In this document: one piece after another, positions 1-64,000 of the stretch
How positions within the stretch are numbered: the first letter of the stretch is position 1
Layout: the number at the start of each line of letters is the position of its first letter
Source: Phorcus lineatus
Lineage: Eukaryota > Mollusca > Gastropoda > Trochida > Trochidae
DNA: 64,000 nucleotides
Reading direction: 5' to 3'
NCBI GenBank assembly: GCA_921293015.1
Contig: OV121095.1
Span: 39,591,484 to 39,655,483 of the forward strand
Program-made: the position numbers and the translations under genes
Notes under the pieces: generated by a model
What the model was told of the DNA's origin: nothing
What the model saw: the letters and a program-made list of their open reading frames with translations, nothing else
The model's database searches: none

Positions 1-1910
1 CGTACCGGTACACTCTACTGAAAGTTTCCAATATATCGAAGGTTTTTAAATTTACAAATTTGTACACAATTTTTATGGATAACAACTTCTTTAATCTGAA
101 AGTGCGACGATACAGATTCATGTATCGTTGTCAAACATGATTTTACTAAAAGTTGTAAACAAAGTATGATTTCGCAGCTTTGAAATTGCACGGAAAAGTA
201 CGAAACCAGTCACTGAATCATCTCCCTTAATAAAACCACGGCCAGTTGAGCATCGCTCTGTTCTAATTGCTGATATTTAGTCAAGAGAGCATGAACAAAC
301 TAACATATGGAAAGTACTAATATATTGCAAGACGTATTGGATAACGCTGTTTTTGTATCGTAGGACGGAAATGAGGAGCGATATCAATCCTTAGTAGAGA
401 GCAAACCTTCGAACGAATTCACATCCTGACAGAGGCAATATTTTGTAACTTTGAGACATCGGAACAGGGTTGATATCAATGGGACGGATGTAGTTTCATC
501 AAGTGGTTAATTTTCATAAATCGTTCATAATATGATATATACGCTAATTTTTCGCAATGACAAATTTTGATGAGATGGTCGTTTATTTGCAGGCACAGCT
601 CACTGTGCTAATATGATGCCTTCTAAGAGTTCCGACCCCCCTGGTCTCGTCCAAGCAAGGGCGACAATCCAGACACTCATCGGGAAGTGGATCACAACTG
701 ACCATTGATAGTTAGCCATGGTCATAGGAGATATATTATTATTACTCATGGAAATCCATTTTGGCAACGTTTATCATCACCCTTATAATAGCAAAATCTC
801 ATTTGCTTGGCTGATAGTGCTATAAAGATTAGTTTGGTTACCAATTAGAATATAAACGTATGTGTAAAGGTTTGATACATAATAATTTGTTTTCTAAATC
901 TCAAACAAGAGGCAGTAAAATCCATTCTCAACCCTGGTACAGCGTTATTGAAATAGTATATAAAATGTGCACGTTTCCGGCCATAACCAGCCTATTGTGA
1001 GTGGCGAACAAAATCTGTTTCTGTCTTTATTTTGCAATCACAGGCTTTGTAGAGGAATACATAATATCAACAAGATTAGTAAATAATAATGTCTTCTCTG
1101 ATTACCCATGACGTTCCAGCGAATGCGCTTAAGTTGAAGGATTAAGCATGTACTGCGCTATATGACGTATAGTCAATATAAAGAAGTTTAAATCTCCAAA
1201 ACTTACTTTATTATTGCAATCGTCACCATAGTTTCTCCAAATTAAATTGTCTGACATCATCTTCGGCAAAAAGATCATGCATCAACATGACAGTTTGGTT
1301 TGTATTGTTCTGTGCTAAAGAATAATATACACAAACGGTTATAATGTAGCAATTTGTATATAATGTAGATACATGTATATACACAGTATAAGGGACCATT
1401 GTATTATGGTATTGTTGTTCATATATGACGTTTTGACATTTGATCCTGCCAATGCTGTTAATAGAACCCCATGTGTCTCGTTTGAGATTAAAATAAATTT
1501 ATTCTTCATATATACCTGTCCTTTTTTGTTGTGCTTCATCCAATAAAAAATGTGTTAATCTATCCATTTAGGAGACAATTGTTACAAAATATAGAAACCT
1601 TTTTGCATTAGTCGTAATAGGCATATGCCGTTTGTAGCAACTTTATAATGCTTTGTTTAAAACTTTTTGATGCTGGACGCGATTGAAAGCAAACGTCAAC
1701 GTGAACATCATTTAAACTTAATCATTTTATGACCCTGCCGCTACTATTGGAAGAAAAAGTGTTAATGTCATACGACTCTCATGCAAAATAAAAACCATGA
1801 AAAATTACTATTCTCATATGATTTTGACGTTCTTATCTCTCTCAACAATCTGAGGAATATTTATGAATAAATAACATAACTAAAATTTGGTAAATATTAC
1901 CAAAATAGAC
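1..1910. other. Intergenic, no gene seen
   Basis: AT-rich sequence with no reading frame or repeat that I can tie to a known family. The only open frame of note (1339-1539, minus) is short and has no recognisable motif. Confidence 0.5.
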
Positions 1911-1911
1911 G

Positions 1912-2075
1912 TTAAGCACAGTGGTGTAGTGGTTAGCATGCTGGCCCACCACGCCGAAGTCTGAGTTCGATTCCCGGAGGAGACACCAAAAAATGTGATC
2001 TTTGTTACATACTGTGTTTCGTCCTGCGGCACAGCAAGATCACATCAATGACAACAAGATATAGTTTCATAGCCT
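1912..2075 (+). mobile_element. tRNA-derived SINE or tRNA pseudogene
   Basis: Positions 1916-1988 look like a tRNA head. A box-A-like stretch (TGGTGTAGTGG) lies at 1922-1932 and a box-B-like GAGTTCGATTCCC at 1963-1975, with the order and spacing of RNA polymerase III internal promoters. An ACC triplet sits where the anticodon would be, giving a weak resemblance to tRNA-Gly. The acceptor arms do not pair and the T stem has a mismatch, so a working tRNA is unlikely. The A-rich run after the head and the unique-looking tail suggest a SINE; the 3' boundary is a guess. Confidence 0.5.
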
Positions 2076-3660
2076 TTACTGACTGTATTATTTGTTCTCA
2101 TGGCCAAATATACAAAATAAACTATGTTTTCTTCTGTAGTTACAGTGGAGACGATTGTTAAGTCTGAAACCATCGCAATACTTTCGCAACATCTTCTAAA
2201 AATAACCCCCATGTAATAGATAGACATATATACAAATAGATGTTCTATAGATTACTAATAATATATAGTCATTGAAATTATTTCTATAGATATTTAAATC
2301 TTCATCCATGTTATTTTAGATATTTAGCCTTTTTGTCAATGACAATCAACATCGCTAAAGGCTGGAATATTGCCCTCGCGGCGATAAACTCAACTCATTC
2401 AATGTTATAGAATCTAGACTTGGTTTCAACCCGCGAATGACGCGTGACTAAATCGTCTGTTTCATGTAATGCATTCGCTGATGTAGTACTAATGATAATA
2501 TCTTCATAATCGAAATAACAATTAATTCTTACGATAGTCTGTCTGATGTACATATCAACCATACTTGATCATTATGCCCCTACGCTTCAAATTACAACCA
2601 TGCACTTCACCTTTAAAACGTTCAAAGTAAGTTGTGTAATCATTTAGGATTTCAAAACAGACTGCTGCGTTGAAAAAGTTTTTACAACCTCTAATACTTT
2701 TCGGAAATATTGTAAACTTTTCCATAAGATAGATCCTTGAGAATGAAACCATCCATGCGTGAAGTCGATGCACAGCAATGGACATATTGTTTTGATAAGG
2801 GAAACGCCCTTCATGGCTATTAACTTGACATCCATTTTTATAGACTAAATTTTCATTGATATCATATGTTAAAACTAAAATAGTTTTTGATAGATTATGA
2901 GATCTCACCTCAGTTACTTGTGTTTTCTTAATCGGGTTTCTATAACATAATTATTCAAATTTAAAAAAATTCTATATTTTTATAATGTTTATGTCTATTT
3001 ATATATGTATCTTCATGTCGAGGATTACAATATGTAAAAAATATAACCAACTAATGAAAAGTTTTGCCAATGGCCATTTTTGGGTTTAAGTGTTTCAATC
3101 AATAATGATGTACCGTTACGTTGTTGCCTGGCTGACAGATAAACTAATACCAAATAAATGAATAATTTAAGCCATCATATTATCCATACATATGCATGTT
3201 TAAGGGAAAAAGATTATGTTGTTAGAGTCAGATATGTCAAACTTTGGAAATGGTCTTTTTTATCGAGTAGTAAGCGTTGTTTCTAAAAATAATACCACAT
3301 TAATTATTATCAGTTGCGTATTTGCGATTTGTGATTGAAAACCGGACAATGGCGCGCACGTACGCAAAGTCAAATATGGGTTGGTAGTGTTTAGTAGAAT
3401 CCATACATTCCGTAGAGCGTAGTATTTCGACTTTGCAACATATATATGGTATGTTTTCAAGTATAATTGCAAATTTTGTTTATTTTTTTTATCTTTGAGA
3501 TGTTTGGTATTTTAGAGATAAAAATGAAAGGTTAGCGGTTTGATTTGAACTATACTCTTGACAGATTGTATTTTGTACATTTAAGCCACATAGAAAGTTA
3601 TGATACATATTCTGTGCCACTTTGGCGAAAGAACCGAAACAATGGAGCCGCTTACTAATA
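2076..3660. other. Intergenic, no gene seen
   Basis: AT-rich. A minus-strand open frame of 117 codons (2555-2908) shows no domain, signal peptide or splice context that I recognise and may be chance. Confidence 0.45.
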
Positions 3661-3664
3661 TAAG

Positions 3665-3834
3665 TTACCATGTGTCCACGAGTTTGATATGGAGATTTAT
3701 CATGTGTCCGAGTTAAATATCAAACGAGAACTTCGTTCTCGTTTGATATTTAACTCGGACACATGTTCGTTCTCGTTTGATATTTAACTCGGACACATGA
3801 TAAATCTCCATATCAAACTCGTGGACACATGGTA
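3665..3834. repeat. Palindromic foldback element (MITE-like)
   Basis: Two arms of about 67 bp, starting TTACCATGTGTCC and ending GGACACATGGTAA, are reverse complements of each other with almost no mismatch. The centre carries an extra partial copy of the inner arm (GTTCTCGTTTGATATTTAAC and the following CGGACACATG). As single-stranded DNA or RNA it would form a long hairpin. There is no coding capacity. The ends resemble short terminal inverted repeats, but I see no clear target-site duplication, so the family is unknown. Confidence 0.8.
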
Positions 3835-4373
3835 ACGAATTTATCTCGACGAGCACCCTTCATAAAGGCCTTAAATCTGGAGGGAAAGAACGAGAGAGTC
3901 AAAATGGCGGCCGAACATGCCAGTGTAACTTTTTTATTTGTGAACTTACAATTTTTGAACTCATTTCATTGTATTCAGCACAAAAAGTTTGGTCTATGAC
4001 CGTGCAACGGTCTAGACTGAAAACAAGGAATTTTACAAATTAGTCGCTTCAGTAGCTGAAACGGAGATACATCATATCCGTTGAAACGGTCACGTGACCG
4101 CGAGCACACATTCCACCTTGGAGACCAAGCCATTCAATGTTGGAAATGCACAGTGGCATTCAGTTTCAAAATATTCATGTATAAGTAACTGTTTAAAAAA
4201 CACATAACACCGCAACTGTAACTATAGTGTAAGAAAACATTTTGAATAAACTTGGGGTGCGAGGTTAGGTCAATAGGCCCCATAACCTGGATATTTATCT
4301 AGCTTCGAAGATGAAACTGCACCCGAGTCGGCCTGCTCTGTACGAGAGGATAGACGGTCAACACCTGGACATT
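3835..4373. other. Intergenic, short ATGGCGGC motif
   Basis: No gene found. At 3901-3912 AAAATGGCGGCC resembles both a YY1 site and a Kozak start; the frame from it closes after about 30 codons. A CACGTGACC motif near 4090 is mirrored by another near 5790, so the pair brackets the Crypton remnant. Whether these mark the element ends is unknown. Confidence 0.3.
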
Positions 4374-5736
4374 CTACTTGTTGTAGTGAATGTGGAGATT
4401 GTTAATAGTGCACTGATACAGAAGTGGAATTTGTGGTCTAGAGGTTGCAGTGTTTCTGTCATTGAATTCACCAAATAGATCTTCCAAGCTGACCCCTCTG
4501 AGGTGAAAGTCGACGCTTCTGTCAAGGCCGCCGCTAGGAAGTGTAATGGCCGACTGTGAAACCGGGCGAGACAGTGACATGTTTTGAGACGCTGGCATCA
4601 AAGCCGGGCGCGTACTAGATGGGGGCAAAGCAGTTGGATTTATGGAAAGTTTACTCTGGATAGCTCTACCCATGCGTTCTTTCTCAGAATCGTCAACACG
4701 CTGATGCACGGAGAGAGATGACACGCTCTTATGGCCAGTGACGGCCATTATCTGGGCTGCACCGAACTGACACCTGGACAACAGTGTAGCCCCAGTGCCA
4801 CGGATTGAGTGATTTGTGTATACTAGAGACAAGTTGCAGCTTTTGCTTAGAGAAGGCATGAATTTTTGGAGTGTATTAACCCCGACAGGAACATTGCAAT
4901 ACCAAATTGCATCGTCATCAAGGAAACAATCCCTTGGTTTTTGCCACAGTCTCGGACATGAGGGGTGCAGTTTATCCAAATATTTTTCGAATGATGCAAC
5001 GGGGCAGGATGGATCACGAGGATTTTCAGGCATGATTGCAGACACCAGTTCCTTATCGTTTTCGCGGTGGTTTTTGGTGAGTTCATCTACGACTTTTTTC
5101 ACACATTTGTTCCCATGTGAGTCATTTATTATCTCGAACGTGTTCTTGTTCATGGCATGCATATTCTCATCTAATGTCAAACTGAACTTTGTTGAGTAGG
5201 CCGAAAGGTGTGTTTGGATTCATGTAGGTTGAAGCATACAATTTTTGCAAATCTCTTTCACTTATAGCTGGGTGATGATTTGTAGTACCTTTCCCGTTTC
5301 GTTTTAATTCGGCCACTGCCGATCTAAATGAGTCGTTCGCCTTCGCGAACTCCTTATCTTTGATAATGTCAAACTCCTTGTTGCAAGGAGGAGACTTCAA
5401 GTAACGATTTAGGCCATGTCTAATACTCTCAAGCGAATTAACAGTGTAAAGCGATCCGTCGGTTCGTCTTACATCAAGGTAAAAACTGACGAGAACGCCG
5501 TTCAGTGCATCTTGATGAAAGTCTTCAAAATGTTCATTCTCACACTTTTCTTTGAGATATTCCTTCAGAAGTCTTGCACTTTGATCATTTGCCTTGACCG
5601 TGCTTTTTGAATGTAATTGTTTCTTTTTTTCATCTATTTCCTCCACACTATGGCAGGCGAAACGCTTCATCCTTTGATCTACCGCTAGCGTTTGTTTACA
5701 AACAATGCACTCAAGGGAGATAACTCTTGACGGCAT
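4374..5736 (-). pseudogene. Broken Crypton-type tyrosine recombinase
   Basis: Two minus-strand frames (5736-5167, 189 codons; 5180-4374, 268 codons) together look like one Crypton transposase of the DUF3504 type that also gave rise to host genes such as QRICH1 and ZMYM2-4. The first frame holds the N-terminal core-binding region (LNGVLVSFYLDVRRTDG, then SLESIRHGLNRYL). The second holds the catalytic end: NHSIRGTGATLL supplies the His-x-x-Arg pair at about 4800-4811, and TGHKS follows at about 4729-4740. At the junction near 5170-5180 the frame shifts, and the segment that normally carries the first catalytic Arg (usually FGRRGREN-like) is absent. The nucleophile position reads SVHQR where relatives have VYQR: a His codon at 4704-4706. 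The element is therefore inferred to be dead. The start ATG at 5736 is the first in frame. Confidence 0.8.
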
Positions 5737-5744
5737 ATTGTTAC

Positions 5745-6590
5745 TAGGCTAGCGCGTGACCCAGTTTGACATAGCGAAATATACCAACGGCACGTGACCG
5801 GTTTTGACCAATGGGTATCCGACATGGCTGTGCAAGTCGAGATAAACTTTGTTTCATTACTTTCAAACTTACACAACAAATATCATATTAATTGATGTTT
5901 AACTATCTTTCATCAAGTAGTTATTTTTTGAGAAGGTGACGACAAATCACTAGGATCTAAAATGCAAAACATTACAATTTACTGATTATTTAATAAAATT
6001 GTCAATTCGAAATACTTTTTGTAAAAAACATAATGTTAACCAATGTGATCGATTTTGACTAAACATGTGTTCAAATAATAGTTTATTGAACAAATAAGAA
6101 ATTTATAATTTTCTAAATTTGCCACTTTTTGGGAATGCCAAATTTTTTCCTGACGTATCACGTACCTGCTCCTTGTATATGCAGATATAAAACAATACCT
6201 TCACAGATTGATGTTAAGGTTTATACTAAAAAGAATTGTGCATTCAATTTTTGCATTCAAAATTTCCCAAAATGTTGATTGCATATAGGAACTCTTTAAA
6301 AGTCAAATAAACCTTTGTTCAGCAACTTCAGTTTGACAGCACTTGACCTCCGCTTGACCAGTGTTCCATAAACTATAATGGGGTAAATTCATGTGAGGAT
6401 AGAATCACGTCAACATCAAATTTTGCAAACAGTTGTTTTAGGTGAAATAGATCTTTAGCTTCAGGTTTAAATTCCACATTCCATAATGGCATTTCTTTAA
6501 GCTATTGTTTCTGTTTATAAATCGTTGTAAAAGGAGTTTGCACGTTAAATTGAACGAATATGTGCGCTTAAATGGACTGAGGTGCCTATG
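5745..6590. other. Intergenic, no gene seen
   Basis: AT-rich; nothing recognisable apart from the CACGTGACCGG motif near 5790. Confidence 0.4.
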
Positions 6591-7961
6591 TTAACCCATT
6601 TATGCATACCGTCCCATCTTTGAATCACCAGTTCTCACTTATATTTAAAGATAAAAACTTACAGTAGAGTGTATTTTAAAGCTATGTTATTTGTCTATTT
6701 AAAGAAAAGCAGACGGTAGTTGTTAACTGCAATTTTCATTGAGTTTGAGTTACTGCCATAACAAATTATTTTATTGTTTGACCTTGTGAGGATACAGTTT
6801 AGGTCTCAATGGATAAATGAGAATGTAATGTAAATTTGGAATATAAATTTGTCCATGCTTAATAATTGAGTAATTTGCCGTCCCATAAGTGGGACGGTAT
6901 GCGCGAATTTTGGATACAAATGTTCATACCTGTTTATTGTAATTATGATAATAAATTCATGTAAATAATCTTTTAAGCAGCTTGAGTTAGTTACTTTCAG
7001 CTTTTGACAAAAACTGGGTTACATTTAGACATTTTATTACAATTACAATAAACAATTTTACAATATGCCAAAGATACATGGTATATTTCTTTCAGGCATA
7101 CGGAAGAAAACCAAATCCATTATATTTCTTTTGATAAATAAACTCAGGTAGATAATACGAACATCTTCATGGAACCCCATGACGCATATGAGGACATCTA
7201 TGGCGATAATGATGATGACTGGTTGGGCCAAAACATTGCCGGGGCCCCTAGATAAACATAATAACGTTCAGTTCAAAACTGTGCCAAGATTGCAACAAAT
7301 ACATCAACAAACTTTGTGACTTGTTCCATTGAGTTTAATTGCTATTAACGTAGCTACAAACTTGTATTACACATTAGTATAGCCAATACTCTTCCTGCTT
7401 TCTTTTTCTCCAAATCATAAGAAGAAGAAGCTGCTTAACAGACTCAGCTTGAGTTTTGGGCCAAGGAACCCAAGAAACTACTGAAGTGGAAACACAAATT
7501 GTATATAAAAAGAGCATATTTCATATTTAATAACATTACGACAACGATTCTTGACTTTTAAACAATAAACAGAGCACAATGTTACTCTATCATGATTTAA
7601 AACATGAAAAGATAGCTTTTGAATGTTACTTAGTGTATTTTGACAAACAAAGAGATATTGAGCACGTATTTACTCACCTAACTGCCCTCAATCACCGATG
7701 TATTTCATGGGATCTCCACATGATGAAAACTATCGGAGCTGGAGAAAGATGATACTAACAAATACATGTCGCTACCCATTTAAAAACCCCTACCCTTCCG
7801 TGCAGATACCGTCCGACATATGGGACGCTTTTTGAGAGGCTTCAAAAATATGGAAAAATTGTTTATAATAAAAAATAAAGTTTATTCCCTCCATTATGTC
7901 CCACACAGATTATTCACAAAAAAATTGAATTTTTTTGAAATCCTATGCATATATGGGTTAA
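6591..7961. mobile_element. piggyBac-type non-autonomous transposon
   Basis: The element body runs 6595-7957 (1363 bp) between two TTAA tetranucleotides (6591-6594, 7958-7961), the target-site duplication of piggyBac elements. Its ends are CCCATTTATGCATA and the reverse complement of CCCATATATGCATA, agreeing at 13 of 14 positions and starting with the family's CCC. Subterminal motifs recur inside: CCGTCCCA at 6609, the palindrome CCGTCCCATAAGTGGGACGG at 6880-6900, and CCGTCC plus TGGGACGC near 7808-7830. These could be transposase-binding sites. No transposase is encoded. A 28-codon frame near 7170, rich in Asp and Glu, might be a scrap of an N-terminus, but that is a guess. Confidence 0.75.
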
Positions 7962-9029
7962 GCCTATGCAATGTTTTGCTTCGATGTAGTGATGATTTTA
8001 CGTAACACTTATTGTTTCGCAATGGTCATATATACCAAACCTTTCAATGGTTTAAGTTCATCGAAACGTACTAAATGATACTATAATCGCTTAGTATAAT
8101 GAGAGTGTGAAGGATGTCATTGAACAAGCCCTGACCAATTAATAAAACAGTAAATTGACAACTTATAGTTACATTGGACAGAACAAGATTAAGGGGATTT
8201 GGTTGTAAACTAACATACATGATAAGCAACCTGTGACTGCTGCTGCAAATATATAATCATTTTGTTTACTTATTATTGAAAACTATCCATAGGGATGTAC
8301 TTAACACATCGGGATGAATTATATGCAAGTCCAGTGGTACCTATCAGCACATCTGATATTTTGGCAAGTATCAAACCTAAGCACACATTCATAGAGAGTA
8401 ATTTTATGAACTATTTATCGGGTCAATTCGAATAACTGCATTAATCACTATGCTACGATGTTTTCCGTTTTGAAACATTGTCACACAATTTGTTTATTAT
8501 AAAAAAATTATTATGCTCAAACCTGAAGATTTCCTTTTTTATATCTATGAATGAGTCAAAGCCTAAAATCGACCGAAGGTACAGATTCAGACTAAAGAAC
8601 CAAATTATCTCCATAAACCTTTAAAAAATCTAGTAATGTAAAAACCCTAATGAGTCATGAGTGCCCTTCCCAACAAGGGGACTGTGTTCAACAAGAATAT
8701 GCTTTGTCAACGACTTAAAATACCGCTGAGGTTGACATGCACGAATGGACGCGCTTGAGTGAACACATTTCTAGAGGGACTCGCACGTACGTCAAGATCT
8801 TTGCTAGGAAAATTAAGGGGAAGTCCCATTTCAAAAATACTTCCGGGTTTGTTTCTTAGAAGCGAGAATGCTGGAAACAGTTAACAGGTTATCTACAATA
8901 TAGGCTGGGGCGTTGGAAATAAATTACCTCCTATGCAAAATTATTTAATCAGTGCATGCATGGTAACGATGATAGAAACAGTGGAATTGGTAGTGGATCT
9001 GTACTGAATTAATGGTAGACCTCTAAGAG
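7962..9029. other. Intergenic, no gene seen
   Basis: AT-rich sequence without a supported gene, lying between the piggyBac-type element and the 35-bp satellite. Confidence 0.4.
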
Positions 9030-12000
9030 ATGATTGGTATAGGTTAAGGTATACATATGGTACTTGATCTGTATAAGTTTAGGTAGTACATATAGTAGTT
9101 GATCGGTATAGGTTTAAGTAGTACATATAGTAGTTGATCGGTATAAATGTAGGTAGTACATATAGTAGTGGATTGGTATAGGTTTAGGTAGTACATGTAG
9201 TAGTGGATTGGTATAAGTTTAGGTAGTACATGTAGTAGTTGATCGGTATAAGTTTAAGTAGTACATATAGTAGTTGATCGGTATAAGTTTAGGTAGTACA
9301 TGTAGTAGTGGATTGGTATAGGTTTAGGTAGTACATGTAGTAGTTGATCGGTATAGGTTTAGGTAGTACATATAGTAGTTGATCGGTATAGGTTTAGGTA
9401 GTACATGTAGTAGTGGATCGGTATAAGTTTAGGTAGTACATATAGTAGTTGATCGGTATAGGTTTAGGTAGTACATGTAGTAGTTGATCGGTATAAGTTT
9501 AGGTAGTACATATAGTAGTTGATCGGTATAGGTTTAGGTAGTACATATAGTAGTTGATCGGTATAAGTTTAGGTAGTACATATAGTAGTTGATCGGTATA
9601 GGTTTAGGTAGTACATGTAGTAGTGGATCGGTATAAGTGTAGGTAGTACATATAGTAGTTGATCGGTATAAGTTTAGGTAGTACATGTAGTAGTTGATCG
9701 GTATAAGTTTAGGTAGTACATATAGTAGTTGATCGGTATAAGTTTAGGTAGTACATGTAGTAGTGGATTGGTATAAGTTTAGGTAGTACATGTAGTAGTT
9801 GATCGGTATAAGTTTAGGTAGTACATATAGTAGTTGATCGGTATAGGTTTAGGTAGTACATATAGTAGTTGATCGGTATAAGTTTAGGTAGTACATGTAG
9901 TAGTGGATTGGTATAAGTTTAGGTAGTACATATAGTAGTGGATCGGTATAAGTGTAGGTAGTACATATAGTAGTTGATCGGTATAAGTTTAGGTAGTACA
10001 TATAGTAGTTGATCGGTATAAGTTTAGGTAGTACATATAGTAGTTGATCGGTATAAGTTTAGGTAGTACATGTAGTAGTTGATCGGTATAAGTTTAGGTA
10101 GTACATATAGTAGTTGATCGGTATAGGTTTAGGTAGTACATGTAGTAGTGGATCGGTATAAGTGTAGGTAGTACATATAGTAGTTGATCGGTATAAGTTT
10201 AGGTAGTACATATAGTAGTTGATCGGTATAAGTTTAGGTAGTACATATAGTAGTTGATCGGTATAAGTTTAGGTAGTACATGTAGTAGTTGATCGGTATA
10301 AGTTTAGGTAGTACATATAGTAGTTGATCGGTATAAGTTTAGGTAGTACATGTAGTAGTGGATTGGTATAAGTTTAGGTAGTACATATAGTAGTTGATCG
10401 GTATAAGTTTAGGTAGTACATATAGTAGTTGATCGGTATAAGTTTAGGTAGTACATGTAGTAGTGGATTGGTATAAGTTTAGGTAGTACATGTAGTAGTT
10501 GATCGGTATAAGTTTAGGTAGTACATGTAGTAGTGGATTGGTATAGGTTTAGGTAGTACATATAGTAGTTGATCGGTATAAGTTTAGGTAGTACATATAG
10601 TAGTTGATCGGTATAAGTTTAGGTAGTACATATAGTAGTTGATCGGTATAGGTTTAGGTAGTACATATAGTAGTGGATTGGTATAGGTTTAGGTAGTACA
10701 TATAGTAGTTGATCGGTATAAGTTTAGGTAGTACATATAGTAGTTGATCGGTATAAGTGTAGGTAGTACATGTAGTAGTTGATCTGTATAAGTTTAGGTA
10801 GTACATGTAGTGGATCTGTATAAGTTTAGGTAGCACATATAGTACTTGATCTGTATAAGTTTAGGTAGTACATATAGTAGTGGATCTGTATAAGTTTAGG
10901 TAGTACATATAGTAGTTGATCGGTATAAGTTTAGGTAGTACATATAGTAGTTGATCGGTATAAGTTTAGGTAGTACATATAGTAGTTGATCGGTATAAGT
11001 TTAGGTAGTACATATAGTAGTTGATCGGTATAAGTTTAGCTAGTACATATAGTAGTTGATCGGTATAAGTTTAGGTAGTACATATAGTAGTTGATCGGTA
11101 TAAGTTTAGCTAGTACATATAGTAGTTGATCGGTATAAGTTTAGCTAGTACATATAGTAGTTGATCGGTATAAGTTTAGCTAGTACATATAGTAGTTGAT
11201 CGGTATAAGTTTAGCTAGTACATATAGTAGTTGATCGGTATAAGTTTAGCTAGTACATATAGTAGTTGATCGGTATAAGTTTAGGTAGTACATATAGTAG
11301 TTGATCGGTATAAGTTTAGGTAGTACATATAGTAGTTGATCGGTATAAGTTTAGCTAGTACATATAGTAGTTGATCGGTATAAGTTTAGGTAGTACATAT
11401 AGTAGTTGATCGGTATAAGTTTAGCTAGTACATGTAGTAGTGGATCTGTATAAGTTTAGGTAGTACATATAGTAGTTGATCGGTATAAGTTTAGCTAGTA
11501 CATATAGTAGTTGATCGGTATAAGTTTAGCTAGTACATATAGTAGTTGATCGGTATAAGTTTAGCTAGTACATATAGTAGTTGATCGGTATAAGTTTAGC
11601 TAGTACATATAGTAGTTGATCGGTATAAGTTTAGGTAGTACATATAGTAGTTGATCGGTATAAGTTTAGGTAGTACATATAGTAGTTGATCGGTATAAGT
11701 TTAGCTAGTACATGTAGTAGTGGATCTGTATAAGTTTAGGTAGTACATATAGTAGTTGATCGGTATAAGTTTAGCTAGTACATATAGTAGTTGATCGGTA
11801 TAAGTTTAGGTAGTACATATAGTAGTGGATCTGTATAAGTTTAGGTAGTACATATAGTAGTTGATCGGTATCTGTTAAGGTATAACATGTAATGAATAAG
11901 TTAGGGGTTATATGTAGTAGTTGTTCGGTATAGGTTTAGGTAGTTAATGTACTACTAATGTACCTAGGTTTAGGTAGTACATGTTGTAGTGGATCGGTAT

Positions 12001-12165
12001 AAGTTAGATTTTACATGTAGCAGTGGATCGGTTAAGGTTGAGGTATTACATGTAGTAGTGGATGAGTATAGCTTTAGGTAGTACATGAAGTAGTTAATCG
12101 TTATAAGTTAAGATAGTACATGTAGTAATAACTTAGTAGAAGTAGTTCAGGTAGTAATGTAGTAT
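9030..12165. repeat. 35-bp satellite, about 80 copies
   Basis: The unit contains GATCGGTATAAGTTTAGGTA followed by GTACATATAGTAGTT and has a 35-bp period. Copies are nearly identical from about 9066 to 11875 and decay at both edges, especially 11880-12165. Variant sites are GATCGG/GATTGG/GATCTG, TATAAG/TATAGG, CATATA/CATGTA and AGGTAGT/AGCTAGT. The CATGTA variant dominates the left part (9190-10540), while the AGCTAGT variant occurs only at 11038-11785. Since 35 is not a multiple of three, open frames here carry no coding meaning. Confidence 0.95.
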
Positions 12166-15100
12166 TTTGTAGTTATAAACATACCGGTTGTGTACAAGTA
12201 GAAGTAATGTAGATTAGTTGTAAGTTCATAGATTGGTACTTACAGCCGCTAAAACAAAGTGTCTTACATTGTTCATAATTTCATCATCATAATTATCATT
12301 TTTTAAAGAAATTTTGATAATAGCACTAAATCTTAACAGAACAATTTACTGGCCATCATTGGCAATCAATATGTCAAGGGTTCACATCTACATAATATAT
12401 ACAGGGTACTTATGTGTGGTATGCCGGAAATGGCAATATTTGGCTTTACCCGATAGAGAGAGGTGGTAAAAGGAGAAGAAAAACAGATTTTGATATTACT
12501 TCAATCAAATGTTAATAAAACACATTTCAGGCAAAACTTCGATTTAAACGTTAACATAATGGTTAGCGTAATTGTATATATTGGTCATTGGTGTTTTTCT
12601 TATTTCTTAATGAAATATTTTAGCCATATGTTTTTTCATGTTAAATGAAATGTAAATTTTCTTAAAAATTAAAAAAATAAGTTCTTGATTGTTTGATGAC
12701 CATGTTTCAAATTATATCCATGCCAAATGTGTTCAAGAGAATATATGAATATGATATTAAAGGCCGGGATCCAAACCTCCAAAAAACCCATGGGTTTCTT
12801 ATCTTTGTCATCTTTATTCTGATTGGTTGATTCCATAAACAAAGATATTATCAGTGTTTGAGTGACAGGGCAGTAACGGTTTTTTTGGTGCCTGGGAGAG
12901 CTCAGCAGGGTCAAAGGTCCCAAAACTTTACTACAACTTGTGGCTGGTAGTAGTCTATTTAGATTCAGTGCATAATAATCAGGGGAAAAATCATTAGTAA
13001 TAATACATGAAGTTTAAATTTGTGTGATCTTATGAAATGACCAACAAAAAGGAGATATTTAATAATAGAATTAAATATAATTGTATTTGTTAAAATTTTG
13101 TGAAAAACGTTCAAAACAACCACAGTCTTTTAACAATGTTTGAATGTATTTGAAGTAAATATGTCACTATTGTTGACAAAAGTTATACAAAATTGTCTAA
13201 ATCCATTTACTGTCACAATAATCTTTTTATAACCTTAGTCTCTACAGCTTATCCCCACAAGCAGAGCTAAATATTTGGGGGACATATGGGATGGGGGAGG
13301 TTTTGATTTCCCAGTCAGGCTGGGAAGGCAGTGAAATCTGACACTATGAATGGATTTTTTTCTCCACTAGCAGACTATGGTAATGATGAGAATCTAGTCA
13401 CGTGACATTTACAATGTTAATTCAAATTTGGAAATATATGCAGTCAAAGTACTGTTATAGTTTTTAGTTTTGATTAAACATGTCTAGGAATTCCACTTCT
13501 TTGAAGTGCCAAGGATATATTGTGTAAATATGATAACTTTCCGGTAAGAAGATTTTGATTTATCCCATTTCGAACATAGGTACCCTCATTTTTTCCTTTC
13601 AAGGTGTAGTTTTTTCAGGTCAACTTGGCCACGCCAACACCGTGTATAGTGGCGGATGCCGGCCTTTAAAGTGTATGAGAGGAACATGATGCTTCATCGT
13701 CTCCTGAAAAGTCTTAAGTTTGCAAGTAATGTAACAAAGCGTTGTTCAGCAGCTGTATTGGTACTAGTTACAGTAGGAATTAGTTGTAGGAACAGAATCA
13801 CTTGTATTGCCATTAGTAGTATTATACGTAAAACCAGCACTTTCAGTAATGTAGATTTGAAGATATGAGGAAGGAAAATGTCCGTTTTAACGGTAAAGTC
13901 TTCATGAGATGAAAGAGTACTTCCTTTCTTAAAATAAACAAGTTCTTTACGTGGTTACAAGATTTGTACAGATTAAAGCAATTATCAGCAACTCAACGTG
14001 ACGAGTGTAGTTACCCCCCTTTGAGCCTCGATTAACTTCTCGGTCAACTTACTGCACACTTACACTGGCGTGAATGAGAGGTTCGCACGCCCGGATGGGG
14101 GATGTCCCATAAGTGACGTCACACATGTTTATTTCGGTCACCAGCTTTCCAGCTACAGGCTTGACCTAGACGGCAAAGACAATAGACAGTGCAACAAGAC
14201 GCTCCTGTAGGAATGATATCCCAGCGTGTAGGTAGGTGTTCACCTAGGACATTGTACATATCGTATTGTTTTTTTAAAAAACAATGCCTGTTTATACTTG
14301 TCGTTCATCAAGGTTTGTAATATAACATTTATTACGCATTAAATAGCGTTCGAAGGTGTCGAGTATTAAAACAATTGATGATTATATTTACCTTTACGGT
14401 TATGTTATATAACCTTTTGTCACGCTATTTTTAGTGTTATAAAACAAAAGTCAACCTAGCTTGAAATGATTTCTGTATCTTTAAAAGCTAAGAAAGTTCC
14501 AATTTGACACTCATCGCGAGACGCTGTTTTGAATGAGATGTTACATGAAAGAAAACTTTTGTGAAGTAGGACGTTTTAACTTAAGAGTTATGTGATGCCT
14601 ATGTTGACACTTTAAAAGAGGGAATTACTGTGAATAAACCCTTTGTTAATTGCCATAAAAGGAAATGCAGACAATGATGAGAAATGACGTGTACAATATT
14701 CACTTAAAGAAAACATTTTCCGTGCATATAAAGGCAAATAAGGGAATTCAAAGCAAATATTTATGTAGCCAAAATCTTTTAATACAACGTGCACAGCGCG
14801 ACTGAAACAGTTGATGTTGTAGACCTACGTCAAGTCATGCTCATTCTTTCTATGTTCAATCCAAATTACACGATACATAACGTAATTAAGACATGACATA
14901 TAATGAGTGTAAAATGCATGCGCTGTTGGATGTCCTAAGCTCTTACTATCACCTTGCTTGTAGCCGACACGACATTGTTATACTGAGAATAAGAAAAACT
15001 ATATAGGACTTCTCATTTTGTAGAAAGTAACCCTTTATGAAATAGCATTAATAACCGTTTACAAATACAGTCTCCTAGAAACCGCGCTGCATCATCACAA

Positions 15101-15185
15101 GTTTCAGGGAGGTCGCGTAAGAGCCATCCTGATGTATCTCAAGACGAAGATGAATATTTTAGTCGTAAAACGTGACGGTATGCGT
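12166..15185. other. Intergenic, possible upstream promoter area
   Basis: No gene supported. The area 13980-14240 is less AT-rich than its surroundings, contains TGACGTCA (14114-14121) and a donor-like GTAGGTAGGTG near 14228. It could be a promoter and untranslated first exon, for example of the receptor 7 kb downstream; this is speculation. Confidence 0.25.
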
Positions 15186-15194
15186 ACTCTCCCC

Positions 15195-15212
15195 CAGGGA
15201 CACCCCCCCCCC
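15195..15212. repeat. Poly-C tract
   Basis: A homopolymer run of about 13 cytosines. Length may be unreliable in an assembly. Confidence 0.85.
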
Positions 15213-16070
15213 CCCATTTTTGTCCTTCTGTCTATCACCCGCTAACTGTGTAAAGGAGACTGAAAATTCTTCTTATAGACTTGGTTAGCCTTTAAATATC
15301 TTATTTTATGATCTGAATGTCAGAGACTATATATCTCTATCACATCTCTCTGTTTGCCTTTCTTCTCCCCGTATCACTCCTCTTGATTGTTTAAGTCTCT
15401 CTACCGCCCCAACCCCCAAACCTCTCTCTCCATTCAGCCCTATGCTCATCGAATCCTATTACTTTTGATCTTTTTAAGCAGGAAAATGTAAATCAAAACA
15501 AATATTGTAATGTCGTTTGATTTTTGTAAATTCTGTCAGATATAATCGTCTAGAAAGTTGCAAAAACTTCACAAGAAAGTCACTAGTCTTTACATGCTTT
15601 GATTTTTAAATAAATGAAATATTTCCTTCGATACAATTTTAAAATGTCAAATGGATAATTATGATTTCAGTTTCGCCAAAATCTTTCCTCATAAATCTGC
15701 AAATGTAGGTACGAAATGAATTACGCACTGAAAGTTTGCCCTGGAGAGTTCATTCGTCAGCCGTTTATCACTGTAATGCATTTTACAAAATGTGGAATGT
15801 TTTCTAGATTTTATTTTCTCATCAATCAAAATTAAACACTCATGTTTGATATTCCAAATGAAATATCTAAAACATTCAAATAAAACATCTAAATCAGTCA
15901 AAACACTTAACTAAAATTTATGTATGTATATAGACTTTTGAATACTTTGATTTCAATGTTAAAGGAGCAAAAGCATGATTTAAACATTTTAAAACGAAAA
16001 TAAATGCAAGGCAATCTTTTTAAAGGAAAAGAAGCAGTTGTCCGCATAGCCTACTCGATCCGTACAAATA
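15213..16070. other. Intergenic, pyrimidine-rich then AT-rich
   Basis: The first 250 bp are rich in CT on the plus strand (CTCTCT-type runs around 15340-15450). No gene found. Confidence 0.35.
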
Positions 16071-16079
16071 CATTATTGC

Positions 16080-16148
16080 ACTGTAGATGAGGGGCTCAAG
16101 GAGCCCTAGTCTGAAATAAACTTCTGTTCTCTTCTGTTCTGTTCTGTC
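16080..16148 (+). repeat. Possible LINE 3' tail
   Basis: A short hairpin (GGGCTC-AAG-GAGCCC, 16092-16106) is followed by CTGAAATAAA and a CTGTT-type simple repeat. This arrangement, a 3' hairpin then a short tandem tail, is typical of non-LTR retrotransposon ends. No reverse transcriptase is found upstream, so it would be a heavily 5'-truncated copy. Confidence 0.35.
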
Positions 16149-17780
16149 AACGAACATAACATCAGATTAAGCTTCGCAAGTCAATGTTCCAACCTTAATT
16201 GATTAAAGTGCTTTCACCTTGAAATGGTAGCCAGTAGTTTTCGCTTGATACCCGATAATTTCTTCTACGATCACGCATAATCGTTTAAGTAATGACTGTT
16301 TGACCCTCTTAAGATAATGCATTTGGCATAAACATATTATCTTTGGAGGAAAGTTTGAAGAAATCGAATGTAAAAACGTGCAACTGCGCCTTTAATTTAT
16401 AGCTAGTAAAACCACTAAGTCTGATAATGGTCTAAACTTTATATCGAAAATTAAACTAGAGCTTTCTTTGGTTTATATATCTATATTTTATTCCTAAGTA
16501 GATTAATTTTTATTCACTTTCATACATTTTTCTTATCTATTCTATTTCTTATTTAAACAAACCATATTACGTGTAACAAATAATAGTTAAACAAATCATA
16601 TTACTTTAACTACGTGATTGAATGTTTCAGAGTCTTAAATTTTTCCTTAACTTCAGAAAGTCACCTCGAAAAAATTCCAACCCAAACAATCATTCTTTCA
16701 TGTGTCAAGGGTTAATAGCGATTTTCTGCGTTCTGGCGCTGTCTACCTACTGCGTGGGACAAGTAATGCTCACCCATAATCTGGGAGGTCAAAGGTCACC
16801 ATGTTTACGGGCACTGTGTAAACTATCCACTTGAAAATTTTGCGTAATACATTTGTACACATGTTTACCGCCTCTGCTGTGTAATTTACTTTGAGTTGCT
16901 CCCTCATAAACTTGGTAGTTAGCTAGCTGTGGTGAACTCACTACAATTCTCGGTTATCGGCTGAACATTTATGTGTTTTGGACCCATATCACAAGATTTG
17001 TGGACAGGATACGTTCAGAATATTGTCTTATGTATACGATGACATGTGTCAACGTCGTTTCTGAAGTGAGTGGTTACAGTGAGGGACTGATATAAAGTTT
17101 CATGAAAGAAATTCTGACATGCTGTTAATGTATTTTGATGACAGAAATGACATTTTGGAAGAATGGATAATAGTATATAGCCTTTTGATTGAGAATGATA
17201 CTCTTAATTATCAAGCTACTTGAATGTCCATCATATATCAGGTATATGTAAAGAATTACTATATATGCATATATTTGCTAAATGTTATAATATTGCACCC
17301 ATAGCCATAAAAAGACTTTAAGTATATTATGTATACTATAATTCCATGCCTGGTATACGTGCTCGACTTCAAGGAACAGAACGATAACATTTTCGGGATA
17401 TTAATTACATAGCTAATAAAAAGCTTGCGAGATACAAAGTGTCATTTGCTATCAAACTCCGAAAAGGAACTTTAAGAAATGGAACTTTGCTTAAAATGAC
17501 GTATTGTTATACAGATAACCCGTAACTATTCACAGGTTACCATGGAAACTATAATTTACAGAACTATACCTTATAAATGCATGTAGATGTGCCACCTACG
17601 TGCGCTTATAGTTCATAATAAATGATTTTAGTTTACTGGTTGACAGTGTCGCTTTTGTTTGCCTGCAGGACGTACATAATAACAACTTTTCACTGGCATA
17701 AACAACATCTGTCATAAGGGTTGTCAGTGACGGCCTAGAGCTATTATGTCTCAATGATTAATTCAATGATAATGATATAT
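16149..17780. other. Intergenic, one weak exon-like frame
   Basis: The only candidate is at 16622-16834 (+): an acceptor-like TGTTTCAG, a hydrophobic stretch GLIAIFCVLALS ending in CVGQ, then a donor-like GTAATG. That would suit a signal-peptide exon, but nothing else supports it. Confidence 0.2.
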
Positions 17781-17781
17781 C

Positions 17782-18303
17782 GTCTTGATTATGTTGATTA
17801 AGTTCATCTCTTTCCATCTGCGCCAGATCTGTAAACAGGGACATCTTAACTTACAGTTGAATGTAAATATGTCATAGATTAAATATCAAGAAAGTCTTGC
17901 AAGATCTATTTTTTCATTGACTCGTCATATACAATAATGATCATTGATTGACAAGAGCCCAACCCCTAACATATTGTTTGTCTCTGGTGAAACTAAGTTG
18001 GGAGCTGCTGTTTATCATTTAAAAACAAGTCAACAAATTTCCTGTCTTGATTATGTTGATTAAGTTCATCTCTTTCCATCTGCGCCAGATCTGTAAACAG
18101 GGACATCTTAACTTACAGTTAAATGTAAATATGTCATAGATTAAATATCAAGAAAGTCTTGCAAGATCTATTTTTTCATTGACTCGTCATATACAATAAT
18201 GATCATTGATTGACAAGGGCCCAACCCCTAACATATTGTTTGTCTCTGGTGAAACTAAGTTGGGAGCTGCTGTTTATCATTTAAAAACAAGTCAACAAAT
18301 TCA
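17782..18303 (+). repeat. Two-copy 262-bp tandem duplication
   Basis: The segment starting GTCTTGATTATGTTGATTAA at 17782 is repeated from 18044. I see only two differences between the copies (TTGAATG/TTAAATG and CAAGAGCCC/CAAGGGCCC), so the duplication is recent or has been homogenised. No gene inside. Confidence 0.9.
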
Positions 18304-19790
18304 ATTGAACAATTTCCACAGTTTTACTATATCAGTAACTTTCTCTTAATAGAGGTGGATATACGATACGCACTGACTTAGCCACAAAAACTTCGTTGAA
18401 TCTCCGTATTTGGTGATTTCATCATGACAATGATTAATTACGGCAAAACGTCTCCATGTGGACTAAAGCTGACGCTTTAGCTCTCTCTATGAGGCCGATT
18501 TTTCAAATTCATTTACATTTTAATTAATGCATATTAAGTACATTGAACAAATAATCCATTGTTTTTTATATGCATAACATGGAAAGAAAGAAAGAAACAT
18601 TTTATGTTGTAATACTTCTTCTAGGTATGGATAGCGAGAAAAATGTAATTTTACATCTGAAATGATCGTTCATGCGGAATAGTTCCGGAATTGCATTGTG
18701 AGCTGACATCCGGTTCCTGCTTAGATCCGGTGTTCTTGACCTTGCTGAAACCGTATCCGGATGACCAACAAGACCAATTATTGACAATGCAAACAGACGC
18801 GATCATGTCCACTCTGTTAAGTCAAAGATTAAAACTGTTGAATGAATTTGTTATCATCATAATCTTGGGGGGGGGGGGGGGGGGGGTCAGATGGGAGGAC
18901 TGTAGGTAAAAGGCAGTAATCTGACCTGTTGCATAGCGTGATGGCAATATGCACACATGAGCCTGGACGTGAATGACAGAAATGTATAGTAAATGTATGT
19001 TCAATTACACGTACGTCCATCTTATATAAAGTATAGACGGGAACTTACGACGCACTTTAATATTTCGATAGTAAATATATACAGATAAAGAGAATCATCA
19101 TTCTATGATGTGGCAGTTACCAAATTTCGTGTACTCTTTCATTGAAAAATAGAGTTAACTGTTGATGAATAAATGTTTATCGAATGATGATGTGATTGCA
19201 GTCCAAATTTGTTGTAATATTCACAATATATATTCTCTCCTACTTTCCACGTAGAACATTTTTTAACAAAGAATTGACATCTAAGAAGCAAAAGTCTAAG
19301 GTAATCTACAATACAACAACACGAAAAACACATTTTAGTGTGATCATCTTGTTAATGGCAATTATTCCTTATTGGAACATTAAGGAATATTTCAACAGTT
19401 ATATCATTCACAACTAGGATGTGTACAATGTGTTCTGTTGCGTCAAAAGTAAAACAAAATATCTGTAAATTGGCTCAAACAATGTAAGAGGGTGATTGTT
19501 CAATAGTATTAAAACGGCTGTAAATGTACATGTAAGTAATCAGAAGTAACACAAAGTGATGAAAGGCCATTTATCATCTAAACTGACCGACAATTATACA
19601 AACACTCTGCACGTGTGACATCCGCAAATATAAATCCGTTAGATCCAGTGATTTGTTAGTGTCATGAGACACACTCGAGTCCACGTGGATATTGTAGCAA
19701 CAACTGAACACAGATAATCGTTTATGTGTCTACTTTTACGGAGGCACTGAGCCTAATCATTTACAACGAAAGTTCGTATACCCCATAGTA
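18304..19790. other. Intergenic with a G20 run
   Basis: No gene supported. A run of 20 guanines occupies 18867-18886 and could form a G-quadruplex on the plus strand. Short open frames around it are reads through the homopolymer. Confidence 0.4.
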
Positions 19791-19794
19791 TACG

Positions 19795-20930
19795 AGGACC
19801 TAACCGACTACAGGTTGGTATGTATTAATGTCTTGGACGAGGTATAACGGGAGTGTTTTATACTGTACAAAGTTGTTACCTATAACATGTTGATGTGTAT
19901 TCATTTCTTGGACGGGTTATAACGAGAGTTTAATAAACAGAAGATGGTAGTTACCTTTTGCAAGTTAGTGTGTATTTATTGCTTTGACAGGGTATACTGA
20001 GATTGTATTATACTGTACATTTTATGCTCCGATTACAGGTTTGTGTTTATAATTTTCTTGAAAGAGGCATTCAGAGAGTGTATTATACTGTACTTGGCAG
20101 AGGCAGTTTACAGGTTGCTGTGTATTTATTGCCTGGACGAGGTATTCTAAAAGTGTATTATAATGTACATGTTAAGGTCCGATTACAAGTTGCCGTGTGT
20201 ATTTATTCTTGGACGAGATATACTTAGATTGTATTATAATGTACATGTTAAGGTTCGATTACAGGTTGCCGTGTATTCTTTTCTTGAGCGAGATATACCT
20301 AGATTGTATTATAATGTACATGTTAAGGTTCGATTACAGGTTGCCGTGTATTCTTTTCTTGAGCGAGATATACCTAGATTGTATTATAATGTACATGTTA
20401 AGGTTCGATTACAGGTTGCCGTGTATTCTTTTCTTGAGCGAGATATACTTAGATTGTATTATAATGTACATGCTAATGTCCGATTACAGGTTGCCGTGTA
20501 TTCTTTTCTTGAGCGAGATATACCTAGATTGTATTATAATGTACATGCTAAGGGTCCGATTACAGGTTGCCGTGTATTCTTTTCTTGAGCGAGATATACC
20601 TAGATTGTATTATAATGTACATGCTAATGTCCGATTACAGGTTGCCGTGTATTCTTTTCTTGAGCGAGATATACCTAGATTGTATTATAATGTACATGCT
20701 AAGGGTCCGATTACAGGTTGCCGTGTATTCTTTTCTTGAGCGAGGTATACCTAGATTGTATTATAATGTACATGCTAATGTCCGATTACAGGTTGCCGTG
20801 TATTCTTTTCTTGAGCGAGATATACCTAGATTGTATTATAATGTACATGCTAATGTCCGATTACAGGTTGCCGTGTATTCTTTTCTTGAGCGAGGTATAT
20901 CTAGAGTGTAATATACTGTACATGTTAAGA
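19795..20930 (+). repeat. 75-bp minisatellite upstream of the Toll-like receptor
   Basis: The unit includes GTATTATAATGTACATG, CGATTACAGGTTGCCGTG and TTCTTGAGCGAGATATACC, with a period of 75 bp (for example 20231 to 20306). About 15 copies are present: degenerate at the left (19795-20160), nearly identical at 20230-20890. Some units have one extra G (AAGGGTCC, 76 bp). Because 75 bp is 25 codons, the array stays open in several frames and yields repeat-only translations of 114-180 residues. These have no start context or domain and should not be taken as genes. Confidence 0.93.
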
Positions 20931-21172
20931 TCCGTGTCGTTACGCTTTTAAAGTTATATAATGACCCTGAAGACAATGCAATAAAGCAACACGTATATCC
21001 ACAATGGTTGCAAAATTTATATGAATACTTGGGTACAAATAATATATATGGTGATATACCATGTTTACTTATAAGTAAACACAGAAAGATCACATTATTT
21101 TAGCTAGTTAAACTGATTCCTATATTACCCTCAGTAATAAGTATTGGGTAAAACAATTCACTGATAACTCTC

Positions 21173-21184
21173 TTTCCATTGCAG
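21173..21184 (+). other. 3' splice site before receptor coding exon
   Basis: A pyrimidine-rich run followed by ATTGCAG ends at 21184, ten bases before the first in-frame ATG. This suggests a spliced 5' untranslated exon further upstream, with all coding sequence in the next exon. Confidence 0.55.
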
Positions 21185-21193
21185 AGTTATAGA

Positions 21194-24100
21194 ATGAGAG
21201 GCGAGACGATGGATAACCTACTACAACTGTCTGCCTTGTCTGTCTTCCTGCTGTGCTTCTACCTGGCTCAACCGACTTATGGGCAAGAGAAGTGTCCTCT
21301 GAAATTAGCATCATTCACCAACATTCCTACCTTCATGGTTAACGGGGAAGAAAAACCTTTGGTCATCCACAAAATCGTCGTTCAACCATTCACCGATGAA
21401 CATGTGAATGAAACAGAATGTGTCATAGAAATATCGGACCTGATGAAAGACGAGGTGAACTACACTGGTTACAGACTACGTGCATATCTGTTTGCATGCA
21501 TCAAGCCGATGAGGATACTGTTGAATGGAACTCATACTCCGTATCCTGAGATCATCTCGTATGCCCAGCTCCAGGAGTGCGAGATGGGAGTTGACAGTCT
21601 TAGTGTCATCAGTAATGTTACAACTCTTACAGTGCTCAACATCGTGGGGAGATCCACACTGACAGCTTCAAATGACTCCAGCGATTGTACTGCATTAGAT
21701 GAGGTTGGTACTCTCCTCATATCCAACCAACGCTACCCATCTCTAGACATGGAAGTATTCTACGCCTGTAAGAACCATCTCTCCTTCATGGCGGAGATGA
21801 TTCTCAGCAATTTATCTCTCTCCTCTCTACCATCGAATCTTGACAAGTATATGCCAACCCTACAAGGACTCGACTTAACGAGGAACAATTTCACAACACC
21901 TCCAGTTTTTCCCTGGGATAACTCCACCAGAAACTTACCTCAAAACCTTTCACGTACTGTTTTCCTTCAAACGCATTACACATATGGAACGGTCACTATA
22001 CCCAACTACGAATATAGACGGGAGTATCGTCTTGATGACAACCCGTACCTGAATCTCACGGGGTACACATTTCGTGGATATCTCCAAATACTATCTTTAG
22101 CAAGATGCGGATTAAGAACGTTACGACCTGACGAGTTTAACGAACTAAATGGTCTCCAGTTCTTGTCTCTTGACGGAAATCTGCTCACAGAGATTCCAAA
22201 TGGACTTTTCTTGAAGTCTTCAAACTTGCGGAAGCTTGAACTTCAAAGAAACAAGTTAAATGACCTGACACCAGGAGTTTTTAAAGGTTTGCAGTATCTT
22301 ACACGTCTGAACCTTGCTGAAAATGAACTAACAATCCTCAGAGACGGTCTGTTCCACGGGATGTTTGAACTTGAAAAGCTTGACCTGCATGGAAACAAAA
22401 TAACAGCAATAAGTAGAGGAGCCTTTTCTGAGCTGCTTCTGAAACTTAAAGTGGTGAACTTGGAGAACAACCCACTGGCCTATTTGCCAGAGTGTCTGTT
22501 GATGCTGCGAGGTCTTTATGATATTCGGCTTCAGGGAAACAATATCACAGACCTCAACTTTACAAGGCTTGACCGGGAACTCGAGTTCGATAAGTTCAAA
22601 TACACGGTGGTGGACTCAGTGAGTACAGCGAACCCCGATCTTGATATACCCACTGATGGTTTAAGGAAGGTAGACATGTCAGGTTCACCCATAACAACAA
22701 TCTCACTTATACCGGGTGAGGACAAATATGCGCCTGTCAAACTCGCGTTGCTTCTGAAACATTTTAAGTTCATGTTGACGAACACCAACATCCTGTGTGA
22801 CTGTAACATACTTAATTTCACAACCTACGTTAGAGAGATTGTCAACAACGGCACCCTTGGTAGCAGTACTGTTAAGTTGACTCTTCGTGGAACTGAATAT
22901 GCTTTTGAGAACTGGAAATGTGCCAAGCCAAGTGAATTGGCGGGACGACAGCTTCTTCATCTTAAAGATGAGGAGACGTACTGCCACTTTGATACGCAAG
23001 ACTGTCCGAATAACTGTACTTGCTACAAACGATCTGTTGTTGGCACTAATATCGTTGACTGTCGAGGAGTCGCGCTGACTGCAGCTCCTGATATTCTGCC
23101 CGAAGGGGACACGGAGCTCTGGCTACAGGACAATCTGATCTCTAACTTCAAAATAGGAAAACGTCTCAGCAGTCAACTGGTTGAACTTCATCTGGAGAGA
23201 AATGGTCTTGAGAAATTGAATCCAAAATGTTTATCTCACATGGGAAAACTTAAACGTTTATACATTGATAACAACTTGCTTGCTTATATCCCTAGTGAAA
23301 TCCAACATATGCATTTGGAAGTTGTCAAGTTGGGTGGAAACCCTTTACAGTGTGACTGTCATTCTTTGTGGATGAAGAAATGGTTGCTAAGAAATTTTGA
23401 TATTGTGGCAGATTATTTCGAGGTGAAGTGTGTCAATATTGTTGAAGACACTGGCACCAATATTCTAAAAGTTAACGATGAAGACTTCATATGTGAAAAG
23501 GTACCAATATCTAGAATAGCTATTCCAACTGCAATACCAACAGGCTTTGTGCTCATAGTTCTCATTGTGTCTCTACTCTTGTTTATGTTCTGGAATGACT
23601 TCAAAGTGTTTCTCTTTGTTCATACGAGCATTCATCCTTTTGACAAGAAGGACCCTGAGGGCATGATGTGTTATGACGCGTTTATTGCATACCCTCCTTG
23701 TATATCTGATTGGGTCCATGAAAACATATTACGTCTTTTACAAGTGGACAGTAAATACAGACTGTATGATGTCGCTACAGACTTTAAATTCGGCCATTCA
23801 CTTCAAGAAAATATTCAACACGGTGTACAGCACAGTCGGAGAATGGTGCTCGTCTTATCAGAAGACTCTAGAAGTGACTCACTAATGCAATTAGCCATTG
23901 AGGCTGGATTAGAGAAATGTCGTGAAGAGAAAGCAAATTTTCTAGTTCCTGTGCTTTGTAATATTGCAACAAAGGATATAGAAAATGAACAACTGCAAAA
24001 GTATTTTAAGGCTAAAAAGTTCATTAGCAACACAGATGCTTATTTCATCAAAAAACTGTTGTATCACATGCCAACCGTTCCCATCAACTCACAAAGTATA

Positions 24101-24706
24101 GAGAAAACTGATACAAAGGGTAAAGAAAATAAAGTATTTGTAGATTTAACTGACACTTGCATTCCCATAGAAAATGCTGGGCAGTTGCAGACTTTACCAC
24201 TTCCTCAGCCCGACCTGGTTGAAGGGACCATAGACGGGTCCACAGTCTTTGTATGGTATGCTGACGCTGACTTCCGGTTTATGATGGACACCATTGTAAA
24301 TCCTTTTGAGGCTGAAGGGCATAAGTTCATCCTGTCAGACAAATCCTTCATACCAGGAGCTTCCATTCAGGAGAACATTCTTCACGCTATTGAGGACAGT
24401 GACAGAACCATTATCATCCTCTCCAAAGAGTCGCTGGTGGATGAGTGGACTCTGTATGCATTCAGATTCGCAACAGAGAGACAGATGCTAGATAAGTGTT
24501 TCCTCACTGGACTGGTTGTAAGGGAAGGTCTGATGGACAGTCCGTGTGATGAGGAGATTGTGAAGCACCTGCTGGCTTATCAGCCACTCAGTGAGAAGGA
24601 TGGGGACTTCCACAGCAAAATGAGGACTTTCATGCAACACTCAGCTACAAAGTGTAATAAACACCAGTCTCGTGAACAGTTGAATGCAAATAGTACAAAT
24701 CTATAG
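21194..24706 (+). CDS. Twin-TIR Toll-like receptor
   Basis: This is a type I membrane receptor of the innate immune system, 1170 residues from the ATG at 21194. A second ATG at 21209 has the better Kozak context; either leaves an N-terminal signal peptide (LLQLSALSVFLLCFYLA). The ectodomain has scattered leucine-rich repeats at about 197-260 and 295-455 (LQILSLARCGL, LEKLDLHGNKI), an LRRCT-like CDCNILNF near 530, an LRRNT-like CPNNCTCYK near 602, more repeats, and a second LRRCT (LQCDCHSLW) near 715: the multiple-cysteine-cluster layout of protostome Tolls. A transmembrane helix spans about 773-798. TIR1 (about 823-965) begins with YDAFIAY. TIR2 (about 1014-1142) has a BB-loop-like SFIPGASI. 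TIR1 lacks the usual Pro-Gly in its BB loop, and TIR2 lacks the YDAF box. Tandem-TIR receptors are known in molluscs. The ligand is unknown. The coding sequence is intact and in a single exon. Confidence 0.95.
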   Translation: MRGETMDNLLQLSALSVFLLCFYLAQPTYGQEKCPLKLASFTNIPTFMVNGEEKPLVIHKIVVQPFTDEHVNETECVIEISDLMKDEVNYTGYRLRAYLFACIKPMRILLNGTHTPYPEIISYAQLQECEMGVDSLSVISNVTTLTVLNIVGRSTLTASNDSSDCTALDEVGTLLISNQRYPSLDMEVFYACKNHLSFMAEMILSNLSLSSLPSNLDKYMPTLQGLDLTRNNFTTPPVFPWDNSTRNLPQNLSRTVFLQTHYTYGTVTIPNYEYRREYRLDDNPYLNLTGYTFRGYLQILSLARCGLRTLRPDEFNELNGLQFLSLDGNLLTEIPNGLFLKSSNLRKLELQRNKLNDLTPGVFKGLQYLTRLNLAENELTILRDGLFHGMFELEKLDLHGNKITAISRGAFSELLLKLKVVNLENNPLAYLPECLLMLRGLYDIRLQGNNITDLNFTRLDRELEFDKFKYTVVDSVSTANPDLDIPTDGLRKVDMSGSPITTISLIPGEDKYAPVKLALLLKHFKFMLTNTNILCDCNILNFTTYVREIVNNGTLGSSTVKLTLRGTEYAFENWKCAKPSELAGRQLLHLKDEETYCHFDTQDCPNNCTCYKRSVVGTNIVDCRGVALTAAPDILPEGDTELWLQDNLISNFKIGKRLSSQLVELHLERNGLEKLNPKCLSHMGKLKRLYIDNNLLAYIPSEIQHMHLEVVKLGGNPLQCDCHSLWMKKWLLRNFDIVADYFEVKCVNIVEDTGTNILKVNDEDFICEKVPISRIAIPTAIPTGFVLIVLIVSLLLFMFWNDFKVFLFVHTSIHPFDKKDPEGMMCYDAFIAYPPCISDWVHENILRLLQVDSKYRLYDVATDFKFGHSLQENIQHGVQHSRRMVLVLSEDSRSDSLMQLAIEAGLEKCREEKANFLVPVLCNIATKDIENEQLQKYFKAKKFISNTDAYFIKKLLYHMPTVPINSQSIEKTDTKGKENKVFVDLTDTCIPIENAGQLQTLPLPQPDLVEGTIDGSTVFVWYADADFRFMMDTIVNPFEAEGHKFILSDKSFIPGASIQENILHAIEDSDRTIIILSKESLVDEWTLYAFRFATERQMLDKCFLTGLVVREGLMDSPCDEEIVKHLLAYQPLSEKDGDFHSKMRTFMQHSATKCNKHQSREQLNANSTNL

Positions 24707-25870
24707 CCTTTTTGAGAGAATGAAGAGGACTGTCGTGGAAGGTATACGGCATCCTCTCATATGTGTATTGGGTAGATTTTACAAAATTTGAACTGTTTAA
24801 ACTGCTCTCAGTATCAAAACACATATGTCATGGAAGTGTTGGTTCATTGTCTAGAAGTATTGGTCCATTTGCCATTCATGTAAGCTTCAGATCATTTTCT
24901 CGTTTATATACATTACAGACCAGTATTATTTTGATAGATAAATCTATTCAGTAGGAATATTACCGTAAAGTGAATCCAAAGCGCATGTTAGAAAAAATTA
25001 TTAGAGGAATCTGTTTGGCTAGAAATGGTTAGTGATTTTCTGTTACTGTTTCCGATCTAATCATATGTAAACGACACATTTTACATTATGATAAAATGAA
25101 TATTTACGTTATAAGCTATACTTCTGTAAGAATCATAATGTTTTTATTACTGTATTGTACAATGTCTAGTGCTATGAAACTGAACAGCGAGTTTTAGACT
25201 CTCCAGAAAGAGAATATGTCAAGTCTAGAGTTTCCTCAACAAATGTCTTATCGTGTTCACTTTGTTGAGAATGGATTACAAAGTGTGCAGATTAGACTCC
25301 TGATATTTGAGTACTCAAACTGAGAAGACTGGAGTTCCCTCCCTTCCCCTATGCCCTTTTAAAGAAGTCGGTCGACCGTGTTATCTGTACATCTTTCATT
25401 TGAAAGAACCGAGAAATGTTACCTTACTGTAACATTGGTAATGACCTGATTACTTGTGTGGGAGGAAAATGTCGTATTCCGCATACAACTATATCGTGTT
25501 TTTCGCTGACATGGATATAACTAATAATATTATTCTTATTCATGTATCACGTTATAAATGTTATACTTTTCATAAGCGTCATCATCAGATTACTTTCAAT
25601 TACGGGGTTTTATGTTTGATTCGTTTAGTACTTAACACCACAGGGATTGACAGTGTTGTTGGTGTTCCAATAATCGAATGTGCCATTTCTTGTCACTTTG
25701 TACAATAATATGTACTAAGAAAAAGCAAACCAAACCTTAAGGTCGATTTCATATTTTCTGAAATGTCGTGTTTATGTTACGAGATTGTGTTATCGATTTG
25801 TTTGTGGGGGAGGGTAAATAAAATTTAATATAAATGACGATGAAAAGATGAATAAAACTTTGAATGTGTT
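24707..25870 (+). other. Probable 3' UTR with poly(A) signals
   Basis: No other gene is seen here. AATAAA occurs at 25818-25823 and 25851-25856, the latter followed by a TG-rich TGAATGTGTTC. These are the best candidates for the end of the receptor transcript; shorter isoforms cannot be excluded. Confidence 0.4.
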
Positions 25871-26154
25871 CAATAGAGTTCACTGTCAACTATAGCACTC
25901 ATAGACGTGACTCTGTGAAACCGATGAAATTTGTAAACATGGTAATCTTGTTCAGACCAACCATCAAAGCTTTTCTATTTATTCTTCTGTAACAAATCAT
26001 TTTGGTTATTCATAACTAATTAGCTAAACGTAAATCATTTTCCGCTGTCTGCTGGTATGCCAACAAAAGGTCAATCTTGAGCGGTTGGTTCACACATCAT
26101 TGAATATTTGTATAACAGATATGAAAAAAATGTCATAAAGACATTAAAAAAATG

Positions 26155-26480
26155 TCAAAAAGTCATAAGATATATGCCTTTAGCAATTCAATCCCACTGC
26201 AAAAAAACAGTCATCATAAAAATCCAGTGAAATTGGCTTTATAAACTATATCGAGATCAAGTTCTGCACACAAAGCAGTATTGTTCCTGTATTACCTATC
26301 GCACATATTTTTACAAAAGAAATGAAAAATGAAGTCATTAGATGTATGCTTTTAGCAAGTCATTCACAATGATATAGCGAAATATAGTCAACTTAAAAAT
26401 CCAGTGGCTAAATAACGTACATGTACGTTGGGATCAAGTTCTGAACAAAAGGCAGGATTGTTTCTCTATTACCTGTCACC
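26155..26480 (+). repeat. Diverged tandem duplication, about 173 bp
   Basis: A stretch from GTCATAAGATATATGCCTTT (about 26162) is echoed by GTCATTAGATGTATGCTTTT (about 26333). Both continue through TTAGCAA, AAATCCAGTG, GATCAAGTTCTG and CTATTACCT or a close variant. Many substitutions and small indels indicate an old duplication. Confidence 0.6.
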
Positions 26481-26806
26481 ATGCACAGTTATGCAACTTT
26501 ATGTTCGCTGTCAAGGGTTTATAACTTGCCGCTATCAGTTTATAAACCAGGAAGAAACATTTCGTGATGTGTCATTATCCTCCAGACCGTTTAATGAGAT
26601 TGAGCTTAACTGATGCAACTTTAATTCCGAGATTTTTTTTTTGTAAACATATTTCAAAAATATAAGTTCCTCCTAAGGTATTTTCAAGCACAAAAGATGA
26701 CAGGTTTTCAAAAACCTTGAATATATATACATTTATCATATTTTAGCTTCTCCATTCATATAGTTAGGATCATTTATGGGGTTTTGGGAAACATAATAAA
26801 TAGAAC

Positions 26807-26930
26807 ATTTGACATTTCTCGTCGAATACCATGAATATTTCATCTCGTGAAGTAGAAAATCACTCGTGAAAATATAAGTTTCTACTTCACTCGATGAAAT
26901 ATCCATGGTATTCGACGAGAAATGTCAAAT
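26807..26930. repeat. Hairpin element, copy 1
   Basis: The arms ATTTGACATTTCTCGTCGAA (plus strand, left) and its inverse at 26911-26930 continue inwards to GTAGAAA / TTCTAC, about 50 bp each with few mismatches. There is a short loop and no coding sequence. It shares its ends with the copy at 27134. Confidence 0.75.
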
Positions 26931-27133
26931 ATCCTCTATATATTCACAGAGTTTAAGTCTACACCGAAATTGATATTCAAGTTGTAGATAGATCAAACAA
27001 AATAATGTCTATAAGTTTCTCAAATTCAATTTTATTAACGTTTCCTCAAACAAATGTGTTAGTATGTAATAACGAACATTCTGCCAATTAAGTTATACAT
27101 CTCACGATTATAAGATGTAAATAAATAGAGGAT

Positions 27134-27259
27134 ATTTGACATTTTTCGTCGAATACCGTTTATTCAGAGAGTGAAAGTAGAAATTTTTATTTTCACGAGC
27201 TGCGCAATTTTCTACTTCACGAAATGATATATACATGATTTTCGAGAGAAATGTCGAAT
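27134..27259. repeat. Hairpin element, copy 2 (diverged)
   Basis: Same outer sequence as the hairpin at 26807 (ATTTGACATTTTTCGTCGAA left, GAGAAATGTCGAAT right) and the same GTAGAAA / TTCTACTTCAC inner segment, but with more mismatches between the arms. Two independently decayed copies 200 bp apart show that this is a mobile family rather than a chance palindrome. Confidence 0.65.
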
Positions 27260-29948
27260 GATTTATTTATAATGTTTACCAAATATCGTAAATGACCTAA
27301 ATGATAAGAATGGGGAAGCTTCATTGTCACGGCCATCTCATGACGTCATTCAATTATTGTTTGACGTCATAAATTGCGTTATATGGTTAAGCAGTTTTTC
27401 ACTGAGTAGAAAAGCATTAATTGTAAATTCACTCAGTGAGAATACGGATTTTATTTTTTAACCTATAAATGACATATTTCACCATTGAAAATACAATAAA
27501 CTGATATACCCTTTCATAAGTATTCTGTACATTACGGGGGGTATTGTTGTCCTATAATCACGCACTTTCAGCAGCAACGAAGCATGACGAAAGGAAAGTG
27601 GGATTCGTTGTCAGGCGCGAGAAAACAATGAGCTCAAGATCGAGTATGAAATAAACAACAAACAGCGACCATTACAAGAACACAGTTGTAAACCGATTTC
27701 ACAGATACATTCACTGTGTTCTGTATTATATTAAAAAGATACGACTAGCTTAATAATCCTCCTTTTCCATGGGAATCGATCAATATATTTTTTCTCTCTC
27801 AGTGGCAGTACTGATATCAAGTCTTTGTTAACAATTACATAGAAACAAAAACCTTTTCACTCTTTATCTTACAAGGGATTTTAGATAAGGAGAAAGTTCG
27901 TATTATTATAATTTTTATTCTCGTATGAAAATTTGTAGAATATTTCTATCGCACATTAATATTTGTGACAGACAACAAATGGTTACGCTAGACAAGTCGC
28001 CAGGTGAGTTAAACTCTACGGAGTGAGGCCAAAAGCATTTACGTATCCAACGTCAGTTCTGTTACAAACGTAAAACCGGTATTGTAAAAGGGTCATTACC
28101 TAACCAGGTTTTCTAAATTAAATGGTATTTACTTCACGGGTTGCCAATTTATACAATATTCAGTCAACTCTCATTGAGACATTAAGTGCATATGTTAACT
28201 CTATATATAAACGTGTTTGTTATAAATTAAAAACATCTATTAAATGCTTTGTACATTGTCACAAAAAAAGAACAACGGCAAAATACGCACAATCCTCCAT
28301 TTCAACCAAGGGTTTATATGCACACCTAATTTGTTTAATAGCGATTAAAGTACTGTATTGTAGAAACATGATGTTAAACTACGTGAAATATCATGTAGAT
28401 ATAGGATTGGCGCCGTTCATCTTCATCTCTCGAACAAGGCGTTCTAACGAGTTCTCGACGCAGTTAAGTGGTAAGTCGATCTGTATACGCAGCATCCATA
28501 GAGTGTACTAGTATGTAGTAAACAATTGCATATGTTGAGCTCATCCCTAGTCCTTAACAAGGTTCATTGTGAATAATGAATGTGATATAGGTTCCTGCAA
28601 CATAAAGTAAATAGTTCCGGTATGTCCCAGCATGACTTCCACCATAACACACTGAGGTCGTGCTAGAACTTCCTCCTGCCCGGTAGTTGCCACAGTCTCT
28701 CCTTCACTTACTGTGTGTCAACTGGATACTGCGACTTAATTCATTCATATCAGTCATAAATACATTGTCCAATACAACAACGTTATGTTATTGAAGCTAT
28801 TGCTTCAGTACAGGAAATAAACACTACCAGTGAAATATAATGTTTTCTTTCAAACATCGTGGCAGATCATCTGGTATCATGCATATGTTTCATTTGAATA
28901 TTTCGATTAGGAAGTAAACGTTGTCCTGTGAGCAGTAGAGGGAGTCTCATTTAAAAGAATTATTTTACATTTGTTATTGATTTGGAATATTTCTCTCATG
29001 TCGTGAAAGTTTTCCTGGAACAGGATACACAGAATTGCGCCTCAGTCACTTTACTTCCGTGTTTTGTGATGTGCTTCCTTTACGGGAGACGCTGTTCTGT
29101 CATAAACCAGCCAACTGGTACGTTTTTTATGAATGAACATAAAATAGATTGCTGTAGATAATTCTTCGGTATTGAATTAACAGTTCATAGTTAACAAGCT
29201 TGCAGTGCTATTTAATCGTTACATTTTTTATTGCACACAGACAATCGTGCAATTCAAAATTAACCTACGTAAATTACACTCAAGTTAATATTTGTTTCAA
29301 TCTATTCACTACGAAAAGATACACAAATTAATTTAAGTGTTCGGTGATATGAAATGTTATTCTCCATTACTGAACAACAACGGGGCATGAGAACAATAGG
29401 ATGACGTCGCAATTGTAATTTAATATTAGGTATTTCAAAAGTTTATTGTGAATGATTCATTTTTAGCAGGGGAGGGGTTGAGCGGTCGGAAAAAAATATA
29501 CACTTACCAGGGGTCATGAAAAATAATACGATTGAAAGAGGGCTAAAACGTCATCATAAAGCATTTTTAAATGCAAAATTAAATCTAGAATTTAAGATTT
29601 ATACTTTATATTTCTTAAACAAAAGGTAGAAAAGTAGTTCTGTTGTACTCAGACTTTATACAAGTAGTTAATATATAAAAGGCGTTTGCCACTGTTTATA
29701 ATAGAAAATAATTATGATGTTGATATTTAACAAAATCTTGAACATTTGCTCTATTCAGCTTCCATACTTCATATGCCACGGAGTAACGAAATCTAAACTC
29801 AGACGAGACCCGTTTATCGGGCAAAGAGATAAAACAATATAATATTCAAGCCAATACAAGTAAGAGAGAAGCAATGAGTAAATAAAGTGATTTATTTCTA
29901 GTCTAAACATAGACGAAAACTGGGTACGAAAACTGGTCACCCGTAGAT
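27260..29948. other. Intergenic, paired CRE-like sites
   Basis: No supported gene. TGACGTCA occurs twice at 27341-27348 and 27362-27369, separated by an AT spacer. A plus-strand frame of 129 codons (28122-28511) has no recognisable motif and an AT-biased composition typical of chance frames. Confidence 0.4.
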
Positions 29949-30103
29949 AACTCAACGGTATCCTGTCAAAACGCAGAACTGCAAAACGCAGAATCCCAAT
30001 TAGCAGAAATGAAAAGTTCATTGTCAGGCTGGTCACACCTATTCAATTAAGTAATGGACTGGTCCACTCTGACAGTGAGTAGAGCGACACAGTCAAATTA
30101 GCA

Positions 30104-30249
30104 GATCACTGAATCAACAGGTCAATGTTCAACAGTATGAACCTCCCGGTATATGTTTATATGAAAACACTGAGCAGATCACTGAATCAACAGGTCAATG
30201 TTCAACAGTATGAACCTCCCGGTATATGTTTATATGAAAATACTGAGTA
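30104..30249 (+). repeat. 73-bp direct repeat inside the MULE
   Basis: Two nearly identical units starting GATCACTGAATCAACAGG and containing CCTCCCGGTATATGTTTATA lie head to tail. A third, partial and diverged copy is at about 30290-30340. Confidence 0.8.
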
Positions 30250-30437
30250 GTAACACACTGTAACAATATATTCAGCACTCTATCAAAACATTGTTAAACA
30301 GTATAATCCTCCCAGGTACATGTGTTTATATGAAAATACTCTATCAAAACATTGTTTAGAGTAAACAATTAAACTTTAATCTCATACTTCCATATATATA
30401 GGTGTTAGAAACATGGCATAGACATTCCAATTCCACA

Positions 30438-30900
30438 ATGGCTGGGTTACGGAAAGTAGAATATGTGATGTCTCAGAAAGGTGCTCCACAAGTGTTACTT
30501 GACGGATACTTGTATGCTAAGAACAAGGATAAGGGGGACACTGTTTACTGGCGGTGTGTTAATAGGTCATGCAGTGGCAAGTGTACCACCGTCACAGACT
30601 TCGTGAAGATAACAACACAACACAGCCATCCACCTAGTGACGACCGGGCCCTGAAGTTTGTCAGCACGCTGAGGAAGAGAGCTAGAGAAGAGACGACGCC
30701 AATGCAGCAGATCTATAACAACGAGAGAGAAGGCGAAGGTCATCCAGATCAACTTTGGAGCTGCTCCACCACCCAAGAAAGCAATCTACAAAGAGAAGGA
30801 GCAGCGCCTGTCTCGTCTGAAAGATCAGCTTCGCCGTGGTGAGAAGTCACCAATGCAGTTCCTGGATGCAGTCGGACCTCTCATGATGATGAAGATGTGA
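30438..30900 (+). pseudogene. FLYWCH zinc-finger part of a MULE transposase, frameshifted
   Basis: From the ATG at 30438 the protein begins with a FLYWCH zinc finger: LLDGYLY at 20-26, YWRC at 37-40, then C45, H62 and H64 (QHSHPP) giving a C2H2 ligand set. FLYWCH fingers are the DNA-binding N-terminus of many animal MULE transposases. After TTPMQQIYNNE the original frame runs into low-quality sequence and stops at 30842. The +1 frame entered at about 30724 reads REKAKVIQINFGAAPPPKK, then a charged segment KEKEQRLSRLKDQLRRG, and ends at TGA 30898-30900. One extra base near 30720 would explain this; an assembly error is the other option. No catalytic domain follows. I see no evidence that it is a host gene, since it sits wholly inside the inverted-repeat element. 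Confidence 0.75.
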
Positions 30901-31185
30901 ATGAAAGCACAGATTGAACAATGAACAATGATAAGCAATGTTGTAAATTGTAAAATAATCAATATCCAAGATGATGAAAGAATCCAACAATGGAAACATA
31001 TGATTAAAAAACATGCACAATACATGTTTACACAACAAATTGTATTTTTGTCTTCATTTCATTTCCTATCGGGCCGTTCCATTATATTATGAGGGTTCAG
31101 GTGTGTGCAACCAACCATAAATGTTGTTGTTTTAGCAGTTCTGCGTTTTGCAGTTCTGCGTTTTGGCAGGTAACCAACTCAACAG

Positions 31186-34100
31186 GAGTTAACAGCTAAT
31201 TAGGGAAGTGAATTGCCCGTGAATAAACAAATAGAGAAGCTCTAGTGAATCACACTAGCATAACACCCAGACCTTGAAACAACAAGATAGGACTAATGGC
31301 CGCCTTAACGAAGAGCGCTTAAATCGGAACACTTCAAGGCTGGCGAGAAATAAAAGGGAATTAATGGGACACGGATGGGACTAAATATAGGGATGAATAA
31401 ACAACAAGTACGCAGTTCTTTAGATAATTCCTAATAACTTCTTTGAGTGAATGAACAAATAAGACTACTAGATAGGTAAAGTAGAACTTAAAAAAATAAT
31501 TTGACGGAGATGATAACGTTAACACTGTAACACTGTCTTTAAAGGAAGTGATCACATTCTCCAAAAAGATACAGAGAAACCAAGGAATAATTAACCTCAC
31601 CAATCCAACTTCTCCCACTGGCAACAGCAAGATAGATCTCTCTGTCGTTGGTAAGACGTTCACCCACTTTTAAAGGGTGAGTGCGGACCTCGAAGAAGAC
31701 ACCCTACTGCACCATGAGAAGATTGTAGCTTAACTTCAAGATAACACAAAGTTGTGTTTCTTTGATAAACTAAAATAGCCCTATCTCCGTATTGTTTAGG
31801 TTACAGCGCCATACATTGGCTTGTTATAAAGGGGACAAACTCCTTTACAAGCACATGTCAATATGAATAGCATAAATACTGACAATAATGGTGACATTGC
31901 ATAAAAAAATGAAGATGAGAGGCTGGCAAAAGTAGGTACGCTCGAACATCGTCACACATGATTTTTTTCCCTCTCATAGCTCAAACACTATCTTAAAAGT
32001 ATTATGTAACATGTAACAAATGTTACATAATATTATCTAATTTTTATGATTCGTAGATGTTATGTTATTATACTTATTGTACCTTCAACTATCTATAGTT
32101 TTCTTGTGCTACAGATTTGATAAAGACATTTACTTTTGTTAAAATCAAACTCAGACACTAATAGTTTAAATGTTTTTAAAGTTGATAGTTTAATTACTAT
32201 GATGTGAAGATTTCCCTTTTTCTAGTAATCAAAAGTTGAATTTGTAGATTTTAAACTATTTTTTGAGCTTTGAAGAAATCATTTTGTCCAGAGCATATCT
32301 TCTCACCTATAGATGCTTGTATCCAAAAGTGAAACACGTGTCAACCATGGTCCTTCCATGGTTTTATCATTTCATGAATTCATTGTTTCAAGTTTTCAGT
32401 GGATTGATATGGGCAAGACATATGTATTGTGATGGAATTTTGAACTTGTGCAATTTTTTTAGCTCTTTTGATCACTATTGGAAGTTGAGATATATAAGTG
32501 AGGAGTGCTCACCTATTCTGTTATTTATAAATAAAAAGACATTGTGATTTTAATTTTCAAAATGAATAAAGCATGAGTCTTAAAAGTAAAGTTATAATGC
32601 ATTTATTCAACTTTTAAAGATAAAGTTTACACTTTGTTAAACATAGCAATGTATTATAAACAATGGTATTCAAAACATATTTGATATGCAGTTGATGTTC
32701 TCAGATGCTTGCTGTTAAAAAAGATTCTAATGAAACTTAATTGTTTGGGAGGGCCACGTTTGTACATAAAATCCCAAGAGATATCATTATATCATTCAAT
32801 ATTGTGAATAAACAACTGATGAGAGATAACGTAGATAGTAGCTGCATAACTTGAAATAATTTTACAAGCCCCAATGTACAAACAATAGAGATTGAATATT
32901 GCAATTTTGACGAACCGCTTCACCAGTCTCTAAAGAGTTATGGCCCTTTTATTATAAATACTCCATCGCTGCACATATCCTGCAGTTATATTTCAAGACA
33001 AAGCCTGATCGCGATTTTTGTTGTGGAATTTCTTACTTCAATTAACACCGTTTTGGCACGATTCAATTTTATATATCTTGTATATCAATATATATGTCAC
33101 TGGTAAAACCTAAATTTCGATTTCTGATAAACGTTAGACAAAGCGCCCTTAAAATGTTCACTATACACGTACTATAGTACTCCCGTAAATGTAAAATGAA
33201 TTATTTTGGCGTTTATTTATTTTATCAGTCGACTAATAAATCACTTCCTACAGATGTTGAAATAACTGTATGTTTTCAACTAGGAATTTTGAATACACAA
33301 GATAAATATAAAGAACATCACCTTTTTTAAGGAAATTTAATCATATTTACAACACATTTAGAATCATGTTATTAATTCCGTCACTATCAGCATAACCCTG
33401 CGACACAGTTTGAATGGGAAGGTACGGTTGCACGTGGATTGCCATGGAAACTGTGAAATTGACAATAAAAGAAATGAATGAACTCGTTAAAATAGTAATT
33501 TATAACACGCCCTTAGGATTGTATAAATTTTGAAAAACACCGGAATTTATCAATAATTTTGAGTATTTCAATATCACATTAAGTGAATCTACCAAAGTAT
33601 ATATAATGAATATTTCACATTAATTTATCATTTTTAATGACCGTATTGAATATTACAGCTTATTTACTAAAGAAAGAGAAAATTTCCTGACACAATTCTA
33701 TATTTTGAGATTGACAAAGTTTACGGGTACATGCTTACTCCTTCCTAAGTTGGAATGTGTGGGACTTCAGGAAGGAGTACGGACATGCGAAATTTCGTGC
33801 AATTCACATTTTCTCATAAGCAGTTGTAATCACGGTAATCTTGTCTTTCTTATGAAAATCACTTCCCTATACAGGCTTGAGCTCAATTATATACCACACA
33901 AATCATCCGTTCACTACTGATTTAAGCGGTTCCAAATAAATCCAGTCCTATTGTATTGTGATAGCCACATGGACCATATCTGTAGTGAATATGTGGAGCT
34001 CTATGAATCTATTATTTTTAAACTTTCAAAAATATGATGATGTAAATTAACATGGTATTATCTAGAGACAGATATAGCAAAAATCGTTATGAAATAGACA

Positions 34101-34730
34101 TGGTACGGAAATAGTCAGAGAGGTTTAACAACGTATTGACGTTGGATTACATATATATTACTATTTACCTGCGTTTCGAGGTACGAGAGACAAGTTTCGA
34201 CCTGATTTAAATGAGATTGAAATATATTTGATACATTCCAGCATTTCATAACCTTTTTATGAAAACTATCCGTGTTGTTTTTTTCATTGCATTGACATTT
34301 TGAAATATTCTTTTTCCCATGATCGGACGTAATTACATAAAATGAATGTTAGCTTCTCCCAGCCAGTGCTCACAGCTTTCACAGCAGTGTATCACTCCAT
34401 TACAACCTTCTTCAGAAATGATGCTCTCTGTATCAATATTAGCAACATACACATACTTCTGCTATGTAAAGATTCAGACAGATATGAAGTGACCAATTCA
34501 TTGAGAGATAACAAACGTCAATAAATCAATTTTCAGTAACAAAACAACAACCATAAGAGAATGCTTTGTCTGCTCAGTAAAAATCCATCATATAAGTGTG
34601 TCTACAGAAGGAATTAGAGGAATCGATATTACAAACTTAATTTAGACACCATTAAAACAACTTAGTACTTTAAAGTGAAAGTTTGTTGAAAGCGTTTGGT
34701 TTTATGGTAAGGTCTCTAAAGGTCACAGAA
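31186..34730. other. Intergenic, no gene seen
   Basis: AT-rich. A small perfect palindrome (ATTATGTAACA ... TGTTACATAAT) sits at 32001-32031. The open frames at 31361-31663 (minus) and 33705-33920 (plus) show no motif and are not called. Confidence 0.4.
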
Positions 34731-34734
34731 AAGT

Positions 34735-35365
34735 AACTGAAATTAACGTATTGGTTGGCTACTGGTAAGGCGCAATAGGCGAGATGGTGAGCTGTTCAGG
34801 TGAATTAACGAATTGGCTAATTGCTGGTAAGGCGCAATAGGCGAGTTGGTTAGCTTTTAAGGTGTAATTAACGTATTGGTTGGCTGCTGGTAAGGCGAAA
34901 TAGGCGAGTTGGTTAGCTGTTAAGGTGAAATTAACGTATTGGTTGGCTGCTGGTAAGGCGCAATAGGCGAGATGGTGAGCTGTTCAGGTGAAATTAACGA
35001 ATTGGCTAGTTGCTGGTAAGGCGTAATATGCTAGTTGGTTAGCTTTTAAGGTGTAATTAACGTATTGGTTGGCTACTGGTAAGGCGCAATAGGCGAGATG
35101 GTGAGCTGTTCAGGTGAAATTAACGAATTGGCTAGTTGCTGGTAAGGCGCAATAGGCAAGATGGTGAGCTGTTCAGGTGAAATTAACGAATTGGCTAGTT
35201 GCTGGTAAGGCGCAATAGGCTAGTTAGTTAGCTGTTAAGGTGAAATTAACGTATTGGTTGGCTGCTGGTAAGGCGCAATAGGCGAGATGGTGAGCTGTTC
35301 AGGTGAAATTAACGAATTGGCTAGTTGCTGGTAAGGCGCAGTGGGCTAGTTGGTTAGATGCTGTT
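34735..35365 (+). repeat. 62-bp dimeric minisatellite, about 10 copies
   Basis: Units of 62-63 bp run from ATTAACG to ATTAACG. Each appears to be an old doublet of about 31 bp: TTGGTTGGCTGCTGGTAAGG and TTGGTTAGCTGTTAAGG are variants of one another. Two unit types (CGTATTGGTTGG and CGAATTGGCTAG) alternate irregularly. Confidence 0.85.
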
Positions 35366-35474
35366 AGGTCAATGTTGGCAGTGTTGCCTGACTCAGAGGG
35401 TTTAGGTTGAATGCTGGAAGAAAAAGTAAAAACAATTTGCACTACTACAGATAAGGTGTTCTCAATATATCAAT

Positions 35475-35502
35475 GTATATATATATATATATATATATAT
35501 AT
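35475..35502. repeat. (TA)n microsatellite
   Basis: An alternating TA tract directly abutting the left end of the 35.5-kb palindrome. A shorter TA tract follows its right side near 35949-35961. Confidence 0.9.
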
Positions 35503-35539
35503 TCTTTAAAAATAACAAACTGAAGATTGGTCTTCATAT

Positions 35540-35588
35540 AAGTTCATTACCAACCGGTTTCACAACATAGTGATCATCAGGGTAACTT
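35540..35588 (-). ncRNA. Hammerhead-ribozyme-like motif (palindrome, left arm)
   Basis: Read on the minus strand: stem I AAGTT-ACC, box CTGATGA, a weak stem II (CAC/GTG-type), box GAAA, palindromic stem III ACCGGT, U at the cleavage-site position, then GGT ... AACTT closing stem I. Boxes and order match a type I hammerhead; activity is untested. Confidence 0.5.
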
Positions 35589-35819
35589 ATACATTGTGTT
35601 GCTAATAGTATAGCGTTAACAATGGCAAGGGACGTAATTCATGACGTCATATGCATACCACTAATACTATTAGCTAATAGTATAGCGTTAACAATGGCAA
35701 GGGACGTAATTCATGACGTCATATGCATACCACTAAAATAGTATTAGTGGTATGCATATGACGTCATGAATTACGTCCCTTGCCATTGTTAACGCTATAC
35801 TATTAGCAACACAATGTAT

Positions 35820-35868
35820 AAGTTACCCTGATGATCACTATGTTGTGAAACCGGTTGGTAATGAACTT
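35820..35868 (+). ncRNA. Hammerhead-ribozyme-like motif (palindrome, right arm)
   Basis: Mirror copy of the motif at 35540-35588, on the plus strand, with identical boxes. The two copies could pair with each other in a read-through transcript, which would compete with ribozyme folding. Confidence 0.5.
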
Positions 35869-35961
35869 ATATGAAGACCAATCTTCAGTTTGTTATTTTT
35901 AAAGAATATTTGATACATAAACCATGAACATTTAACTTTTACATCTATTATATATATATAT

Positions 35962-38440
35962 ATTCATTATCTCAATGGAATGCACGTATCTCTCACATAT
36001 GTGATTGATTCACATTTCGCGGATGAATGTAACCGCTCTATTTTTTTTATTTATTCTATTAGACTTTTATATATTGTGTGTAGAGTCGTTGAGTACATAT
36101 CTAATTTTATGCAATCGCGTTGGAAGGATTTCTCCTACTTTTAATCCTGCTGATGGACACACAAGATACATGTACCCCCGACATAATTATCTTCTGCAAA
36201 AATGAATCAAAAGACAAGATGTATATTTAATCAAACATTCTGTCAAGGTTATAGTTGGTGGTTAGGTGATTGAATGAGAAACTGATCTATCCTTATTTAA
36301 TCACAGACTAATTGTGATGATCTTCAAACAGTTTGAGGGACTATATTCAAGAAGTCAAATTAAGATGCAGTGTTTTTTTCCATGATGTTTCCATGCCATA
36401 CCTTTGATCTGTTAATTGAAAGCTTATACGTTTCAAAGCGACATCAAACACTCATTAACATATAATTATCATTTTCATTCAGCGATAGATAAACTGTAGG
36501 GTAGGAAAAGATACAAAACAAATTGCGACGTCAGGATGTTGAATCTACCATGCATGTCGGTTAAAAATGTGCTGTCTAAAAATGTGCTACCATCACGTGT
36601 GTTTAATGATTGTGAACACTTTTTTTAAAAATAAACAGACACATTACGTGTTATTTAGCGAGTGTGTAGTTTATATTCAAATACGTGTCAGTACAACTGA
36701 CTTAGTATTAAAGAAACCAGGCCTAGCTGATTTCAAAACCAGGAAGTAACAATGCATGAAAGACCTATTATGGTGACACTATTAGCACAAAGGGTATCGT
36801 ATGTAACAATATGATTTTATCCGGTCGTTAAAAAGATAAATGTAAGAAAATAACGTCATGAATGTAACAGGGTCATCGTAACTTCGGTCGGGAAACCGGG
36901 GTGAAAGAGAATTTATTTTGTTGTTCTGGAACTATAGACAACATTAAAGCATCGTGGAATAATCCTTTGACGCTTTTGAAACTTTGAGTTGAGATCTGGA
37001 TATACGAGCTGTAACGTGGAAATAGTTTTTTTTTGTTTTCTCATTTAATCAACACCGCAGGGCAACGTCAACTTCGATTTTTGCAAGCCTTTAACTACAG
37101 CTAACGGATAAAACATTAATTGTATTTTAGGGAAATTCAATTTCACTTGTGTAAATCTGATCTAACTTTAAGGATCCAAACTATTGACAAAATAACAAAG
37201 TGTCGGTTTTTGGAATGCGAAGGAATTTTCAAGGAAATAACACTTAAATAGATATCATTATAAAGGTATATGTAACAGTAAACATGGACGTAAAATAATC
37301 CATGGCGATGACATCACTTTATTGTATCGACAGTGGATATTTTCAGGAACCAACTGCTCATTCCTTTCCCAGTCATGTAGGCTATCATGGTTCCATTTGT
37401 ATGTCTGTTCACATAATTAACAACGGCAAATCCAAGACGTCGTAAATTTGAAAATAAACATCTTTCTAATTAGTTAAAGAGTGCTTGGATGGAACGCAGT
37501 ATGTCGTTGTGTCAAATATGTCAAACTTTATAAATGAAGTTATTACATAGATAAGAAGAGGTTGTTTCTGAAAATAAACATCTCATTGCTTATTAGTTAG
37601 CATAATGACAACAAATAGGAAAAAAGTCGACATTTGTGATCGAAAACGGTACTTTAGAAACTTCCAGGAGATCACTACTTAAGATTAGAAATAGAAATAC
37701 TAAATTAGGATGGTTTAACAGAGATTATTGTAATAAAGGGATGAAGATGGTAAGGTTAAACTGTTAAACTGAAACCCCTAATCATAAAAACATGTTTTCT
37801 TTTTTGTGTGTTTTTTGTGTTATTTCACTTAGTTGTGATCCTCAATAAAAAAAATTGAATTCACGTATCATGTTATTTGAATACCACAACTTTGTAAATG
37901 TATTTCGACTATTTAAGTATAGTATCAATTGTAGTGTTGTTAGTTGAAAATCATAAAGGATAGATGTAAGTTCCTTTGAGTCTCAAAATCTAATTAAAAT
38001 CAGTTAGAACCTATCATTCGTACGTCACAGCGTTTCTGATTTTAGAACTGCTCCACTGGTGACATTAACACTCTAGTCAATCAGAAACGAGGCTAGGAAA
38101 CAGTTCACACGTTATGAATTTTTGTAGGGCTATGATTGGTTGAGGTCTGGAAGGTGAAAGGTCGTAACATAATCTTAAAGATATTATATCCCAGTTTTGT
38201 ATCCGACTTCAATTCCCATGTTCTTAAAAACAATACATTCAAGTAAATAAAACACCAAACAGAATTTCGATGCGTCCTTTAATTAAAAAGATATAACGGT
38301 TCAAAGCGCGTAGAAATTGGCCACCTCGAAATCCCAATTAAAAAAGTCCCTAGAGTGGCCTGAGCTCTCCTTCGGCAGATGTGACGTCATAGACAGGACT
38401 CGCTCCGCGTTTGTTTGTAAACAAGTATATATCAATGCAG
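35962..38440. other. Intergenic; CRE-like site upstream of THAP exon
   Basis: No gene in the first 2 kb. Around 37985-38160 a segment (CAGTTAGAAC ... TTCTGATTT ... CCAATCAG-like) resembles 42420-42620 and may be an old dispersed repeat. TGACGTCA at 38382-38389 lies 100 bp before the THAP start codon and could belong to its promoter. Confidence 0.35.
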
Positions 38441-38481
38441 ATATGGGTCGCATTCGTCGATGTTTTCATTGCGATAGAGAC

Positions 38482-38922
38482 ATGCCTTCTTCCTGCGTTG
38501 CTGCCAACTGTACTAATAAGAAATCAGGAGACATTCAACTGCATCGGTTTCCGAAGGATCCTGTCAAATTCGCGAATTGGACAAAGTTTGTTAGTCAGAA
38601 AAGAGCGAAGTGGAGTCCCAATGACAGGTCTGTTATCTGCTCCGATCATTTCGCAGAGGACTGTTATGATCTTTCCTACGATTTCAAAGCGGACTTTGGA
38701 CTTGCCCCACAAAGGAAAAGACTCGTCAAGAATGCCGTACGAACAGTTGATAAACAAATGAAATTGATAACATGCCTGCTACCCGTCTGTCCAGCGAGAT
38801 ATGACAGTCAACCATATCGGAAGAGAAAACGGACGGAATACTTTGAGAAGAGGGAACGAAAGAGGGTAAGGAATTTGAAAGAAAGGCTAATTCAAAATTC
38901 TATTCCGGGGGAGGTGAGATAA
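38482..38922 (+). CDS. THAP zinc-finger protein (probably one exon of more)
   Basis: Starting at the ATG at 38482, the N-terminus is a THAP-type C2CH DNA-binding domain: C5-x4-C10, FP at 23-24, the invariant W33, then C53-x2-H56-F57. KNAVRTV at 83-89 occupies the place of the domain's AVPTIF box. A second, lysine/arginine-rich half (RKRKRTEYFEKRERKRVRNL) looks like a nuclear-localisation or basic coiled segment. Read straight through, the frame ends at 38922 after 146 residues. The end reads GAG-GTGAGA, a strong 5' splice donor, so the exon may stop at 38912. An upstream in-frame ATG at 38443 is possible, but THAP domains usually start within a few residues of Met. THAP genes occur both as host transcription factors and as the DNA-binding end of P-element-like transposases; I cannot tell which. 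Confidence 0.72.
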   Translation: MPSSCVAANCTNKKSGDIQLHRFPKDPVKFANWTKFVSQKRAKWSPNDRSVICSDHFAEDCYDLSYDFKADFGLAPQRKRLVKNAVRTVDKQMKLITCLLPVCPARYDSQPYRKRKRTEYFEKRERKRVRNLKERLIQNSIPGEVR

Positions 38923-41900
38923 ATAATCATGAAACTTTTGGGGAGTTGACTATAATTGATGATTTTGCAGACGAATGTTGAGTTTTTATCTGCATTATGA
39001 ATTTATGTCTCTTTAGATTAGTCGCAGAATTTATTAATTCAAACCCCATTAACTGTTTGAATTTTTAGTATTTGATTGAATATGGGGTTGAAAAATTCAT
39101 CGGGTTGAACTAAATAGTTATTTCAACATGTTGGAGACTATAATGAAATAATGTGCATATATATATATAGATCTGTAAATTATACACAGTGACAGGTTAC
39201 TAGTTTGTTACATTACTAGTTTTGGGGTATATATAAATTTTTTTGGTGCTGATTACTCTAAGGATACATACAAAAATGTGGGCAAGTCACTTATGTTTGT
39301 ATGTTGACACTACAGTTTGGGTTATAACATTTATGAAAAATTAACATTTCTTGCTACAGCGTCATTTTAGAAGCAACAAAAAGTAAAATTAAAGTAAAAA
39401 AGCTGCCCCGGAGATACATTTACCATTTTATGTAGCCTTACAGTGTATAACTTATAACCTATTATATATTGATAAACATTGCAGAATGAAATAAGATATT
39501 TAGTAATACAGATTTGTTAATATATTGTCATGTGTCACGTGTATTGACAAACCTAATTACCTTCATCAAGTTTCAATAAAGGTTGTTGATCATGGGTGAG
39601 GATAAAGTTTAGACAGGATAACTAATCAGTGCCTTGTGTATTACCTATTGGAAATGTGCCAGGTGCTGAGGTCATTAAGTTTATTGCTTAATCGCCATAA
39701 TGTTCAGGTGTGTGGCATTTCATGTAGACTGTTAGGTAATAACTTTATGACTATATTGTCTGGTGTGAAAAAGTAGTGTTAGGTAACTAAAAACCTCTCT
39801 ATGATAAAATACCGGTACTAAAGTACTGACGGAAATGGAAATAATATGCTTTTCAGCGTTAATATTTTTATTTAGTTGAAATAGTTAAAACTGAAAAATA
39901 ATTTCATATTTACGATACATTTCCAAGCAGGCTTTAACTTACATCACAATCAACAATAAATGTTGTGTTATTATTGACAATATTGGCCTACGTCACTCTA
40001 GATTAGTACCAGACTCTTTATCTCAAACATTGACCGTTACTCACACAAAAGAACAATAATCTGTATCCTTACTATGAAAAATACTTTAGTACGTAACTCT
40101 AAGTTTTTATGAAGGTGGCAAATTGCGAATCAAGAGGTACATTTACTAAACACATCAAAGATTTGATCTTCATTATCACTAATAACTGAGTAATAAGGCG
40201 AAAAACAGCTGCTCGGAACCTCGTATCCCAATGACGAGATCCGGAAGTTGCCGAGAGACAGACCATCGAAAGCGGGGTCTCATCGTTACATTCATGCAAA
40301 GCAGAAACACGGAGTTGCGATATTGAGTTGACACAAATGGCACAAAGTAGTAACAAGTATTCTACATATACAATGGTCAATCAACTACACAGGGGGATAG
40401 TCGATTTGTCGAGGTGTTCAAACAAAAAACAGTCACAATGGCGGCAGATATCAGTTTGGGTTCACTCGATCGGCATTATCGGAGATTAACAACCCAAACA
40501 AACAACAACAACAACAGACAGTTAATGTCAAACAGAATATGTCGATGTATTGATATTAATAGCTTTGGTGACTTAGGGGCATTTTTTATAAGTACAATCA
40601 GTGAAAATATATACGTTCACGACCGCTGGAATCTTTACTGTAAACAATGACACAGATCAGCCAGTCGTTAACGAGTCCTTTCTATGTCGTCACAACCCCC
40701 CTAGCACCTGATTGGCTAATAAAACGTTTCGCGTCTATTTTCCGGAAGTGTTTATAAAACACGTTTTTTCTGCTATTTTCAGGTGGATGTGAACCTAAAT
40801 AGTTGTTGATATTTTTTCTTAACTGTGTTATGAAGTATTTCCGCTAATCGTACCCCCTATGTGGATATATTATCTTTAACGACGTGACCCCGCAACGCAA
40901 ACATGCTTTGTCTGTATTCTTACGACTCACATTGTGACTATACAGCTATAAAGAAATCAGTTATAAAGAAATATTGTTACAATGGCAACGATAGGGAGAT
41001 GGGTTTGGTTGTTTTTACTGAAATCAGATTGCAACTTTCTCTTTTTAATCTATAACATTTATAGCATTTATACTGTCTAGAAAATTAAAAATATTATATT
41101 TCAAATATTAGTGAGTGTTGTAACGCATATATTTCAAAGCAGAATAAACAATATTCCACGTTCACTTAATGTTGAATTCAGCTGCTTTGAGCTTTGGCTG
41201 ACTTTGCCTGTCTGCATCATCAGCGACGACTTGATGACGATGATTATTTACTACATATTGCAAGTCTACCGACCGCAAGAACTTATGTAGTCCAACTATA
41301 CCCGGGAGGGATGGTCACTCTATGTGACTTATTTTACATTTTATCTAATTCATGATTCGACTAATGGTACCATGCTGTCAAATGTGTTTGCTTTCGCGAG
41401 AAATCTCGAGTTAATATTACTAATACCTTTAACACTTGTAATGCCATGCCAGTAAAATTTGATGCAAATTGCACTACAACAGGGTATCTCTTTAGAAGAC
41501 ACTATAAACGCTTTTATACTGCTTATCAATGCTTACACCACTGCAATATGTAAAATATTGTCTACTTTCACAAAGTTCGTTCCAAAACCACGATATCGAT
41601 AGCCCCATGGAAAGTTGTATTAACTGCTAACACAGGAGAAACGATTACCCTGTCGGTTTGAAACTTCTAACACATACATCTTCAGGACATATGTTGCTAT
41701 AATCAAATTTACTGACTGCAATACAGCTCGCCTCTGCTAAAACAATGTTAAGACAAGAAACCAAATACATCCTACAATTTACAATTTACATAACACATAC
41801 TTTTTCAAATGATACCGAATATAAATTTTGGCACTTATAATTACATGTGAACACATAAACACGAAGCCATTCTTAGAAAAATGAAGTAAAATATATAATA

Positions 41901-44060
41901 ATAGATCAACGCCACTAAACATGCAAAGTTGAGTGTTTTAAGAGATTATGAGAAGGTATAAGGGTTTTCAAAAAAAACGATGTAAGATATGTACATATCC
42001 GCCGATATATGGTTTGACAGACTTACTATTCACATTTAGTAATCACTTGCTGGTCTTTTACGAAAAATCGCTATAGCTTGTTTTAACACAGGTTTTCTAC
42101 AGATTACCTATGTGTGAGACTTGATTATAAGGGATAATTGCCGTTTTAATTGAATGTTTTAACGAGAAAGCCGTGACTTCAAATGATACCATAAATTGCA
42201 ACCACATTCTTCTTTCTTGTTCGTGACAAAAAGAATTGGCACTTTCTCCCAGTTGTCATCTTCCATCACGACTTATTGAATTCACGTCAAATATAAGTGG
42301 ACCTCAAGAACTTTATCAGTAATTTGTACTTCGACTATATCAGTATTGGATCAATGAAAGCTCAGTCAGTTGACAGTCCAATTGTTAGATGTGTGGAGCA
42401 GGTTATAGCGACTTTCAACCTCATTAAAACAGTTAGAACTAATCATAAGCACCTCACTGCTTTTCTGATTTGAGTACTCTCAACAAGAGCCAATTTCACA
42501 TCAGCCAATCAGTGACAGGATTAGAAAACCATCAACACAGTTTGATATTTATAGAGCTTAGTTTTATATTCTATTCAGGTGAAAGGTAATAGACAAGGTC
42601 ACTGACAGGACCCCTATGGAGTAGTACTCAGATCTTAAATGCAGCCAGGTACGGAACGTAAATATACCTTTCATTGTGTTCTTATTCTATTCTTATTTTA
42701 TAAAATGGATATATGCTTAAAGGATGTAGGAATGAAATACATTAATAAATTTTAAAGGATCGAAAATTCTACATGTTGTATGAAAAAAATATAAAGTTGA
42801 ACTTCATTGCTTATTCACCATGTAAAGTAGAACACGTAAAAACATAATTGAAACACACTAATCTATTACTGTTTTCCCAAAAGAATGGCATTCTATTCGA
42901 ACAGTCTTCTCTTCGGTGGAAAGAGATTCCACTCAAATTAGTTTTCAACGAGTTTGTAAATACTTATTCTTGTCTTTTCAACAAACACAATCAAAGAAAC
43001 CTCTGAAAAACATCGTCCAAACACAAGCTAGTTATTGTATAGCCATTCTCTTAAAATGACATTTTCCTCGTTTAGCTCATGGTTTTCATAATTCCCATTT
43101 CAAAAGATATATGATATCATCGAAATATCATCATGGTACATAAATCAAATAATGGCAAGATGAGATAAATGTTAGCTTAGATAATTAGAAACAAAACTTA
43201 CAGAAAAATACCAGGCTTTCCTACTGAGACATTAATCTGTTTGTACGGTTAATCAGACATATAAACATGGTGGGGTTAAAGTTACGAATAATTAAGCAGC
43301 AGACACAAGGATGAAAATTTACTTATCATCTTAACTCACTATTCAAAAGTTATCATTGAAAATAAGTATCTGATCATAAAACTGCCATCGGGTAATGAGG
43401 TCATAGAATTATGATGTCTTCAGCATTAGGACTTTGAAGCAGTGTGACATTATTTCGTGATGTTGAAGTATCATCATCCATGTTATCAGTATGCCATTAT
43501 GAGGTCATTAAGTAATGATTTATAAACTCAATAAGTATTTGGTTATTGCGATATCTACAATAAAGTTATCGCTTGGTCTCACAGCAGCATTATTAAGAAA
43601 TATAAGATACCCACGGCATTGAAACAATGGCGAACAATGGGACCGACGATGTGCTTTATTTGACGATACAACCATGTGCGAGGTTAATGACGTCATTTCA
43701 CATAACGTTACAAATGACGTCATATTGGCCAAGTCCATTGCTCAAACTTGAGGGGGCTATTGTCCATGGCTGACTCTTTCGATTCGAAACCAAAAGGAGA
43801 GGTGTGGGTTTACAGAGAAAGAAAATCACGGATTAGAGACGTAACGTATCCCCTGGGGACATTTTCAAATTCATATTGATTATTCAATAAATTAGATTCT
43901 ATTTATATTGCAGCGCCCAACCCTATACATGATAATGGACTCGTCCGAATATGTTCTACGGCGGGAGGCATCATTGTTTTCAAAATGTTTCTGTTAAAAA
44001 TACCATAATTTTTCAACTGTTTTTATATATAAAGCAAGTAATTGTTAAGGGTATCTCATA
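38923..44060. other. Intergenic, promoter-like motifs near 40.4-40.75 kb
   Basis: No gene is convincingly present. At 40435-40450 CACAATGGCGGCAGAT resembles a YY1 site or a start codon in good context (78-codon frame, no motif). ATTGGCT (40711) and CCGGAAGTG (40742-40750, ETS-like) follow. Together these could be a promoter, but no downstream exon was identified. TGACGTCA is paired at 43688-43695 and 43715-43722. Confidence 0.3.
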
Positions 44061-44210
44061 TAAGAAATAGAAAACTAGTTGTTGTGCATCTATCGTTGAA
44101 TAAAACATAGCAGGGAGCATAAACACTCAGGGCTGCGCACTTCGTGTTTTATACTCCCTGCTATGTTTTATTCAACGATAGATGCACACCAACTCGTCTT
44201 CTATTTCTTA
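44061..44210. repeat. Hairpin element, about 65-bp arms
   Basis: TAAGAAATAG at 44061 and CTATTTCTTA at 44201-44210 are the outer ends. The arms run inwards through GTGCATCTATCGTTGAATAA and CATAGCAGGGAG, pairing almost completely. The loop near 44130-44150 contains CGCACTTCGTG. It is non-coding and of unknown family. Confidence 0.8.
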
Positions 44211-44235
44211 AATAAAGTTCGCTCTACCCCAATGT
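44210..44235. repeat. 26-bp inverted repeat, left arm
   Basis: AAATAAAGTTCGCTCTACCC plus CAATGT is the exact reverse complement of 45790-45815. The pair encloses the MULE at 44476-45715 but lies well outside its termini and target duplication. Confidence 0.85.
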
Positions 44236-44466
44236 AGACTACCGTCTGTAGTGTTTGCTACATAACAGTCTACCTGGTACGGTCCGGTTGTCATGTTAGT
44301 TTTTCCAGGCATTTATAATATAACGGAAGTGAAGAGTATATGTATCTGCGCATGAGCAGGTTGGTGAGAGCATTATGGAATAAAGCGGGAGCGATGAAAC
44401 GCTATGCTGACTGAATGTTGTTTTTGGCATGCGAAATGAGAAATGCGAAGTTGCATGGTTTCGATA

Positions 44467-45724
44467 CGTCTTGCGGGGTCTAGGACAAATGCCACCCGGA
44501 CAAATGCCACCCGGACATAACCCACCCGGACAATTGCCACCAGGACAAATGCCACCTAGGACAAATGCCACCTCGGACAAATGCCACCCAGACAAAAGCC
44601 ACCTAGGACAAATGCCACCCAATAATTTAAAAAACAACAAAAAACGATATTTGACTCATGATATATGTATATTCTGTAAAAACAAGTGATCATGTTCTTG
44701 TTTTCAGCACTATAATGTATTCAGCACTACATTTGACATTACCACTAGGCAAATCATTGCATTTCACGCATACACATGTGTATGTCAGTTCACTGTCAGT
44801 TCAAAGTCGGATGTTGTGTGCAACACTCCTCAGGTAGTCAATTTGTTGTCTGTTCCTGAAGTCTGCCGCGATGGTCTGCAGACGCTGCTGGCAATCCCTG
44901 TACTGTTTCCTGTGTCGGGCAACGTTCTGGCCGGCCAACATCTGCGTGATGACCTGGTCGTTCAGGGCTTGTTCCTTCCTCAGAACCTCAAGGAAGCGCC
45001 AGATGCTGGGATGACAACCAGCCATGCTGGTCAGAAGTCTCCGGTGCCATCCCTCAAGATTGTTGTTTGTCCTAGGCAGGTCTGTCAGTGTCCTCTGATG
45101 CTGGTTCCAGCTCGAGATGGCAAACATCGGGGGTCGTCGTCCTCGGTGATGCAACCGCCCAATGTAATTGTCCTCAAAGTAGTCAACGACTGTCTGCAGG
45201 GAATCAGGTAGAGTTTCGGCCAGCGTCTCGAAGGCATCGATCACCTGGTCCTCGGGGATGAATGCCAGAGCTGGTATTATCCTTGCCTGCATCTGTAGCT
45301 CGGGCGATGCTGAATATTCACCCTGTAGCCTGTAATTTTTATTAAGAAAACACTGATAGGCATGACATGACAATGTCTCCTTAAACATAGTGTTTATATG
45401 AAGAAACTATTGTTTCATCATTTTAGTTTTATATGATTGTCCGTTTTATATGATTTAGTTGAATATGATAATAATAGTAGAATATTGTTGTGATTTTTCA
45501 ATATTTTTAATATTTTTTGATATTGTAGTTAAAGGTATATATTGCTTCTTGTAATATTAAAAACATAACTTTATTTTTTGTCTTGTAATATTAAAAAAAA
45601 CTAGGTGGCATTTGTCCTAGGTGGCATTTGTCCTAGGTGGCATTTGTCCTGGTGGCAATTGTCCGGGTGGGTTATGTCCGGGTGGCATTTGTCCGGGTGG
45701 CATTTGTCCTGCTCCCGTCTTGCG
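44467..45724. mobile_element. MULE derivative with tandem-repeat terminal inverted repeats
   Basis: The body at about 44476-45715 (1.24 kb) is flanked by a perfect 9-bp direct repeat, CGTCTTGCG (44467-44475 and 45716-45724), the size expected of a Mutator-like target duplication. The ends (44476-44620 and 45600-45715) are inverted copies of one another and are built from 16-17 bp units, GGACAAATGCCACCCG and variants (CATAACCCACCCG, CAATTGCCACCAG). The order of variants is the same in both ends for about 100 bp, so they were copied as a block. The interior carries a C-terminal MULE transposase fragment on the minus strand. Confidence 0.82.
44801..45329 (-). pseudogene. C-terminal fragment of a MULE transposase
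   Basis: The minus-strand frame encodes a segment typical of the region after the DDE domain in animal FLYWCH/MULE transposases: RIIPALAFIPEDQVIDAFE, VVDYFEDNYIGR, RRPPMFAISSWNQH, then the signature TNNNLEGWHRRL and HPSIWRFLEVLRKEQ. It ends at a stop at 44801-44803. The frame is open up to about 45388, but the first 20 residues of that read are unlike the family. AAATTACAG just before 45329 looks like a 3' splice site, so homology, and probably the exon, begins there. The FLYWCH finger and the catalytic residues are missing. Either earlier exons were lost or the element is an internal-deletion derivative. It is expected to be non-autonomous. Confidence 0.75.
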
Positions 45725-45789
45725 ACACGACACCGTCCTCGTGCTTTAACTAAAATAGTTCAGGGCAAAACTTTACTTAATTACAAAAC

Positions 45790-45815
45790 ACATTGGGGTA
45801 GAGCGAACTTTATTT
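45790..45815. repeat. 26-bp inverted repeat, right arm
   Basis: Exact inverse of 44210-44235. Sequence beyond the arms does not match. Confidence 0.85.
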
Positions 45816-48800
45816 CTTTTCTAAGATGCTAAAATAATCTATACGGGGAACACTCTGATTTTAATTATCTCGAACAGGGCTAACTGTTCGCTATTCCAAG
45901 TATGGAACCCAACCCCTAGTTTAAAACGACATTTAGACATTTAAAAAACCCTTTACTTTTACAAACTCGTGTCGTGCGATCATGCAGTGCGGACCACATT
46001 GCCCATATAAGGCTTATCACATGGTTAACATTCCACAAAGAATTATGGGTATTCTTTGTTTTGGAAGCGTGATGGCGGACTGAATCCGGGCATCTAATTT
46101 TTTGCTGCTGTCATAAACGTTGAAGGTGATGCTTTAGTCTCTTATACAAGCAGACTGTTGGGGCTGTACACATAGAATTACTTAATCATTAGGTTGGCCT
46201 TATCACATTGAACCTGGTCGAGACGGTTGACGTGAACCAACGTCACAGTCCGACGGGAGGCGTGACCTGAATAGAAAAAAAACGGTGTCACTCGAAGGTA
46301 GACAAGCATTTTCTGTCCATTCTTCTTTACGGTAAATAGAAATAGATGATTCGAAACTAGTCTCTGTTAATAGAAACATTAATACGATTATGTCGTTAGA
46401 CATTGATAGGGGGATAAGCCATGTTGTTCGAAGAATCGAGATGAAAGGTTACCATGGACGCGTGATCACGAGGGGGCAGCGGGGAAGAGCGGATATAACG
46501 TCATTCAATTGTTACGTCATGAAAAAACTATACCTTTAATGTCTCATAAAGTACTTTTTTCGTTTGTTCTAATCGCTAGGCATCTTAGAAATACTGTTGA
46601 AACCATGTTTTTCTTTATCACACTACGTTATATAAAAATTGTGTAAGTCTACAACATTATACTGGAGATTTGTTTCATGCATTTTCGTGACCCATGGATC
46701 GTATAGATTAAAGCTGTTTTTTTATCTCATGCATGTAACATGCTTTATTAATCCTTAAATCTGGATTCAATGAACATTTATGTGAAATTGATCATCTTTG
46801 TAAACACGGTTCAGTAACACAAGTCGATATCTTCCCTGGTCCTCTTAAACGGTTCTACGAGTGATTTTCTTCCATGTATATATAACCACCGATACATCCG
46901 GATCTTCAAATTTTCTAATGTGCTTATTATTTCTCTAAGGTGGTTAATTGTAGTTTGTGGGACCATTAAAAGAAGATTACATTCGCTCACGTCGTTTGTC
47001 CTAGAAGTAAAACGTGCAGGAGTGAGGTCCGCAAATCTCCTGAGATGCAAAAACTAGCAGTTTTGAAGGAAAAGCTAATGCATAAATGCTTGCAGTTTTT
47101 AAATCTTTATTCATTTTGCTCTTTTGGATTACGCGAGAAAAGTGCTTTGTATTTTATGTTTACATTTTCCTCCTTTATTCTAAAATTTGAGAAAACAATG
47201 ATACCTTAGCTTGTATCCTATACCTTAAATCATAGCGACCTTTTTTTTCTATTACAAAATTCTGTTTGTGGTAAGTGCTTATCCTAAGTGGTATAAACTG
47301 GTGTAACAGAGCTCTCGAAATGTGCTCTATATGAATCACTAACAAAATACAGCTGCTGAACAAAAGTTTGGAATCGGTCAAACGTAACTTCGGAAACAGA
47401 AAATAGGGCAGATTGTTTTTGAAAAAGTTAGAAAGGTTACAAAACTACTAATACCTTTGAACGTGTGCTTTATGCTCGTGATATCGATTAGCGAAGGAAT
47501 ATTTTAATTTTCAGTTTTCATATCATTTTTTAAAATATATTTTACGTGTTCTGATTGGATATGTAGGATGTTTTGAATGTATTCTATCATTGATGGTAAC
47601 ACGTGTCGCATTCAAATGATATGCTATGAAAATGTTCGATCTCTATAATCACCAATTCCGTGAAATGCGAAATTGCATCGTCCGAAATGTTTTAAGAAGA
47701 CTCTCCTACAACTATGGACTAAGGATATCACAAAATAGGTCATTAAAAAATTGTCTTTACACATTTAATTTTGTTAAAGAAATAATCATCTGTTACGATA
47801 ATGTAAGCAGCTGTCGTCTTGGTGTCCTTGTTTATCAAATGACGTAATTATCTGTAAATCAGTATGTTGCATGCTTCGCAAAGTTCAGAAACTTATTGTG
47901 TCATGAAAAGTAAACTCTTCAATAAGATTTGATTTAAAACAAATGAAATTGAACCACATGTTTTACAAGTTAGCATCAGCTACATGAAAAGGGAAGATAA
48001 GGCAGAATAAAAAAATGTAAGTAAACATTGCCTTGAGTGTTCAGTGAAAAGGAAACTATTTTCCGTGTTAGTGCTCGTATATCACGATCTTCGACTTCTC
48101 AGATGTGCTGATGAGCTCCTTTAAGATGCTATTCAAAGGGTTATTAAACTAAGATTCTTTCCGATAACATTATGAGTGGCACAACTAGAAACCTTAGTCA
48201 TGATGCACTGATAACCTATTAATTAGAATTAATCAAATGATATATTGTCCTCAATCAATATTCATTCACTCCCTACTGGCTTTAACTCGTAACATGAACC
48301 AGCTTTGTCATTATCATGAATATTGCAGTTTTGAAAAAAATCAAGGCTGTTATTGTTTGACGAGAAATACAACAAACTAACATAACAAAGTCATCAATTA
48401 AACAGCTGCCAAGTTAACACCAACAAAAAGGAGAACTAGGCATATGCAAAAATTCCGTCCACCAGGAAATTCCCATTCTTCCAAAGACCAATGACCAGAC
48501 ATTCCATCCTCAGACACACTGACAATTCTTCCGATCCACAGTGTCTGGGGCACTCTGAGCACCAACACTATTTTAGCCTGGTTTTAACTTTTAACGTTTA
48601 CTGAGAGTTTTAACGTTTATCTTACGAAATGGACAAACGTACAAAAGCAAAAGTCAATAAAAGATCTTGACAAAAATGAAAGTTAACAAACTGAAAAAGT
48701 GGTTACATTTCTTACAGTTCCCAATAATTTAATCTCATCATTCGCACGAACTGAAAAGGAACAACATCTTATGAGGTGCAGTTACTGTAAGAAGGAACTT

Positions 48801-49285
48801 TCCCCAATTGGCTACAGGGCTGTCACCTTCTGATAACAAATAACACATGATGTGAACAGAAAACATTTTCCTCCTTATTCAGAACTACCTGTCAATTACT
48901 GATTTCGTTTTTGTTCACCAATCTCGTCCAAATGATGTCTCTAAACATTAAACTTGTCAGAGGTTGTGTAAATGCGCGTTGAATGGGTACAAAGTAACTG
49001 CCACGTTATTGATGATTATTCATTGTTAGTGTTTATGATTTATGTCATACCATTGAGTCTCTCTTTTAGGGTTAAATTGAATGTCAAAATGCAGTCGCCA
49101 CTGTTTCAGATAATTTGAGTTGCCCAAGTGCTTTTAAAATATGTATTGTATTTGATTGACACGTTTACGAGGGAATTGGTTTTAGATTTCTATATTTATA
49201 ATTGCATTCATTCGGACCAATAAAATCATGATTTACAAAACGTTTACAGATTTGAATGTTACATAGCATTTTTTCTTTTGTCTAT
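45816..49285. other. Intergenic, no gene seen
   Basis: Candidate promoter features only: AAGCGTGATGGCGGACTG at 46066-46082 (YY1-like) and a CRE-like pair AACGTCATTCAATTGTTACG at 46497-46516 that resembles 27340-27370. Short frames at 46203-46403 and 46811-47050 (minus) show no motif. Confidence 0.35.
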
Positions 49286-49290
49286 ATTTG

Positions 49291-49520
49291 GGGCAGGATA
49301 GCGCAGGGCATAGCGCTTTAGGCTTTTGATCCGTAGTTCGAATCCCGTTGGGTGCTCGGCAACTTTGTCTGCAGTAGCGAACTGTTCTGTACGCAGTGTC
49401 GCCCCTGGTTTGCTTGTTCCAGCCGATACTCGCAGGTTTCACAGCAATGCATAGCCATTATGGTGTTGCGGGCTTTCTCCCTTCAATAACACTACTTACA
49501 CTAGCAACGTTTAAACCTAG
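49291..49520 (+). mobile_element. tRNA-like SINE
   Basis: A box-A-like GATAGCGCAGGGCATAGCG (49298-49316) and a box-B-like GTAGTTCGAATCCC (49332-49345) lie 20-odd bases apart, as in a tRNA. The head is followed by a longer unrelated body up to about 49520 (TTTCTCCCTTCAATAAC near its end). It does not fold as a good tRNA. It differs from the element at 1912, so it belongs to another SINE family. Confidence 0.55.
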
Positions 49521-50280
49521 ACCACCTCACCTGTTAAGATAAGCAACAAGACGAAGGCGATTCCTTTTACTCAATGCAGTGATAATTCGTGTTCAGGATA
49601 AATTTTTGTATCCTGATTTCAAAAGATTGCCATATAACCTTTATCTAAGTTTTAACATGGAATGGTAACGTGTTGACAAGATTATACTATATATACTTTC
49701 CTTATAATTTTGTTACGATATATTCGGAAACTCTGATAAGACAAGAGCCTCAAACATTAAACCATTTTGTGATGAATGCAAACAAAACATATCTTCACAA
49801 AATGAATTCATGCCAATAAAGGATGCAATTTCTATACTTAATGGATTCTTTTTATTTTTCGAAATAATTCAAACTTTTTTGGTTTTAATTTGCTAAACAA
49901 AAACAAACTTTATGCAGTTCTTCATATACTGTATTTTTGCCAATAACAACAAGTCAAGCACTTGCCTTAAGGTTTACTCTTTTTCTACTATTAATTCATT
50001 GTTTATTTACCAGGTACTTTATTGTCCTCAAAAACGTTTTATCAGACATTATAACCAACATGAAATGCGAGTGTGGTTTTCTTTGAAAATATGACTTTGA
50101 TATGTGTGTTCGAGTTGCTTGTCAACTTTCTGATGGATAGTTTGTCAACCTTTTTGATCCTAATTACCTGTATACAGGGTGCTGAAGAAGTGTTTTAAGT
50201 GTTATAACATGTAAAATGCTACCATGGATTTCAGTGTCCTCAAATGAAATACTTGTTACATTACATCATCACAGCATATA
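49521..50280. other. Intergenic, no gene seen
   Basis: AT-rich, nothing recognisable. Confidence 0.4.
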
Positions 50281-50284
50281 GGTG

Positions 50285-50700
50285 CATAGTTCTATTATAA
50301 GCTAGTTCTAATACAACATTTCAAAAGATCAAAATAAAAATGCTACATCTGTATATACCTGATAATTAACAGAAGCTTTCGATTGATACAAACGTTTGTA
50401 ACACTGTTTAAAAAAATGTGACATGTTCTCTAAAATTCAAGTTACAGAAAAATATCAACATTTACATCAATATCACCACAGATTATCAATGACAAGAACT
50501 GTAAGTATTATAAGCTAGTTCTTACACAACAATTAAAGAGATTAGAAATGAATTTTTCTCCAATATGTGTTATAACAAAACGAAGTTTTCGATTGGCACT
50601 AACTTTGGTAACAATGTGTTTAAAAACGTAGACATTTTTCAAAACTTCTGCTTGCAGGAAGATATCAACATTTACATCAATATCTACACAGTATATTATA
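50285..50700 (+). repeat. Diverged tandem duplication, about 212 bp
   Basis: TATTATAAGCTAGTTCT at about 50295 recurs at about 50507. Both units continue through GTTTTCGATTG or GCTTTCGATTG, GGTAACA/TGTAACA, and end with ATATCAACATTTACATCAAT. Only about two-thirds similar by eye, so old. Confidence 0.7.
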
Positions 50701-53430
50701 AAAAGTACTATATTGTAGGTGTAGTGGATCGAAATAAATTAAGTTTGTTTAAGCGCAAATATTCAAAAGATGACAAATAATGTAACACTTCTGGTTATTA
50801 CTTGCGTGACGACATGAGACTTACTTTTTTATTCTGTTAGAATGGATCATTTTCTTAACTTTCGATTATCATCTTTAGTTCATCAATTGTTAAGATTTTA
50901 TAATGGCACCTCAAAAACTAAAGGAATTCGTTTGTAGGCAGTTGTGTTGGAAGTCCTTAAAGATGAATGGTTTGACATCAGACCATGCCAGTAATTACAG
51001 ACACATCCATTATTTGTGCTTCTTTAAAAAAGATAATTGTAATTTCACCAAGCTGTGATCTTTCTCATTTTGGTAAAATTAAATTCACATCAAGGAGTAT
51101 TGGAGGCAAACAAATTTAAATGTCATTTCTCTCTACCACAGTTGGTTGCTGTGTCAATCTAAATTTAAAGAGATAGGATGTTCGATTTTTTATCTACTCG
51201 TACAGTATAGAAGCCGTGTTAGAGTCTATCAAACACATATTTACATACTAGTACAAACAAGTGATTAACATCAACATAATACAATCATACCCATACGATT
51301 AATTAATTACTAAATTTTAAAGCCATGGGGAAAATGTCATAATATTCCACGTTGTTGAAATAATGGGATCATTTACATTTACAGAAATATAGCAGCCTCA
51401 CAAATGTTATTATACAAGCTCCAATGTCTGGCAGTGGAAAAGTTCCTGATGTTAGTAAGGTCATACGGCTAATAGTGCAGTCAAATATTTCGTTACACGT
51501 ATATCTACGCGATAAGCATTATTGAGCTTGTGCAAATTTAAATAAGACGGTCACACAAATTGTTATGTTTACACAAATCTTTAAGTAGCTTCTGGTTAGT
51601 GCAAAATAGTTATAAGTAAATCCTGTAATATACTTATTGTATTATATCCAATTAAAATCATTTCAAGGACTACGGGGGGAGTCATGTTTAAATCAACTAC
51701 AAATAAAATACAAGCATTTTGTTTATCTCGCCAAAGATCGTCATAGATTTATATTTAATTATATTTTTTGCAACAAACTAAGTACCATTCATGAGTATTC
51801 ATTTTGAGAACACATTGTTAAAATGGAGACTCTAATCAGAAATTAGATTTCTTTAAAATACACTTGGAAATGCGATTAAGGCTTATGAACAAGTGAAAAT
51901 CACAAGACACAAAATAAATTGAATCACTGTTTGGTAAAACGTTCACTGAGTACGCAGTCTGGTCTAAAACAGGAAATTGGTAGTCGACACATGTCTCCAC
52001 TTTTGATTGTAAAGATTTACTTTCACAAGAAGATTTTGTTGATTGCTGCAAATATCCATGCAAGGTCGAACACTGGCAATCACAAAAAATCTCATTATTG
52101 CGACCTCAAGAATAACAATAAAATTGTATACATCGATGAGAAAATTCGTGTCGAGCTTTTGTTTTCAAACAGGAGCAAATAGCTTACCCTTCCAAGGGTC
52201 ACTGAAGCACCCCAACCGTCCCGTAAAGATATTGACTCAATAGGCGGTGTATAACAGAGGCTTAGCGTGTGTTTTATAAGTGGATTTGATCTCCCTCGTA
52301 AGCATCAAATATATTTTGTGTGATGGATCCATTGTGTTGACCAAGGTTATTTCTCAAATTCCTAAATGTTATTTAGGAAACGCATTAATGTCTTGCCTAA
52401 ATATACGATGTTCCCTTTAGAAATAACATCATCACTGCATATTAACTAGTTTGTCTCACATTTAAACTTTTCGACTTTTGTTTCTGTAGTTTTAAGAAAA
52501 TGTATGTTTGCTTAAACGAAATTAAGTAACAGACAGGATTGAAAAGGTTGCTAAACGTTATTCGTACATCAGAAAAACACTTGGTAAAGAATCGAAAATA
52601 AAGTATTTGAGTCTCTCCACGAGTGGTTTAAATTACATCAAATTGAATGTTTCCTTTCACAATAGAGTATAGAACACCAAAAATAATTGAAGCACACTTT
52701 ACTGTTTTCTGTTTTCCAGAGTAGTTAAAAATAATGACATGCTATTTGAATAGATTTTACGTTTGTTGAGGGAGATTCCATTCAAATTACACCGCTTGCA
52801 AATATGTTTGAAACTCATTTTACCAGACAAGACTACATAACAAACATGTCCCCAGTGTTGAAGAAAGTAAGTATCCTCATTGTTAGCATAAACATTGTTC
52901 CTCAAAACCGTTATATCAAGGACATTTAGCATAATAACAAGATGACCATGATACATTTTTGGATTTCTCTTTAAATTTTAAGTTTCTCCTTATGTCTCTT
53001 AACCTTTCAATTTGTTAAATCCGTCAAAACGCTGGCATTTGTAAGAAAAACGTTCTTAGCATCCTAAGGGTTTTTAAGTAGAACATTATTATCTCTAATG
53101 CCGCTTTTATTCGTAAATTGACCATACTAGCACGTTTTTTAAAGATTTATTTTCTTCAAATTGTCCCTTGTAAATTATTTTATTCCAAATGGTTAGAATA
53201 TTTTATTATTCAATCTTATAATCCGTATTCGTAGATGAAGTAATCAAGTAGGCCTATCAGGAAAAATCACTGGCTTCGAATAAGTGTGAAAACTATTCAT
53301 TGAGGTAAGTAAATGGATTTGCAAAGCTTAACAGTTCATGATATGTTTATTTTAAAACTGTTGCTATTGATTAAAACAAATGGCCATAAGTATTAAGTTT
53401 CGTTATATCACTTCAATTATCTAAAAACTT
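50701..53430. other. Intergenic, no gene seen
   Basis: AT-rich. Short frames of 60-87 codons on both strands have no recognisable motif. Confidence 0.4.
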
Positions 53431-53459
53431 TAACTTTGTATCGCAACATATTTTGCGTT

Positions 53460-53660
53460 GTCCATTTAGGCCTCGGGATGCTTCGGCTCAGCTTCAATGT
53501 AGTCAGCCGACTAGTGAATAAATATATCCGGACAATACATGTAAAGGATCGTCCCCGTCCTGGTAGACTTCGTGCAGTCACACTTCTATATGTTAGGGCT
53601 TTATTGCGTCATGTTCGGCGTGCATTACCGTCGTCAACATCGCCGCCGAAGTAGCCAAAC
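53460..53660 (+). pseudogene. Tc1/mariner transposase relic (HTH part)
   Basis: The translation GMLRLSFNVVSRLVNKYIRT followed by DRPRPGRLRAVT resembles the second helix-turn-helix and the GRPR-like AT-hook junction of Tc1-type transposases (consensus VSRL...RY..T..V.DRPRPGRPR). The frame then decays and stops at 53654. No DDE catalytic motifs or terminal inverted repeats are visible, so this is a fragment of a long-dead copy. Confidence 0.6.
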
Positions 53661-53909
53661 TGTGCACAGATGGCTCATAATTAATTAGCCAGTAGAGTCA
53701 TTAAAAGTCCATACCTAACACTAAAATCTCAAATCATTTCCACTGTTTGGGATGCTAAAAGAATGTTTTGCTATTCTGGTGTGGTTCTTAAACTTCAAAT
53801 ATCAAAGAGCAAGGTTATCTAGGTAAAGTAAAGGAAACACTTTTGCATACAGCGGAAACATAGTTACTCATTAGGAAGTTTGTCAACAGTCATTAGTAAA
53901 TTGGTCGTG

Positions 53910-54145
53910 TAAATGCTAAGAAAATACATATATATTTTTGTGTTTCATCTCCAATGTTTTTTGAAAAAAAACTTTAACCAAAGGGTTAGAAATCCTAAAA
54001 AAATACATATATGTTGTGGTGTTTCATCTCCCAAGTTTTATGAAGAAATCTTTAAACCATGTGTAAGAAATGCTTAGAAAATACATATATGTTGTGGTGT
54101 TTCATCTCCAAAGTTTTATGAAGAAATCTTTAAACCATGTGTGAC
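53910..54145 (+). repeat. Three-copy tandem repeat, about 78 bp
   Basis: AAATACATATAT ... GTGTTTCATCTCC ... GTTTTATGAAGAAATCTTTA is repeated three times. The last two copies are nearly identical and the first is diverged. Confidence 0.85.
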
Positions 54146-54960
54146 ATGAATAAGATTGCATATTTTCTATTTTGAGGGTTATCTGGTTTGACTTTTAAAA
54201 ACTTTATCTTCTTTTAAAAGCAAGAAGTCAGTAAATTGTTATCTTTATTGAGCCGAGCATAGTTAGCATAGGTAGGTAAACGGTATATAAACGATAATGG
54301 GTCTCTGACCGTGACCTGTAACTTTGAAGGTGAACATTCAAACAAAGGTTATAGATTAATAGTTGGTAAACATCTTGGTTCGAATGACAAAATTAATAAC
54401 CTCCACCCTAAATTTCGATATGCGAATCACTGATGCATTGTCAAGACATGTTCAAAGTTTCAGAAAAAAATATAAAACTCTTGAAGAAGTTGAATTCACG
54501 AGGCAGGCAATGTCAGCTTGAAAAGCCTGAGTCGACAACTTTAAGTCATTGGCCTAACTCCAAATCAAAGCATCATGCCGAGGTGATCTAATAATAATGA
54601 TAATAATGATAATAATAAGTAGTCTTGTATTGCGCCAAAATACTCCAATCACGCAAATGTGGTTAACACATGGTGGTTTTTGTGGAACAAGTGAGTATTG
54701 AGCTCTGACTGAAATGTGTCTCGGGATGGACGGATTTGTCTAATCTAACCAAAGAAGTTTAACACATTTCACTAGCAGAATTAATATAAATAAAAGCTAT
54801 CAATTATATCCACACTCTATTAACATCATGTTTTAATCGAAATACATCATATTTAGTCAAAAGTAGTCCAATGAAGCTTAGAATGTGTGCACTGAGTATT
54901 GTAATTTGTTTCATATATCCACATGCCTTTAAAAAATCATAATCTGAAAATAAACGTTAA
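54146..54960. other. Intergenic with a TAA/ATG microsatellite
   Basis: A short mixed (TAA)n/(ATG)n run lies at 54589-54618, followed by TCTTGTATTGCGCC, which may be the end of a dispersed repeat. No gene. Confidence 0.4.
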
Positions 54961-54964
54961 TCTT

Positions 54965-54966
<2 letters not shown>

Positions 54967-55013
<47 letters not shown>
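54967..55013. repeat. (TA)n microsatellite
   Basis: About 46 bp of alternating TA directly abutting the 3' end of the Penelope-like element on its right. Confidence 0.95.
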
Positions 55014-55017
<4 letters not shown>

Positions 55018-55045
55018 AGACAAAAAATGACACATAGCCATCATT

Positions 55046-55079
55046 ACTCCAACATGTTTCATTGATATCTTCAGGGAGT
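55046..55079 (-). ncRNA. Hammerhead-ribozyme-like motif (Penelope element 1, 3' end)
   Basis: Minus strand: stem I ACTCC, box CTGAAGA, very short stem II (ATCAAT), box GAAA, palindromic ACATGT, one U, then GGAGT closing stem I perfectly. The weak stem II is the least convincing part. Confidence 0.5.
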
Positions 55080-55186
55080 CTTACAAAAACAGTTATGACG
55101 TTATGATGTCACAATATAATTGACATAACAATGGTATGACGTCACAATATAGCAAGTGGTAGGATGGACACAATATGTTATTATTC

Positions 55187-57559
55187 TTAAGCATTAAGTT
55201 GAGGTTTTAACATTTTAATGAAAAAGTCTTCTTTCAACTGACGCATTATTCTATCATTTGTATCCATTTTGTAGAATGGGAATATTTTGAATTTAATGTC
55301 TTTGTCTTTTGCACATGTATCCAAGTGGGCACTAAGTGGTATACAACGTGTCTCAGGACATTTTATTTGTTGTTTATGGACGCGGACTCTGTCTCTGAGG
55401 CACTCAGTTTGTCCAATATATTCACCGGAACACCCTTGACATATAATGACATATATGACATGTTTTGCTGCACAATCAATATTGGAGCGCACATAAAATC
55501 TCTCGTTTCTGTTTATGAATTTTATACTGGAATTTTCAAAAATATATGGACATGTTCCACAATTACCTCTGTTACATTTAGAAACTCTGTACTCTGGAGA
55601 GGTAGTGTTTGAGTCAAATCTTGCCTTAGTTAAGCACTGCTTTAAATTTTTACTTTGGCGTTTACTTTTGATAAAATTAACATTATCAATTATTTTGGAC
55701 ATTTTTTCATCACACATGAGAATAGGTGTGTTTTGTCTAATACTCTGGAACATATCTGGATTGAGTGGATTATGTGTTGAGACATATGCAATATCAATTG
55801 TTTCAGATTTCTCTTTCTTCCTTACTGTTAAGAGTTCTCTTCTTTTGATGGATTTTGCTTTATTGATTCCATCCTCAACCAGAAACGGCGGGTATCCTCT
55901 TTTATGAAGCAACACTTTTAGTTCTCTGAGTCTGATATCCCTTGTATCTTCATTGGAACAGATCATGCAAATACGTCTTGACAGGTTGTATGGGATACTT
56001 CTCTTTGTATGTGATGGGTGACATGATGAAAAATCCAAGTATTGCTTAGTGTCGGTAGGCTTATAATACAAGTCTGTCTCTAAAAGACCGTCTGATATTC
56101 TAACAATAGTATCCAAGAAGGGAATTTCATTGTCACTTGTTTCCATAGTAAACACAATGTGTTCGTTCATTTTATTCAATGTCTTGTAGAACGTATCTAG
56201 TTGGTTATTTGAGAATGGCCATAAAATGAAACAGTCATCTAAATATCGACGCCAATGTTCAATGAAGTAGTTACAGATTTCACTACCTAAGTTTTCCTGT
56301 AACTTGACAATTAATTTGTTCTCAATATATCCTAGCACCAAGGTTGCGTATGTTGGTGCCATTTTTGTACCCATAGCCGTACCTTTAATTTGCCTGTAAT
56401 GTGTACCGTCAAAGAAGAACACATTGTTTGTTAATATGAATTTCACACTTTCAAGAATAAAAGATTTAGTGAATCTTTCAGACAAAAGCTCTGGGTGCTT
56501 GTCAAGCCAGTATTCTATTGCTTCAAGTCCCAGTTCATGAGGAATATTGGAATATAAACTTTTAACATCAAATGTGACTAATTTGGTATTATCAGGGATA
56601 GTTTCAGGCAGAAAGTTTATGAAATCCATTGTATCTCTGGTATAACTTCTTACTTTAGTAAGATATGGTTTCAAAAGAATATCTATGAAATTGCTCAAAC
56701 GATGTGTCCCACAACTAGGACCGGCAATTATTGGTCGTAATTTAAGATCTGTGGGATGTTCACATGTGATATACTTTTCCGAAGAGTTAGCACATTTCTC
56801 TGTAATATCTTTGCATTTATGAATTTTAGGCAAACCATAAAAGTTGCTTTCTTTACATGGAAAATTTGTAAGATAGTCAAATTCCTTATTTGTCATTACA
56901 TCTCCAAAATGTTTGAGAAATTTATTCAATCGTTTTAATGTATAGATATCCTTTGTCTCCTCATAACTTTCCTTATCATTTAACATTTCTAGGGACATTC
57001 TAACATAATTTTCAACATCCATTATTACAACTGCGCCGCCTTTATCTGCTTCTTTGATAATAATACTTTTATCGTTACACAGATTTTTTAAAGCATCTCT
57101 CTCTAAAATAGAAATATTGGTTTTATTCTTATTTCTAAAACATGTGCTAGGAATATGTGATATGGTTTCTACGTATCTGTCTAAATTAACATTCCTACCT
57201 TTTCGGGGAATCCAATTACTTTTGTTTTTAACAATGGAAGTATCCTCAATATTATCTTGATCATAGAAATATTCAGTATTGCGCAAATGGCGACTAAATT
57301 CACTTATGTCTTTTCTTAATTCTTCAGTGTTTGGCCTATCTGGTGAAGGGGTAAATTTTAAACCTTTGCTTAAAATGTTTATCTCAATGGATGTTAAATC
57401 CCGTTTTGAGAGGTTCACAATTTTTACATCCTCTTCTTCATGTGATGGTTCCTTATCCCCTTCTGGGTTGAACTTCTTCCCGGCTCTAAAAAACAGTTCC
57501 GGTGTACCGGTGAATATATTGGACAAACTGAGTGCCTCAGAGACAGAGTCCGCGTCCAT
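55187..57559 (-). CDS. Penelope-like reverse transcriptase with GIY-YIG endonuclease
   Basis: The frame is uninterrupted for about 790 codons from the first ATG (57559) to the stop at 55187-55189. The parts, in order: a conserved N-terminal segment (ADKGGAVVIMD), NFYGLPKIHK, LRPIIAGP, reverse-transcriptase motif A (FDVKSLYSNIP, near 56560), motif B (GTAMGTKMAPTYATLVLG), the catalytic YLDD (about 56234-56245), a CNRGNCGTC zinc-binding-like linker (about 55550-55577), and a C-terminal GIY-YIG nuclease (VIYVIIC ... GEYIGQT, about 55410-55440). The reverse transcriptase copies the element's RNA at a target nicked by the nuclease. The first 20 or so residues, up to FTGTP, are read from the antisense of the inverted repeat arm, so the natural N-terminus is missing. 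All core motifs are intact. A GTG-initiated extension to 57610 is not credible. Confidence 0.9.
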   Translation of the reverse strand: MDADSVSEALSLSNIFTGTPELFFRAGKKFNPEGDKEPSHEEEDVKIVNLSKRDLTSIEINILSKGLKFTPSPDRPNTEELRKDISEFSRHLRNTEYFYDQDNIEDTSIVKNKSNWIPRKGRNVNLDRYVETISHIPSTCFRNKNKTNISILERDALKNLCNDKSIIIKEADKGGAVVIMDVENYVRMSLEMLNDKESYEETKDIYTLKRLNKFLKHFGDVMTNKEFDYLTNFPCKESNFYGLPKIHKCKDITEKCANSSEKYITCEHPTDLKLRPIIAGPSCGTHRLSNFIDILLKPYLTKVRSYTRDTMDFINFLPETIPDNTKLVTFDVKSLYSNIPHELGLEAIEYWLDKHPELLSERFTKSFILESVKFILTNNVFFFDGTHYRQIKGTAMGTKMAPTYATLVLGYIENKLIVKLQENLGSEICNYFIEHWRRYLDDCFILWPFSNNQLDTFYKTLNKMNEHIVFTMETSDNEIPFLDTIVRISDGLLETDLYYKPTDTKQYLDFSSCHPSHTKRSIPYNLSRRICMICSNEDTRDIRLRELKVLLHKRGYPPFLVEDGINKAKSIKRRELLTVRKKEKSETIDIAYVSTHNPLNPDMFQSIRQNTPILMCDEKMSKIIDNVNFIKSKRQSKNLKQCLTKARFDSNTTSPEYRVSKCNRGNCGTCPYIFENSSIKFINRNERFYVRSNIDCAAKHVIYVIICQGCSGEYIGQTECLRDRVRVHKQQIKCPETRCIPLSAHLDTCAKDKDIKFKIFPFYKMDTNDRIMRQLKEDFFIKMLKPQLNA

Positions 57560-57748
57560 AAACAACAAATAAAATGTCCTGAGACACGTTGTATACCACT
57601 TAGTGCCCACTTGGATACATGTGCAAAAGACAAAGACATTAAATTCAAAATATTCCCATTCTACAAAATGGATACAAATGATAGAATAATGCGTCAGTTG
57701 AAAGAAGACTTTTTCATTAAAATGTTAAAACCTCAACTTAATGCTTAA
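57501..57748 (+). pseudogene. GIY-YIG fragment in the inverted arm
   Basis: On the plus strand this segment reads GEYIGQTECLRDRVRVHKQQ and continues to KPQLNA and a stop at about 57746-57748, the same C-terminus as the element's main frame. It has neither a start nor a reverse transcriptase. It is the coding part of the inverted 3'-end copy and provides the antisense used as the N-terminus of the main frame. Confidence 0.85.
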
Positions 57749-57855
57749 GAATAATAACATATTGTGTCCATCCTACCACTTGCTATATTGTGACGTCATA
57801 CCATTGTTATGTCAATTATATTGTGACATCATAACGTCATAACTGTTTTTGTAAG

Positions 57856-57889
57856 ACTCCCTGAAGATATCAATGAAACATGTTGGAGT
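57856..57889 (+). ncRNA. Hammerhead-ribozyme-like motif (inverted arm)
   Basis: Same sequence as 55046-55079, on the plus strand. A transcript of the whole element in either direction would contain one copy of this motif in sense. Confidence 0.5.
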
Positions 57890-57959
57890 AATGATGGCTA
57901 TGTGTCATTTTTTGTCTTTGAATATATAATACTGTATACTTGTGAACTCTTTTTCAAAT

Positions 57960-57963
<4 letters not shown>

Positions 57964-58029
<66 letters not shown>
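57964..58029. repeat. (TA)n microsatellite between two Penelope-like elements
   Basis: About 66 bp of alternating TA. The outer end of the first element's inverted arm lies on its left and the 3' end of the second element on its right. Confidence 0.95.
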
Positions 58030-58033
<4 letters not shown>

Positions 58034-58072
58034 AAAAACAAAAGTCTGGAAATGATTTCAATCCCCGACCGG

Positions 58073-58101
58073 TTTCACACTATTCAGTGATCATCATGGG
58101 G
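58073..58101 (-). ncRNA. Hammerhead-ribozyme-like motif (Penelope element 2)
   Basis: Minus strand: stem I CCCC, box ATGATGA (A replaces the usual first C), stem II CACT-GAAT-AGTG, box GAAA, palindromic ACCGGT, C at the cleavage-site position, then GGGG. Stem I and stem II are perfect; the C-to-A change in the core would probably lower or abolish cleavage. Confidence 0.55.
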
Positions 58102-58247
58102 TCTTTATGACGTTGCCTTGCTATGACGTCACAGAACAAGGGGCGCATAACTCATGACAATCGATGCGTACCCACAGATTGGTGACGTCATTACTTTACA
58201 TCAATCACATATATAATATTAACAGCAGTTTTTAGAAATGGACATTG

Positions 58248-59789
58248 TTAGGTGACATTAATTGCATTTAATTGTGGCTTGAAAAGTTTAATAAAATAAT
58301 GTTCTTTCATCTTTCTCTTTTCATCGCTGTTTGACATGACTTTATAGAAGGGGAATATTTTAAAATTATTCCCGGCGCATCTTTCTATATGTCCACTCAG
58401 TGGAATATAGCGGCAAGACGGGTCCCTGATTTGCTGCTTATGGACCCTCATTCTTGATCTAAGTGTGTCCCCCGTTTGTCCTATGTAATCTTCGCCACAA
58501 CCACCGCATTTGATAACATATATTAAATTTTGTGATGCGCATGTCATGTTTTCCCGTACATGGAATAAGTGGCCACTTTTGAACTTATATTCTTTCCCTT
58601 CTAATAAGTACGGGCAAGTGCCACAATTCGGTCTTCGACACTTGCTTATTGATTTGTCAATTTGGCTTGACTGGTCAAATTTAGCTTTACTTATTATTTG
58701 TTTAATATTTCGGCTTTGCCGTTTACTCTTTATAAGTTGTACATTTGAAAGTTTATCTTTTAAGGTATCACAATTTTGTAGGGGGTGGAGCGTTTCTTTA
58801 AGTTTTGTGAATATCTCTGGGTTTCTTGGATTAAATGTTGATACAAATGGTACTACCTTTTCTTGTACTTGCTCTTTAACTTTAAGGAGATCATTACGAT
58901 TTTGCCGTTTAGCTTTCAAAATAGCGTCATCAATTATTTGTTTCGGATAGTGCCTTTTTGATAATAGATCTTTTAATTCATTCAATCTATAATCTAGACG
59001 ATCAGTATTTGAAACAATCATGCGGATTCGTCTAGCTAACGAATACGGAACGCTGTTTTTTGTGTGGCGAGGGTGGCATGAATTGAAATCCAAATATTGC
59101 TTAGAATCAGTTGGTTTGTAGTATACATCCGTTTCAACAAGATTATTTGAGATGGATACTTTCACATCTAAAAATAGAAGCTGTGTATCATTTACCTCCT
59201 TGGTGAATGACAAACTTGGGTGTAAATTTTGTAGTTCATTTGTCAGACATTCTAAATCAGTATCGCTCCGTTTCCAAAGGATGAAACAATCATCTAAAAA
59301 TCGCTTCCATTGTGTTTGAAATTCCGTACTGAATTCTGTTCCGAATTGTTGCTCCACTTTGGAGTACAATATTTCTTCCAAATAGCCCAGGACCAGTGTG
59401 GCGTAAGTTGGCGCCATTTTGGTACCCATAGCGGTCCCTTTAATTTGTTTATAATGGGCGCCATTGAAATGAAATGTGTTGTTATTTAAGATAAACTGTA
59501 TACTGTCTATTATGAAGTCTTTTGATACTCGTTCAGGTATGGCTGAAGGATGTTTATCTAACCAGAAACGGATAGCCTTAATTCCTAGAGCATGTGGTAT
59601 GTTTGAGTACAAGTTTACTACATCAAAACTTACCAATTTAGTTGCACTATCTACAGATTGGGGGAGGTTATTGAGAAAATCTGTCGTGTCCCGTATGTTA
59701 CTTTTAACATGCTTAGTTAAAGGTTTCAACAGAATGTCAATAAAATTACTTAATCTATGCGTTGGACATTCTGGCCCGGCGATGATAGG
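58248..59789 (-). pseudogene. Reverse transcriptase/GIY-YIG protein, N-terminally truncated
   Basis: About 513 codons remain, open from LPIIAGPECPTHRLSNF to the stop at 58248-58250. Present are motif A (FDVVNLYSNIP), motif B (GTAMGTKMAPTYATLVLG), the catalytic FLDD (about 59286-59303), the CRRPNCGTC linker and the C-terminal GIY-YIG domain (IYVIKC ... EDYIGQTGD, YIGQT at about 58477-58490). The N-terminal third found in the neighbouring element (ADKGG and YGLPKIH segments) is absent, and there is no in-frame ATG at the natural start. By eye it shares strong similarity with the element at 55-57.5 kb in the palm and nuclease, but differs throughout, so the two were not produced by a local duplication. 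No internal stops have accumulated, which suggests a fairly recent insertion. Confidence 0.88.
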
Positions 59790-59829
59790 TAAATGATTTA
59801 AAACTGCGACCTATCATCGCCGGGCCTAA

Positions 59830-61268
59830 CGGCCTTGGACGAGTCCCTCGTGCCAAACTAATGGAGACTTTTTCGGACCATATCCTACACATACATCTTA
59901 AAGGATTCAATTATATATAATTAATATTTCATCTTTGTTCAGGTGCAGAAAAGTATGAAATATCATCAATATCAACATTAAGTATAATGGCACACACATA
60001 CCATCGACTGTTTTTCAGCTCCAAATGGCCTTTAGTATTTTCATAGGATGTCATTTACAATGTCAGCCGAGTTAAGTACAATTCATCTTACTCGACTTCC
60101 ATACACGTCCTAAATATTTTGCCCCTATCGCAGTACATTGTTGGTTTCCAATAATGCACTAGCAATATTCACCTATTGTCCCTCTTATTGTGTGAATTGT
60201 CACCAAAAGTTGGAACTGATAATAACCTCATTATATCCCGCGCATATCTAGCACAAAACAATAAAAATATTAATATAAATCATGCAAAATGATAAAAACA
60301 GGCACTTAAGTTTAATCATTATTAAGCAACGACAACACACTTTGTTTCTGACACCTACAGGTTGAGACACCTCAACAGTAGCAGGTCAGCTCAGCTTTGT
60401 CAAAGGCACTTTTTTGAGCTTGGTCACATGTACTTGGGCTAACACACAAGTTCATAAACTCATCTTATGTGTTACGAGTGGGTTTAGATGGTAGAATTAA
60501 ACCCGCTCATTAACAAAGAAAAGACCAGCAGTAAATAATAACAGGTTTAATATATGAATAAATTGGTATAATATGGCAGTTTGACAGTAACAATTACCAA
60601 GAAAGATCAGACATTGTACCGAGTCACATAGTTCATTGCAGTTAGCACAAATAAATCCAATTTCAGAATAAATGCACAAATATCCAAATCCAGATATCCA
60701 AAGGGTAAGGTAAGGTCCAAAACGAATTCTCCCAGAAATGACAAATTACAGTGGTTTTATACTAAATGTTAAATCTTTAGCTATGGGAGTAATTGGAGCT
60801 TGCAGCTTGAGTGTTGAAGCGATTAGATACTACTTAAAATCAAAGCCCCAGCTGATTAGACAACAAGCTGGATGTGCTAACAAATAGGTAATAAGCTTTC
60901 AGCTGATAAAACATATACAAACATGTTATTTTTGGTATTTGGGAGCTATGTATAAAATGTATGAATAATACTGGTTAAAACATGTTATCATAACACATGT
61001 CAGTGTGGCAGGTAATCTAAACCTCAAACCCTCTGGTCACAAACAAGTCAAGATTTATGAATGTTCATTTTTATGGTTAGACTGACATTTGATATTTCAC
61101 TTATTGAAATTTCCAAATAATGTGATTTAAACAGTGACTCTAAGATATGCCTATTGTCCGCAGAATGTCTCTTAAACTATACATGCTAGCGTCATCAAAC
61201 TATATACATTGTGTGGCTTTGCCTTTTGATGGTACGACCTATAACTACAGATCCTTGCAGAATTAGTT
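59830..61268. other. Intergenic, no gene seen
   Basis: AT-rich; nothing recognised. Confidence 0.35.
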
Positions 61269-63610
61269 ACCTGAAAACCGCAATCTGAATGCATTCTGAA
61301 TGCATTCGACCGCGATCTGAATGCATTCTGATTGCATTCGACCGCAATCTGATTGCATTCTGAACGCGTTCGATCGCGATCAGAATGCATTCAGATCGCG
61401 GTCAACCGTAGACAGATTGTGATCACGGTCTTTTGCGGTTTTTCGCGGTTATTTTGCGGTCTTTTGCGGTTATTCGCGGTCATTTGCGGTTTTTCGCGGT
61501 TATTCGCGTTTATATATGTGATCCGCCCACGAAAATGTCTCTAACACTGGTGACAACTAAAGTGTATTACATTGAATTTCGAAAGTACCACTCCACTTGG
61601 TGACTTAGAGTTATAAAAGTTTTACAACCTTGTTATCCAAGGTTTGTAATATTATCTTTACTGAGAACGATATAGGTACTTGCCGTTTTAAATATTATGT
61701 ATTATTATTGTTTTAAACCATTAAGTCAGTACTAGTGAGTAATATCTTCTATGCAAGCATTTATCCTTAGCAATCTTTTACATTGTAAATCAGTCTTGTG
61801 TGTATGACTTGTGTGCTGCGATCAAGTAGATGACGTCATGAGTATGAATTGTGCGGGACGTCTGTCTAACTTATTATTTGTTTGTGTAAGTGTATCTTAT
61901 TTGTATGTATTATTCATTGACATCTATCTAATGCAATGAATGAAACAGTAGACATAACAGGAAATCTATTCAATTTCATTTCATTAGCCTAATGCCGGAT
62001 TTTGCTTCGGGATATGTCGATTAAAGAAACTGCCATATAAGGCACAGAGAGTACGTATTTTGGGTCAACGAAGACGAACTTTTTCGACGCTATTATTTTA
62101 GAAAGCAAACATTATTGTTACAGAAAGGTATCATTTGAAGGTTAATCGGTTACGCTGATTATCATTATATCTATGTACATATATAATCTATCGGAATAAA
62201 TTCGTGACAATATACACTTTCATTAAGGTTTAATTCAACCTTTTATATCCCGTGAATGGAATACGCTCGATAAAAAAATACTATTTTTTCAATGATAAAT
62301 AAACAAACCTGTTTATTGTCACCGTCGGAAGTGATAGTTTTTGTTTATTATGCAAGACTCAGCTACCCGTAACTAAAATGTGCAGCGTCTAGACTTACCG
62401 ACCGACTTTCAGACGACAAGTTAACAAGCTCTGTGTATTGTGTCTCAGGTTCTTCCGATGATCGTGTGTTTGAAGCATATAGTTCGAAAGACTTTACAAT
62501 AAGCATGCGATTTAACAACCTTTATTGACCATTGTTTAACTACGTTTCGATGGAAGGTTTGCGTTATTTTGATAAAGATGTGTATCTCAAATTGACAGAT
62601 ATAAAGGTGCAGATCCATGTTGAAAAATGATTGATAGGGTTCACGGAGTGTTGTAGGGTTAACACAGTGCAGAATAGAAGTTAATTAAAATTATACATTA
62701 TGGTACAGGTTTGCGGTACGTTTTTTTAAGAATATTACGAAAGCTCTGTGGAAGCCAAAATAAAATGAACTTCGTCAATATAACAAGAATACAAATCTTA
62801 TTCAAAAGGTATGTTCATTTAGATAAAAGTCACATTCGCTCATCAGTATGCAAAATACTATGCAATATAACATAGCGCCCATTTTCGACTCTCAGCGGAG
62901 CTAACCCACAAAACCAAAAACTTGTTCAGAGAACAAGGCATATTACAGTTAATATACATACATACACAGCCAGACTCCAGCTTAATATATATATAAATGT
63001 ATCGTGTGTGCTGTTGTAAAAAGCTTTCCAATGTGTTGAATGATAATACATTACTTTAAATGGTATTATATTCTATTCTCCATGTAACTTAAGTATTTCA
63101 TCAGTATGTCAGTTTAACATTATAAAGTAATTCATAATATCAAATTTGAAAACATCCCTTACTATTTTTGGCGAGCGTGTCCGTATATTACCTCTCTAGT
63201 GACTCTCTGTCTACAGCCCTTGGTTTACCTAAAATGTTGCTTCTGTATTTCAGAAGATATAAAGCCTGTTTGCACGAAACATTCAGTGCAACGACAGCGT
63301 AATTAAGAGCAAAACCCTCTTCTGGTGAAAGAATCAATCTATTGACTCTTGATTTAGATTGCCGCTGATTCGCGTTCATTTGCGGTTTTTCGCGGTTGTT
63401 TCGCGGTTTTTTTGCGGTTATTTTGCGGTTTTTTTGCGGTCATTTGCGATCAAAATACTGTCTGATCGCGGTCACACGCGATCAGAGTGCAATCTGAATG
63501 CATTCGACCGCGATCTGAGTGCAATCTGAATGCATTCGACCGCAATCAGAGTGCAATTTGAATGCATTCGACCGCGATCAGATTGCAATCTGAATGCATT
63601 CACTACAGGT
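61269..63610. mobile_element. Possible element with mirror-arranged repeat arrays
   Basis: Left end: TTACCTG, then an array of GCATTCGACCGCGATCTGA-type units (61283-61415), then a GCGGTTTT-type array (61416-61510). Right end: a GCGGTTTT-type array (63363-63455), then GCATTCGACCGC-type units (63456-63602), ending CAGGTAA. The order is mirrored and the outermost bases are inverted (TTACCTG / CAGGTAA), but the GCGGTTTT units have the same strand on both sides. No target duplication is obvious. The 1.85-kb interior has one uncharacterised minus-strand frame (63188-63379). Could be a transposon with subterminal arrays, or two insertions of one satellite. Confidence 0.4.
61511..63362. other. Interior between the two arrays, no gene called
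   Basis: AT-rich, with TGACGTCA at about 61831. The minus-strand frame at 63188-63379 (LILSPEEGFALNYAVVAL ...) looks protein-like but matches nothing I know. Confidence 0.3.
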
Positions 63611-63820
63611 AAAGATATATGCAACCCACTGTACACCTTCTATGAAAAAATATACTCAAACATGGACCCTTATGACAAATCATTTTGTCTAGAATATATA
63701 TTCCAAACTATACAAGCTTCATCAAACAAGATGCATATACCAGCCTTTGACCTACATTTGAGTTGGAATTATCTGTTTTCGAAGGAACATGAGCAACCAA
63801 GTAATTTCGTCTTAAAATAA
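63610..63820 (+). CDS. Possible terminal exon of an unknown gene
   Basis: Immediately after an acceptor-like CACTACAG, the plus-strand frame reads DICNPLYTFYEKIYSNMDPY and continues to a stop near 63820 with a balanced composition and no low complexity. Its 5' context is the repeat array, so the upstream frame (MHSTAIRVQFE ...) is repeat-derived and not part of it. I recognise no domain. It might be a real last exon, a relic, or chance. Confidence 0.2.
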
Positions 63821-64000
63821 TTTTAAAAACCTTTGAAAACATTGCTAAAACAATTAACTGTCATTGAACTTCAACAACTGTTTATCAATTTAAATAAATG
63901 TGCGTTATGTTCTTTTTAAAAAAATTTTCGCTTTAACACTTGTTCTGCATTTTAAGTAAGAAACTTAAACCTCAAAAATATAAATTTTGTTGAAAGTTTT
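63821..64000. other. Intergenic to window end
   Basis: AT-rich, nothing seen. Confidence 0.4.

Follow-up and report, generated by a model that had tools for sequence, protein, structure and literature searches.

Hammerhead-type motifs at the ends of Penelope-like elements in Phorcus lineatus, including a multiplied family with a replaced core base

Hammerheads of Penelope-like elements and related systems

Cervera and de la Pena in 2014 and Lunse, Weinberg and Breaker in 2017 are said to have described minimal type I hammerheads of Penelope-like elements (PLEs), with a self-complementary stem III and with action as dimers. That PLEs carry minimal type I hammerheads acting as dimers is also stated in the available passages of PMC6155905, PMC7229834, PMC7761336 and PMC6466107. 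The motifs analysed here, which lie in a 64,000-nucleotide stretch of the Phorcus lineatus genome (the window), resemble these known hammerheads in their position at PLE ends and in a stem III that consists of a self-complementary stretch, but differ from them in that one family, family C, carries A instead of C at core position 3. The arrangement differs as well: a tandem order is said to be needed in the part of PMC6466107 seen, whereas most motif pairs here are inverted (51 of 60) and only 8 of 60 are direct.

For PAc (Poseidon, Anolis carolinensis), the excerpts of PMC11167929 describe that both DNA strands are cut and extended, that reverse transcription starts from two adjacent internal sites without a difference between the strands, and that insertion in vitro proceeds without need for cleavage. 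PAc and the elements described here are both GIY-YIG PLEs with a hammerhead, a tail between two reverse transcription start sites and an AT-rich target. In contrast to the elements here, PAc copies are tandem rather than mostly inverted, and its core is canonical, the loss having been engineered, whereas here the core change is fixed in a natural family.

The inverted layout likewise has a precedent, since the Penelope families of Adineta vaga (PMC3846280, in the passages available) share with our elements inverted pLTRs, an optional short tail on one of them and palindromes at the junctions; direct or inverted pLTRs with an optional tail, the feature given in that source, are found here too. 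Copy numbers are low in A. vaga, however, and the term hammerhead is absent from that text. The tail of PLEs is already described in the accessible parts of both PMC3846280 and PMC11167929.

The apposition of two U where stem II meets the core, which the sequence-only reading had put forward as undescribed, is in print: U10.1-U11.1 mismatches together with a palindromic stem III appear in PMC3088659 (section 8 and the legend of Figure S8, within the part seen), and the passages of PMC7229834 give a U-U mismatch at the helix II base for the axolotl HHR_Amex2. Our motifs have both the U-U at the stem II base and the weak, palindromic stem III in common with these hammerheads, although the axolotl motifs, according to the same passages, sit in tandem repeats (retrozymes) and not in PLEs. 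Minimal type I hammerheads of PLEs, the dimer-acting palindromic stem III, the U10.1-U11.1 mismatch and the inverted one-tailed layout are therefore all already published.

Five motifs in three insertions

A strict descriptor was run on both strands of the window. It demanded [CA]TGANGA, 4–24 nt, GAAA, a palindrome of six bases, any base but G, and a stem I of three or more pairs, and it returned five sites and no other: 35586-35546 (-), 35822-35862 (+), 55079-55046 (-), 57856-57889 (+) and 58101-58063 (-). These are the places and strands at which hammerhead-like motifs had been proposed from the sequence alone. Markov controls (100 sequences of order 1 and 100 of order 3) gave means of 0.0 and 0.01 matches per window. 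The paired sites at 35 kb are the arms of a single perfect inverted repeat of 173 bp and those at 55 and 57.9 kb the arms of a single perfect inverted repeat of 428 bp; the five sites therefore represent three families in three insertions rather than independent motifs. The features are as follows.

35499..35671, minus strand: family A insertion, left arm (inverted repeat of 173 bp), 100 % complementary to the right arm
35737..35909, plus strand: right arm of the family A insertion
35546..35586, minus strand: family A hammerhead in the left arm, GTTACC / CTGATGA / TCACTATGTTGT / GAA / ACCGGT / T / GGTAAT
35822..35862, plus strand: family A hammerhead in the right arm, identical in sequence to the left-arm copy
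54968..55013, no strand: (TA)n tract with which the family B insertion is bordered on the left
55007..55434, minus strand: family B insertion, left arm (428 bp), 100 % complementary to the right arm
57501..57928, plus strand: right arm of the family B insertion
55046..55079, minus strand: family B hammerhead in the left arm, ACTCC / CTGAAGA / TATCAAT / GAA / ACATGT / T / GGAGT
57856..57889, plus strand: family B hammerhead in the right arm, identical in sequence to the left-arm copy
55187..57610, minus strand: open frame of family B, listed at 807 aa, whose RVT_1 and GIY-YIG matches both lie under the Pfam curated cut-offs
57961..58029, no strand: (TA)n tract separating the insertions of families B and C
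58063..58101, minus strand: family C hammerhead-like motif with C3 replaced by A, CCCC / ATGATGA / TCACTGAATAGTGT / GAA / ACCGGT / C / GGGG
58248..59729, minus strand: piece of the family C open frame, 493 aa, RVT_1 match just under and GIY-YIG match over the cut-off

The proposed affiliation with Penelope-type elements holds. The family B frame sits inside the 428-bp inverted repeat pair, and the 58.1-kb motif comes after a second RVT_1/GIY-YIG frame, that of family C. Against Pfam, the window frames gave E values of 1.4e-5 and 1.1e-6 for RVT_1 and of 6.2e-4 and 3.1e-5 for GIY-YIG, three of the four scores (both RVT_1 and one GIY-YIG) lying under the curated cut-offs. Matches to a reverse transcriptase (RT) and a C-terminal GIY-YIG domain thus occur together in one frame, a feature of endonuclease-bearing PLEs. 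Frames of the same RT and GIY-YIG kind are present at family A loci elsewhere in the genome; the protein of the best of them (L016) is about 60 % identical to that of family C and 50 % identical to that of family B, the family C and family B frames being 53 % identical to each other.

A covariance model (R1) was built from six sequences, all from outside the window, among them the family B relative B2 with a variant and a motif from locus L115 (family F), itself a candidate for PLE membership. With filters off, it ranked the same five sites at the top of the window (E 2.9e-5, 2.9e-5, 1.3e-4, 1.3e-4 and 0.027), followed by a sixth match at E 0.62. The covariance-model check that had been suggested thus succeeded with a model from sister families. 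With Rfam it did not: the Rfam hammerhead models gave no match in the whole window at gathering thresholds, and none up to E 10 over 34000-60000, probably because these models need a closed stem III; a check by Rfam alone would therefore have misled. The Rfam matches that were listed belong to unrelated families, mostly microRNA hairpins, and all fall below the gathering scores of their families.

Across the genome, the pattern CTGAWGA..GAAACCGGT occurs at 506 sites as opposed to 3 when read backwards, and the pattern ending in ..GAAACATGT at 625 sites as opposed to 15 in the reversed control; as judged by stem II, 9 of the 100 sites listed for the GAAACCGGT pattern and 21 of the 100 listed for the GAAACATGT pattern are other repeats. 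Families A and B possess the conserved core of type I hammerheads, i.e. CUGANGA ... GAAA ... UH. The motifs could also be a chance resemblance or the terminal inverted repeats, at the DNA level, of a DNA transposon; the 35.5-kb insertion, taken alone, resembles a short inverted-repeat element. We regard this as having next to no probability, given an expectation by chance of 0.00-0.01 per window, the ranking by the covariance model, the covariation described below and the fact that elements with RT and GIY-YIG end in these termini too. We therefore take the five motifs as genuine RNA elements of hammerhead type that mark PLE ends, an association that was already known.

Fold, palindrome and layout of the insertions

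A search that left the palindrome free, and specified the core, GAAA, U16.1 and one C-G pair of stem I, found 2401 sites against 95 in the control. Of the first 100 sites listed, 73 nevertheless have a palindrome in the six-base stretch, against an expectation of 1 in 16, the palindromes being AGCGCT (29), ACCGGT (21), ACATGT (15) and AGTACT (8). Nine of the 27 non-palindromic sites are, by eye, decayed copies of known families, and the others resemble background. Since families A, B and B2 were found via their palindromes, families D, E and E' provide the independent evidence on this point. Stem III is self-complementary, as is characteristic of the dimeric hammerheads of PLEs, and in this respect the sequence-only reading was right; the palindrome itself differs between families. 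A search with a G-C closing pair of stem I instead gave 370 sites against 120 in the control, and no hammerhead family was recognized by eye among the 100 listed.

Covariation of stem I, also claimed earlier, extends to the other stems, and the proposed genome-wide check revealed compensatory changes across seven families. Two-sided changes affect 5 of 6 pairs of stem I, 3 of 4 of stem II and 2 of 3 of the palindrome; the first stem I pair, which is invariant, was built into the palindrome-free search. Over the seven families, 87.4 % of the cells are paired (stem I, 90.5 %; stem II, 70.8 %; palindrome, 100 %). The covariation score is 0.755, compared with 0.243 in shuffles (0 of 500 reach 0.755) and at most 0.202 with the partners slid, and two of the five covariation measures, i.e. 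the number of pairs with two-sided change and that of further pair types, are matched by 45 of 500 shuffles.

Stem II is uneven: in family B (UAUCAAU) it lacks a standard pair next to the core, and it has two beyond the U-U in family A and four in family C. The U-U at its base, which A, B and C have in common, is not general in this genome, being replaced by G-C in D and B2, G-U in E and A-A in E'. Sites with a strong stem II and little or no stem I (L046-L053, L059-L064) were treated as other repeats and excluded from the counts. According to ViennaRNA, homodimers are favoured over two monomers by 5.0-8.3 kcal/mol; the predicted dimers of A, B and C pair via the palindrome and stem I, and the predicted homodimers of D and E do not adopt the hammerhead fold.

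The layout of the insertions was drawn, list by list, from 307 listed sites of families A to E, after 9 of 100 and 21 of 100 listed sites of the palindrome-tied searches had been dropped as other repeats and with 37 of 100 (D and E) used from the palindrome-free search. Of 60 neighbouring pairs within 10 kb, 51 face outward, 8 are direct and 1 faces inward. Among 35 outward pairs of families A, B and C, from loci fetched largely because they held close pairs, 32 combine a short tail with a long one (13 of 15 in A, 12 of 13 in B and 7 of 7 in C), 3 have two short tails and none has two long ones. The short tails mostly enter (TA)n in the copies inspected. One of the pairs with two short tails (L013) is part of a larger inverted duplication whose flanks are alike. 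Most simply, an insertion would consist of two cDNAs primed from both sides of one cut.

Metazoan retrozymes, which are small repeats in tandem and spread in the form of circular RNA, also have type I hammerheads, and the motif is present here in small direct duplications (L021, L030, L039). However, the motifs adjoin RT and GIY-YIG frames, and neighbouring pairs are outward-facing in 51 of 60 cases and direct in 8. The short frameless tandem repeats that characterize retrozymes in the available parts of PMC7229834 are not what is found, the layout being inverted and the frames present, and no multi-copy tandem arrays of about 150-450 bp were seen in the loci fetched. A retrozyme origin is thus very improbable.

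Family C and the role of self-cleavage

The sequence-only reading had described a C-to-A core change in the 58-kb copy. The change is real, and it is not specific to that copy: a family C pattern that leaves position 3 free matches 273 sites and none in the control, and the 100 sites listed have A in 98 cases, G in 1, T in 1 and C in none, which makes the change more telling than had been stated. Elsewhere family C is intact, i.e. in stem I, stem II, the palindrome and the remaining core bases including G8. When 20 loci were fetched by similarity to the 58-kb end instead of by the motif, 18 contained the motif and all 18 had A, and A3 is likewise present in all of 40 distinct 195-base family C sequences; pairwise identities of the family are excluded here, as flanks and indels are mixed in. 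What is new is that a PLE family has multiplied while its change at C3 is nearly fixed and uncompensated, so that this is not the lesion of one copy. A search for A3 in other families gave 1092 sites against 246 in the control, an excess larger than family C alone; the 100 sites listed comprise intact and decayed copies of family C and a single decayed copy from another family, the rest being background-like. The literature searched yielded no PLE family in which C3 is changed to A, which is weak evidence of absence since the primary papers of 2014 and 2017 may contain core variants; the passages of PMC10085705 and PMC11014351 available to us hold no such case either.

As family C lacks the conserved core with C3 paired to G8, we class its motif as hammerhead-like rather than as a consensus hammerhead. 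With A3 and an unchanged G8, C3 and G8 can no longer pair, which should severely hamper cleavage. The natural C3 variant in the part of PMC3088659 seen is a paired exchange (U3/A8), and in a PLE hammerhead the single change C3G abolished cleavage (PMC11167929, in the excerpts available), so that A3 with G8 is expected to be a poor cleaver. Most likely, as judged from its sequence, family C cleaves poorly or not at all, yet it multiplied.

The copies of family A bear on the same question. Stretches of 32 bases upstream of, across and downstream of the cleavage site occur in 314, 300 and 299 copies, respectively, the upstream one carrying one degenerate base. Cut RNA as the usual template would break copies at this site, and family A copies show no such break. 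Copying through uncut RNA therefore appears to be the rule even in family A with its canonical core, although the counts are compatible with cleavage of RNAs that never become templates. In family C, the stretch across the cleavage site is found in 249 copies as compared with 273 pattern sites, at unequal stringency. Taken together, families A and C suggest that insertion is independent of self-cleavage, in line with the in vitro work on PAc. Furthermore, two insertions of family A that differ in their flanks (L124 on C5 and L125 on C7) have their two tails fused at AACCGGTT, i.e. at stem III; in the majority of the other short inverted pairs examined, the fusion lies at another place. Both a dimeric ribozyme and a dimer-linkage site fit the data on the palindrome; if family C is inactive, the dimer-linkage site would be favoured.

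Our preferred reading, to which we assign a probability of about 0.8, is that the motifs are minimal type I hammerheads of three endonuclease-bearing PLE families, dimeric in action, whose elements insert from two sides via uncut RNA, with family C a likely poor cleaver. The motif lies a few tens of bases into the 3' tail of the element's RNA, where the flanks close stem I; as stem III has shrunk to a 6-base palindrome, a full hammerhead would need two RNAs joined at this palindrome. The tail end of the RNA would then be copied from the two sides of a single cut in AT-rich DNA, which would account for the observed outward-facing inverted arms with a short tail on one and a long tail on the other, and, to judge by the cleavage-site counts of family A, the copied RNA probably ran uncut through the hammerhead. 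Family C, with A3 and G8 in nearly all copies listed, would cleave poorly or not at all, and it has multiplied anyway. Counting against the preferred reading are the lack of an Rfam hammerhead match, the stem II of family B, the two covariation measures that shuffles reach, the Pfam scores under the cut-offs and the predicted dimers of D and E.

Two other readings concern what the motif does. Family C could be an active ribozyme with an altered core, in which A3 is tolerated, or in which C3 is kept within a 3-bp CCC/GGG stem I and an A is inserted before U4, substitution and insertion being indistinguishable by sequence. All the remaining core bases are kept, as under continued selection on catalysis, and active natural core variants exist (PMC3088659, in the part seen). 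The partnership of C3 with G8, the loss of cleavage by C3G alone and the known natural exchange, which alters both partners whereas G8 is unchanged here, speak against it, and we consider this reading possible but doubtful. Doubtful to a similar degree is a mainly structural role, in which the palindrome would link two RNAs, or the fold would mark the tail for the element protein, so that both cut ends are primed, cleavage being secondary or, in family C, lost. In line with this, the palindromes vary between families while self-complementarity stays, family C keeps its fold despite a core change expected to be damaging, the insertions look two-sided, the arms of the two family A insertions are fused at the palindrome and the cleavage site of family A copies shows no break. 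A dimeric ribozyme, however, needs the same palindrome, the core bases except C3 do not drift although a pure structure would not demand them, and fusion lies elsewhere in most other short inverted pairs.

It is tempting to speculate that the family C lineage gave up catalysis and kept the fold and the palindrome, the motif being a dimer-linkage site first and a cutter second, with RNA linkage or tail marking leading to the priming of both cut ends, a short tail arising at one and a long tail at the other; we regard this reading as unlikely. The role of the hammerhead in PLEs was called a mystery in a review of 2020 (PMC7761336, in the passages available). One genome here holds a multiplied family with a replaced C3 beside a canonical-core relative whose protein is about 60 % identical, and so provides a natural experiment on the need for cleavage. 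Searches that insist on C3, or on a stem III that is closed as in the Rfam models, can overlook entire families of this kind, and comparing family C with its canonical-core relative offers a simple assay of what the hammerhead does in PLEs.

Family A insertions joined at the palindrome

Two loci elsewhere in the same genome hold insertions of family A, one of the Penelope-like elements of the window:

C5:11114700-11114960, family A insertion, short palindrome (locus L124)
C7:9039500-9039760, family A insertion, short palindrome (locus L125)

Both are perfect or near-perfect short palindromes, consisting of two family A tails joined at the hammerhead palindrome AACCGGTT, and their flanks differ from each other.

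Direct arrays and a compound locus

Hammerheads also occur in other arrangements outside the window, i.e.:

C2:62720900-62721700, minus strand, head-to-tail array of family A hammerheads
C1:36717300-36725250, compound locus with family A, D and E hammerheads

The array comprises at least seven intact motifs, mostly spaced by 48 bp. Small direct duplications of family B and B2 motifs occur at two other loci, with a spacing of 54 bp at L030 and of 33 bp at L039. At the compound locus, the three families lie together within ~7 kb. Since its family A pair is outward-facing, with near-identical outer flanks, the entire locus resembles an inverted duplication of larger size.

Other motifs and a hairpin

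Another hammerhead-like motif (L115, two copies) combines a long stem II and a stem I of 3 bp with the palindrome AACGTT. At L049-L053 and L059-L064, CTGATGA is followed by stem II (most loci) and then GAAACCGGTC or GAAACATGTA, with stem I slight or absent; these are apparently other repeat families. The following structure lies in the window itself:

44068-44203, long imperfect hairpin matching microRNA models MIR859 and MIR1509

Both matches fall below the models' gathering scores, and the hairpin is probably a short inverted-repeat element.
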